Assembly (NCBI GenBank): GCA_964035545.1
Contig: OZ037765.1
Location: forward strand, 33,045,004-33,109,003
Reading direction: 5' to 3'
Source of the DNA: Bugula neritina
Taxonomy: Eukaryota > Bryozoa > Gymnolaemata > Cheilostomatida > Bugulidae
Length of the DNA: 64,000 bases
The notes under the pieces were generated by a model that was not told the origin of the DNA, did not search any database, and worked only from the letters and a program-made list of their open reading frames with translations. Positions within the stretch are counted from its first letter, which is position 1. Each line of letters begins with the position of its first letter. Position numbers and translations under genes: made by a program. Positions 1-64,000 of the stretch are shown here, in pieces.

Positions 1-93
1 AATGTGCGTACAGGAAGTAATTTGATATCTTTGATTTTTTTGTTTCTCTCTTTCTCCATTTCTTCTGCTAATCAAGAAAAGCGAAACTGTAAG

Positions 94-1212
94 ATATCAA
101 TTGTTTTAGTTGTAAATTGGTACCTGTTATAGTTGAAACAGATGACATAATGGAGAGAGTAGCTACTGAGACCAGAGACAGCTCAGGTCAACAGGAAGTT
201 GAAACAAGTCAGCAAACTGAAAGTAGACCAAGGAACCTGGATGTTGACGATCTGTTGATACTTCAATCTTGTTTTGATGGTAAGTTGCTGCCTAAATGTA
301 TTTGATTGCAACCCATTTTTCTCAATCTGTTTTTTAACGTTTATTTGTGAAATTAAAGTAAATTGATGTTAAAAATTTAAGTGTAATTTGGGAACTTTAG
401 CTATATTGATTACTTTGGCTTTTTATGTGGTTATTAGCTAAAAAAATAAACTTTGCTTCTTTATCTAAAATTCTTTTACAGCTGTTGGACTATTTTTCAT
501 ATTCTATTACCCGAGTTCATCTTCAGTGCTCCTAGTGTCTCTCTGTTTTCTCTGACTTGTGTCACTAGCTGGCGGAACTCATATTTACTGTCAAACATGT
601 TGAAACTCAAGAACTAAAAATAACAGAACTTTAGTTTTATAGAAATAATATAATGAAGTATTCTCTCCTATTTCAGCTACTCTCAGCTTTGTTCAGATAT
701 GTTTCATATATACCACGTGTTGTACATTTAGGTAGAAGCTCCATACGTCACTCAAACTACGGGACTCCATTCATCAGAGAGCTGGTCAAAACTCTGTACA
801 AACACTCTTCTCACACAGATCTTGCTACTCTGTTTTATCTGGTGAGTGTTTTATACTCTCTTATTGTTCAACTCATCATCACTCCATGAAACTACATAAA
901 GCTCGTCTATACAGCTGTGATACAAATGATTGCTACAACAAACTACACTCTTTGTATCTCAATAAACAGCACAATGTCTCAACAAATAACACTTTCCAAC
1001 TTGCTCTGAAATGCTCTGCAGTGACTCATAGCTCTAGTCTGAAAGATATCACATTGCAGGTACAAGACAGAGTCAGAAAAGTGACAAGAAAGCTTGCTGG
1101 GACAGAGAGAAATGTTGAGAAGCAGACACCAATGGTATTCAGCACTCTCACTAACATGAGAAAGGTTTTACTGTTTCCCAAATACAAGATCTCTCCTCAG
1201 TTTGAGATCTGA
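94..1212 (+). CDS. Caspase-domain gene, 3' end (last three exons; 5' part outside window)
   Basis: Exons 94-279, 732-841 and 1060-1212 (stop TGA at 1210). Splice sites are GT..AG and phases run 1, 1, 0, exactly as in the last three exons of the gene ending at 62481. The protein matches the C-terminal part of a caspase fold: a p20/p10 linker, then DDLLILQSCFDG, a strand with SIRHSNYGTPFIREL (equivalent to the caspase segment with the S1-pocket arginine), and a final helix and strand ending LRKVLLFPK-like. The catalytic His and Cys exons would lie upstream of the window. The acceptor of the first exon is my choice (AG at 92-93): it restores phase 1, while the nearer AG at 108-109 does not. By homology to the second gene it is probably the end of an LRR-ROC-COR-caspase protein, but only the caspase end is visible. 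Confidence 0.75.
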
Positions 1213-1357
1213 TGTATTCTCAGTGAACTGAGCTCTATGTGGTGTAAGCAAGCAGCCCATTTTACAGTGTGTCATACCAGTTTCCTGGTGTCACATCATA
1301 TGACACATTGCAGACTGAGAGCACTGTGTGTACATGTCATACAGCCATTATCATGTC

Positions 1358-1363
1358 AATAAA
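1358..1363 (+). promoter_or_regulatory. Polyadenylation signal AATAAA
   Basis: A canonical AATAAA lies 146 bp after the stop codon of the caspase-domain gene, a plausible 3' UTR length. No other AATAAA is closer to the stop. Confidence 0.5.
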
Positions 1364-2739
1364 CTGGAGCCCATCAAGTAGTTACTTACCTCTAATAATA
1401 TAGTTTTATTCTAATACTGTTGACAATCAATTTAAATCTTTATTCCGCATAGGTTGTGTGTTGTATTTACTATAATAATTACATATCCAACTTAGAGAGA
1501 TCTTGCTTACACTAGCTATACATTTTGATTTTAAAATTGCACCTTGTTGACACTATAACATTTAATTATTATCCCCAAGTAATTGTCAAAATCTGCTAAA
1601 AGTGCTGAGACTGCATTAACTGCTAGTTTATGTGAGTTGCTAATATCTAATTATGTTTATGTTTACATTACACACTACATGAGATATGGACTATGATTTA
1701 GATTTAAAATTTATATCTGCAAGCTCTACGCTATTGTTCACTAGCAAATAGCTTATTTACGAATTTCATGTTATTACTCTCACCGCTTAAAGTAAAACTG
1801 TTGCATTGGATTCGGCTTTTAAATTCAATTTTTTGGTGTGATTCTTTTAGTACCTTATTGCATTGTTTCTGTAATAGTACTTTGCTATACACTTAGTTAT
1901 AGTTTTGAAATATGTTAACATTAGTTCCATGATTTATCTTCCCTAAATAAAACTGTGAGTTGTCTGTCTGTTTTACAATACTTTTCTATTTTGAATTCAT
2001 ACGCATAGCTTTATAGAGATACATGTGACTATATATTTAAGAGCTATAGTTAGGTTAATTTCTTACTTACTCATTGTTATGTTAATTTGGTTTAAATAAC
2101 TTTTTGTGAGCTTCAAAAAGCTATTTAAAAATGCAGCTAGTTGTTTTATAGCTAAGTGATTGAACAAACCAATTCAGGTAAATATAATTTATGATGCTGT
2201 ACGCGTGCCATCTAGTTACTGATTGTAACTATTTGTTATCAACTATCACTTGTCTACTAAAAGCTTTAGAAAAATTAGTTGGATGTTGTATAATATATTT
2301 AAAGGAGTGCATATTGTTGTGCAACGCACAATAGTTATGTGGGCTTTCTAGTGAGTCCAATTAGCATCTATAGTCACTGATAACTCAATAGTAGTTTCAC
2401 TTAGAGTCTTTATTATAACCATATAATACAATGCAAAAATATCTCTATGGATCACTGTAATTGCTACCTTACATAGCTTCTAGTTACGCTCGAACTAACT
2501 ACTCACTGTTCTGCATGGCTTAATACAATCGTTATCTACCAGAGTCTGTGATTGGCAGGAGAGTACGCGTGACGTATAAACCACGCCCCATTACAATATA
2601 TAAAATATATGTATATATAAAATATAAGACATGAAGCTGCGTCATACTAGCATGAAAGATTGTGTAAAATTAGGTGTATGAAGTCTATGTTTTGTGTTTT
2701 AAGTGTATAGAAATATTTATTGCCATGAAGTGATGAGTT

Positions 2740-2811
2740 TACCCCGTGGTGTAATGGTTAGCACAATTGCTTGCAAGCCGGAGGTCTAGGGTTCGAATCC
2801 CAGTGGGGGCA
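2740..2811 (+). tRNA. tRNA-like gene or tRNA-derived element, identity unclear
   Basis: A 72-nt segment with a perfect A box (TGGTGTAATGG) and B box (GGTTCGAATCC) at tRNA spacing, a D arm resembling tRNA-Gln, and a T-rich run just after it that could stop RNA polymerase III. The cloverleaf is imperfect: the first two acceptor pairs mismatch, as does one T-stem pair, and the anticodon arm folds poorly, so the anticodon could be read as GCA or TGC. It may be a diverged tRNA gene, a tRNA pseudogene or the head of a tRNA-derived SINE. A degenerate second copy with the same 3' tail lies 490 bp downstream. Confidence 0.5.
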
Positions 2812-3231
2812 ATTATTTTTCATGCCGCAGACTAAAAGAAAAATAGCAAGGTGAAATTTGTTACGTTATAAGTTGTAAATTACAAGTGTGAGACGCATAT
2901 GTAGCTAAGTGGAAAAATACTGGGTTTTTATACTTTACCTATATAAGCCAAAGAGGCTAGCTTTTGTGTATTAGCTATAATGAGTGGAGGAAAGCATAAG
3001 CATAGCTGGGATGATATGTGAAAAGCTATTCTGCATTGGGAAAAAGCTTTCGCAGCTTATGTAAAGCCCCAACACCTCTCAACTATCTTAAAGTTCTCCT
3101 AGCTGAACGTTAGCATTCAACTGGCTCCGAGGTTTTGTTGGTCCTCCAGACTTGCCACGATCAGTATTATTAATTATTCATTCATATATGTGAGCATAAT
3201 AAACTAGTATGTTAAGCTTTTGAGGGCTGTT

Positions 3232-3306
3232 GTTTGGAATCCCGAAGCCCCTGTGCTTGCAAGCCAAAGGTCTGCAGTTCGATTCCATTTGAAGGCAATT
3301 ATTTTA
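3232..3306 (+). pseudogene. Degenerate second copy of the tRNA-like sequence
   Basis: Shares with the copy at 2740 the TTGCAAGCC anticodon-arm segment, a B-box-like GTTCGATTCC and the tail GGCAATTATTT. The A box is lost. The shared tail outside the tRNA body argues that the two arose by local duplication or as SINE copies rather than as two independent tRNA genes. Confidence 0.45.
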
Positions 3307-3749
3307 CATAAATATAGGCTGGGCTGCATCTGCAACATTTTGGTAAATAGTGGGTTGGGGATGATCCTGTTGTATGTTCTGATAACTTGCAGTAGACTTG
3401 AGACATCACAATATGCTCAAGTGGTTGTTCGCAGTTCGCTGCTTATATCCAGTGCAGTGGACTTTTCAAACACACTTTTTCTCATCTATAATTCTTTTGC
3501 TTTTTGGGTACTAAGTTTTATAAATAAGCTTATTCACATAATAATTCTTGTTCAAATGTTCATTTTTTAGCATCTTCTGTAATATGAATAGAAATCAATG
3601 CCAGAAGTAAGGTCTTGAAATTGCATCTTTTTGAAGATTTACCTCCCCTGTTCAATAGTTAATATTGAGAACAAAACTCTCACTCTCTTGAATACCATAT
3701 ATATATATTCAGTTATTGACTATATTTCACTTTAATAATGAATTTTCTA

Positions 3750-4300
3750 GGAGTTGCCCTCTTAATTTGAATAATTCTAATGATCACAGAATATAGCTAG
3801 CATTCCTAAATCTATTGCATGGCAGATTGTCAACTCTGAGTCTATAAAACACAGGAATAATATAATTAACATTCCCTACCGTCTTGTGTAAATATAGGAC
3901 ATGGTGTAGATTACATACTGAGCTGGTTACAGATACTGCAGTTTAATTTTCTTTTACCTAGAAATAAGGTGAAATTACATTATAGCTATCACTGCATGGT
4001 GGGACTTTAATAGCTGTTTTAGTATTTCAATTAGATATGTCATGGGTCAATTTCTAACTGTTTTTCTTACTCACTACAGTACACAGAATAATTTTTAAAA
4101 TTATAGTTTGGAGAATTGGAGCTATATGCATACTTGTGAGTGAAAAGTCATTTTAGTGTGATTTCATAACTTTTAGCACATAAAATTATTGATTTTAAAA
4201 ACATTTAGCATGATTGAAATACATAGAATTCATGTTGACCTTTGATTTAACCTGCCATCATCAGTGTCAATGTAACAGTTCTTCATTGATTTATTACTAT
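3750..4300 (+). repeat. Downstream duplicon, left copy
   Basis: Closely matches about 63450-64000 at the far end of the window over several hundred bases, including a nearly identical stretch 4195-4300 / 63894-64000. It lies downstream of a paralogous caspase-domain gene in both places, so it marks a large duplication with a period of about 60 kb. Confidence 0.8.
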
Positions 4301-5390
4301 TTTATGTTTATAAAAATCTATATTTATGCAGTTGTTGTACTTATAATTTCTTCTGTCCTTTTGTCTTATGGAATATAATATAAAGCTGGGAGAATAGAAA
4401 GTGTATATAGTTGATATTACTCTACTGTGTTGCTGAGGAAGTAGTGAAATTAGAAATTGATTAATAAGAAGTCAGTAACCTACCAACTGCTAGTCAAATT
4501 ATTGATAAAATAAATATTTACTAGCTGGTGAATTCTAAGGTCCTGCTTTAGATCTTTAAGAACTTTTATCTCAATAAACATGAGAGAGTATTTGACCAGC
4601 AGTATTTTATAGATAATGTGATTAATAATTAGTTTTATAATCTGGTCTATTTAACCCCGTTTATTTATAAGAATTGTAAATTCAAATTTAGTTACAGTTT
4701 CACCCATACATCATGTATAATTATACATAGCAACTTTTAACTATATATACATGTTAATTTTCTATTTTAAAAAGGACTGCTTACTATATAGTAACACAAA
4801 GGCATAATATAATAAACCACAATTATAATACCTATAATAAATCCACTCTTTGCCAAATTCTTTTTGTGATTTCTTCATAATCTATCAGTGCATTAGTGCA
4901 TTAAATTCCTAAACACACTTTCAAAATTTATATTCAATTTTATTTTGTGTAAATCAGCATATTAATTTCATAAGAAATGAACCAGCAAAAGCCATGATGA
5001 CGTGAAAGTATATTCAACGGCCATATCTATGAGTACCATTACTCAAGACTAGCTAAATAGGGAAGAAAATATCATGTGGTTAGTTGAATCAATATCACAG
5101 ATACAGGAGAATTTAGTGACTAAACAATAATGGACTGTGAAATAACACAAATATAAAAAAGTAAATTAATTCATATGCATAAAAATAAATGTCATCATAT
5201 ATTATATTATAAACAGCACAATTAAATAAAAATTTTGCATAAGAAAATAAACTGCATTTAAAAATGACTACAAAATTGTATTAGTTATAATATCAATAAT
5301 ATCACAAATATTTGGAAGAATGTATCACTAATGAGACACAAAGTAATGTTGGGGGCTCTAAGATGCACACCTCTGGTTTAGGTTCTCAGT

Positions 5391-8300
5391 CTAACTATGA
5401 ATAATGGTTCCTTCACTTACAGCTTTCTGTTTCTTTTTCTTTCTGAAGCTGAGATAAGACAAAATGCTTCTTTTACCAGAAACACTCTTTTTATCTCTGT
5501 TTCCATTTCTGGTTGATCCAAACGCCCAAACTTCTACCTTCCAGCTGTTGTTCTCATGACACTTTCTAATGACCAAGTCAAATATATGTTTACACTGAGC
5601 ATTACTGGAGAGGTCTATGATTAGATGTTGACAAGTGTTTTCACTAGAAATACCAGGTGGTAGCTGGTACTTTGTAATGTTCTCTTCTACTCCCCATAAG
5701 TTTCCTATTACTATTACAGGTACTCCATCACATTCTGGTAAAATATACAAAAACTGAAATAGTAAACCACGGTAACAATAATAGTAACAGTAAGAAAAAT
5801 AGACAATACATGCAAAGATAATAAAAATAACAATTTAAATTACATTGCGTTACAAATATTGCCGCCTAACTATCGCTATGCAATTATTACCTCCACTAAT
5901 TTAGACAAGCCTAGCACAAAATAATTTTGCCATAATTTATATCAATTATACAGTATTGTTTTTTTAATAGCTAAAAATCGAAGCAAATTGAATTGAATTG
6001 AATCGAATTGAAGCAAATAGAATCATGTAATTAGATCGTGGTAAGTTACAAGCACGAGCTAATAAATCAGCAAGTTTCATTACAAGAAAGTTATTATTAG
6101 ATAAGAGTAATAAACAAATATATTATAATAATATGTTTACAATTATTGAAATTTGGACATAAGTTCCTAACCACTAATATATACAATTATATAATATTAT
6201 TATATATATCACATAATCCCCTGGTAATATGAGTTTATAAGTCATCAGTTCTATATATATTATATCATCACTAATTTTAACTACATGGGCCTTGCTATAA
6301 TCTCAATGCTGTCTATTTTTATCTCATGTTATTTTTACACACTGCCCTAATTACTAGGAGAAACTATTGATCTTCTAATCAGAGATAAATTCTAAAATAA
6401 TACCATGAAAACACCTCAGGTAGCTTCAGCATTATGTGGCTTTAAAAACTTTTGTTGGATCTGTTACATGTAAGTCAAATGTAAGTTGCTATACAGAAAG
6501 GATATAAAAGATGTATATCTTTCCTATAATGACTCACAGTGACTTACATCAAACATGTTAATCACTGCTGAATATTGTTTACAGTCATACTTGGTCTAAT
6601 CTTCTCATTGATTATTATTTTGACATTAAACAAAAGCCAATGAAAAACCTTCCAATAAAATGGTGGCCATGCAATGATGATTCCATTAGCTTGAGAAGAA
6701 GTTTAACTAGATGTTCATGTAAGAAGGAAGGGGGTCAACACGTACCTCTCATCTGCTGGACTTGTTTCATGAGGCTACTAGCTTTGACTATACTGCTAGC
6801 ATTGCTCACATTATACACAATAATGATGGCAGTTGCTGAACGAATCCTCAACTCCTTCATAGCCGGGAAGTCCATGGCACCCGCTGTATCCACCAGGTTG
6901 ACAGTTTTATATTTACTATCTGCAACATACAACCAGTGCTTATAATATACATGACAATATAGCTATAATACATGTAACAATATACGTTTAATATGTATGA
7001 CAGTGTAACTATAGTATGTGATAATATATCTATAATATATATCTGAAATGTGTCAATATAGCTATAATATATGACAGTGTAACTGTAATATATGATAATA
7101 TATGTACTTCTAATACGTGGCATTATAAATATAATACAAGACAGTTTATTTATAATATATATATTCTATATATATATATATATAATATATTATAGTTGTA
7201 ATATATGATAATACATCAATAGTGGATGGCATTAAAGTCATAATATATTACAATACTATTATAGCATGTGACAATATCACTATATTACTATATTATAATA
7301 TATGCCAGCTAAACTCTCACAGTACATGGTATCATATAGCTATTAGATGTCACTGCTTGTTGGTATTCATATATTATATATACTTGTGCTGTCTCTGTGA
7401 TAAATACACAAATTCAGTGAACATGTAATCTTGTTGATTTGGTTCAGCTTTGTATTATATCTTATCTGAAGACTTCCACAAACACTAGTAGTGATAACAT
7501 TATCTCCACACAGCTAACAGTAATGGTTTAGGACCACCACTGTATACTCTAATCTCTACAACCACTGAATGACGCAGAGTTTTCACTTATCACTTTACTG
7601 AGTGTTTCCAAGTACATGTAAGTTATGTGGAGTAACACTTGAGCAGTAAACCAGTCACTTGAACTTCAGAATATCCAAATCTAATTACTTTATACTTTCA
7701 AGAGTTGCAGGTTACAGTAGACAGGAAATATTTCCAAATAATTAATTATAGAGAGTAGAACTGCAATGACTGGGCGACAGAAATTAACCAATTAAGTCAA
7801 TTATGAGCCCAGAAAAGCACTGATTAGAAAAAAAGCTGTCAAATAAAAAGCAAAGCTATTATTTCTAGCTTGACTCCAAGTATAAGTACAGCTTTTCTTT
7901 GCTGTAAAACCTTGCCCTCTAACAAAGACATTTCTATGTTTCAGTTGTGGCGCTAGTTATAGCATTTCTTTTTGGCATTTCTATTTTTTTCAAGCCTTGG
8001 AGTAACCTAGCCTAAAATTCTTTGTAATTGTGATTGAGCAGGGCACGTGTGTTCACTAACTCAATATTGTTGACAGTTTGATTTGACTACAACCAGAATA
8101 AGCTACATACTAGTAACTGATAGTTTAGAGATGTCACCATCACCTGGTAACTCACTCAGCACTAATATGTGTTGAATATTTACAGTCTGAACCTGGTATC
8201 TGATGTCTACTAAATAATATATAGTTTAATATCTACTCACCAGGTAGTCTGGTCAGAGTGGAGTAACAATCTTCTATTGTAGGTTTGTAACTGCTTTTTA

Positions 8301-8415
8301 GAATGTTGAAGATGCATTGAGATACAAAGACAGTCTTTCCAACCTTAGCATCTCCCAAGACTACGATGTTGTACTGAGACTGCTGCCTGATGCCGTTTCG
8401 TGAGTCTATTCTCAT
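5391..8415 (-). CDS. Ras-like small GTPase, three exons
   Basis: On the minus strand, exons 8415-8241, 6919-6746 and 5734-5391 join with GT..AG sites in phases 1 and 1 to give 231 codons (230 aa). G1/P-loop: GDAKVGKTVF near residue 20. Switch I: threonine in YKPTIED. G3: VDTAG. The G4 position, normally NKxD, reads GNLWGVEE, so the guanine-specificity motif is lost or replaced. The C-terminus is lysine/arginine-rich (RKKKKQK) with no CAAX box, so any membrane contact would be electrostatic rather than by prenylation. The family is Ras-like in the broad sense (Ras/Rerg/kB-Ras type); I cannot name an orthologue. The start is the ATG at 8413-8415; a further upstream exon is possible. Intron 1 (6920-8240) and intron 2 (5735-6745) hold no other gene. 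Confidence 0.75.
6930..7320. repeat. AT-rich low-complexity tract in GTPase intron
   Basis: Irregular repeats of ATATGACAGTGTAACTATAAT-type units and TA runs inside the first intron of the Ras-like gene. Open frames across it are products of the low complexity. Confidence 0.6.
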
Positions 8416-8428
8416 CTCCAGAAGACTA

Positions 8429-8690
8429 GTGTACTGTAGTTAGTATACTGTAGTTAGTGTAGTGTAGTTAGTGTACTGTAGTTAGTGTACTGTAGTTAGT
8501 ATACTGTAGTTAGTGTAGTGTAGTTAGTGTACTGTAGTTAGTGTACTGTAGTTAATTAGTATACTGTAGTTAGTGTACTGTAGTTAGTGTACTGTAGTTA
8601 GTGTACTGTAGTTAGTGTACTGTAGTTAGTGTACTGTAGTTAGTGTACTGTAGTTAGTGTAGTGTAGTTACTGTACTGTAGTTAGTATAA
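8429..8690 (+). repeat. 14-bp minisatellite
   Basis: About 18 tandem copies of GTACTGTAGTTAGT with single-base variants (GTAG, ATAC). It begins about 15 bp upstream of the Ras-like gene's start codon (that gene runs leftward), so it occupies the presumed 5' UTR or promoter. Confidence 0.9.
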
Positions 8691-9168
8691 CACTATGAAG
8701 TAGGTTACACTGTATACTCACTATATAGTAACAGGTAGTGTATATACACTGTCAGTATGTTGTATTGTGTGTACATGTATGTGATAGTACTCTATATTAT
8801 ACTCTACATACTACTACGTCACTGATACTATCTGTAAACCATTGTCTCATATTACTCTATTCAATGTCATGCCTCTCTCACCCAATCAACTGGCTTCTTG
8901 CTTTCATTCAACTGTCAGGAAGTGATGTAGAGATTGTTGAAGCTCTGAATGAAATTCATTGCCTCCGATTGATGTCTTCATCTAACTCATTAACATGAAC
9001 TTTCGCTCCATTTGCTTATTCTAAAAATAGCAGAGATTCAACTAATGAGATGCTCTGTCACTTGTGAATTTAGAGATTTGGAGGTTTCTCAGTGGTGATT
9101 ACAGTTTACTTCAAGTCTGTTTTTATAATATAAAGTATATTCAGCATCCATAATGGCTTCTGCATGTC

Positions 9169-9319
<151 letters not shown>

Positions 9320-9504
9320 GCTATATATTATGCTGTTTTACCATACACTGTTATATACATAAGTATATGTTATACTATTCATTGTTATACATATGCACTG
9401 CTTACTTATATCCATTATTATGCACACACTGTTAAAATATATATACTGATATACTATACACTGTTGAATATATTAAAAACTGTTATGCTTCACACCCTTA
9501 TACT

Positions 9505-10275
9505 AGATATACACTGTTACACTAACTATAATATTATATACTGTAGATATACACTGTTATACTAACTATAATATTATATACTGTAGATATACACTGTTAC
9601 ACTAACTATAATATTATATACTGTAGATATACACTGTTACACTAACTATAATATTATATACTGTAGATATACACTGTTACACTAACTATAATATTATATA
9701 CTGTAGATATACACTGTTACACTAACTATAATATTATATACTGTAGATATACACTGTTACACTAACTATAATATTATATACTGTAGATATACACTGTTAT
9801 ACTAACTATAATATTATATACTGTAGATATACACTGTTACACTAACTATAATATTATATATACTGTAGATATATATACTGTTATACTAACTATATTATAT
9901 ACTGTAGATATACACTGTTATACTAACTATAATATTATATACTGTAGATATACACTGTTATACTAAATATAATATTATTATATACTGTATAAGATATACA
10001 CTGTTATACTAACTATAATATTATATACTGTAGATATACACTGTTATACTAACTATAATATTATATAATGTAGATATACACTGTTATACTAACTATAATA
10101 TTATATACTGTAGATGTACATTGTTATACTAAATATAATATTATATACTGTAGATATACACTGTTATACTAACTGTAATATTATATACTGTAGATATACA
10201 CTGTTATACTAACTATAATATTATATACTGTAGATATACACTGTTATACTAACTATATTAATTACTATAATATAC
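9505..10275 (+). repeat. 40-bp tandem satellite
   Basis: About 19 copies of a 40-bp unit containing CTGTAGATATACACTGTTAC. Central copies are almost identical and edge copies carry small indels, the pattern expected of unequal exchange. Confidence 0.95.
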
Positions 10276-11756
10276 TGTAGACTTATATACTATAGTTTAG
10301 CTTTCCATAATTGATACAAGCATTAAACACTCCTACTTATACACAGTATATAGTAGCACTAAATATATATTACATGTGTAACATATATACTTGTCTGTAA
10401 ATGCATTTTGAGTTAAAAATTAAAATGAGTTTTTATGTTAGATAAATATTGTTATGCAAAATATTTATTTTCTTATTTTTATTTATGGTTCTCATAGCAT
10501 TACTCTAAGGAAACTTTTTAGCATTCAAGACAAAATATAGGAGATATTAGAGAGTCTTTAAAGTGACATAATCCTATAATATAATCTGTCATGTAGGCAC
10601 ACATTATAAGAGTTAGGTAGTGACATGCTGTTAAACTGAGTATATAATTAATACTTTTCTGCTAATAAGGACTCTGTATACTCATATTATGAAAAGTGTT
10701 TTTATTCCTATGCACATCTAACAGGGCTTTGAAATATCTGAAAACATAAACTCAGTCACTTAAGGTAAGTAAAACCTACAAAAACAAAAATTAGCCATGC
10801 AACTATTGAAATTAGAATAATGTGTAAAATACGCGTAACAATAGAGTCTTGTTTACAATATAAAATGTATAATCACCTAGCAAGCACCATTCATGACGTT
10901 GAAATGTGCCTAAAAAAATAATATTGCTCTTTGAAATAGCTTTCATGTAGCTTAGCAACTGCAAACTACTTTCAATACCAATAGACCCCCCACTTTAGGC
11001 ATGTATACGCATTGATTTATTATATTATTAGTCTCCCAGCAGTGAAGATGGAGACTGTTACTCCATTTTCTCTTCATCTCAGAACAAGATCTCTCTTTCA
11101 GGTTATCTCCACATACTGACACTATATCAGGGGGTAATACGGAACATGCAGGTATGTCTTATTCTAGTAGTACTGTGAAGCTATTTGAACTCAGTAAGTA
11201 GTTTAGGTGAGCTGAAGTATAAAATGACGGTTTATTAAGAGTAATAGTTGAGTATTCCGCGCAACTTCACTATTTCTGTGGGAAACAGAATGAATGGGGC
11301 AGAGTAGATGTTATACAGTTGAATGGAAAACCACATTTAGCAAATATTCCAAAACATGCTGGCAAGAGGGGAAGTGAATGTTGACCTAATCACAGTTGCT
11401 AACATTACATACTAAAATCTGATTAGTTACTCTGTTTACCCAGATTTAGTGTGTGCATATGTATAAATTGGATTGATAACGTAACAATTAGAAGAGATTT
11501 GATATACTCTGTAGTTGCCCGAGATATTTATGGAATATAGTATTATTTCCTATGCGTTTAGTTGTCAAGTTGTTGTATATTACATTTAATGTCAAATCAT
11601 AGCAACATCAGCTGCATGGTAACAGCTGTATACAACATATCAGTGACAGCATTGCACACGCCTAATCTTATGATATACAGTCTGCCTATTTTTATTTTTG
11701 GGTTTACATAGTTCTTCAAATTTGCTAAGTAAATTATAACTATTTAGTTAATGTAA
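10276..11756. other. Non-genic stretch between satellites
   Basis: No convincing coding exon. A short ATG-containing stretch at about 11049-11153 ends in a good donor (CAG|GTATGT), but its reading frame closes quickly and it has no recognisable partner. Confidence 0.4.
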
Positions 11757-12725
11757 GCACCGACAGTTATACTACTTACTGTAGACACACAGACAGACTA
11801 CTTACTGTAGACACACAGACATACTACTTACTATAGACACATAGACAGACTAATTACTGTAGACACACAGGCAGAATACTTACTGTAGACATACATACAG
11901 ACTACTTACTGTAGACACAGAGACAGACTACTTACTGTAGACATACAGACAGACTACTTACTGTAGACATACATACAGACTACTTACTGTAGACACACAG
12001 ACAGACTGCTTACTGTAGACACACAGACATACTACTTACTGTAGACACACAGACAGACTACTTACTGTAGACACAGAGACAGACTACTTACTGTAGACAA
12101 ACAGACAGACTAATTACTGTAGACACACAGACAGACTGCTTACTGTAGACACACAGACAGACTACTTACTGTAGACACACAGACAGACTACTTACTGTAG
12201 ACACACAGACAAACTACTTACTGTAGACACACAGGCAGAATACTTACTGTAGACATACATACAGACTACTTACTGTAGACACATAGACAGACTGCTTACT
12301 GTAGACACAGAGACAGACTACTTACTGTAGACACACAGGCAGAATACTTACTGTAGACATACATACAGACTACTTACTGTAGACACACAGACAGACTGCT
12401 TACTGCAGACACAGAGACAGACTACTTACTGTAGACACACAGACAGACTACTTACTGTAGACACACAGAGAGACTACTTACTGTAGACACACAGACAGAC
12501 TACTTACTGTAGACAAACAGACAGACTAATTACTGTAGACACACAGACAGACTGCTTACTGTAGACACACAGACAGACTACTTACTGTAGACACACAGAC
12601 AGACTACTTACTGTAGACACACAGGCAGACTACTCACTGTAGACACACAGACAGACTACTTACTGTACACACACAGACAGACTACTTACTGTAGACACAC
12701 AGACTGGCTACTTACTGTAGACACT
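11757..12725 (+). repeat. 26-bp minisatellite
   Basis: About 37 tandem copies of a 26-bp unit, AGACTACTTACTGTAGACAC plus ACAGAC. It contains several variant types (CATACAT, ACAGGCAGA, GAGAC), and blocks of variants recur in the same order, indicating duplication of multi-unit blocks. Confidence 0.95.
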
Positions 12726-12850
12726 ACTTGTTGTATAGCAGTCATTGTTGTCAAATTATTGAGTATAAGATAGTTTACATATATAAGTGGGGTACTATAA
12801 TACAGGTTGAGACAAATTGCATAATCCATGCACTAGCAACACTTTGGTAC

Positions 12851-12854
12851 ATAA
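12851..12854. repeat. Target-site duplication ATAA, left
   Basis: ATAA directly before the left LTR. The same four bases follow the right LTR at 19191-19194. Confidence 0.6.
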
Positions 12855-13252
12855 TGTATTGAATTTACAGTTCACTATAAATTGTGAGTCTTCTTATGCA
12901 AAGCCACTTCAAGAGATTTTGTACAAATTGAATAGACTTTATTGTGGCGAATAATACAAGAAATAAAACTGTTAACACTAGTACACACCACACGATTACA
13001 TAATACAGAGTGATTTGCACACAACTTTACATTATTAGAACTCCATCCACTCTGCTGGCTACGCTGCCTAACTAGCTTCCACTACACATTTGCAGCTTCG
13101 CCTACTAATTAATTGTTAGTCACATCCTGTTGGTCGACATGGTGGTGCCATCCTAACGACATGATGCTGGCTGCATCATATAACTGTCCGAGATAGAGTT
13201 ATCCTTTCGATATAAACTAACTACTTGGGAACACAATACTAAACTTTTTACA
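12855..13252 (-). repeat. LTR of element 1, left copy (3' LTR in element orientation)
   Basis: Aligns end to end with 18793-19190. Starts TG and ends CA on the plus strand. Confidence 0.9.
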
Positions 13253-14680
13253 TCCTCCCCTCCAATCGAAAAGTACACTCGTCAACTAATACATTAATAA
13301 TAAAAAGAAATATAAAAAAACATAAGAATAAAACAGATCAAATATAAAAGCCATACTAATTTAAAATGCGAGAAAGAAACAGTCACGTCAACATGTTTTG
13401 ATGTACACCCCCACCAGATCGTGTAAGGAAGCATGAATATAAGGAAAAAGCGTCGTTCTCCCGCACAGTCCTGTCATGTGATCTGTCTCACCACAAGGTC
13501 GAATGCTTGTGGATAATTTCTTTGATACAGCCACACAAGGGGGGGGGGGTAAGAGCACACCCGTCTAGACAGAGCCAAACGTCAGTTTTGGTGGCGTCGA
13601 CATGCCACCGAAGAATCAAGCGTGGCAAAAGAATAATGTCTTTTAATATTGTCATGCAGTTATATGAGTTCCTGAATTATTAATATTATTACGATTATTA
13701 CTATCCGTCCTTTTCTGGTAGGCCAAGACAACGAGACAAAGTGACAGGCGAAAGAAGAGAAGAACTCCTATGATGTCTTTTACTTGGCTTGGTTATTAGT
13801 CATTATTTACTTCATGCAGGTATCTTTATTATTGTAGGCATCTTTATCGTCACCCGCTCATTGAGATTTTAGCTCCTTGCTGGAATCGAAGGGCATCATC
13901 CGCCATGGCAGCCACCTGGTCTGCTGTGCTGACCCTCCAAGAATTCAATGAAGCAATCGTAGCACGAGTCCAGTGCAAGAGTACAGCAAAGCGAATGCAG
14001 AAAGAGAACGATAGGTGACTGCGTGACGGTGGTGCCAGGAAAAAGAAGTGCCCGCTCCTCTATTAAAATCTCACCTGCAACAGAATACCAGAATTTGTTG
14101 TAGGAGTTTCCACCTGGTCAGTACAACACCGACAACTGAGTCACGCAATCTAGCAGCCCACTGATTATTAAAATCACACGGGCGGCTGCCTCACTCTAAG
14201 TCGTCAGTGAAATCATCTGACTTAGAAAACCAACTTTATCGTTATGATAAAGCGAGACTAATTTTTATGCTACCAGATTGAATTCCATCTAAATAATAAA
14301 ATTATGCTATGTAGACTTACCATAAGACAGTCACGGCATCAGTCTACTGCCCACTTAGGCTTTGTAGCTTATCAGCCTGCCGAGTACGTGCTCGCACGCT
14401 GACAGTCAAAATTGAAGAAAGCGCTCTTCACAGTGAAAGTGATTAGATAACACCCCCTTTCACTAGCGAGCTGGCTTTGCTCTTTTCTATACCCCCGGTG
14501 GTGTTATTATGGTATATATTTACACCATTGGGTAGGCAACTCACAGTTGTGTCTCCTTGTATTTAGGAAATGCAACTCTCAATTGCTTGTCTCCTAGATT
14601 TCTTTTGTGATAGCTGATGGATGTTTTTCCACTGCATCACACAAGAAATCTTTCAAATAAGATAGTGACGCACTAGTGCA
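13253..14680 (-). other. Element 1 region between pol and 3' LTR, no ORF
   Basis: About 1.4 kb with no usable frame. Its pol-proximal part (about 14380-14490) resembles the segment that precedes the zinc-finger ORF in elements 2 and 3 (shared AGAGCAAAGCCA and GAGCGCT blocks), but the zinc-finger ORF itself is absent. It contains a run of ten Gs at about 13540 and ends at the polypurine tract. Confidence 0.55.
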
Positions 14681-14684
14681 TTGG

Positions 14685-17600
14685 CTACGCTCCAACTGCA
14701 CTGGGGTTGCTGCTACTACTGGTGACTGTACCACCACAGGTGGTGTCACCAGTATGGGAGGGGGTCCACCAGTACGGGTGGTTCCTTCTCAGCTGCCTCT
14801 TCCTTATGAATTTGAGCAAATTCCATCTCATCCGGCGCGACAGGTGTGTCGGCCGGCTCCACTGGTGGTGTGGCCGGCTCAAACCGGTCTTCCGGTGTGT
14901 TGGCCGCCTCCTCCTGAGGTGGGGGCGGCTGGGGCGGGTCGGTCGGCATGTCGGCCGCTCCCTCCTGATCTAGCAGTACCTCCTCTATTTCTCTGTATGC
15001 CATGCCTCGCCCCCTCATGAGAGGGTGTCGAGCAGGCTCTAAGAGTGGAGGTGCTTGTACTGCCGCGTCAGGGCTCGCCCAGTGTGATTTCAACCGTGCT
15101 TCGTTCTAGATCGGCACCTGTCCGGAACGTTCCATTTTATAGGTGTGATTTGGCATCACCTCAATCACGCAATAAGGACCCACGAACTTCGGCTGCAACT
15201 TAGCCGCCTGTCCACACCGCCGGCGATAACTAGTCATCCAGACCCAGTCTCCCACCTAGTACAACGAGGGGGGTCATCAGGGTCACCACTCCTGACCTGC
15301 CACTGTTGTTCATGTAGCACCTCGTGAAATGTTCTCATGCGTTTCACAAGCTCGTCCACATAATCATGGACGCTGATCTCTGGAGCCGGAACATGATAAG
15401 TTACGTGCTTAGGAACCCTGCTTTCTCTCCACAGCATGAGAAAATTAAGGGTCTCCAGTGTACTGGAGTGAGGGGCACTACGGTAAGCTCGTATGATTTG
15501 CGGCAACAGCAAGTCCCACTCTTCCTGGCTCTTACCGATAAGCAGGCTTCTCAGTGAGTCAACTAGCATTCGGTTGTTCCTCTCCACAACCATATTTCCT
15601 TGCGGTTGATACGCATTTGGAATAGCCAGTGCATCAGCCTACCGCGTGAAATGGTCAGTTAAGACCAGTATCCAGTTATTACCTCTCACTGTCGTGGGCA
15701 TGGGGCCTACCAGATCTACAGCAACTACCTGCCACGAATGACCAGCATGAAGGCGGCACCTCTCTGTGGTCTCAGTGGAGTGGCTTACTGGCTTGGCATA
15801 CCTCACACTTCCGCACCCGGAGTTGGACATCCCGGGCCAATACCACTGAAGTTGAAGACACCTAGTCACCCGCCCAGCTCCTGCATGAGCCTGCTTATGG
15901 TGTCCCAGAACAAGTCCCGCCTCAGAGCAAACGGACAGACTACCCTCTCTCATTCCCGGTGATTTGCGCCGGTTTATAACGTTATCGTTAACAACCCATC
16001 ACCATTAAACCGGAGAGAGTCTTAGCGGTCGCAGAAATACTTAAACTCTGCACACCTAACCCGCTGTTCGGCCTCACTAGGCCGCCATATCTCCTTCTTG
16101 GCCCGGACTAGGTCAGTTACTACCCCTGGTAGTGTAGCTTGGAGCCGACACAGCTTCTTGACGTTCCTGAGCAGCGTGGGGTTTGCATGAAGATTTTGAA
16201 CAGCTTCACTATGGGCTTCGGACCGAAGTTGTCCTTTCTCCCAGCTGTATATACCTGCTTTCTCCACCTGTTCTTCAACGTCTAAGCGAAGGGGTCCATC
16301 ATCCCTACGCTCGATTTTTTGGCATTGCTTACGCCCATCTGCCTGGCGGCGGCTCAGTCCGTCGGCAATACCGCGTTTCTCACCGGGTCGATGTTCGATC
16401 CGATAAGAAAACTCTGCCAGGATTTTAAGCCGGCGCGCTACTTGGCTAGATGACTCAGCCCGTCGACACAGCTATGTCAAAGATGAATGGTCCGTTTATA
16501 ATCTGAATGTACGTCCGTACAGGTATGGTCTGCAGTGTTTCACCGCCTTGACTACTGCCAGGAGCTCTCTCCTGGTGGTACAGTAGTTCTTCTCAGGCGC
16601 CGACAGAGCCTTACTATAGTAAGCTACCACCACCTCACGGCCATCTTGGACCTGAGACAGCACAGCCCCCACATTATGGTTACTGGCATCAGTATCCAAA
16701 ATGTACTCTTTCGCCAGATCAGGATACGCCAAGATGGGCGCCTCTACCAAGGGATCCTTGAGGTGGTCAAATGCCTGCTGTTCTGTCTGTGTGCACTGCC
16801 ATCGCACCCCTTTTGCTGTCAGCCGGTTTAGTGGCTGTGAAATTCCTGCAAAGTTCGGTATGTACTGACGATAGTACCCTACCGCAATTCAGGGAGGTCG
16901 ACAGGGACAGCTCAGTCCGTCACAGCCCGTACCTTCTCGGGTCGGTGGCGACCCCGTCTTGACCAACCGCATGGCCCAGGTACTTAATCTCTTGCTGCAA
17001 CAATGTGCACTCAAAAGGCTTGAGCTTCAGACCAGCAGCTCGAAGTCTGTCAAACACCTCTCTGAGCCGACTGACATGAGTGTCGAAGTCGGGGGAGATG
17101 GCAATGACATCATCGAAATAGATGAGCAAGGTCTTCCAGTGTAACCCACTCAGGACCTGCTCCATGAGTTGCTGGAAAGTGGCCGGCATTGACGTAAGTC
17201 CGAACGGCAACACTTTCCATTTCCAGAGCCCATCCCGCGTAATGAACGCGGCCTTGTCCTGTGCATCAGAACTTAGGAGCACCTGCCAATACCCGCTTAG
17301 CAAATCCAACGTACTGAAAAACTTGCTACCAGCTAAGGCATCTAGCAACTCATCGATCTTAGGAAGAGGGTAAGCGTCCTGGATGGTCACGCTATTCAGT
17401 TTGCGATAATTCACGCAAAATCTCCAGCCCCTATCATTTTCCCGAACCAGGCCAACTGGAGAGCTCCAAGCACCATGAGCTGGCTCAATCCGGTCCCGTT
17501 TCGAAAGGTTTTGCACCTGTCGGCTCACTTTCCTTTTCCTTTGAAGTACCTAATCGGCGAGTCCGCTACCTGATACTCACCGTCCCAGCCGTCAGGTGTA

Positions 17601-18060
17601 TCTCATGACAGACAGCCTTCGCGGGGCCCATGTCATGATCGCTGCGACTGAACACATCCTTGTACTCAAAAAGTAGCTGCGCCACTACCAGGCGTTCCCA
17701 CTTACTCTCACAACCATCACAGGCATCCTCGTACAAATTTACTAGCTGTTCAGGCACCGGCCCCCTGCCGTCCCTAGTGAGTACCCGTCGAGCCTCGTTC
17801 GCTGTTTCCAGGGCCGGTCCGACATCCTCCTTCTGCATGGAGTAGAATTTCCCTACTAGTGACCCAGCCGGTAATTCTACCGGTTCCGTGAAAGGATTCA
17901 ACTCCCCCCGCTCATCCAGTCTATTCAAAGTGTTAGCGAGCTGGACGCCCCCCAGTGCACCCTCCACCACTCCTAAGTCGGAGACTTCCCTACAGTTCAC
18001 TCTGCAACGAATTGTAGCCCGAGAGCGCCCAGGTACAGTACAGCGCTGTACCACCTGCAC
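14685..18060 (-). pseudogene. pol: Gypsy pol remnant of element 1
   Basis: Read on the minus strand. 18060-17566: region between protease and RT. 17528-16920: reverse transcriptase, with FCVNYRKLN, PFGL and the catalytic YFDD. 16807-16496: RNase H start, ILDTDASNHNVGAVLSQ. 15953-15639: integrase zinc-binding N-terminus and first catalytic Asp (AVDLVGPM). 15593-15234: integrase C-terminal part with VVERNN (catalytic Glu). 15093-14746: proline/glutamate-rich tail. The pieces sit in different frames separated by stops and deletions, and the segment with the second integrase Asp is missing, so no functional polyprotein is possible. Antisense open frames over this region are shadows. Confidence 0.88.
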
Positions 18061-18384
18061 TCCTCCTACCGACGTTTTGTGGGCAAGCAGGTTACATCTC
18101 GGTCTTGCTCACACACGGGCGGCCGAGTAAATTCTCGGTCTTAGGCTCGTGTGGGCAACTGAGGGAAATCCCTGTCTCGATCCCACTTGTCGTACATCCC
18201 CTTATTAGGCAAACTTTCAAAGCGGCTTTTTGAGTGCCCCCGCCAAAGGTTTTGACAGGCTTTGCGGCCTACTGACTCTCCTTGGGGCTTGACACTTTGG
18301 CGAAGGCGGCCTCCTCACTCGATTGGGTTTGGGCGTTGGCCTTGGCCTTGGAGGGTTTAACCGAGGCCCACGGTCGGCGGAGTC

Positions 18385-18735
18385 TTAGGTAGTCTTAGGA
18401 CTTCTCCTAAGTCTCTGGAGCTGCACACGGGCATCTCGAGCAGTCAGCCCAAACCAGGCTCTCAACGCCTCGAAAATGTCGCCGACGTTTTGGCCTATTC
18501 CGTAGGGTTTAGCAGGCCCTTTCAGACACAACCGTAGCTGGATCAGAGTAACCCTGGCAGACCATTGACAGATGGCCGCCACATCACTGAACTTAGTACT
18601 AAATTTCTCCACATCCTCTTCTCCTGGGAAGAGGAGAGCACGTAAATGTTACTTGTCCATAGGCAGCGCTGGGCCGGCTATATCTTCCTCCACCGCTACC
18701 GGTTCCTGACGGGGTATGTCCTCATCGTCGGCCAT
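18385..18735 (-). pseudogene. gag: Gypsy gag remnant of element 1
   Basis: Starts at the ATG 18735 (MADDEDIP) and matches the gag start of elements 2 and 3. A stop replaces a tyrosine codon at about residue 29, and after 18385 roughly 0.9 kb of gag, including the zinc knuckle, is deleted relative to element 2. Confidence 0.8.
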
Positions 18736-18792
18736 TTTTTACTCCCTGGCTAGGAGCATTTGCAGTAAAAGAAATCCCAATGCTGCTACCAC

Positions 18793-19190
18793 TGTATTGA
18801 ATTTACAATTCACTATAAATTGTGGGTATACTTATGCAAAGCCAAATCACCAGATTTCGTACAAATTGAATGGACTTTATTATGGCGAATAATACAAGAA
18901 AGAAAACTGTTTACACTAGTACACACCACACGATTACATAATACAGAGTGATTTGCACACAACTTTTTATTATTAGAACTCGATCCACTCTGCCGGCTAC
19001 GCTGCCTAACTAGCTTCCACTACACATTTGCAGCTCCACCTACTATTTAATTGTTAATCACATTCCATTGGTCAACACGGTAGTGCCATCCGAACAACAT
19101 GATGCTGACTGCATCATGTAACTGTTCGAGATAGAGTTATTCTTTCGATATAAACTAACTGCTTGGGAACACCATACTAAACTCTTTACA
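18793..19190 (-). repeat. LTR of element 1, right copy (5' LTR in element orientation)
   Basis: Pair of 12855-13252. In element orientation it is followed by the candidate primer-binding site GTGGTAGCAGC. Confidence 0.9.
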
Positions 19191-19565
19191 ATAAATAGAT
19201 TCTATGTTCTCCATTTAACATTTCTTTAGACTTTATTTACCAATTCATTTTTTGTAAGTGATAACACAATAGTATGGATAAAAGTTTCAATATTGAGAGT
19301 TAGAGTAAGAATAATTATTATAAACAATTTAGAATAGCTGATGCCATCTTGAGTATACACTGTTGTTTCCTATCTATTCACACTCTTGGTATATTATTGT
19401 GATAGCTATCTTTGATATGAAAATACTAAACAATATTCAATTTATGTTCTCTTGTAGCCTGGAGGTCATTTAGGAGCTCAAACACACCAATAGTTACAAA
19501 GAAGAGATTCAACTGCTATAATGTAGATGAAACTCAACACTTAGTAAAGTGTATATAGGTCAGAC

Positions 19566-19587
19566 ATGGAGGAAGACACTTCTGAAG
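19566..19587 (+). CDS. Putative first coding exon of the large receptor gene
   Basis: ATG GAG GAA GAC ACT TCT GAA G followed by the donor GTACTC. It ends in phase 1, and the exon at 23848 begins in phase 1, so the join gives a sensible acidic N-terminus (MEEDTSEE). The weak donor and the 4.3-kb intron make this tentative; translation could instead start at the in-frame ATG at 23895. Confidence 0.45.
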
Positions 19588-22500
19588 GTACTCTACCATT
19601 ATTCTAATGTATTCAATGTAGTGCATTACTTTCTATATCATGTTGGGTGCCTGTGTACTTTATGATATGACAGCTCTATAGCTAGCTTGATGATACGTTT
19701 GAAATTACTTCAATGACATCTTTAGATAAAGTGCTAGTTTTAGAAATTAGGTTCGTTTCCCAGACTAGTGAAATTCTCTCTTTTTTACTGTGGTAAATTG
19801 TATTATGACCTAAAGTACACAATTATGCATAACACAGATCCTTAGGTCACAATTTTTGGTCTATATGCTGGCTTTTTTCTGTCATGAGTATAACTATTTA
19901 CGTTAAATAATTGACAATACAAATGGAGATTATATCAAATAGAAGCAAATGTCTCTATAACAGCTATGTTGTTGTGTTAATCTGCTTCCATCATATTATA
20001 TGCCATATAATAGCCAACAGCTCCATACTCTTGCCAAGCTCATAAACAGTGTAGTTAGGCTGTATTTCTTGGCGATAAGTTGACCCATGCTTTTCTTAGA
20101 ATTACCCCACACCTCTCTCCAGAAAGTTTGGAACACAGCTTCTACATTGGGTGTCTTTTACTGTTTTTGAGAAACTCTCCTAGGTAAAAAACGCTGAATG
20201 GACTTCAAGGTATCATTGGTTATCTTATGCTGAAACTACAAACTCTATGTAGCTTTAGTTCCCAAATCTCCATTTCCACCAAACTGTGATGTCAATTGTG
20301 AGAATTAGTTCTCCTGATTTTTGTGCTTGGGCTAACTGTTCAGTTATTTGTTCCTAAAACTCTATAGAGGTAAGGGGACACAACGGTCACAAAAGTAGAA
20401 AAGCCTGTCAGCCTGTGAGAGAACTTATTGATTTGGAGTTGTGATTTGTTTAATAAAAAGGTAGTGACATAAATATTTGGTCATTGTAGTTTCAACACTT
20501 GTAGAGCATACGTGTTGAAAAGGCGTGTCAAAAACTCTTTTCCCTACTTTTTTTAATTTTTTAAAGATGTTTCAAAACTTTTTACACTCAAAGGTAACAA
20601 GCCTAGATTTCACTGATAATGTTGCCATTGCTTGTCTCTATACATCACTTAACTAGTGTAATAACAAATTATTCTAAAATAAATTTTCTTTGAGCCACCA
20701 TTTATTTTCAATTTAGCCACATGCATGGACATAATGGGCCAAGCTGATTAAAGCACAATGTGGCACAATGGGCCACGCTGATTGGGGCACAATGGGCCAC
20801 CTGATCATTGCACCTTGAGCACTGTTATTAATTTGTTTGCCCAAAAAGTTATTTGAACTGTTAATAAAATCTATAGATATAGCCATTTCTGACCTTTTTG
20901 TGAAATATCAAAAGCATCATGCTAAGACTACCAAGTTACAAGGTTAAGCTGCCCTAAAATATACATCTATAGTGAGCCATTTTACACATCATACACAACA
21001 CTCTGCTGTTACTGTTAACGGATAGTCCTGCATGGTATCTATTATACATTATATCATTGAGGCCTTTGAGGGAATATATATGTATATGATTAAAACAAAT
21101 TGTGATTTGCTCATTCCCCCCTCTTCCTAACTCTAGCCATAAACTTCAGCCACCTTCAAGCTACCATCCATAGAAAAAAGTCCACTCGGAATTATGTAAC
21201 ACATGTTACTAAAGTTTTTTCTGGTGAAAGTTCTCCGTGAAGTGGAAATAGAAAAAACATGTTTAGTTCTAAACAGTACTGGTATAATGGCACCATAAAA
21301 ATGAGTGATGTGCGTTTAATTTTGCCTCCCACTGCTATATCTGTGGTGGCACAAACTGTACAGCTGAAACACAATTTTTACTATAGATCTGAAGGAGTAT
21401 TTTTAATTACTTGTGCATTGTAATAAATAAACAAAGATTAGATGCAACCAAATCAGCCTAATTTTAATATATTTTTTGTGTCCCCTCCCAGTGGCCTATT
21501 GTACTCAATACTGGGCCACAATGGGACAGTTTTTTTGCCATGGAAATTTCGTTATTCTGAAGCTTGTGAAAAAGATAGAAACAACAAACTGATATACTCA
21601 TTTTAGACAGCTGGTGTAACATTTAGACTAAAGATTATTGAACTAGTTACTTAAAAAACAGATGAATAAGAACAAAAATCTCTAAATTCGGCCCATTGTG
21701 ACCCCCTCCTCCTTACCCCTACTAGTTGAGTATTGACCAATTTGCTGAGATTACCTTGTCTCACCGAGGTCAAATAAGTCCAAATTATTTTTTTTTGCTT
21801 TTCTTACTGAGCCATTACTTCAATAATCTACATAGCAGTGTTAGTACAGAAAATAATTGTATGAAGTGTAAAAAATGTGTCATGAAACACATACTAATAT
21901 TGGTTTGTAAGGGGACAAATATAACGCTTTATGCGAGTGTATTATAAATAGTTCAACAACTCACAGACTTATAAACAATTTCATTGTTTTGTGGCAATGC
22001 TAATATTATAAGCATTTTAGGAAAAAGCTATAGAAAGGTTTTAGATAAATAGCAAATGATATCTTGTGAACTATAAACTCACTTTATCTCTACTATACTT
22101 GACTATATATATAACTGTATGAACTATATAACTTATACTTAATATAACATATTTTGTAATCAATAATGAGTATTATATACTTATGAGATATTCAATTTAA
22201 ATCCTATAAATTCTATTCCACCCTATAGACCTAAGAAACAAGTATATATAATAATATAATTGTATCTCTTATAACAACTGTATATACTATAATATAAATG
22301 TTGCTTCATCATCTCCAGTATAGACAATATCACTAGAGCAAGGTATAGTTTGGTGTCATATAAGCAGCTACAGTTTGGATATCTTCAGAGACACTGCCAG
22401 CTCACTAAGCTAGAAATCAACTTCAATCACATCTAAATATAATTAATAAAACTAAAAGTACCAGAAAAGTACCTGCATTGGGCCTTTACTTTTCCTAGTT

Positions 22501-25500
22501 TTATTTAGTGTAATGTCATATCATGCTTTCTTACAGTATATATTATGACTCAGAAACAGTCTGCAGTTGTTATTTCTTGTATGATAGTCTCTTTGGCCTT
22601 GGGTTCCTAAAGTTCCAGACCATGTCTTTGCAGGTAGACTACATGTTTGTAGGTCTTATTTTACTGACGATGTAGCTTTATTTTCATTTAGTGAGCCAGT
22701 CTAGCTTACAGCGACCATTAACTTACTTTGCTAGCTCTGCACTTAGTGTTGAAGTGAGCCTGAGAATATACTGAAGTTCTATGTCAGTCAGCTTCACAAT
22801 AACTTTGTGACCAATTTCAATACGTTTCTATTGAAGACACAGCAATAAATACATCTTTAATCAGTGCTTATATATATTTTGGTTGCATAACTTCTTCTTA
22901 TGTGAAGTTCATATATAAAAAGAGATAGATTATTATAGACTTTTAGCCGCAAACATAGAAACTGTTAGATTTCACAAAAGGATGTATAAAAAACTTAGGG
23001 AGGGGTATTAAAATAAGCCTTTACAGACCTGTAGATTCATACCTTAATTAAGCTATATATATAGGTTTGAATTCTGGATTACTTAAAAACATCGGAAGAG
23101 TTTCAGATTGACTCCATCAATATGGTTGTTGATCTACTATGCATGATAGGATATCAATGAAAATGTTAAAACATGGTAAGATTGAAGCTCTGTTGGTAAA
23201 AGTATCAACTGTTCTGGGTGAATCATACCTTTAAGTTGCAAAATGTAACAAAATACGAACTGCTTGGTAAATTGTGTGGCAGTCAACCAAGCTTTGTTTA
23301 CAGACCAACTCGAATGCTCTCTTTTCAATATGTTTACTTTCTCTACCAGATCCCTTGATGGTTACAAATGGCTGCTAATTAAAAATAATAATTAAATTAT
23401 TACATAATTTTAAAAATAATTGCACTATAGATAGAGTAAAATAATCATCCTTGCAATTAAAAACATTCACAATAGTACTGCCTGATTAAAATGCTTGTCG
23501 TGGGTACAGAGCTGATCGTTATGAGTTTATCATATATACTGGAAGGTATACTTTGTACATAACTGACTTCAAATACATACTCTATCAGATCATAAATTCT
23601 TTCAACTAATTACAAGAAATGATTGGTAACTACTGCTGCACCCAACCAAATGGGTTTGACAACTATTTAGATATCTAAGATGATGAATATACATGAAGTA
23701 GACGGCACTGTATCCCATCATTTCTTATTATTCAACCTGCATTAACTGTCTGCAATAACACTGTGTTGAAAAGAAATGGCATAACCACAAATTAAGCTAC
23801 AGCATCTGTATGATATTATAAATGCTATCTATAATTTCTTGATCCAGAGAGTCTCAGAATCTGGTTTAGACATTCTGGAGAGAATCCTGTAGACATGGAA
23901 GATGTTTGCTGGGCTGCAACCAAATCATATACTTTGAGTGAAGTGAAGACTCAAGTTGGGAGTTATCAACTCACTCACCTCAAGTTAGAGAAGAAAATTC
24001 CTAAGAATATAGGAGAGATTGCTTCACATGCTGTTTGTTTGGTATTCCGTAATATGACTGACAAGGAGAGTCTGAATAAGTGAGTATTTAGTTGAGTATA
24101 TCTGAGTCAGACAACTCACACATATTGTATGATTTCAAGATGAATATGTTGATGACTCCTAAAAAGTTGTACTGTACATTATGTAATGCGATATTAAGAG
24201 TTGAATACACAGCAATGATATGATGTATATATTGTAACAATAACTTATATTCTTCTCTGATTGTATGTCTTTATATTGTATTTTTATATTACAGTATTAG
24301 TCAGCTGACTCAGTTAGAGGAACTAGACATAGGATACAATCCTCTCAACACAGTACCAGATGTTGTGTCATCACTCACATCACTCAAACAGTTGTATATG
24401 AGTGGATGTAGAATATCCAGTCTACCTGAGAGGTTTGTGTGTCACATGTTTATTATTTCTTCTTAACATCATACCCATCTCCCTTTAAAATATATTTATA
24501 CATAACTATTAGTATATAAGATATGTACAGGTTATAAATGTGTAGGTAAAAATTTGTATACCCACCTTAAGGTTTTGATAAAATACAATGAGATGGAAAA
24601 GGTGGAGTGCATCATGAATTGAAAAGCCACCCTCTCTCATGAAAAAGTGAATTATAATTTCGTTTTACTACTGTATTGAAATACCACAGTACTCCCTAGC
24701 TATAATGTAAAATAATATTGCTAAGCATTTTGCTAAAGGTTTCATCTGGAAAGAATACTTATAGATATAGAATATTATTGAAGAAAACAATGGTCTATAG
24801 GGGTTTGAGCTCGACAAAGGCTATTGATGATGTTAGGAAGACTATACCCAGTCATAATTGCTCCTGTGCCTCATGTGAATAAGTCCATAGCCCCATTTAA
24901 CAAAAACTCCTTTCATCAGGGATTTTCTCACAGGGATGATGATTAAATTTGCATCAGTTTTATTTTTAAATAAAATAATAGAATTATTTGTTATATAAAG
25001 CGATAACAGCTACTAGTGATATAATTTGTTACTGATCACTATCAAATCAAATGGTATTCATTATTAAATGAAACAAGTTAAGGTAAAATATCATGAGGAT
25101 TGCAAAAATATTTTTGTTTTATTGTTAGAATTTTTCAGGACTGTAAACTGCTGCATGATATTTTATTCTCTTCCTGTTGTAAATTTTTATATCATATTTT
25201 TATATTACAGTCTCTCCCAGCTGACTCAGTTAGAGGAACTAGACATAGGATACAATCCTCTCAACACAGTACCAGATGTTGTGTCATCACTGACATCACT
25301 TAAACAGTTGGATATGAGTCACTGTAGAATATCCAGTCTACCTAGGAGGTTTCTGTGTCACATGTTTATTATTTCTTCTTAACATCATTACCATCTCCCT
25401 TTAAATTATATTTATACATAACTATTAGTATATAAGATATGTACAGGTTATAAATGTGTATGTAGGTAGAATTTTGTACCCACCTTAAGGTTTTGATAAA

Positions 25501-28500
25501 ATACAATGAGATGGAAAAGGTGGAGTGCATCATGAATTGAAAAGCCACCCTCTCTCATGAAAAAGTGAATTATAATTTTGTTTTACTACTGTATTGAAAT
25601 ACCACAGTACTCTCCGGCTATGATGTAAAATTTTATTGCCACTAAGTATTTTGCTAAAGTTTTCATGTTGAACGAAGACTAGATATAGGATAATATTAAA
25701 GAAAACAGTGGTCTAGAAGCGTTAACCCTGACAAAGGCCATTGGTGATGTTAGGAAGACTACTCAGTCATAATTGCTCTTGTGCGTCATTTAAATAATTC
25801 CTTAGCCCAATTTAACAAATATCCTTCCCACCGGGTTTTTCACAGGGATAGTGACTATAAAGTTGCATGCATTTTACTTCATAAAAAAACAATGAAATCA
25901 CTTGTAATATGAAGTACTAATATCTACTGGTGATATAATTTGTTATTGATCAAATCGCATTCATTTTATTACATGAAACAATTTAAGGTAAAATATCACA
26001 AGGATTGGAAAAAACATTTTTGTTTTGTTGATAGAGTTTTTCAGAACTATAAACTGCTGCATGATATTTCATTATTTTCCTGATGTAAATTTTTATATCA
26101 TATTTTTGTATTACAGTCTTTCCCAGCTGACTCAGTTAGAGATACTATACATACAACGGAATCATCTCAACACAGTACCAGATGTTGTGTCATCACTCAC
26201 ATCACTTAAACAGCTGGATATGAGTTACTGTAGTAGAGTTGGTCTACCTGAGAGGTTTGTGTGTCACATGTTTATTACTACTTCACAACATCACTATTAC
26301 TACTCTGTAACCTATATTTATACACAACTTATATAGTATATATAATATAACATACAGGATACAGAGTATAGCTATAGTTTTTGTACTTAGCCTGAGTTCC
26401 CTGTGTTAGATAAGGAGCTGGTAAAGGTGCAGTGTAAAAATTGGAAAAACTTTAAACCTCTTCAAATGACTATGTGCAGGATGATGAAAGGAGTTGTATT
26501 ACTTATATATGAATATGTAAGATAGTTTACAATAATGTGTAAAGTTTGGAAAAGATACCCTCTTTCTATATGACCAGAAGCTGAATTATAAATTAGGAGT
26601 TGTATTATTTACATACGAATATTTTGTGTAGTTTAGAATAATTGTATGCATTATATGTTATTAGGAATTAAATATACAGCAATAATGTGGTTTATATTTT
26701 ATATATTACCATTAAATTGTCTGTATGCGTAGGGTCACACAACGCGGGTTTTCTGCATGGGGGTCCAAATTTTAGGGCACCTGTTCTGGGAACAACTTGC
26801 CACACAATGCATGGATTGTGGGTGCGGGAGCTCATTGGCTAACGAACTTGGAGTTTAACATTACTGCTCGCCTACAGACATTTGTTTTTTAAATTTACAT
26901 CATCGGCAAAGTGACTTTCCATATTATAAAAGTGGAAATGAAAACTATATGAAACTGTTTTAATTTAGTTCGATAAAAATTAAACCTCGAATTGAAATTA
27001 AAAAAGTGTGCTTGCTAAATGGTAATTAGCCAATTACATCAAACCTACACAAGCTTTCTGCACTTCCGTCTCAGCATGTTATCTGCATGGGCACCCACAC
27101 ACAACAGCCCATTTTTGAGCTAGATGGGTTAATTCTCCCTGCATGTTGCCAGCAGGGGTCACCCGCGCCGTGTGGCTCTATGCTAAGCTGACTAAGTAGT
27201 TAGTAATAACTATGTCATAACTCATTATTCTTAGCAGTGAATAGAAAAAAGCTGCCTAAAACCAACCAGCAGCTCTGTGCAAAAACTCTTAAAACTTTCA
27301 TAAATTATACTATGCAGACCTGTTTACTCTGAATACTTTGAAACAAAACAGCATCCTAGGTTAAACACGAATATATATTGAAAACATAGTTTAGCATGTA
27401 TTGAACCAGAACTAGTAACATTCAGTCATGACAATATTGTGTGAAAATTTTACAATCTGAAGTGAATCTGTATTATATTTATGGCATTATATCAAGTACT
27501 ATTATCCTGCTTTATTCAGGATGTTATTTTGACTGATACTCAATATTTCCCGAAAATAAAAACATGTGATATTTGACTCATACTCATATAAGTACTGCAT
27601 GTTATACTTATATTGTATGCAACTTTGTTCTCTTCTTATATTCTGTATATCTTTATGTTCTAGTGTGGATCAGCTGACTCAGTTAGAGACACCAGACATA
27701 GTAGACAATAGCCTCAAGACAGCACCAGATGTTGTGTCATCACTTAAACAGTTGAACATGAATAGATGTGGAATATCCAGTCTACCTGAAAGGTTTGTGG
27801 TCGCATGTGTATCACTACTTCACAACGTAATTATTACCTTCCTTTATAATGTATTTATACACAACTTATAGAATATAGAATAAGTACAGGATACAGGATA
27901 TAGCTTTTTATTCAAACTTTTCAGGCTTAGTCTGAGATTCCTGTATTCTACAATGAAACGATAAGGGTGCAGTGTAAATATTTATAGAGCCACCCTCTTT
28001 CTCGACTCTGAATAGAAATATTGTAGTGAATTTTAGTATTGCATTAGTTAGTTATGTTATATTGAAAGGGTAACTCTATGTCGGACTGCCGCCATTCGGC
28101 CGACAGCTTCATGTCGACAGTATCATGTCATCAGGATGGCCTGATCGTGTTGGCCAATGAAACAGGACTGACAATTGATGAGTAGGCGGAGTTTCAAACG
28201 CGTAGTGGAAGCATGTTAGACAGCTTCATCGGCAGAGTGGATCGAGTTCTAGTAATGTGAAGTTGTATGCAAATCACTCTATATTATGTAATCGTGTGTG
28301 TTAATGTTAGTAGTTTTATTTTTGTATAGTTTGTAACAATAAAGTCTATTGTAATTGTGAGAAACCTGGTGAAGTAGCTTTATATAAGTAGACCCACTAA
28401 TTATATAGTGAATCAGAAATTCACTACGGTGGTGGCAGCGGTGGGATCTTTCTTATAATAAGTGCTCCTAGCCAGGGAGTAAAACAATGGCCGACGACGA

Positions 28501-31500
28501 GGACGTGCCCGATCAGGAACCAGTAGTGATGGAGGAGGATGACATAGGCGGCCCAGCACTGCCTATGGACAGGTATCACTTACGTGCTCCCATCATTTCA
28601 GGAGAAGAGGATGTGGAGCAATTTATTACTGAGTTTAGTAATGTGGCAGCCATCTGTCGATGGCCTGCCAGGGTGACTCTGATCTAGCTACGGTTGTGTC
28701 TGACAGGGCCGGCTAAACCCTATGGGATAGGCCAAGATGCTGGTGACATATTTGAAGCATTGAGAGCTCGGTTTAGGTTAACCGCTCGAGATGCTCGCGT
28801 GCAGCTTCAAGGACTTAGGAGAAACCCTAAGACTAACTTGCGAGAGCACGCATCCGTAGTCGAACGACTGACACAAGTCGCGTATGGCGACTTGCCTGCT
28901 GATAGTCGACAGAGCTTGGCACTGGATGCATTCCTCCAGTCTAATAATAACCTCGTGCTAAAGTAACACCTGCTGGTAGGCGAGGTTGATACAATGGAGC
29001 GAGCTCTCAGGCTTGAAAATGCCTATTTCCAAGTCGACAGTACATGCTGTACATGTCGCCACGGTGGCAGCCGACGAGCCGACTAGCTTGACCACAAGCT
29101 TGGTTCGCGAGTTGTTAGCCGAAATCAGGGAACTACGCCAGCAGTCGACAGCTGAACGACCTACCAGGCCGCCATTAGTGGTCGACGGCAAGGGGAACCC
29201 CATATGCTGAGGTTATAGTAGTGTTGAGCACTTCATACAAAGTTGCCCCCATGGTAGAGGAAGGCAGTTAAATGGAAACGGCCAATGGTAGACTCCGCCA
29301 ACCGTGGGCCTCGGTTTAACCCTCCGAGGCCAAGGCCCGAACCCAATGGGGTGAGGAGGCCTCCTTCGCCAGAATGGCAAGCCCCCGGGAGAGTTAGCAG
29401 GCCGCAAAGCCCGCCAAAACCTCCGGCTTGGGCACTCAAAAATTGCTTTGAAGGTTTGCCTGATGAGGGGATGTATGACGCGTGGGAGCATGACAGGGAT
29501 TTTCTTCGGTTGCCCACACGAGCGCAGGTCCGAGCATTCACTCGGCCGCCCGTGTTTGAGCAAGTCTGAGATGTAGCCCACTTGCCCACGCGATGTCGAC
29601 GACTCTCTCGCAAACGGAAAGCACAGGTGCATCCCCAACTCCATGCACATGAGGTGTCACCTCAAGAGACGAACCGCTCAGTGAGCGCCCAGCCATATGA
29701 GACCAGCTATTTCCTCCCCGGTAAACTTGCCGAAAAAGCGGCAACTGTTCTATTAGACACTGGGTATACCAGAAATCTTCTGAGCCGGCGTCTGTTAGAC
29801 ACACTCAGTGCCAGGGACAGGGCTAGCCTGGAACCACATGACGGGGAACACGGCACGTTGGCGGACAGGTCGTGTTTTCTTTTCTATGAGGTAGTAGAGT
29901 TTACTGGTAGAGTTCGTGATCAGGTGATCAGTGAGACCTGTATCGTCAGTCAACTCAAGGAGGATGCCATCTTAGGCATGCCATTTCTGAAGCGACACAG
30001 GTGCCACATTGACTTCAATAAGTCGGCGGTGGTGGTGGCCGGGCGTGAGCTGGCCTGTGTCGACCGATTTTGCCGGCCCTTGGTGGGGGGAGTGCAAGTG
30101 GTACAGCGCTGCGCTGTACCTGGGCACTCTTGGGCTACAGTTTGTTGCAGAGTGAACTGTAGGGAAATCTCCAAGTTGGAAGTGGTGGAAAGTGCACTGG
30201 GGGGCGTCCAGCTTGCTAAGAGTCTGAATAGACTGGATGAGCGGGGGGAGTTCCTAGTCCAGGGTGTGAATCTTTTCACGGAGCCGGTAGACTTGCTGGC
30301 TGAGTCCCTAGTGGGGAAGTTCCACTCTGTAGAGGAGGAGGATGTCGGCCCGGCTCTGGAAACAGCAGACAGAGGCTGGCGGGTTCCCACTAGGGACGGC
30401 AGAGGGCCGGTACCTGAACATGTAGCAGAGTTGTACAGGGATGCCTGTGAAGGCTGTGAGAGTAAGCGGTAACGCCTAGTAATGGCGCAGTTACTTTCTG
30501 AGTACAAGGACGTGTTCAGCTGCGGCGACCATGACATGGGCCGAGCGAAGGCTGTCTGTCATGAGATACCCCTGGCGGCGGGAACGGTGCCCATCCGGCA
30601 GCCGACCCGCCAGTTAGGTCCTGAGAAGGAAAGGGAAGTGAGCCGACAGGTGCAAGACTTTCTGAATCGGGACCTGATTGAACCAGGCCAGCGGGCCTGG
30701 AGTCTTCCAGTTGACCTGGTTTGGAAAAAGGATGGGAGCTGGAGGTTTTGCGTTGACTCTCACAGGCTGAACAGCACGACCATCAAGGACGCTTACCCTC
30801 TTCCTAGGATCGACGAGTCGCTAGATGCCTTAGCTGGTAGCAAGTTCTTTAGTACGTTGGACTTGTTAAGCGGGTATTGGCAGGTGCCCCTGAGTCCTGA
30901 AGCACAAGACAAGGCCGCGTTTATTACGCGGGATGGGCTCTGGAAATGGAAGGTGTTGCCGTTCGGACTTACGTCCGCACCGGCCACCTTCCAGCGACTC
31001 ATGGAGCAGATCCTGAGTGGGCTGCTCTGGAAGACCTTGTTCATCTATCTCGATGACGTCATTGTCACCTCCCCCGACTTCGACACTCATGTCAGTCGGC
31101 TCAGAGAGGTGTTTGACAGACTTCGAGCTGCTGGTCTGAAGCTCAAGCCCTCAAAGTTTGCGTTACTGCAACAAGAGGTTAAGTACCTGGGCCATGTAGT
31201 TGGTCGAGACGGGATCGCCATCGACCCCGAGAAGGTACGGGCTGTGAGGGACTGGGAGATTCCTGGCGACCTCCCTGAATTGCGGGCATTCCTGGGGCTG
31301 GTAGGGTACTATCGTCAGTACATACCGGGTTTTGCAGGAATTCGGCAGCCACTAAACTGGCTGACAGCAAAGGGAGTGCGATGGCATGGAAGCATACAGA
31401 ACAGCAGGCATTTAACCACCTCAAGGATCGCTTGGTATAGGCGCCCATCTTGGCGTACCCTGACCCGGCGAAAGAATACATTTTGGATACTGATGCCAGT

Positions 31501-34500
31501 AACCACAATGTGGTGGCTGTGCTGTCTCAGGTCCAAGATGGTCGCGAGGTGGTGGTAGCTTACTATAGTAAGGCCCTGTTGGCGCCTGAGATGAACTACT
31601 GTACAACCAGGAGAGGACCCCTGGCGGTAGTCAAGGCGGTTAAACACTTTAGACCGTATCTGTATGGGTGTACGTTCAGATTACAAACGGATCATGCGTC
31701 TTTGATATGGCTGTGTCGACGGGTTGAATCATCAAGCCAAGTGGCGCGCTGGCTGGAAATCCTGGCAGAGTTTTCTCATCGGATAGATCACCGACCCGGT
31801 AAGAAACACGGCAATGCCGACGGACTCAGCCGCCACCAGGCAAATGGGTGTAAGCAATGCCAAAATATCGAGCGTAAGGATGGTGGACCCCCCCGCTCGG
31901 ACGTTGAGGAACAGTTGGGGAAAGCAGGTGCATATAGCTGGGAAGAAGGACAACTTCGGTCCGAATCCCCTAAGGAGGCTGTTACCAACCTTCACGCAAA
32001 CCCCACGCTGCTCAGGAACGTCAAAGAGCTGTGTCGGCTCCAAGCTACACTACCAGGGGTGGTAGCCGACCTAGTCTGGGCCAAGAAGGAGGGACGGCAG
32101 ACTAGTAAGACCGAGCAGCAGGTGAAGAGTGAAGAGTTTAGGTATTTCTGCAATTGCTGGGACTACCTCTGGCTTAACGGCGAGGGGCTGTTAACGATAA
32201 CGTTAGCAGCCGGCACCAATCGCCGTGAATGAGAGAGGGTAGTCTGTCCGTCTGCTCTGAGGCGGGAGTTGATCATTTACACCCATAGGCAAGCTCATGC
32301 AGGAGCCAGGCGTGTTACTCAGTGTCTTCAACTCCAATGATTTTGGCCCGGTATTACCCGGGATGTCCGACTCCGGGTGCGGAAGTGTGAGGTATGCCAA
32401 GCTAGTCAGCATGGCCGCTCTACTGATACTGCCGGGAGGCGCTGCCACCATGCCGGTCGTCCGTGGCAGGTAGTTGCTGTAGATCTGCTGGGCCCCATGC
32501 CCACGACAGTCAGAGGTAATAACTGGATATTGGTGTTAACTGACCATTTCACGCAGTGGGCTGATGCACTGGCTATTTCAGATGCGTCGGCACCGACGGT
32601 GGCCAGAGCTTTTGATCAGCAGGTGTTTTGCTATTTCGGCTTGTTAGAACAGATCTACTCTGATCAAAGCGCCCAGTTTCAGTCGCAACTCATGAGCAAT
32701 CTTTGTAAAACGTGGGGGTAAACCAGAGTCGGACGACCCCGTACCACCCGCAAGGGAATGGGGTTGTGGAGCGGAACAACCGGATGCTAATTTACTCACG
32801 GAGAAGCCTGCTTATCGGTAACAGTCAGGAAGAGTGGGACTCGGTGTTGCCGCAAATCATGCGAGCTTACCGTAGTACCCCTCACTCCAGTACGCTGGAG
32901 ACCCCTAATTTTCTCAGAGAAACCAGGGTTCCTGAACTTACCATATTCCGGCTCCAGAGAGCAGCGTCTATGATTACGTTAATGAGCTCGTGAAATGCAT
33001 GAGGACAGCTCACGAGGTGCTACGTGAGCAGCAGTGACAGGTCAGGAGTGGTGACTCTGACGACCCCCCTTTGTATAAGGTGGGAGACTTGGTCTGGATG
33101 ACCAGTCATTGCCGGCGGCGCGAACAGGCGGCTAAGTTACAGCAAAAGTTTGTGGGTCCACAAGGTGAAACGGTCTGGACAAGTGTCGATCCAGAACGAG
33201 GCACGGCCAAAACTGTACTGGGCGAGCCCTGACGCAGCAGGACAGGCCCCTCCGCTCTAAAAAGCTTGCACGACTCCCTCCTATGAGAGGGCGAGGCATG
33301 GCATATAGAGAAATAGAGGAGGTGCTGCCAGATCAGGAGGGAGAGGCCGACGTGCCGACCGATCCGCCCCGGCCGCCTACACTCCAGGAGGAGGCGACCG
33401 ACACACCGGAAGACCGGTCTGAGCCGGCCCCACCACCAGTGGAGCCAGCCGACATGCCTGTCGCTCCGGATGAGATGGTAATTTCTCAGATTCACGAGGA
33501 AGAGGCAACTAGGGAGGAGCCACCCGTATTAGTTAAATCCCCCCCCCCGTACTGGCGACACCACCGGTGGTGGTATAATCACCAGTACCAGCAAATCCTC
33601 CAGTACAGTTGGAACATAGTCAGCGTACTAGGACGCCACCATCTGATTTAAGAGACTTCTGGTGTGACATGGTCGACATGCTCCGTATTTTATAGCCTGT
33701 CGACTTGTACAAAAAAAGTCTGGGGGCAAGGTAATTGATAGTGGCGGATAGAATAGGTCAGCCGAGGGGTCAGCAGAGCAAAGCCAACTCAATAGCGCAT
33801 GGGGTGGTACATAACCACTCTAGCTGTGAGCGCTCTTTTCAGTTACAACCAGCAAACAGGCAGCACTTCTTTTTGCAGTAAATAAATTTGGCTACTACGA
33901 GCCCTATATAAACAGACAGCGAACATTATGTCTAATGCAGCAACTGTTTTGGAGGGTGAGACTGAAGCTGTGTCTGCTGAGATACAGGCACTACTCGATA
34001 CACCGACAGCAGCATGGGACAACATGTGTCAGAGGAGAGGATTGACATGTTGTCCGACATTCACTTATCAACAGTGTCGGACCAATCGACTACAACGACT
34101 AACCAGACTGTTAAACAAGTTGACATTACTGAACTAACTGGCGGACCGCTTGAATTGCCACAAGCTTTGTTACGGCGTACTACCTGGACAACTAGACAGA
34201 CGAAAACTCTAATACAGGCACTGATAGGGACTGATGACAATAGGCGGTGTGATGAATGCAGACGAACTTTCTCGACTATGAAACAACTCAAAATACACAT
34301 GCCACAACATTTTACTGTAACCTTCTGTCCCTGTGGAGTCCACCACTTCTACAGGGGCGCTATACTGTGACACCAAAGGAATCAGAACTGTTACATCGGA
34401 CACCTATACAAAATTGACGCCGACTCATACACTGAATTTAGAGAGATGATACTGCTTCATGTGACCGACCCAGATCGACGCCAGACGCCACTAGACCAGT

Positions 34501-37500
34501 TCCCCGCGACCCGAACAACGGTGGAAAGCGATTCAGACGCAGGCCCCCAGCCTCTGGAGACCACGAGGACAACACCAGCCCCTGAGGTGACGACTCAGCC
34601 TCTCCAAATTCTTGTGTCCCGTGCCGGACGCACAATAGAAGTAGACTCCCCACCCCTGACCACAACTACCTCCTTCTTCCCTAGTCGCCGACAGAAGAAG
34701 AGAAAGAGCCCTAGTGACCGGACTAACAAAAATACTATCCCCGACCAGTCTCTATTGACAGATGTAAAGAAGTTACAGAGGCGTATGGCGTATGTACATA
34801 TATGGAGTGGGTCCTTTCATACGACATCAGAGAATTTACAGTATGGTTGAGCATAACCAACTTTTTAGAGGACTATTTGAAGGCTCTCAACTGAAAACTA
34901 GATGACTTCCGCTGCTGCTTTGCTTCACCGTATTTATTGCTATAGTCAAGCTTTCCTAATCTGTTTCCCTGTGCACTGTTTTCAGTATGAAATTTTGCAT
35001 CATTCTGAAAATGTTTGCATACTAGTTTAATTACACTGTTGGCTTACATTATCGTTTGGTCTTGGATTAAATGTATGTTTCTTTTATAAATTGATGGCAG
35101 ACAGATTTTAACTAAAAAAAATACAAACTTAAGTCTAAAACCTGGTGTGCCCTGTTATAATTAACATATGAAAATAATTGGTGGGGCAAGTTGTACCTGG
35201 TTCAACTTGCCCCACTTCCTGTGTGGTTCAACTGACCTCACACTATCACGGGCTACATATTATTGTCAATATCTGCTGTGAATGAAATATTTCTGCAAGT
35301 TTATGTCATTGTACAGCTTTGAAAGCATGTTGACAATACATGCCTAAATTTATTTGACTGTGCTCTTAAAATTTGAGAAGCCATGTAACTGTTTATGAAA
35401 AATATAAAGTTTTAGTTTGCTCATTTTTCATGCAAAATTGTGAAAAATACTCGCTTGAACCTGAAAACTTCTGCTTGGAGTTTATTTGTTTCTATATATT
35501 TTTATATATTTATATATTTTCTATATTGAAAATATAATCTGACATGTATTAAATTAAAACTGGTAATATTCAGTCTATGAGATAGTGCGTGTAAATTGTA
35601 CAATGTGGAGTATATATGTATTATATTTACTGAATTCATTATATGAGGTACTATTATCCTGCTTTATTCAGGATGTTATTTTGACTGATACTAAATAGTT
35701 TATGAAATACAGAGATGTGATATTTGACTCATACACATGCCAGTATTGCATATTATCCTCATACTTTGCTTTGTTTTAATGCATGTCTTTATATTACAGT
35801 TTCTCCCAGCTGACTCAGTTAGAGATACTAAACATAGGAGACAATACTCTCAACACAGTACCAGATGTTGTGTCATCACTCACATCACTTAAACAGTTGA
35901 AGATGAATAGATGTGGTATATCCAGTCTACCTGAAAGGTTTGTGTGTCACATGTTTATTTTGTTATTTCTTCTTAACATCATAACCATCTCCCTTTAATT
36001 TATATTTATACATAACTATTAGTATATAAGATATGTACAGGTTATAAATGTGTATGTAGAAATTTGTACCCACTGTAAGGTTTTGGTAGAGTACAATGAG
36101 ATAGAAAAGGTGGAGTGCATCATGAAGTGAAAAGCCACCCTTTCTCATGAAAAAGTGAATTATAATTTTGTTTCACTACTGTATTGAAATACCACAGTAC
36201 TCCCCAGCTATAATGTAAAATTTTATTGCTACCAAGCATTTTGCTAAAGATTTCATGTGGAACGAAGACTAGATATAGGATGTTATTAAAGAAAACAGTG
36301 GTCTAGGGGCTTGAACCCTGACAAAGGCCATTGATGATGTTAGGAAGACTATACCCAGTCATAATTGCTCTTGTGCGCCATTTAAATAATTCCTTAGCCC
36401 GATTTACCAAAAATCCTTTCCACCGGGTTTTTCAAAGGGATGGTGACTATAAAGTTGCATGCATTTTACTCTATAAGAAAACAATGAAATCACTCGTAAT
36501 ATGAAGTACTAATATCTACTATAGTGACATAATTTGTTACTGATCAAATTGCCTTCATTTTATTACATGAAACAATTTAAAGTAAAATATCATAAGGATT
36601 GGAAAAACATTTTTGTTTTGTTGATAGAATTTTTCAGAACTATAAACTGCTGCATGATATTTTATTATTTTCCTGATGTAAATTTTTATATCATTTTTTT
36701 GTATCACAGTTTTTCCCAGCTGACTCAGTTAGAGATACTATACATACAACAGAATCATCTCAACACAGTACCAGATGTTGTGTTATTACTCACATCACTT
36801 GAACAGCTGGATATGAGTTACTGTAGTAGAGTTGGTCTACCTGAGAGGTTTGTGTGCCACATGTGGCACACAAACCTCTCAGGTAGTAATAAACATGGAA
36901 CGGTCTAGACAAGTGTCGATCCAGAATGAGGCACGGCCAAAACTGTACTGGGCGAGCCCTGACGCAGCAGGACAGGCCCCTCCGCTCTAAAAAGCTCGCA
37001 CGACTCCCTCCTATGAGAGGGCGAGGCATGGCATATAGAGAAATAGAGGAGGTGCTGCCAGATCAGGAGGGAGAGGCCGACGTGCCGACCAATCCGCCCC
37101 GGCCGCCTACACTCCAGGAGGAGGCGGCCGACACACCGGAAGACCGGTCTGAGCCGGCCCCACCACCGGTGGAGCCAGCCGACATGCCTGTCGCTCCGGA
37201 TGAGATGGTAATTCCTCAAATTCACGAGGAAGAGGCAACTAGGGAGGAGCCACCCGTATTAGTTAAATCCCCCCCCGTACTGGCGACACCACCGGTGGTG
37301 GTAGAGTCACCAGTATCAGCAAATCCTCCAGTACAGTTGGATTGTAGTCAGCGTACTAGGGCGCCACCATCTGATTTAAGAGACTTCTGGTGTGACATGG
37401 TCGACATGCTCAGTATTTTATAGCCTGTCGACTTGTACAAAAAAAGTCTGGGGGCAAGGTAATTGATAGTGGCGGATAGAATAGGTCAGCCGAGGGGTCA

Positions 37501-40500
37501 GCAGAGCAAAGCCAACTCAATAGCGCATGGGGTGTTACATAACCACTCTAGCTGTGATCGCTCTTTTCAATTACAACCAGCAAACAGGCAGCACGTGTTT
37601 TTGCAGTAAATAAATTTGGCTACTACGAGCCTTATATAAACAGACAGCGAACATTATGTCTAATGCAGCAACTGTTTTGGAGGGTAAGACTGAAGCTGTG
37701 TCTGCTGATACAGGCACTACTCGATACACCGACAGCAGCATGGGACAACATGTGTCAGAGGAGAGGATTGACATGTTGTCCGACATTCACTTATCAACAG
37801 TGTCGGACCAATCGACTACAACGACTAACCAGACTGTTAGACAAGTTGACATTACTGAACTAACTGGCGGACCGCTTGAATTGCCACAAGCTTTGTTACG
37901 GCGTACTACCTGGACAACTAGACAGACGAAAACTCTAATACAGGCACTGATAGGGACTGATGACAATAGACGGTGTGATGAATGCAGACGAACTTTCTCG
38001 ACTATGAAACAACTCAAAATACACATGCCACAACATTTTACTGTAACCTTCTGTCCCTGTGGAGTCCACCACTTCTACAGGGGCGCTATACTGCGACACC
38101 AAAGAAATCAGAACTGTTACATCGGACACCTATACAAAATTGACGCCGACTCCTACACTGAATTTAGAGATATGATACTGCTTCATGTGACCGACCCAGA
38201 TCGACGCCAGACGCCACTAAACCAGTTCCCCGCGACCCGAACAACGGTGGAAAGCGTTTCAGACGCAGACCCCCAGCCTCTGGAGACCACGAGGACAACA
38301 CTAGCCCCTGAGGTGACGACTCAGCCTCTCCGTATTCTCATGTCCCGTGCCGGACGCACAATAGAAGTAGACTCCCCACCCCTGACCACAACTACCTCCT
38401 TCTTCCCTAGTCGCCGACAGAAGAAGAGAAAGAGCCCTAGTGACCGGACTAACAAAAATACTATCCCCGACCAGTCTCTATTGACAGATGTAAAGAAGTT
38501 ACAGAGGCGTATGGCGTATGTACATATATGGAGTGGGTCCTTTCATACGACATCAGAGAATTTACAGTATGGTTGAGCATAACCAACTTTTTAGAGGACT
38601 ATTTGAAGGCTCTCAACTGAAAACTAGATGACTTCCGCTGCTGCTTTGCTTCACCGTATTTATTGCTATAGTCAAGCTTTCCTAATCTGTTTCCCTGTGT
38701 GTTTTCAGTATGAAATTTTGCATCATTCTGAAAATGTTTGTTTCTATATTTTTATATATTTGTATACTTTCTATATTGAAAATATAATCTGACATGTATT
38801 AAATTAGAACTGGTAATATTCAGTCTATGAGATAGTGTGTGTAAATTGTACAATGTGGAGTATATATGTATTATATTTACTGCATTCATTATATGAGGTA
38901 CTATTATCCTGCTTTATTCAGGATGTTATTTTGACTGATACTCAATAGTTTATGAAATACAGAGATGTGATATTTGACTCATACACATGTCAGTATTGCA
39001 TATTATCCTCATACTTTGCTTTGTTTTAATGCATGTCTTTATATTACAGTCTCTCTCGGCTGACTCAGTTAGAGAAACTAGACATAGGATCCAATACTCT
39101 CAACACAGTACCAGATGTTGTGTCATCACTCACATCACTTAAACAGTTGGACATGAATAGTTGTGGTATATCCAGTCTACCTGAGAGGTTTGTGTGTCAC
39201 ATGTTTATTATTTCTTCTTAACATCATAACCATCTCCCATTTAAATTATATTTATACAAAACTATTAGTATATAAGATATGTACAGGTTATAAATGTGTA
39301 TATATAGGTAGAATTTTGTACCCACTTTAAGGTTTTGGTAAAATCCAATGAGATGGAAAAGGTGGAGTGCATCATGAATTGAAAAGCCACCCTCTCTCAT
39401 GAAAAAGTGAATTACAAATTTGATCTACTGCTGTATTAAAATACTCCAGTACTCCCTAGCTATAATGTAAAACTCTATAGCTAAGCATTTTGCTAAAGTT
39501 TCCATGTGGAAAGAATACTAGATATAGAATATCAATGAAGAAAACAATGGTCTAGGGGTTTGAGCCCCGACAAAGGCTATTGATGATGTTAGGAAGACTA
39601 CCCAGTCATAATTGCTCCTGTGCATCATCTGAATAAGTCCATAGCCCCAGTTAACAAAAATCCTTTCATCAGGGATTTTCTCACAGGGATGGTGATTATA
39701 AATTTGCTTCAGTTTTATTTTTAAATTAAATAAAAAAATCATTTTTTATATAAAGCGATAACAGCTACTAGTGATGTAATTTGTTACTCATCACTATCAA
39801 ATCAAATGGTATTCATTATTAGATGAAACAAGTTAAGGTAAAATATCATGAGGACTGCAAAAATACTTTTGTTTTGTTGTTAGAATTTTTCAGAACTGTA
39901 AACTGCTGCATGATACTTTATTCTCTTCCTGTTGTAATTTTTTATATTATATTTTTATATTACAGTTTCTCCCAGCTGACTCAGTTAGAGAAACTAGACA
40001 TAGGAAACAATACTCTCAACACAGTACCAGATGTTGTGTCATCACTCACATCACTTAAACAGTTGAAGATGAATAGATGTGGTATATTTAGTCTACCTGA
40101 AAGGTTTGTGTGTCACATGTTTATTATTTCTTCTTAACATCATAACCATCTCCCTTTAAATTATATTTATACATAACTATTAGTATATAAGATATGTACA
40201 GGTTATAAATGTGTATATAGGTAGAAATTTGTATCCACCTTAAGGTTTTGATAAAATACAATGAGATGGAAAAGATTGAGTGCATCATGAATTGAAAAGC
40301 CACCCTCTCTCATGAGAAAGTGAATTATAATTTTGTTTCACTACTGTATTGAAATACCACAGTACTCCCCAGCTATAATGTAAAATTTTATTGCTACCAA
40401 GCATTTTGCTAAAGATTTCATGTGGAACGAAGACTAGATATAGGATGTTATTAAAGAAAACAGTGGTCTAGGGGCTTGAACCCTGACAAAGGCCATTGAT

Positions 40501-43500
40501 GATGTTAGGAAGACTATACCCAGTCATAATTGCTCCTGTGCGTCATTTAAATAATTCCTTAGCCCGATTTAACAAAAATCCTTTCCACCGGGTTTTTCAA
40601 AGGGATGGTGACTATAAAGTTGCATGCATTTTACTCTATAAGAAAACAATGAAATCACTCGTAATATGAAGTACTAATATCTACTATAGTGACATAATTT
40701 GTTACTGATCAAATTGCCTTCATTTTATTACATGAAACAATTTAAAGTAAAATATCATAAGGATTGGAAAAACATTTTTGTTTTGTTGATAGAATTTTTC
40801 AGAACTATAAACTGCTGCATGATATTTTATTATTTTCCTGATGTAAATTTTTATATCATATTTTTGTATCACAGTCTCTCCCAGCTGACTCAGTTAGAGA
40901 TACTAGACATACAATGGAATCATCTCAACACAGTACCAGATGTTGTGTTATTACTCACATCACTTAAACAGCTGAATATGAGTGACTGCAATGTTAGTAG
41001 AGTTGGTGTACCTGAGAGGTTTGTGTGTCACATGTTTATTACTACTTCACAACATCACTATTACTACTCTGTAACTTATATTTATACACAACTTATATAG
41101 TATATATAATATAACATACAGGATACAGAGTATAGCTATAGTTTCTGTACTTAGCCTGAGTTCCCTGTGTTAGACAAGGAGCTGGTAAGGGTACAGTGCA
41201 AAAATTGGAAAAGCTATAAACCTCTTCAAATGACTATGTGCAGGATGATGAAAGGAGTTGTATTACTTATATATGAATATGTAAGATAGTTTACAATAAT
41301 GTGTAAAGTTTGGAAAAGATACCCTCTTTCTATATGACCAGAAGCTGAATTATAAATTAGGAGTTGTATTTTTTGCATACGGATATTTTGTGTAGTTTAG
41401 AATAATTGTATGCATTATATGTTATTAGGAATTAAATATACAGCAATAATGTGGTTTATATTTTATATATTACCATTAAATTTTCTGTATGCGTAGGGTC
41501 ACACAACGCGGGTTTTCTGCATGCGGGTCCAAATTTTAGGAAACCTGTTCTGGGAACAACTTGCCACGCACAATGCATGAATTGTGGGTGCGGGAGCTCA
41601 TTGGCTAACGATCTCGGAGTTTAACATTACCGCTCGCCTATAACAGACATTTGTTTTTTAAATTTACATCATCGGCAAAGTGACTTTCCATATTATAAAA
41701 GCGGAAATGGAAACTATATGAAACTGTTTTAATTTAGTTCGATAAAAATTAAACCTCGAATTGAAATTTAAAAAGTGTGCTTGCTAAATGGTAATTAGCC
41801 AATTACATCAAACCTACACAAGCTTTCTGCACTTCCGTCTCAGCTTGGTATCAGCATGGAAACCCGCACACAACAGCCCATTTCTGGGCTAAATGGATTT
41901 CTCCGCATGTTGCCAGCAGGGGTCACCCGCGCCGTGTGGCCCTATGCTAAGCTGACTAAGTAATTAGTAATAACTATGTCATAACTCATTATTCTTAGCA
42001 GTGAATAGAAAAAAGCTGCCTAAAACCAACCAGCAGCTTTGTGCAAAAACTCTTAAAACTTTCATAAATTACATTATGCAGACCTGTTTACTCTGAATAC
42101 TTTGAAACAAAACAGCATACCAGGTTAAACACGAAGATATTGAAAACATAGTTTAGCATGTATTGAACCAGAACTAGTAACATTCAGACATATCACAATA
42201 TTGTGTGAAAATTTTACAATCTGAAGTGAATCTGTATTGTATTTATTGCATTCATTATATGAAGTACTATTATCTTGCTTTATTCAGGATGTTATTTTGA
42301 CTGATACTTGATAATATTTCCTAAAATAAAAAGATGTGATATTTGACTCATACTCATATAAGTACTGCATGTTATACTTATATTGTATGCAACTTTGTTC
42401 TCTTCTTATATTCTGTATATCTTTATGTTCTAGTGTGGATCAGCTGACTCAGTTAGAGACACCAGAAATAGTAGACAATAGCCTCAAGACAGCACCAGAT
42501 GTTGTGTCATCACTTAAACAGTTGAACATGAATAGATGTGGAATATCCAGTCTACCTGAAAGGTTTGTGTGTCACATGTGTATCACTACTTCACAACGTA
42601 ATTATTACCTTCCTTTATAATGTATTTATACACAACTTATAGAATAAAAAATAAGTACAGGATACAGGGTATAGCTTTATATTCAAACTTTTCAGGCTTA
42701 GTCTGAGATTCCTGTATTATACAATGAAAAGATAAGGGTGCAGTTTAAATATTTATAGAGCCACCCTCTCTCTTGACTCTGAATAGAAATATTGTAGTGA
42801 ATTTTAGTATTGTATTAGTTAGTTATGTTATATTGAAAGGGTAACTCTATGTCAGACTGCCGCATTGGGCCGACAGCTTCATGTTGACAGTATCATGTCG
42901 TCAGGATGGCCTGATCGTGTTGGCCAATGAAACAGGACTGACAATTGATGAGTAGGCGGAGTTACAAACGCGTAGTGGAAGCATGTTAGACAGCTTCACC
43001 GGCAGAGTGGATCGAGTTCTAGTAATGTAAAGTTGTATGCAAATCACTCTATATTATGTAATCGTGTGTGTTAATGTTAGTAGTTTTATTTCTGTATAGT
43101 TTGTAACAATAAAGTCTATTGTAATTGTGAGAAACCTGGTGAAGTAGCTTTATATAAGTAGACCCACTAATTATATAGTGAATCAGAAATTTACTACGGT
43201 GGTGGCAGCGGTGGGATCTTTCTTATAATAAGTGCTCCTAGCCAGGGAGTAAAACAATGGCCGACGACGAGGACGTGCCCCATCAGGAACCAGTAGTGAT
43301 GGAGGAGGATGACATAGGCGGCCCAGCACTGCCTATGGACAGGTATCACTTACGTGCTCCCATCATCTCAGGAGAAGAGGATGTGGAGCAACTTATTACT
43401 GAGTTTAGTAATGTGGCAGCCATCTGTCGATGGCCTGCCAGGGTGACTCTGATCCAGCTATGGTTGTGTCTGACAGGGCCGGCTAAACCCTATGGGATAA

Positions 43501-46500
43501 GCCAAGATGCTGGTGACATATTTGAAGCATTGAGAGCTCGGTTTAGGTTAACCGCTCGAGATGCTCGCGTGCAGCTTCAAGGACTTAGGAGAAATCCTAA
43601 GACTAACTTGCGAGAGCATGCAACCGCAGTCGAACGACTGACACAAGTCGCGTATGGCGACTTGCCTGCTGATATTAGACAGAGCTTGGCACTGGAGGCA
43701 TTCCTCCACTCTATTAATAACCTCGTACTAAAGTAACACCTGCTGGTTGACGAGGTTGATACAATGGAGCGAGCTCTCAGGCTTGGAAATGCCTATTTCC
43801 AAGCCGACAGTACATGCTGTACATGTCGCAACGGTGGCAGCCGACGAGCCGACTAGCTTGACCACAAGCTTGGTACGCGAGTTGTTAGCCGAAATCAAGG
43901 AACTACGCCAGCAGTCGACAGCTGAACGACCTACCAGGCCGCCATCAGTGGTCGACGGCAGGCGGAACCCCATATGCTGAGGTTGTGGTAGTGGTGAGCA
44001 CTTCATACAAAGTTGCCCCCATGGTAGAGGGAGCCAGTTAAATGGAAACGGCCAATGGTAGACTCCGCCAACCGTGGGCCTCGATTTAACCCTCCGAGGC
44101 CAAGGACCAAACCCAATGGGGTGAAGAGGCCTCCTCCGCCAGAATGGCAAGCCCCCGGGAGAGTTAGCAGGACGCAAAGCCCACCAAAACCTCCGGCTTG
44201 GGCACTCAAAAACCGCTTTGAAGGGTTGTCTGATGAGGGAATGTATGACGCGTGGGAGCATGACAGGGATTTTCTTCGGTTGCCCACACGAGCGCAGGTC
44301 CACCCGCAAAGGATTGGGGTTGTGGAGCGGAACAACCGGATGCTAAGGAACTCACGGAGAAGCCTGCTTATCGGTAACAGTCAGGAAGAGTGGGACTCGG
44401 TGTTGCCGCAAATCATGCGAGCTTACCGTAGTACCCCTCAATCCATTACGCTGGAGACCCCTAATTTTCTCAGAGAAACCACGGTTCCTGAACTTACCAT
44501 ATTCCGGCTCCAGAGAGCAGCGTCTATGATTACGTTAATGAGCTCGTGAAATGTATGAGGACAGCTCACTAGGTGCTACGTGAGCAGCAGTGGCAGGTCA
44601 GGAGTGGTGACTCTGATGACCCTCTTTTGTATAAGGTGGGAGACTGGGTCTGGATGACCAGTCATTGCCGGCGGCGCGAACAGGCGGCTAAGTTACAGCC
44701 AAAGTTCGTGGGTCCTTATTGCGTGATTGAGGTGATGTTAAATCACACGTATAAGGTGGAATTGTCTAGACAAGTGTCGACCCAGAACGAGGCACGGCCA
44801 AAACTGTACTGAGCGAGCCCTGACGCAGCAGGACAGGCCCCTCCTCTCTAAAAAGCTTGCACGACTCCCTCCTACGAGAGGGCGAGGCATGGCATATAGA
44901 GAAATAGAGGAAGTGCTGCCAGATCATGAGGGAGAGGTCGACGTGCCGACCCACCCGCCTCGGCCGCCTACACTCCTACATGCCTACACTCCGGTCTGAG
45001 CCGGCCCCACCACCAGTGGAGCCGGCCCCACCACCAGTGGAGCCAGCCGACATGCCTGTCGCTCCGGATGAGATGGTAATTCCTCAGATTCACGAGGAAG
45101 AGGCAACTAGGGAGGAGCCTCCCGTATTAGTTAAATCCCTCCCCGTACTGGGGACACCACCCGTGGTGGTATAATCACCAGTACCAGCAAATCCTCCAGT
45201 ACAGTTGGAACGTAGTCAGCGTACTAGGACGCCACCATCTGATTTGAGAGATTTCTGGTGTGACATGGTGGATATGCTCAGTATTTTATAGCCTGTCGAT
45301 TTGTACAAAAGAAGTTCGGGGGCGAGGTAATTGATAGTATGCTACCCAGTGGCGGATAGAATAGGTCAGCCGAGGGGTCAGCAGAGCAAAGCCAACTCAA
45401 TATCGCATGGGGTGTTACATAACCACTCTAGCTGTGAGCACTCTTTTCAACTACAACCAGCAAACAGGCAGCACTTCTTTTTGCAGTAAATAAATTTGGC
45501 TACTACGAGCCCTATATAAACAGACAGCAAACATTATGTCTAATGCAGCAAATGTTTTAGAGGGTGAGACTGAAGCTGTGTCTGTTGAGATACAGGCACT
45601 ACTCGATACACTGACAGCAGCATAAGACAACCTGTCAGAGGAGAAGATGGACATGTTGTCCGACATTCACTTATCAACAGTGTCGGACCAACCGACTACA
45701 ACGACTAACCAGACTGTTAAACAAGTTGACATTACTGAAATAACTGACGGACCGCTTGAATTGCCACAAGCTTTGTTACGGCGTACTACCTGGACAACTA
45801 GACGGACGGAGACTGTAATACAAGCACTGAAAGGGACTGATGACAATAGACGGTGTGATGAATGCAGACTGACTTTCTCGATTATGAAACAACTCAAAAT
45901 ACACATACCACAACATTTTACTGTAACTTCCTATCCCTGTGGAGTCCACCACTTCTACAGGGACGCTATACTGCGACACCAAAGGAATCAGAACTGTTAC
46001 ATCGGACACCTATACAAAGTTGACGCCGACTCCTACACTGAATTTAGAGATCTGATACTGCCTCATGTGACCGACCCAGATCGACGCCAAACCCTACTAG
46101 ACCAGTTCCCCGCGACCCGACTGACGGTGGAAAGTGATTCAGACGCAGACTCCCAGCCTCTGGAGACCACGAGGACAACACCAGCCCCTGAGGTGACGAC
46201 TCAGCTTCTCCGTATTCTCATGTCCCGTGCCGGGCGCACAATAGAAGTAGACTCCCCACCCCTGACCACAACTACCTCCTTCTTCCCTAGTCGCCGACAG
46301 AAGAAGAGAAAGAGCCCTAGTGACCCGACTAACAAAAATACCATCCCCGACCAGTCCCTATTGACAGATGTGAAGAAGTTACAGAGGCGTATGGCGTATG
46401 TACGTAATTGGAGTGGGTCCTCTCATACGACATCAGAGAATACACGGTATGGTTGAGCATAACCAACTTTTTAGAGGACTGTTTGAAGGCTCTCAACTGA

Positions 46501-49500
46501 AAACTAGATGACTTCCGCTACTGCTTTGCTTCACAGTATTTATTGCTATAGTCAAGCTTTCCTAATCTGTTTCCCTGTGTGTTTTCAGTATGAAATTTTG
46601 CATCATTCTGAAAATGTTTGCATACTAGTTTATTTACACTGTTGGCTTACATTTTTGTTTAGTCTAGGATTAAATGTATGTTTCTTTTATAGATTGATGG
46701 CAGACATATTTTAACCAAGAAAAATACAAGCTTAAGTCTAAAGCCTGGTGTGCCCTGTTATAATTAACATATGAAAATAATTGGTGGGGCAAGTTGTACC
46801 GGTTCAACTTGCCCCACTTCCTGTGTGGTTCAACTAACCCCACACTGTCACGGCTACAAATTATCGTCGATATCTGCTGTGAATGAAATATTTCTGCAAG
46901 TTTATGTCATTGTACAGCTTTGAAAGCATGTTGACAATACATGCCTAAATTTATTTGACTGTGCTCTTAAAATTTGAGAAGCCATGTAACTGTTTATGAA
47001 AAATATAAAGTTTTAGTTTGCTCATTTTTTATGCAAAATTGTGAGAAATACTCGCTTGAACCTGAAAATTTCTGCTTGGAGTTTATTTGTTTCTATATAT
47101 TTTTATATATTTATATATTTTCTATATTGAAAATATAATCTGACATGTATTAAATTAAAACTGGTAATATTCAGTCTATGAGATAGTGCGTGTAAATTGT
47201 ACAATGTGGAGTATATATGTATTATATTTACTGAATTCATTATATGAGGTACTATTATCCTGCTTTATTCAGGATGTTATTTTGACTGATACTAAATAGT
47301 TTATGAAATACAGAGATGTGATATTTAACTCATACACATGTCAGTATACTGCATATTATCCTCATACTTTGCTTTGTTTTAATGCATATCTTTATATTAC
47401 AGTCTCTCTCGGCTGACTCAGTTAGAGAAACTAGACATAGGAGACAATACTCTCAACACAGTACCAGATGTTGTGTCATCACTCACATCACTTAAACAGT
47501 TGAAGATGAATAGATGTGGTATATCCAGTCTACCTGAAAGGTTTGTGTGTCACATGTTTATTATTTCTTCTTAACATCATAACCATCTCCCTTTAAATTA
47601 TATTTATACATAACTATCAGTATAGAAGATATGTACAGGTTATAAATGTGTATGTAGGTAGAATTTTGTACCCACTTTAAGGTTTTGGTAAAATACAATG
47701 AGATGGAAAAGGTGGACTGCATCATAAATTGAAAAGCCACCTTCTCTCATGAAAAAGTGAATTACAATTTTGTTCTACTGCTGTATTAAAATACTCCAGT
47801 ACTCCCTAGCTATAATGTAAAACTCTATAGCTAAGCATTTTGCTAAAGTTTTCATGTGGAAAGAATACTAAATATAGAATATTAATGAAGAAAACAATAT
47901 GGTCTAGGGGTTTGAGCCCCGACAAAGGCTATTGATGATGTTAGGAAGACTACCCAGTCATAATTGCTCCTGTGCCTCATCTGAATAAGTCCATAGCCCC
48001 ATTTAACAAAAACTCCTTTCATCAGGGGTTTTCTCACAGGGATGGTGATTATAAACTTGCGTCAGTTTTATCTTTAAATAAAATAAAAAAAATCATTTGG
48101 TATATAAAGCAATAACAGCTACTAGTGATATAATTTGTTACTGATCACTATCAAATCAAATGGTATTCATTATTAGATGAAACAAGTTAAGGTAAAATAT
48201 CATGAGGATTGCAAAAATATTTTTGTTTTGTTGTTAGAATTTTTCAGAACTGTAAACTGCTGCATGATACTTTATCCTCTTCCTGTTGTAAATGTTTATA
48301 TTATATTTTTATATTACAGTTTCTCCCAGCTGACTCAGTTAGAGGAACTAGACATAGGAGACAATACCCTCAACACAGTACCAGATGTTGTGTCATCACT
48401 CACATCACTTAAACAGTTGGATATGAATAGCTGTGGTATATCCAGTCTACCTGAAAGGTTTGTGTGTCACATGTTTATTATTTCTTCTTAACATCATAAC
48501 CATCTCCCTTTAAATTATATTTATACATAACTATTAGTATATAAGATATGTACAGGTTATAAATGTGTATATAGGTAGAATTTTGTACCCACTTTAAGGT
48601 TTTGGTAAAGTACAATGAGATGGAAAAAGTGGAGTGCATCATGAAGTGAAAAGCCACCCTCTCTCATAAAAAAGTGAATTATAATTTTGTTCTACTGCTG
48701 TATTAAAATACTCCAGTACTCCTTAGCTATAATGTAAAATTCTATTGCTAAGCATTTTGCTAAAGTTTTCATGTGGAAAGAATACTAGATATAGGATATT
48801 AATGAAGAAAACAATGGTCTAGGGGTTTGAGCCCCGACAAAGGCTATTGATGATGTTAGGAAGACTATACCCAGTCATAATTGCTCCTGTGCCTCATCTG
48901 AATAAGTCCATAGCCCCATTTAACAAAAACTCCTTTCATCAGGGGTTTTCTCACAGGGATGGTGATTATAAACTTGCGTCAGTTTTATCTTTAAATAAAA
49001 TAAAAAAAATCATTTGTTATATAAAGCAATAACAGCTACTAGTGATATAATTTGTTACTCATCACTATCAAATCAAATGGTATTCATTATTAGATGAAAC
49101 AAGTTAAGGTAAAATATCATGAGGATTGCAAAAATATTTTTGTTTTGTTGTTAGAATTTTTCAGAACTGTAAACTGCTGCATGATACTTTATCCTCTTCC
49201 TGTTGTAAATGTTTATATTATATTTTTATATTACAGTTTCTCCCAGCTGACTCAGTTAGAGGAACTAGACATAGGAGACAATACCCTCAACACAGTACCA
49301 GATGTTGTGTCATCACTCACATCACTTAAACAGTTGGATATGAATAGCTGTGGTATATCCAGTCTACCTGAAAGGTTTGTGTGTCACATGTTTATTATTT
49401 CTTCTTAACATCATAACTATCTCCCTTTAAATTATATTTATACATAACTATTAGTATATAAGATATGTACAGGTTATAAATGTGTATATAGGTAGAATTT

Positions 49501-52500
49501 TGTACCCACTTTAAGGTTTTGGTAAAGTACAATGAGATGGAAAAAGTGGAGTGCATCATGAAGTGAAAAGCCACCCTCTCTCATAAAAAAGTGAATTATA
49601 ATTTTGTTCTACTGCTGTATTAAAATACTCCAGTACTCCTTAGCTATAATGTAAAATTCTATTGCTAAGCATTTTGCTAAAGTTTTCATGTGGAAAGAAT
49701 ACTAGATATAGGATATTAATGAAGAAAACAATGGTCTAGGGGTTTGAGCCCCGACAAAGGCTATTGATGATGTTAGGAAGACTATACCCAGTCATAATTG
49801 CTCCTGTGCATCATCTGAATAAGTCCATAGCCCCATTTAACAAAAACTCCTTTCATCAGGGGTTTTCTCACAGGGATGGTGATTATAAACTTGCGTCAGT
49901 TTTATCTTTAAATAAAATAAAAAAAATCATTTGTTATATAAAGCAATAACAGCTACTAGTGATATAATTTGTTACTCATCACTATCAAATCAAATGGTAT
50001 TCATTATTAGATGAAACAAGTTAAGGTAAAATATCATGAGGATTGCAAAAATATTTTTGTTTTGTTGTTAGAATTTTTCAGAACTGGATTAGGTATAGCT
50101 TTTAGTTCGTCTAGCATATTTTTATCACATATTTCGTTTCTAGTTTTAGTATCTTTATTAAGTGCGTAACATATGTCGTGTTTCATAGCTATAGCGTCGT
50201 CTCGATCTACCGGTTTACTTCATTTTTTAGGAGTCATATCGTCATTCATACGCTTATCTAATTTAGTACCGGGACCTAAAAAATTATGATTGGGGTAATG
50301 CAATTCAACGGGTAAATTGTTTATTAAATTATTCATTAAACCCGACCCTTTTTTAATAAATGTATTCTTTTTACATCCGCATTGACTGCAATTACCGTAA
50401 CCCATTAGTCTTTTATTTTTACTTTCTCTTTCTCCATAATTGAGAGCTTTTGTTTTAATTTTACACTTACAACAATACATTTATTATAATAAATGGAAAT
50501 AGAAAATCTTTTGTGGAAAAATGAATTTAATCGTAATAATAATCCTTTACTTCCTAAAAGCAAAAGAGGACTTATCGTTGGAAAGTCTGGATGCGGTAAA
50601 ACTACGTTACTTTGTAACTTACTATTACAACCTAATTGGCTCGATTATGATAAACTTATGATTTACGGTAAAAGTCTTTCTAAACCCGAATATATAAATA
50701 TGAAAAAAGCTTTCGAGCTCGGAATAACTAAAAAAGAAATTTTAAATTTCTTTAAAAATAGTGAAACGATAGTAAATTCGGGTATAAACGTAAATCGTAT
50801 TTTAAAAAATTACACTACGGGTAACGGTAATATAAACGCTGAATTTATCGAATCTAGTGACGACGTTTATGACCCTTGTGATAAAGATTTAATAATATTC
50901 GATGATTTAATGTTGGAAAAACAAAAAAAAGGGGCGAAAGTTATTGTACGCGTGGTCGTCATAGCAATGTCGTTTGCTTTTATTTATCGCAAAACTATTT
51001 TAAGCTACCTAAACACACTAATCGAGAAAACGCTAATTTTATTTGCTTATTTCCTCAAGATGGAAAAAACTTAAATCATATATATCAAGATCACGTAACT
51101 GGAGATATAACATTAAACGAATTTAAAGACTTTTGTTATAAAGGATAGCAAAAACCTCACGGATTTATTACTTTAGATCTTTCTTCCTCAAAAAATAATG
51201 GAAAGTATAGGCACGGCCTAGACGAGTTTAATATTCTTCAATAAATGAGTGTTTATAAGTTTGGTGAACCATTAGCAAAAGCTAAAAAAGAAAACTATAT
51301 CGAAAGAGTCGTAACTAAAAATGATAACGTTCTTATTCAATCTTTTAGTACAACGATTAATATAGGAATGTTATTGGGATATATAGTAAATAAACCGATA
51401 GAACTAAAATACGCTTTATTAGAATTTCAACATCTTCCAGCTAATAATAATAATCCTTTGTATTGGAAAGATAAAAAATTAACTTTAATTATCGGCGATG
51501 TTAATAACCCTCTCGAACACGATACTATAAAGAATATATAATTCAAGGAGGCGTCGCGCGCGTAAAAATACCTATGTTAGAATATATTGAAGCTGATAAA
51601 AATATTGGATTAGTATTACACTGCTCAAGCGATTATACTAGTCGTAAACCCGATGACGTTACGGTTAATGACGTCCCGCCTATAACTTTACCGTTTGAAT
51701 TAGTGTCGCTGAAACTTTTTTACGTTCATAAATGAGTGTTTATAAATTCGGAGGAAGCGGAAAAACGCAAATAGATACAAAAAAATTCGTTTTAATAAAC
51801 AGTAGTAGTACTCTTACGGGTACGCTAGATATGGGAAAAAATAAAATATCTAGAGTCATCGATCCGGCTGACGATCAAGACGCGGCTACAAAAACATACG
51901 TTAATAATACGAGTATGCCTAAAACATTACACCCCAATAATCAATTAACTATATCAACTGATGACGGACGCGTTATAGATAGCGATTTAAAAGTTGATAA
52001 CGTTGTTACGAAAACTAATGTATCTAATTACGCCGTACCTCTTATACAAAATCCAACCAAAAAATTAACTGTTTCAACTACTTCGGGTAGCGTTGAAGAT
52101 AGTAATTTAAGCGTTACCGATGTTGTTACGACTAATAATATAAATAATTTTGCTATACCAAAAATACACCCGTCGAATGAAAAACTAACCGTTTCAACTA
52201 CTTTAGGTAATATTGCTGATAGTAATTTAAGCGTTAACGATGTTATTACGACTAGTAATATAAATAATTTTGCTATGCCTAAAATACAACCGTCAATCGG
52301 AGGTAAATTATCAATGCTTTCGAGCGAAGGTAATATCGTAGAAACCGGTATAAGCATCGCAGATATTATTACTACTTATAATATAAATAATCACGCTATT
52401 CCTAAATTACAAGGAGCGGTTGGTAATAAATTAGTAATATCAACGAGCAATGGTAATATAATAGAATCTACAGAATCTCAACCCACATTTCCAAGTTATA

Positions 52501-55500
52501 ACGTTTAAACACTGTTGCATATTAAATTATTATATTCTCAGCGTATAATAATTTATTACATCAACTCTAAAATTATATTTATCTTCTTTAAAAAACTAGT
52601 AAAATAATTATACTAGTAGTAGGAAGTGGTTGCGTTCTGGGACAACACCCTGACACCGGAGAGTCGAAGACTCGGCGGGGGAAGGGGGTTGTCCCAGAAC
52701 CAACTACTTCCTACTACTACTACTTCACAACGTAATTATTACCTTCCTTTATAATGTATTTATACACAACTTATAGAATATAAAATAATATACAGAATAC
52801 AGAGTAGCTATAGCTTAATATTTAAACTTTTCAGGCTTAGCCTTAGATTCCTGTATTATACAATGAAATGATAAGGGTGCAGTGTAAATATTTATGGAGC
52901 CACCCTCTCTCTTGACTCTGAATAGAAATATGAATGAACTTGCACTTTCCTACAAGATAACCATAAGGAAAAGATTTATTAAATGAGTTTCAATGAGAAT
53001 AAATTGTAACATAGAAGATATGATTATCCATGTGAATTTATTCTATAGCATGGATAGTTCAAATTAATCTGTAGCAACTATTACTTGGTAAGTCGTGAGA
53101 ATGAAACTAATCGTGTTAATTTACTTCATATATAGTACACTTACATTTATATTTTGGGTTTAGTATGTAAACACTTCATAGACACTAGCCTTTAGGGGAG
53201 GGTGAATAATATAAACGCACTACATACTTAAGGATAGCATAACACAACCAATCTAATTAGATGCCACTATCCAGCTGCACTTATCCAATTGCTCTCTCAA
53301 TCCACTATAATTAGTTAGTCTCCTCCTTTGTTCACAGCGTACCTTGGTAGTATAGCAATGTAAACACTAGTAGGCCGAGTGTATTAGAGACGCTAAGCAT
53401 TAGGATAACAGAATAAGGACAAGAGAGTTGTTCTTTCGATATACACAGGAGCACAACTCCTTACAATATTACTGACTCTAAGCATTACTATTGGTTAACA
53501 TTAGCTGTAATGCTTTTGTTACAAGTTGTTCTTGTTTTATAGCAGTTGTAGGTGTTATTACAGTTATACTCTTTTATTAGAGATTAAATATTATCAAGTT
53601 GAGCTATATTATGTTCCTGTAAAATCTGTTTGTAATAAAAACTTGTGTACAAGTGCCTCTCATTATAAAAAGATAATTTCATTGTTTGAAAAGTTTCACT
53701 TTTTTATTTTTTAAAGGCTTACTTTAAAAAATTCAACTTTTTCCAAAAAATCTTTCGAGAATAATTTTTTATATTAAATTCTCTATCTAACAAAAATTAA
53801 AAAGATAATTGAGCTTGAAAATGTTCTATTTACTCAAAAAAAACTCCGTTAAAGCTTCATGAATGCATGTTAGTCCACATCTTTCAAATATATATAATTT
53901 CAAACTTCCCATGGTATTTCTAAAAATTGCAAGAAACTGGACAAGTTGTTTTGGCTGAGTTGTTTTGCCTTTTAGTTTAAGTAAGCCAGGAAAAGAATAC
54001 ATTTTGTAATTAAGGTTTAATTGTTCAAAATATTTGTAAGCTTCAAATAGAAATTGGTATTTCAATAATTTTTTATTTTGCTTTTCGTTCCAATTTTCTA
54101 TTTCAACAAATATGATGCGATGTAGGTCAAATAAATTTATACGTTAAAAATTACATGCAATAGCTGATACATCTTAAAACATGCAGTTGTGACTTCCTGC
54201 CTATATCTGTATTGCATAAAATACTTTTATTGCATTTAATTTTAGTCTCTTCTCACTATGCATATCTTTATATTACAGTCTCTGTCAGCTGACTCAGTTA
54301 GAGATACTAGACATAGGAGGGAATCCTCTCAACACAGTACCAGATGTGGTGTCATCACTCACATCACTTAAGCAGTTGGATATGAATAGTTGTGATATAT
54401 CCAGTCTACCTGAGAGGTTTCTGTTTATTACTATTTTACAACATTGTTATTGCCTTCTTTTAACATATATTTATACACAGCTTATAATATATAACATAAG
54501 ATGCAGTATATAAAAGTTTAGCTCAAACTTTAGACTCAGTCTAAGTTTGTGGAAAAATGCAATGAGATGTGAAGGGCCGAGTGTAATATGATATAAAAAG
54601 TTATCCTATATCGCTAGATAAAGGTGGATTATTATTTTGTGTCTACTGCACTATTGAAATACTACAGGATCTCAGCTATGTAAAATTCTATACTAGGTAT
54701 TCTGCTAAAGATTTCATGAAGAAAGAATATTAGTTATAGAATATTATTAAGGAAAGCAATGACTTATATGAAGTACTGGTACCATCTCACAACTGTATTT
54801 TGTTACTCACTATTATACATCGAGGGATGGTATTTGTATTACTAAAAGAAAGAATTAGGGATGACAATATATCCTGACAATTTAAAATCCATTTACTGTT
54901 TCATTGATAATTTTTTTACAAACTAGGAATCATTGTTATATAATTCTTTATTCTTTTGCTGTTGTATGCTTTGTATTACAGTCTCTCCCAGCTGACTCAG
55001 TTAGAGAAACTAGACATAGGAAACAATCCTCTTAACACAGTACCAGATGTTGTGTCATCACTCACATCACTTAAAGAGCTGAAGATGAATAGTTGTGGTA
55101 TATTCAGTCTACTTGAAAGGTTTGTGTGTCGCATGTTTATTACTACTTCACAATATCATTATTACCTCACCTAGCAGTATTTATATTCAACTTGTTGTAT
55201 CTAAAATATAATATACAGAACACATAGAGTAGCCATATTCTGACTGTCCTGTGTTATACAATGAAATAGTTAAAAGAGTAGAGTGTAATATAGAAATCCA
55301 CCCTTAAGCATGGTCATGGATTAGAGCCAATGCCAGGATATTATAGTGATAAAATATTCAGTCATTTATAAAAAACACAACATATTTATTCTTGAAGTAT
55401 CACGGTGCCGTATATAAAAGTTTATATTTATGCAAGTATTTTGTTAAGCATTTGATAAACATATATATTCCCTAGAGTTAGGGGTACATGACTATGACTG

Positions 55501-58500
55501 TTGGTCACAGGTTAATAAATGATGAAATAGTCATAAGAAGAAGTGTGAAATTAATACCTGCAGTAACAAATAGTTATAGCATCAACTAGCTTTATTTGTC
55601 ACCCATTTTAAAAATAAAAATAACAGCCGACTCCCTAATGTATATACTATGTATAGTAATGTGGACTATATATAGTAATGTATACTATGTATAGTAATGT
55701 ATACTATGTATAGTAATGTATACTATGTATAGTAATGTATACTATGTATAGTAATGTATACTATGTATAGTAATGTATACTATGTATAGTAATGTATACT
55801 ATGTATAGTAATGTATACTATGTATAGTAATGTATACTATGTATAGTGCTGTATAATATGTATAGTAATGTATACTATATATAGTAATGTATACTATGTA
55901 TAGTAATGTATACTATGTATAGTAATGTATACTAAGTATAGTAATGTATACTATGTATAGTAATGTATACTATGTATAGTAATGTATACTATGTATAGTA
56001 ATGTATACTATGTATAGTTATGTATATTATGTATAGTAATGTATACTATGTATAGTAATGTATAATATGTATAGTAATGTATACTAAGTATAGTAATGTA
56101 TACTATGTATAGTAATGTATACATAGTATAGTGATGTATACTATGTATAGTAATGTATAATATGTATAGTAATGTATACTATGTATAGTAATGTATAATA
56201 TGTATAGTAATGTATACTATGTATAGTAATGTATACTATGTATAGTAATGTATACTATGTATAGTAATGTATACTATGTATAGTAATGTATACTATGTAT
56301 AGTAATGTATACTATGTATAGTAATGTATACTATGTATAGTAATGTATACTATGTATAGTAATGTATACTATGTATAGTAATGTATACTATGTATAGTAA
56401 TGTATACTATGTATAGTAATGTATACTATGTATAGTAATGTATACTATGTATAGTAATGTATACTATGTATAGTAATGTATACTATGTATAGTAATGTAT
56501 ACTATGTATAGTAATGTATACTATGTATAGTAATGTATACTATGTATAGCAATGTATACTATGTATAGTAATGTATGTATGATATGTAAAGTGACAAAAT
56601 GATCTACTAAGTCAGTAAACTATTTTATAAACTATGTGTATTTATATAAAGCTTTAACATTGCCTTTTTCTTAAGTAGTATAATTGGCTGAATTGCAAGA
56701 TTAGTTACTGGTGATTAGTTTACTGGCGTATTTGTATTTATATTTATATAGTATTCTGAGCCTCTCAAACCTCCAACATCTGGATATCTCTAATGAAACC
56801 TTTCAGGACAATCAGGAAACTTCACACCAGATCACATGTTTACCAGATAACTTCAGCCAATTATCTAGCTTGATATATCTTAACCTCAGTGGAAATGATA
56901 CCCTAAAAGCTCTAACACCAGAGATAGCTGACATGCCTCTATTAATGTTAATAACTACTCAGGGTTGTGAGTCATTGACTTCACCACCATATGAAGTTTG
57001 TCAACAAGGAGCAGGTGCCATCAAGCAATACTACACAGACATTAGGAATCATGACAGTGTAGAGGTTTCCATGGTAACTGTTGCTGTCATTGGTCAGACT
57101 ATGTCTGGCAAGACTAGTCTGATTAAGACACTACAGAGTACAGATAGAACCAGAGTTCTTACTCACAGAGTAGATGGTGGACTTGATGATGATACAACTC
57201 CTGTATTCAAAATGGAAGATGTTTGTGTAGATAATGATGTTCTGAGATTCATTGACTTTGGAGGTCATGAAATCTATCAGTCAACATATCGTTTTACGTT
57301 GAAGCCAAATTGTATCCCAGTAGTTGTTGTGAGTCTGGAGCAGTATGAAGACCTGCAGCATGATATTCATGGTAATGAAGCAGTGAGACGACTGTATTTT
57401 GATTGGCTGTCGCATCTCTACCTGACCTATCCTAACCTTGGACCTCCTAAACTGGTTTTGACCCATTTGGATAAAATTGATGAAAGCGAGCTTAAAGAGA
57501 TTGAAGCTAGTTTTTTTTACCACACAAATCATGTTTTTGAAACTATCAGCCACAAAGAAACTGAGAAGTGGAAAGATAACGGTGCCTTTGCAAAAATCAA
57601 GCAATTCAAAAGGGAAACCATCTTCCAAGATGCAGATATTTATAAAGTTGGAAATGTTTACTGTGAAGCTTTCATACAGCTAAAAGAAAGATTGCTGAGA
57701 GAGAGTAAGCAGTTTGTGAAAGCAATACCAACAACCTGGGTAGAAGTTGAACAAACTTTGAAAAAGTTTAACAAAGGTTACATGCCATTCCAAGACATCT
57801 TCAGCCAGTTTTCCAACAGCATTCCGTTAACCGAAAAGCAGCTTGACATCATCCTGACATACATGCACAACTGTGGCATGTTGCTCTGGTACAAAGATGA
57901 TAAGGATTTGCGTCCTTACATATTCTATCACATCCCCACAGTCACTTCACTCCTCCAAGTTCTGTTTACTCATGATGACACAGTTTGGCAGCAGCGTCTG
58001 TCAGCTTTTAGCGGTTCCACTTCAGCTTTTCAGCAACTTCTTACTCTGGATGAATACAAGTCGTTTTCTGAAGAATTTGCTTCAACAGGAATCATGCATG
58101 GTAAGCTGTTCAAACATTTGCTAAGAACTGAAACTGATTTTGTGAAGAGTCCAGCAATGAAAATTGCTGCTAAACTTTTGGAGTCATTCAGAATAATTTA
58201 TTGCTCCACGCTGCAGAATAGAGAGAAGGTTTTTATTGTGCCATACTTCTGTAAAAAGTACCTTAGTGATAGCTTACCTAGCACAGGGAGTTTTGTCACC
58301 TTTCACGCTCAACTACGTTTTGATGGTCTTTCACTACCACAGTATGCCTACCACCAACTTGCTGTGGACATGCTTAATTCTTTTTCTCAAGACTCAGACT
58401 CCATAACAGCCAGAAATAATGGAGCTCGTGTGATGGAAAAAGATCTAAAATATCAGCTGGTACATGACTACAAGTCAGGAATAGTAAACATCCGTGTTTC

Positions 58501-61500
58501 CTTTGACCCCAGTCAAGTCTGCAGAGCATGGAAAGTTCTGGTTGACATCACCAACTCTTCTATTAAATACGTTGAGACCAAATGGTGTGCATGTAAAATA
58601 GGATGCAAGTTCTTCTGCCCTCACTGTGGTCTCCAGGAAGACGCCCACCCTTCCAGACGCATGAATCCTTCTTGGGTCCAGTACCATGACAAGAGGTTGA
58701 TGTCTTCTCTTCTTCCATCCGAAGCTAAACACTTCACATGCAAGAAAGATTCTTCTGTACCTGAGTGTCTCCTCAACCCTAGTGAGTATATCATATTATA
58801 ATCAATACTAAAATGATTTTATTATGAATAATTATACTTACGGTTTATATTATGTATGGTTTTATATTTATAATTATCAAAATTTTGAGTATCTTATACT
58901 ACATATTCCTTTTCTGATTGACTATATTCACATTTTTATGCTCATGTATGCCACTAATGTTATACTAATTGAATAAGGTTTTGTTTAGTTTATAATATTC
59001 TATTATGTAATTGTACGTTTCTCCATTATTTCATCTCATTCCTTGCAGTCTCTAGCTTGTCTGAAGAACAGAAAGAAGATCTTTCAAAATTCCTTAGCAA
59101 ATATGAAAAGGCTATTCCTGAAGGTAGACAATCAACTATTCTAATACTATGTTTGTACTTGGTGTTTCCTAGAAGCTAGTTATTTATAATGTGGTGCAAT
59201 TCAAAATTATCTTTAAATGATTGCTATCATTGTTATCATGCTATTTTGTGATAACTAATAGCATTTGATAACTTTAGCGTCCTTATAGTGCTATCTATCC
59301 TATAGTACATTACTGAGCAACATTTTTAGAAAAGACTCAAGTTGAATCTGATGTCGACAGTGATCACTCTGATCATGAAGATTTCTATCTTCCTGGAGAA
59401 GACCACCATGTCAAGATGGAGGTTTCTGCAACCAGAAAAGCAGCAATCAAACGCTTATTCTATTCTAACCAGGTAACCTTGTACAATTTTTTAGTTTATG
59501 TACAATTTAGCCAGCACTAAATCTGTTTTTGCTGATAAAATGGGAGCAATCATTGCATTTACATAAAGGACGTCTTCTAAAATTTCTCAACTGATAATTT
59601 AGAATAAGCATATTAAACTCACGTGTTAATATGCTCAAGAAGTAGAACTGCACAACTGAGACATTTTATGCACTGTGGTCAATAGTTTAACCCTCATTTT
59701 GAGGTAATATTTTAAATGCACATATCTGTGTTTCCCCTAGTAGTGGTTGTTACATAACTCAAAATTGGAGTGGGGAGTTATCCCTATATCATACAACACT
59801 CTGTATTTGGGTCATTTTACTTAATTTAGTACACACTGGAAATCTCCAGTTTTTAGCTATTTTTTGCAATATAGCTCCTAATGAACAAGGGATTTTGCCG
59901 AAAAGTAGTTAAATGTCAATCAACACCCATATATTATCAAGGTTCTTTTCAATTTTAATTGATTTTCCATGTTTTTTCCTAGTTACTCAGTTAATTTTGA
60001 TTGCAGACTGTTAGGTTTTTTTTGTCACGGTCTGCCATTAAAAGTAGCTGAAAAGTTAAAAAAAACATGGAAAATCAATTGAAATTAAAAAGAACCTTGA
60101 TAATATATGGGTGTTAATTGACATTTAACTAGTTTTGGGCAAAATCCCTTGTTTATTAGCAGCTATATTGCAAAAAAAAGCTAAAAACTGGAGATTTCCA
60201 GTGTATACTAAATTAAGTAAAATGACCCATTTACAAAATATCCAACAGCGAGTGCAAGTGGTTATGTTAGTGCCACAGAAACTAAACTTGTTGAAATACA
60301 ATGGCTATGTCCTCTCAGGTGTACAGAATGAGTGAGACTGTGCGAGGAAGAGCTCTGATTATCAACAACAACCTTTTCCCTGGTTATCCTCAACTCGAAA
60401 GAACAGGTTCTGCGGTGGATGTAGCAAATACTCTAGCAGTACTGAGAGAGCTGGACTTTGAAGTTGATGTGAAACAAGACAGAACTGCTGAGGTGACTAA
60501 ATACCTTTATTATTTTATTTCCTGTAATTGACAGATCTACGAATAGAATTATATTATATGGAATATTATGTGTTGTTCACAGGAAATGCTGAACGATATC
60601 AAAGATGAAACTCAACGCCCTGACCATGAAGACTATGGTATGCATATCACTGTACTCATGTCTCATGGTGCCACCTATGGAGCTTACGGAATGTTATACG
60701 GAGCTGACCTGAAACTTGTAAAACTTCTCGATGTCTTTGATTTGCTTTCATCTGACAACTTCAAGCACATGGCTGGGAAACCTAAAGTGGTGATTTTGCT
60801 GGCTTGTAGAGAAGGTATATTTTGTATTTTATTATATAAGCATGGGCTTTTTTCCATGTTGACTGTTTAAATATCTTGATGTATACATTTTTACATCTAC
60901 ACAAAAAGTAAAAAAATCAATATTTCGATGCTCTTTAGCCTTTAAAATGACTACTAAGTGTATAAGCTAACCTGATGTATTTATGTTTTTTTTAAAAGTG
61001 GTTGCTTGCCAAATACAAATAACTTTGAAATAGTTTACAATTTATGTAACAGAAAGTTTATTAAAACAAAGTAAAGGAGAAACAGCATGATTCTAGAAAA
61101 TATAGTGTAGCCTATACATACATTATTATTTAGAAAAGAGCAAAAATTGGCTTGCAATGAAGTTGCAGCTCTTACAGCACCAACTGCTATATTATGTTAT
61201 GTTATGTAGACAACATTTTGAAGGAAATAGCGATAACAGTGTAAAGTAAGCTATTATCCATCAAACAAACAATAGATCAGCTTCTAAATGAGTTAAAGCT
61301 GTAAGGGTCTGGCCACACACTTGTGAGAATCACACGAAATCGTCTATTTTACCAAGCCTTAAGGGTTCAAACTTTACTAATAATATAAATTCCTTTGTCT
61401 TATGACATATGCAGATATATTTCATGTACCTGTAGAGAAAGTAGACACCAAACCAGAGGAAAGTTCCAATGCACAAAAGGAACGAAAAAACTTTAACATT

Positions 61501-62481
61501 GATGATATGTTGATTCTGCAGTCATGTTTTGATGGTAAGTTGATCATTCCATGACTTATTAGGAGGTTCAAAATTGGCAGATGCGCTGCATGATTAGTTT
61601 AGTTACCAAACCTTGTTTGTTCAGAGTGCTTTCTTAAGCGTTTATGCAAGACTATTATTAGTTGTTCCTCTATTTTTATATAGCTGTTCTTCATACTACT
61701 TATATTATAGGTTACATGCCACATTTTTTCAGGTCGTAAATCTATAAGAAGTGTAAACTATGGAAGTCCATTCATCAGAGAGCTGGTTAAAACTCTGTAC
61801 AAACATTCTTCTCATAGAGATCTTGTTTCTCTGTTTGACATCGTGAGTCTCATATTTTAATTTAAATGTGGTGTGTGTCATGTGATGTGTGTCACGTGAT
61901 GTGTGTCATGTGATGTATGTCATGTGATATGTTTCATGTGATGTGTGTGATGTGATGTATGTCACGTGATATGTGTCATGTGATGTGTGTCATGTGGTGT
62001 GTGTCATGTGGTGTGTGTCATGTGATGTGTGTGATGTGATGTGTGTCATGTGATGTGTGTCACGTGATATGTGATGTGATGTGTGTCATATAATGTAAGC
62101 CATGTGCAAGTGAATTTTTTGGATCTTTATTTATATATAAAAGTATCATGAAAATAAATTTTTGTTTAGATAATATACATATAACGTTATTCAACCCTCA
62201 TATACAGCCAATATAAATTATTCAAATTTCCCAGCTGATTGAACTAATGCCTTTCCAACAACTTTTTAAAATTAGAAACAAAGCTATGTATAATCATGGT
62301 GTGTCTATATAAACCATGTTGATCTTTACAGGTACAGGAAAGAGTTAAAAAGGTCACTAAAAAGTTGGCTGAGAAACATAGTCACATTGCACAGCAGGTT
62401 CCAGTTGTAACAAAGACTCTCACTGGCTTGAGAAAGGTTTTATTATTTCCTAAATGCAAAGTCTGTCCAGATACTAAGTAG
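19566..62481 (+). CDS. LRR-ROC-COR-caspase fusion receptor gene, 25 exons
   Basis: Exons: 19566-19587, 23848-24079, fifteen LRR exons (listed separately), 56752-58781, 59049-59123, 59330-59472, 60319-60492, 60583-60814, 61415-61534, 61733-61842, 62332-62481. All splice sites are GT..AG and every phase agrees, giving 5,346 nt (1,781 aa plus stop). Order: short N-terminus, about 30 LRRs, ROC GTPase, COR-like region, Cys-rich motif, acidic linker, caspase-like p20 and p10. Roco proteins are usually LRR-ROC-COR with a kinase or death domain; a caspase-like domain in that place is an unusual effector. Expected to be cytosolic: no signal peptide or membrane segment is seen. The first exon and the inclusion of every LRR exon in one transcript are inferences; the join from 23848 on and the 56752-62481 part are stronger. 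Confidence 0.7.
19588..23847. other. First intron of the large gene (or intergenic), no other gene seen
   Basis: AT-rich. Short open frames here show no family resemblance. About 20365-21725 may be a degraded transposon with imperfect inverted ends and internal AATGGGCC repeats. Confidence 0.5.
20365..21725. mobile_element. Possible degraded non-autonomous DNA transposon
   Basis: GAGGTAAGGGGACACAACGGTCAC near 20369 is roughly the inverted complement of GTGACCCCCTCCTCCTTACCCC near 21698, and CACAATGGGCC-type motifs cluster near both ends. The inverted match is imperfect and no clear target duplication was found. Confidence 0.3.
23848..24079 (+). CDS. N-terminal exon of the receptor gene, before the LRR array
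   Basis: Starts after TTGATCCAG and ends AATAA|GTGAGT in phase 2, which matches the phase of every LRR exon. It encodes a 77-residue segment with MEDVCWAATK and LTHLKLEKKIPKNIGEIA. The second half looks like an N-terminal cap leading into the LRRs. If the exon at 19566 is wrong, the ATG at 23895 would be the start. Confidence 0.65.
24295..24432 (+). CDS. LRR cassette exon 1 (138 bp, phase 2-2)
   Basis: Encodes ISQLTQLEELDIGYNPLN then a second repeat with LKQLYMSGCRISSLP: two 23-residue LRRs. Acceptor TATTACAG, donor AG|GTTTGTG. The paired copy in the 14.77-kb duplication is exon 7. Confidence 0.85.
25211..25348 (+). CDS. LRR cassette exon 2 (138 bp, phase 2-2)
   Basis: LSQLTQLEELDIGYNPLN; second repeat LKQLDMSHCRISSLPR. 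The final glutamate of the usual LPE is replaced by arginine (CCTAGGAG). The first half is nearly identical to exon 1. Paired copy: exon 8. Confidence 0.85.
26117..26254 (+). CDS. LRR cassette exon 3 (138 bp, phase 2-2)
   Basis: LSQLTQLEILYIQRNHLN; second repeat LKQLDMSYCSRVGLPE. Distinct type (C-type) shared with exons 6 and 9: IQ at the exposed strand and SRVG in place of GISS. Confidence 0.85.
26730..27180. mobile_element. MITE-like element with about 20-bp terminal inverted repeats, copy A
   Basis: Starts TAGGGTCACACAACGCGGGT and ends ACCCGCGCCGTGTGGCTCTA, an inverted pair with a few mismatches. It carries no ORF and is much more CpG-containing at its ends than the surrounding intron. 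A possible target duplication is ATGC. A second copy at 41494 sits at the equivalent position of the segmental duplication, so one insertion was duplicated. Confidence 0.65.
27664..27792 (+). CDS. LRR cassette exon 4 (129 bp, phase 2-2)
   Basis: VDQLTQLETPDIVDNSLK; second repeat shortened by three codons (VVSS directly followed by LKQLNMNRCGISSLPE). Acceptor is TTCTAG rather than TTACAG. D-type, shared with exon 10. The second LRR has only 20 residues, so the strand packing there may be irregular. Confidence 0.8.
28022..28428 (+). repeat. 5' LTR of Gypsy element 2
   Basis: Begins TGTAGTGAATTT and ends AAATTCACTACG, so its ends form a 12-bp inverted repeat. It is related to the LTR of element 1 in the same orientation (shared GGCAGAGTGGATCGAGTTCTA and ATTATGTAATCGTGTG blocks). 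Immediately after it lies the candidate primer-binding site GTGGTGGCAGCGGTGGGA. No matching 3' LTR is found downstream. Confidence 0.75.
28487..29570 (+). pseudogene. gag: Gypsy gag of element 2
   Basis: Starts MADDEDVPDQEP after AAAACA. An in-frame TAG at 28685 replaces the CAG present in element 3. The frame closes at 28966 and the capsid-like region continues in other frames (28986-29210 and 29285-29569). A CCHC-like zinc knuckle lies near 29207-29250, but a TGA and a Cys-to-Tyr change interrupt it. The basic, proline-rich end (RGPRFNPPRPRPEP) is typical of a nucleocapsid. Confidence 0.8.
29582..33250 (+). pseudogene. pol: Gypsy pol of element 2
   Basis: 29582-30472: retropepsin region with VLLDTGYTRNLLS and AILGMPFL, ended by TAA at 30470 where element 1 keeps tryptophan; the frame then continues. 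30482-31558: reverse transcriptase, with FCVDSHRLN, LPFGLTSAP and catalytic FIYLDDV. 31450-32232: RNase H (ILDTDASNHN) and the linker with HANPTLLRNVK, in a new frame. 32377-32721: integrase catalytic core with AVDLLGPM and IYSDQSAQF. 32712-32993: integrase part with GVVERNN, in a new frame. At least one nonsense and three frameshifts; all three catalytic integrase residues are still encoded, but not in one frame. Confidence 0.88.
33283..33651 (+). CDS. Proline/glutamate-rich C-terminal region of Gypsy pol, element 2
   Basis: MRGRGMAYREIEEVLPDQEG followed by PPRPP, EPAPPPVEPADMP and EEEATREEPP. Low-complexity acidic and proline-rich, conserved in all copies here, including element 1. Its function is unknown; it lies where some Gypsy elements carry a chromodomain, but no chromodomain is visible. 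Confidence 0.6.
   Translation: MRGRGMAYREIEEVLPDQEGEADVPTDPPRPPTLQEEATDTPEDRSEPAPPPVEPADMPVAPDEMVISQIHEEEATREEPPVLVKSPPPYWRHHRWWYNHQYQQILQYSWNIVSVLGRHHLI
33905..33912 (+). promoter_or_regulatory. TATA-like box before zinc-finger ORF, element 2
   Basis: TATATAAA 16 bp upstream of the ATG at 33928, preserved at the same distance in the copies at 37633 and 45513. Confidence 0.45.
33928..34850 (+). pseudogene. Zinc-finger ORF of the Gypsy element, copy A (broken)
   Basis: Same protein as the intact copy at 37656. Here the first frame runs 33928-34137; after a 2-nt length difference near 34022 the main frame continues from 34014, is cut by TGA at 34368 (CGA in copy B), and resumes to 34850. The C2H2-like CDECRRTFSTMKQLKIH is present. 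Confidence 0.8.
35181..35215. other. Hairpin-forming inverted repeat after Gypsy 3' region
   Basis: GGGGCAAGTTG and CAACTTGCCCC separated by a short loop. It is repeated near 46785 after element 3. It could be an RNA hairpin at the transcript 3' end of the zinc-finger ORF. Confidence 0.5.
35800..35937 (+). CDS. LRR cassette exon 5 (138 bp, phase 2-2)
   Basis: FSQLTQLEILNIGDNTLN; second repeat LKQLKMNRCGISSLPE. Its upstream intron (from about 35.48 kb) resembles those of exons 7 and 11. Confidence 0.85.
36710..36847 (+). CDS. LRR cassette exon 6 (138 bp, phase 2-2)
   Basis: FSQLTQLEILYIQQNHLN; second repeat LLLTSLEQLDMSYCSRVGLPE (C-type). Its donor lies inside a perfect 50-bp palindrome, and the intron downstream is replaced within 40 bp by Gypsy sequence, so its splicing may be impaired. 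Confidence 0.75.
36837..36886. repeat. Perfect 50-bp palindrome at exon/transposon junction
   Basis: Starts CTACCTGAGAGGTTTGTGTG and continues as its own exact reverse complement around the centre CACATGTG (36861/36862). The left arm is the end of LRR exon 6 plus its donor; the right arm is the same sequence inverted. Confidence 0.95.
36926..37423 (+). CDS. Proline/glutamate-rich pol tail, partial Gypsy copy
   Basis: 165 residues in one frame: an arginine-rich start, then the EREIEEVLPDQ-type and EPAPPPVEPADMP blocks, ending DFWCDMVDMLSIL. This copy shows the longest uninterrupted C-terminal end of the polyprotein tail; the matching end in element 2 is cut by a stop. Not an independent gene. 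Confidence 0.55.
   Translation: MRHGQNCTGRALTQQDRPLRSKKLARLPPMRGRGMAYREIEEVLPDQEGEADVPTNPPRPPTLQEEAADTPEDRSEPAPPPVEPADMPVAPDEMVIPQIHEEEATREEPPVLVKSPPVLATPPVVVESPVSANPPVQLDCSQRTRAPPSDLRDFWCDMVDMLSIL
37633..37640 (+). promoter_or_regulatory. TATA-like box before zinc-finger ORF, partial copy
   Basis: TATATAAA 16 bp before the ATG at 37656. Confidence 0.45.
37656..38576 (+). CDS. Zinc-finger ORF associated with the Gypsy element, copy B (open)
   Basis: 306 codons, the only one of three copies with an unbroken frame. About residue 100: a C2H2-type finger, CDECRRTFSTMKQLKIHMPQH, followed closely by a second Cys/His cluster (FCPCGVHH, LRHQRNQNC). The N-terminal third is Ser/Thr-rich. The C-terminal third has a basic patch (SRRQKKRKS) that could be a nuclear localisation signal. 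Role unknown; nucleic-acid binding is likely from the fingers. Lying after pol, it occupies the place where some Gypsy elements carry env or an accessory gene. Relative to copies A and C, two small indels near its start offset each other, so its N-terminal segment between them is read in another frame. I recognise no named family. Confidence 0.7.
   Translation: MSNAATVLEGKTEAVSADTGTTRYTDSSMGQHVSEERIDMLSDIHLSTVSDQSTTTTNQTVRQVDITELTGGPLELPQALLRRTTWTTRQTKTLIQALIGTDDNRRCDECRRTFSTMKQLKIHMPQHFTVTFCPCGVHHFYRGAILRHQRNQNCYIGHLYKIDADSYTEFRDMILLHVTDPDRRQTPLNQFPATRTTVESVSDADPQPLETTRTTLAPEVTTQPLRILMSRAGRTIEVDSPPLTTTTSFFPSRRQKKRKSPSDRTNKNTIPDQSLLTDVKKLQRRMAYVHIWSGSFHTTSENLQYG
39050..39187 (+). CDS. LRR cassette exon 7 (138 bp, phase 2-2)
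   Basis: LSRLTQLEKLDIGSNTLN; second repeat LKQLDMNSCGISSLPE. Equivalent of exon 1 in the 14.77-kb duplication. Confidence 0.85.
39966..40103 (+). CDS. LRR cassette exon 8 (138 bp, phase 2-2)
   Basis: FSQLTQLEKLDIGNNTLN; second repeat LKQLKMNRCGIFSLPE. Equivalent of exon 2. Confidence 0.85.
40875..41018 (+). CDS. LRR cassette exon 9 (144 bp, phase 2-2)
   Basis: LSQLTQLEILDIQWNHLN; second repeat LKQLNMSDCNVSRVGVPE with two extra codons. Equivalent of exon 3. The insertion keeps frame. Confidence 0.82.
41494..41944. mobile_element. MITE-like element, copy B
   Basis: Same element, orientation and intron position as 26730-27180, with scattered differences. It was copied together with LRR exons 9 and 10. 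Confidence 0.65.
42434..42562 (+). CDS. LRR cassette exon 10 (129 bp, phase 2-2)
   Basis: VDQLTQLETPEIVDNSLK; second repeat short by three codons, LKQLNMNRCGISSLPE. Equivalent of exon 4. Confidence 0.8.
42793..43198 (+). repeat. 5' LTR of Gypsy element 3
   Basis: Matches 28022-28428 at an offset of about 14,770 bp, with small differences, in the same host flank. This shows element 2 and element 3 are two copies of one insertion. Confidence 0.78.
43257..44309 (+). pseudogene. gag: Gypsy gag of element 3
   Basis: 43257-43736 is one open frame of 159 codons (MADDEDVPHQEP to NNLVLK), longer than in element 2 because the nonsense change is absent. The frame then shifts (43747-43980). At the zinc knuckle (about 43976-44020) the CxGC..H..C pattern is visible, with the same TGA as in element 2, so that stop predates the duplication. 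The proline-rich end runs from 44055 to the deletion junction. Confidence 0.8.
44310..44812 (+). pseudogene. Integrase C-terminal fragment of element 3
   Basis: VVERNNRMLRNSRRSLL and IMRAYRSTPQS in frame with the preceding gag tail, then a frame change to 44573-44812 (WVWMTSHCRR, FVGPYCVIEVML), which is the SH3-like C-terminal end of a retroviral-type integrase. That end is broken in element 2 but clean here. Confidence 0.75.
45513..45520 (+). promoter_or_regulatory. TATA-like box before zinc-finger ORF, element 3
   Basis: TATATAAA 16 bp before the ATG at 45536. Confidence 0.45.
45536..46456 (+). pseudogene. Zinc-finger ORF of the Gypsy element, copy C
   Basis: Same product as copy B. An early TAA at about 45622 replaces the tryptophan codon of copy A; an in-frame ATG at 45647 opens a 269-codon frame to 46456 that still holds the C2H2-like cluster (CDECRLTFSIMKQLKIH) and the basic patch. 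The second cluster has changed (FCPCG to SYPCG), losing one cysteine. Confidence 0.75.
47403..47540 (+). CDS. LRR cassette exon 11 (138 bp, phase 2-2)
   Basis: LSRLTQLEKLDIGDNTLN; second repeat LKQLKMNRCGISSLPE. First half like exon 7, second half like exons 5 and 8: a mosaic consistent with exchange between cassettes. Confidence 0.85.
48320..48457 (+). CDS. LRR cassette exon 12 (138 bp, phase 2-2)
   Basis: FSQLTQLEELDIGDNTLN; second repeat LKQLDMNSCGISSLPE. Identical to exon 13. Confidence 0.85.
49237..49374 (+). CDS. LRR cassette exon 13 (138 bp, phase 2-2)
   Basis: Same sequence as exon 12, from the 917-bp duplication. Alternatively an assembly duplication of the same exon. Confidence 0.8.
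50090..50480 (-). pseudogene. Parvovirus-VP1-type phospholipase A2-like protein, broken
   Basis: Minus strand. The open part (50480-50220, 86 aa) begins with a Cys-rich, probably zinc-binding stretch (CxxC, then CSQCGC), followed by LPVELH and GPGTKL, the calcium-loop-like segment of the VP1-type phospholipase A2 family. A TGA ends it at 50217-50219; the same frame then continues to about 50090 with the catalytic His-Asp pair (KHDICY), so the domain is split by one nonsense change and truncated at the insert edge. In parvoviruses this domain aids membrane passage; the role in the host-integrated element is unknown. Inactive as it stands. Confidence 0.7.
50493..51244 (+). pseudogene. A32-like DNA-packaging ATPase, frameshifted
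   Basis: Walker A GKSGCGKT at residues 30-37 and Walker B DLIIFDDLM at about residues 132-140, as in FtsK/HerA-type packaging ATPases of Polintons, adintoviruses and large DNA viruses. The first frame stays open to 51074 but leaves the family pattern after about 50940, beside an A-rich run; the expected C-terminal motif (TRGRHSN, then SQNYFKLP) appears in another frame from 50942. That frame has a TAG at 51146 and ends at TAA 51242-51244, directly before the next gene's ATG. Starts 13 bp from the divergent PLA2-like gene, so the two may share a promoter. Confidence 0.78.
51245..51735 (+). pseudogene. Small virus-like protein sharing MSVYKFG start, frameshifted
   Basis: Starts MSVYKFGEPLAKAKKENYIE; open to 51541, then the likely continuation is in another frame from 51541 to the TGA at 51733. 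The N-terminal seven residues are the same as those of the next gene, suggesting a shared assembly or attachment signal. No family recognised; a structural or minor virion role is inferred from position. Its stop overlaps the next start as ATGA. Confidence 0.55.
51732..52508 (+). CDS. Fibre-like repeat protein of the virus-like element
   Basis: 258 codons, the only unbroken gene of the insert. Residues 1-7 MSVYKFG; about 28-58 a segment of the phage tail-fibre type (TLDMGKNKI ... DPADDQDAATKTYV), seen in fibre shafts of many phages and in invertebrate virus-like elements. Residues about 58-255 are five imperfect 39-40-residue repeats, each with an NN.AIPKI-like start, a KLTVST core, a GNI..S turn and an end such as LSVNDVIT. 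This looks like a trimeric beta-rich fibre. The start is fixed by the ATGA overlap with the upstream gene. It runs into non-coding sequence 107 bp before a large hairpin. Confidence 0.72.
   Translation: MSVYKFGGSGKTQIDTKKFVLINSSSTLTGTLDMGKNKISRVIDPADDQDAATKTYVNNTSMPKTLHPNNQLTISTDDGRVIDSDLKVDNVVTKTNVSNYAVPLIQNPTKKLTVSTTSGSVEDSNLSVTDVVTTNNINNFAIPKIHPSNEKLTVSTTLGNIADSNLSVNDVITTSNINNFAMPKIQPSIGGKLSMLSSEGNIVETGISIADIITTYNINNHAIPKLQGAVGNKLVISTSNGNIIESTESQPTFPSYNV
52615..52718. other. GC-rich hairpin with 31-bp arms at right edge of virus-like insert
   Basis: Left arm 52615-52646 (ending GTTCTGGGACAAC) pairs with 52688-52718 (starting GTTGTCCCAGAAC) with about one mismatch and one bulge. The loop 52647-52687 holds a second small hairpin (GAGTCGAAGACTC) and a G-rich run. 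Much more GC-rich than its surroundings. It could be a terminal palindrome of the element or an RNA 3'-end structure. Confidence 0.85.
52931..53465 (-). mobile_element. Solo-LTR-like sequence of a related Gypsy family
   Basis: Read on the minus strand it starts TGTAAGGAGTTGTG and has ATATCGAAAGAACAACTCT, matching the LTR start of element 1 (TGTAAAGAGTT ... ATATCGAAAGAATAACTCT). About 535 bp, with TG..CA ends. It sits after GAATAGAAATA, the same flank that precedes the LTRs of elements 2 and 3. The target duplication is 3-4 bp and ambiguous. Confidence 0.45.
53466..54278. other. Intron sequence without recognisable gene
   Basis: AT-rich stretch before LRR exon 14. A 79-codon minus-strand frame (53826-54065) has no family resemblance and no splice context. 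Confidence 0.4.
54279..54416 (+). CDS. LRR cassette exon 14 (138 bp, phase 2-2)
   Basis: LCQLTQLEILDIGGNPLN; second repeat LKQLDMNSCDISSLPE. The intron after it is more diverged than those of exons 1-13, so this is an older cassette. Confidence 0.85.
54982..55119 (+). CDS. LRR cassette exon 15 (138 bp, phase 2-2)
   Basis: LSQLTQLEKLDIGNNPLN; second repeat LKELKMNSCGIFSLLE, with the usual LPE changed to LLE. Last cassette before the ROC exon. Spacing from exon 14 is 703 bp, shorter than the roughly 910-bp period elsewhere. Confidence 0.85.
55638..56577 (+). repeat. 19-bp minisatellite in intron before the ROC exon
   Basis: About 49 copies of TATACTATGTATAGTAATG, very uniform with occasional single-base variants. 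Ends 175 bp upstream of the acceptor of the ROC-COR exon. Confidence 0.95.
56752..58781 (+). CDS. Terminal LRRs, ROC GTPase and COR-like region (2,030-bp exon)
   Basis: Acceptor ATATAG at 56751 (phase 2), donor A|GTGAGT at 58782 (phase 1). Starts with three to four more diverged LRRs (LSNLQHLDIS, LSSLIYLNLSGN). ROC domain: P-loop GQTMSGKTSL (57092-57121), switch II DFGGHE (57254-57271), THLD in the G4 position (57461-57472). Then a COR-like region with VEQTLKKF, MHNCGMLLWY and KYLSDSLPS. Near the end, a Cys cluster (WCACKIGCKFFCPHC, from 58583) may bind zinc. ROC-COR units act as GTP-dependent, often dimeric switches. A 115-codon antisense frame (57281-57628) is a shadow. Confidence 0.88.
59049..59123 (+). 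CDS. Linker exon of the receptor gene
   Basis: Acceptor CCTTGCAG, donor AAG|GTAGAC. Phase 1 at both ends. Encodes a charged helix-like segment, SSLSEEQKEDLSKFLSKYEK. Confidence 0.7.
59330..59472 (+). CDS. Acidic linker exon of the receptor gene
   Basis: Phase 1 to 0. Encodes an Asp/Ser-rich stretch (DVDSDHSDHEDFYLPGED) then a basic helix (ATRKAAIKRLFYSNQ). The acidic stretch has Asp residues that a caspase could cut to release the effector domain; this is only a possibility. Confidence 0.7.
59806..60231. repeat. Fold-back inverted repeat in caspase-region intron
   Basis: Arms of about 170-180 bp: 59806-59982 and 60056-60231 are near-exact inverted copies, with a spacer of about 70 bp. Ends are TTGGGTCATTTTACTTAA and its complement. 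Probably a fold-back transposon or MITE. It lies wholly within the intron 59473-60318. Confidence 0.85.
60319..60492 (+). CDS. Caspase-like p20 exon 1
   Basis: Phase 0 to 0, 58 codons. VYRMSETVRGRALIINNNLF and GSAVDVANTLAVLRELDFEV match the first strand and helix of a caspase p20 (RGxALIINN, RxGSxxDxxxL). Ends DRTAE. Confidence 0.85.
60583..60814 (+). CDS. Caspase-like p20 exon 2 with catalytic His and Cys
   Basis: Phase 0 to 1. MSHGATYGAYG holds the catalytic histidine (codon 60664-60666) in the expected SHG context. KPKVVILLACRE holds the catalytic cysteine (codon 60805-60807). The usual QACRG reads LACRE followed by D across the splice junction: Cys and Arg are kept, but the Gln before and the Gly after are changed. 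Activity is therefore uncertain. Confidence 0.85.
61415..61534 (+). CDS. Caspase-like inter-subunit linker exon
   Basis: Phase 1 to 1. Linker with several Asp and Glu residues (VDTKPEESS), then DDMLILQSCFDG, the first p10 strand. Homologous to exon 94-279 at the window start. Confidence 0.82.
61733..61842 (+). CDS. Caspase-like p10 exon
   Basis: Phase 1 to 0. SIRSVNYGSPFIRELVKTLY corresponds to the caspase segment with the substrate-binding arginine (SxRN..GSxFIQ). Homologous to 732-841. Confidence 0.85.
61869..62095 (+). repeat. 14-bp GTGTGTCATGTGAT minisatellite in intron
   Basis: About 16 imperfect copies in the intron between the last two coding exons. It is absent from the equivalent intron of the paralogue at 842-1059. 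Confidence 0.9.
62332..62481 (+). CDS. Last coding exon, caspase-like C-terminus
   Basis: Begins in phase 0, ends TAG at 62479. QERVKKVTKKLAEKH and LRKVLLFPK form the last helix and strand of the p10 subunit. Homologous to 1060-1212. Confidence 0.85.
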   Translation, partial: VQERVKKVTKKLAEKHSHIAQQVPVVTKTLTGLRKVLLFPKCKVCPDTK

Positions 62482-62967
62482 ATTGTCTAGACATCAGAAG
62501 ACTATCTGATTACTTGACTTATATAACTCTGAAAAGTTCCTAACTTCAGCTGATGTGTCAGTCACTGAGTATCAGTACTTAGTGTCAACTTGTAGCTGTA
62601 AAGTAGAGTACACTATAGCTGATAATCTGATATACTATACACAGTATCTATACTTTATCATTACACAGTTTCATACTATTTCTTAATATTCTATGGCAAT
62701 GAGTAGAGTACTGATTATATATCCCGCTTATTATCTGCTACTTAATCAAATCAAATTGACACTTTTTCTATGCAATTGCTACTGATTTTTCTGGAAAATT
62801 ATGGAATAGACTTCATGACATGTTTTTATACTTTGTGTGTTTTAATTAACATTTATATGTGTGTTTTACATCCTTTCATACTATTTAGAGCTAACTAGTA
62901 TTATAATATACTTTAGATCACCAATTTGATTCACTGAAGCTTTGTTTTACATCTGCACTTTTACTTC

Positions 62968-62973
62968 AATAAA
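62968..62973 (+). promoter_or_regulatory. Polyadenylation signal AATAAA of the receptor gene
   Basis: First clear AATAAA after the stop codon (487 bp downstream), followed by a T/G-rich stretch (GTTTGTTTG). Confidence 0.5.
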
Positions 62974-63449
62974 GTTTGTTTGAAAATTAAGGCTTGAATA
63001 CCTATTTTTGCTCATTATAGTTTTTACAAACAAGAGTAGAAAATAAGTATTTAAAATATAGAGTTGTCTACTTTTTCTATTAAATTTTCAAATTCGTGGT
63101 CTTTAATGTCACAGTTTTATTGCTAGGCCGCCAGTAAAGGAGATTTCAAACAAAGCAGACTAGTAGTAGTTGTGGTTAGTAATATATTCTGCACAAGGTT
63201 TTGGTAGAAGTAAAAGTGAGTATAATATTAATTTTATGCATGCAAGTCTATATTTTGGTACGGTAGGATCAAACACTGCTTAATTCAAATAAGTTACGGC
63301 GGACTCAATGTTTTTATAAATATATTATTATATTACCAATAAAACTAAAACTCTTGTATTTATTTTGCATGACAGATTGTTGCTTTCAGCTTCTTGTTAT
63401 CATGTGAATTGTTTCTAAATATTTATTTTTATTGGCAAAGCAGTGAATT

Positions 63450-64000
63450 TTCTTGGAGTTGCCCTCCTAATTTCAATGTTTCCACATACTGACAAGCTGG
63501 AATTCCTGTATCTACTACATGACAGATTGTCAATTCTCTATAAAATACAAAAATATAATTAACATTCCCACTGTCTTGCGTAAATATAGGACATGGTGTA
63601 AATTACATTGAGCTGGTTACAGATACTGAAATTTAATTTTCTTTTACCTAGAAATTAGGTGGAAGTACATTATAGCTGTTACTGCAGGGTTATATAGAAA
63701 TTTAATAGCAGTCTTAGTATTTTAATTATATAACTATGTTATGGGTCAATTTCTAACTGTTATTCTTCTTCACTACAGTAGGCCTACATAGAATAAGTTT
63801 TAAAATAGTTTGAAAAAGAAGCTATATGCATAATTTTGAGCAAAGACATTATTTTGGTGTGACTCCGTAATTCTTAGCGCATAAACATATTGATTTTAAA
63901 AACATTTAGCATGATTGAAATACATAGAATTCATGCTGACCTTTGATTTAACCTGCCAACACCAGTGTCAATGTAACAGTTCTTCATTACATTAATACTA
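63450..64000 (+). repeat. Downstream duplicon, right copy
   Basis: Pair of 3750-4300. The final 100 bp are nearly identical, and the match is cut by the window end. Confidence 0.8.

Follow-up and report, generated by a model that had tools for sequence, protein, structure and literature searches.

A Bugula neritina gene family predicted to join leucine-rich repeats, a ROC-COR GTPase module and a caspase in one polypeptide

Immune sensing by intracellular leucine-rich repeat (LRR) proteins in animals is mostly described in terms of NACHT or NB-ARC switches that recruit caspases through CARD or death-fold adaptors. The components of NLR inflammasomes and of the apoptosome are NACHT or NB-ARC, CARD and caspase. 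LRRs are joined to a different nucleotide switch, the ROC-COR GTPase module, in Roco proteins. In bacteria, the C-terminal effectors of LRR-ROC(AP-GTPase)-COR proteins are of at least 24 types, a caspase among them; these proteins are multicopy and are read as counter-invader systems, and the animal counterpart named alongside them, in the portion of the source drawn on here, is DAP kinase (Kaur et al. 2021, PMC8195603). In brown algae, 111 ROCO genes from four species are described: their LRR exons are of 72 nt and phase 2, exon shuffling and alternative splicing occur, and sites under selection lie on the concave face; three of the genes encode an IPR009003 peptidase, and no caspase is named in the main text (PMC11378527). 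The brown-algal ROCO proteins are regarded as candidate immune receptors, and their genes are clustered in Ectocarpus (PMC11378527; Zambounis et al. 2012, as cited in PMC4104024). Roco proteins of Trichoplax carry CARD, death and TIR domains (PMC4104024), and some Aplysia proteins have ROC-COR joined to TIR (PMC9334734); in the sections of these two papers drawn on here, the partners of animal Roco proteins are kinase, CARD, death and TIR domains, and no caspase is reported (PMC4104024, PMC9334734). Among the matches listed in the open literature, none was, by title or opening of the abstract, about an animal ROC-COR-caspase protein. The order of LRRs, ROC-COR and caspase is thus already described in bacteria (PMC8195603), and brown-algal families of LRR-exon ROCO genes are also in print.

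We analysed a window of 64,000 nucleotides from the bryozoan Bugula neritina (contig OZ037765.1, positions 33,045,004 to 33,109,003, forward strand). An earlier note on this DNA had claimed that splice phases agree across 25 exons on the plus strand, from 19566 to 62481, and the exons, when rejoined, indeed read in one frame with one terminal stop (5346 nt; ATG at 19566, stop codon ending at 62481). The listed exon boundaries have AG acceptors and GT donors, and the predicted protein of 1781 residues comprises, in order, a short N-terminal domain, LRRs, a ROC-COR GTPase module, an acidic linker and a complete caspase (Table 1). All seven motifs quoted in that note lie where it had placed them: GQTMSGKTSL at 57092, DFGGHE at 57254, THLD at 57461, RGRALIINN at 60343, GSPFIREL at 61762, and SHG and ACR, short motifs that also occur by chance elsewhere in the window, at the positions in Table 1. 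A 2363-residue frame that apparently fused LRRs and ROC-COR in one exon was rejected as an artefact of a masked stretch that reads as N.

Table 1. Exons of the predicted gene, in window coordinates.
Feature	Position	Strand	Matches
Exon 1: start codon, MEEDTSE, ends in phase 1	19566..19587	+	
Exon 2: family-specific N-terminal domain, ~77 residues	23848..24079	+	66 matches genome-wide
LRR cassette exon 1 (two LRRs)	24295..24432	+	
LRR cassette exon 2	25211..25348	+	
LRR cassette exon 3	26117..26254	+	
LRR cassette exon 4, irregular, 129 nt	27664..27792	+	
LRR cassette exon 5	35800..35937	+	
LRR cassette exon 6	36710..36847	+	
LRR cassette exon 7	39050..39187	+	
LRR cassette exon 8	39966..40103	+	
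LRR cassette exon 9, 144 nt	40875..41018	+	
LRR cassette exon 10, irregular, 129 nt	42434..42562	+	
LRR cassette exon 11	47403..47540	+	
LRR cassette exon 12	48320..48457	+	
LRR cassette exon 13 (protein sequence identical to exon 12)	49237..49374	+	
LRR cassette exon 14	54279..54416	+	
LRR cassette exon 15	54982..55119	+	
Last LRRs, ROC GTPase and COR	56752..58781	+	Pfam COR-A, Roc; LRRK2 ROC in PDB
Linker exon s1	59049..59123	+	
Linker exon s2, acidic SD-x-SD motif	59330..59472	+	
Caspase p20, first exon	60319..60492	+	
Caspase p20, second exon: catalytic His (SHG 60661) and Cys (ACR 60802)	60583..60814	+	
p20/p10 inter-subunit linker and start of p10	61415..61534	+	
p10 exon with SIR and GSPFIREL	61733..61842	+	
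Last p10 exon and stop codon	62332..62481	+	

Searches of the window's own genome (216 Mb, 295 contigs) show that the arrangement recurs in a large family. The ROC-COR query gave at least 76 matches including that of the window (76 of 112 candidates scored), and the p20-exon query gave 133. For all 76 scored ROC-COR exons the nearest downstream p20 exon lies within 20 kb on the same strand, at a distance of 1.0-4.4 kb in 73 and of 7.5, 10.7 and 11.7 kb in the other three, and for none of the 76 does a p20 exon lie within 5 kb upstream. The 73 pairs within 6 kb compare with 0.34 on average, and never more than 17, when positions along the chromosomes were rotated 1000 times. Counted from the caspase side, with further entered ROC loci included, a ROC-COR lies no more than 6 kb upstream of 86 of the 133 p20 exons; the other 47 include both caspases that lack ROC-COR and sites at which ROC-COR was unscored. 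At least 86 ROC-COR loci (73 plus 13 distinct) have a p20 exon no more than 6 kb downstream; with every distance seen allowed, the count is 76 plus 14. The eight best ROC-COR matches are the same loci as the eight best p20 matches, all on C1 and including the window's own, and in the window's subfamily all eight members have one N-terminal exon, one ROC-COR exon and one p20 exon each. Among 41 entered N-terminal exons (of 66), 30 are followed next by a same-strand ROC-COR exon no more than 100 kb away, and the remaining 11 are not. One member of the family, the upstream paralogue (copy B, L037), has its ROC-COR exon, with one in-frame TAG, at C1:33040591-33042303 and its 3' (p10) exons inside the window, at 635-1212. 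The family shares with the bacterial proteins variable N-terminal LRRs, ROC-COR and a C-terminal effector, and differs from them in residing in the nuclear DNA of an animal and carrying introns, in having a caspase of the animal p20/p10 type downstream of every scored ROC-COR, and in a copy number far above the 11 quoted for one bacterium in the portion of the source drawn on (PMC8195603).

A pairing of this kind could also arise from an LRR-ROC-COR gene and a separate caspase gene next to it downstream, the two having been co-duplicated as a unit. The wider spacing of three of the 76 pairs fits such an arrangement, as do the 47 of 133 p20 exons without an entered ROC-COR within 6 kb, which imply that caspase exons may stand without ROC-COR, and the interval 59473-60318, the longest intron of the tail, with three AATAAA/ATTAAA words inside it. 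The junction itself argues the other way: a donor, A/GTGAGT, lies close to the end of the ROC-COR frame, the p20 exon begins at the caspase fold and has s1 and s2 as its sole leading exons, these two small linker exons stand between COR and caspase in all three close paralogues examined (B, C and D), and the order and strand of ROC-COR and p20 do not vary across the 76 loci. Compared by eye, the splice boundaries of ROC-COR, s1, s2 and p20 in B, C and D agree with the window model, the acceptor of the first p10 exon lying outside the boundaries matched. Among five divergent paralogues, s2 candidates were found in E, F, G and H and s1 candidates in G and I, with weak scores for exons so short, in order between ROC-COR and p20, and in six aligned linkers the acidic SD-x-SD motif and a later IK-x-LF are invariant. 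For the window copy vs. B, C and D, dN/dS is 0.32, 0.29 and 0.35 in ROC-COR, 0.35 (s2 only), 0.30 and 0.48 in the linker, and 0.36, 0.25 and 0.25 in the caspase. For C vs. D the values are 0.39 in ROC-COR, 0.91 in the linker and 0.17 in the caspase, and for s2 alone in the window copy vs. D the value is 0.99; the linker, with the highest values, which rest on few changes, is thus the loosest part, as expected of a linker. The claim of a single-gene fusion is strongly supported by the linker exons in paralogues, the fixed order and strand at all 76 loci, the complete set of N-terminal, ROC-COR and p20 exons in all eight members of the window's subfamily, and signs of purifying selection to either side of the junction. 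We conclude, with high confidence for a reading of genomic sequence, that ROC-COR and caspase are fused in one gene, and we consider two co-duplicated genes very improbable.

The module N-terminal to this junction has the features of a Roco protein; that is, ROC is followed by COR, and the window copy has the P-loop GxxxxGK[ST], DxGG and T[HK]xD motifs (GQTMSGKTS, DFGGHE and THLD). In Pfam searches, COR-A (37-38 bits, E 3e-9, cut-off 35.3) passed the cut-off, but Roc in the window copy did not (21-22 bits, E 3.5e-4, cut-off 27); in relatives with open frames of 460-733 residues, Roc scores 34.9-39.4 bits. The nearest solved sequences to the window's ROC in a PDB search are LRRK2 ROC domains (best E 3e-4). 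In a scan of 30 loci, DxGG is present in 13 of 13 distinct family segments and THxD in all 12 that reach that position, the 13 segments having been picked out by a pattern of which the P-loop is a required part and a narrower pattern having caught 11 and 1. Pfam scans of the 1010-residue tail and the 177-residue N-terminal piece of the window protein, a scope that lies on either side of the middle LRR exons, found no protein kinase, NACHT or NB-ARC domain. Six relatives of the ROC-COR part in the protein database (81, 83, 76, 38, 37 and 29% identity) are 617-680 residues long and have no caspase domain listed, and a search of GTDB genomes and viral contigs with the ROC-COR alignment gave no relatives. 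With other animal Roco proteins (LRRK, DAPK1, MFHAS1, and those of Trichoplax and Aplysia) the family shares an LRR-ROC-COR core and partner domains of immune type.

The five caspase exons, when joined, match positions 1-229 of 233 of Peptidase_C14 (143.8 bits, E 9e-42), whereas a single caspase exon matches part of the domain only (47.9 bits); a near-complete match that appears only once the exons are joined supports the splice model. In the PDB search the caspase part aligns to animal caspases across p20 and p10, and the 60 best of its 178 matches are all named caspases or synonyms; a search of the protein database with this part gave no relative. The window copy keeps both catalytic residues, His (SHG) and Cys (ACR), and the substrate-pocket arginines also seem to be present, in RGR and SIR, which we take to be these arginines from positions as in caspase-3. 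The canonical caspase pentapeptide is of the QACRG type. In the window copy it is LACRE, and with Leu in place of Gln the chemistry of the S1 pocket may differ; across the 76 p20 exons that are paired with ROC-COR (the window's and 75 others), the Gln position holds E in 38, Q in 18, H in 12, V in five and L in three. The catalytic His and the Gly next to it are present in all 76, and the Cys in 65; in the other 11 it is replaced by Ser (nine), Ala (one) or Tyr (one, possibly an exon end). The altered pentapeptide and the 11 members that lack the Cys, including nine with Ser that are all on chromosome C6, could mean that many members have lost protease activity and that the caspase domain serves mainly as a scaffold or decoy. 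That reading, which we consider improbable, sits poorly with the retention of both catalytic residues in 65 of 76 members, the window copy among them, and with a caspase dN/dS of 0.17-0.36 over the four pairs compared; an active protease remains the reading that we prefer. The nine Ser members (L094, L099, L101, L106, L107, L113, L115, L121 and L122) have ASSG or ASSE, an intact His and an open frame, and would be either inactive caspases or enzymes with an unusual nucleophile. Three weak gasdermin-like N-terminal matches (27-32 bits) lie at C2:4312189, 2048552 and 4286293, and their products are possible, weakly indicated caspase targets.

The LRR array is predicted to be encoded in 15 symmetric cassette exons, all in the same phase and with two LRRs per exon (138 nt in 12, 129 nt in two and 144 nt in one), and continues with further LRRs in the ROC-COR exon. 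A genome search with a cassette listed at least 150 matches (150 of 825 first-look candidates scored). The family shares with brown-algal ROCO genes an expansion of LRR-ROC-COR genes, tandem phase-2 LRR exons and, as the variability described next suggests, selected sites on the exposed, concave LRR face, but the brown-algal exon is of 72 nt and encodes one LRR, and the exons here, of 129-144 nt and two LRRs, are not of that type. Variability was assessed in 15 cassettes of the window and six of copies B and C, with copy D giving none under the filter used; the comparison kept the 18 of standard form and left out the other three. In ten exposed beta-strand columns, picked from the general LRR motif, pN/pS is 1.26, vs. 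0.59 in the other 38 columns, for 18 cassettes that are related and non-independent. A mean pN as high was obtained in about 26 of 100000 random ten-column draws (column randomisation, p about 0.0003), and strong variation is also present in some columns outside the chosen ten. Because the LRR pairs are non-independent, the variability is a pointer to diversifying selection and not a proof of it. LRR exons 12 and 13 lie about 0.9 kb apart, and their identical protein sequence suggests a recent tandem duplication.

The window also contains mobile-element-like sequences and other open reading frames (ORFs). Retrotransposon-like copies are present at 13.4-18.6 kb (minus strand), 28.5-33.6 kb (plus) and 43.2-45.2 kb (plus); the first two have a reverse transcriptase domain, and the last two sit between LRR exons. 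Three copies of one ORF, at 33.9-34.9, 37.6-38.6 and 45.6-46.5 kb, one of which gave a weak C2H2 zinc-finger match when scanned, seem to have been carried along by segmental duplications of LRR exon blocks. At 50.2-52.5 kb, inside the gene, there is an intronless ORF cluster in which one ORF, with a P-loop, gave weak ATPase matches including poxvirus A32 and another gave a weak phage tail-protein match; the cluster looks like a virus-like or mobile element.

An exon-wise search of the genome for the components of the NLR route gave one partial match for NACHT, none for NB-ARC, four for CARD and 176 for the caspase family, in places several per gene; the search is of limited power and had no animal positive control, so that scarcity of NACHT, NB-ARC and CARD is suggested, not proven. 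With the NLR inflammasome and the apoptosome the family shares sensor repeats, a nucleotide switch and a caspase output, and it differs from them in that a ROC-COR GTPase replaces the STAND ATPase, the protease is in the same chain and there is no CARD step. An NLR-like logic, which we propose for the fusion protein by analogy, gains from both LRR variability at the exposed face and the scarcity of NACHT, NB-ARC and CARD. In the same assembly, comparison of mitochondrial cox1 (C295) with bovine cox1 fits best with AGA and AGG as Ser, ATA as Met and TGA as Trp (code 5); this code indicates a bilaterian invertebrate, and a sponge as the source was rejected because of it. A nuclear cox1 copy at C6:11174072-11175412 scores nearly as high as the mitochondrial gene. 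Contigs C17, C65 and C196 and many small contigs, such as C58, C90 and C99, carry further cox1 genes or match Ras-type GTPases strongly, and are possibly foreign DNA.

The dN/dS values, the P-loop, DxGG and THxD motifs and the catalytic His and Cys count in favour of a conserved function, and the number of genes and the LRR variation point to non-self recognition; an immune function of the family is putative. We regard it as probable that the window encodes a single-chain sensor-switch-protease receptor from a lineage-expanded family, with a mechanism drawn from known Roco and caspase biology. According to this mechanism, a ligand would bind at the LRR face, binding would alter the nucleotide state of ROC-COR and COR-mediated dimerisation, dimerisation would bring two caspase domains together, and the caspases would process themselves by cleavage in the acidic linker and then cut downstream proteins, with cell death or inflammation-like signalling as the output. 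Such a protein would be an inflammasome in one polypeptide, with no need of CARD adaptors.

Allorecognition is also served by large variable families, and the single-chain receptor could instead act in self/non-self (allo-)recognition, in development or in stress-induced apoptosis, not in pathogen defence. Caspase activity would fit any regulated death, and the present data hold no tie of the family to infection. In the other direction, expansions of Roco and LRR genes elsewhere are read as candidate pathogen receptors in the portions of the sources drawn on (PMC11378527, PMC8195603), and the scarcity of NACHT and NB-ARC leaves a pathogen-sensing niche open; we therefore consider a role outside pathogen defence rather unlikely, and favour a receptor in immune sensing. 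More tentatively, and as a possibility that we hold with some doubt, Roco-caspases may have replaced NLRs and the apoptosome in this lineage, with at least 86 single-chain inflammasomes as the main intracellular recognition repertoire, LRR specificities diversified by duplication of two-LRR exons, and NACHT, NB-ARC and CARD dwindled.

If the proposed reading is true, another GTPase would have been recruited in animals for the same immune-sensing task, and the LRRK2-type ROC-COR switch, which is poorly understood, would gain a directly readable output: that is, proteolysis. The family would then provide an animal parallel both to the brown-algal receptors built from LRR exons and to the bacterial defence proteins whose domains stand in the same order.
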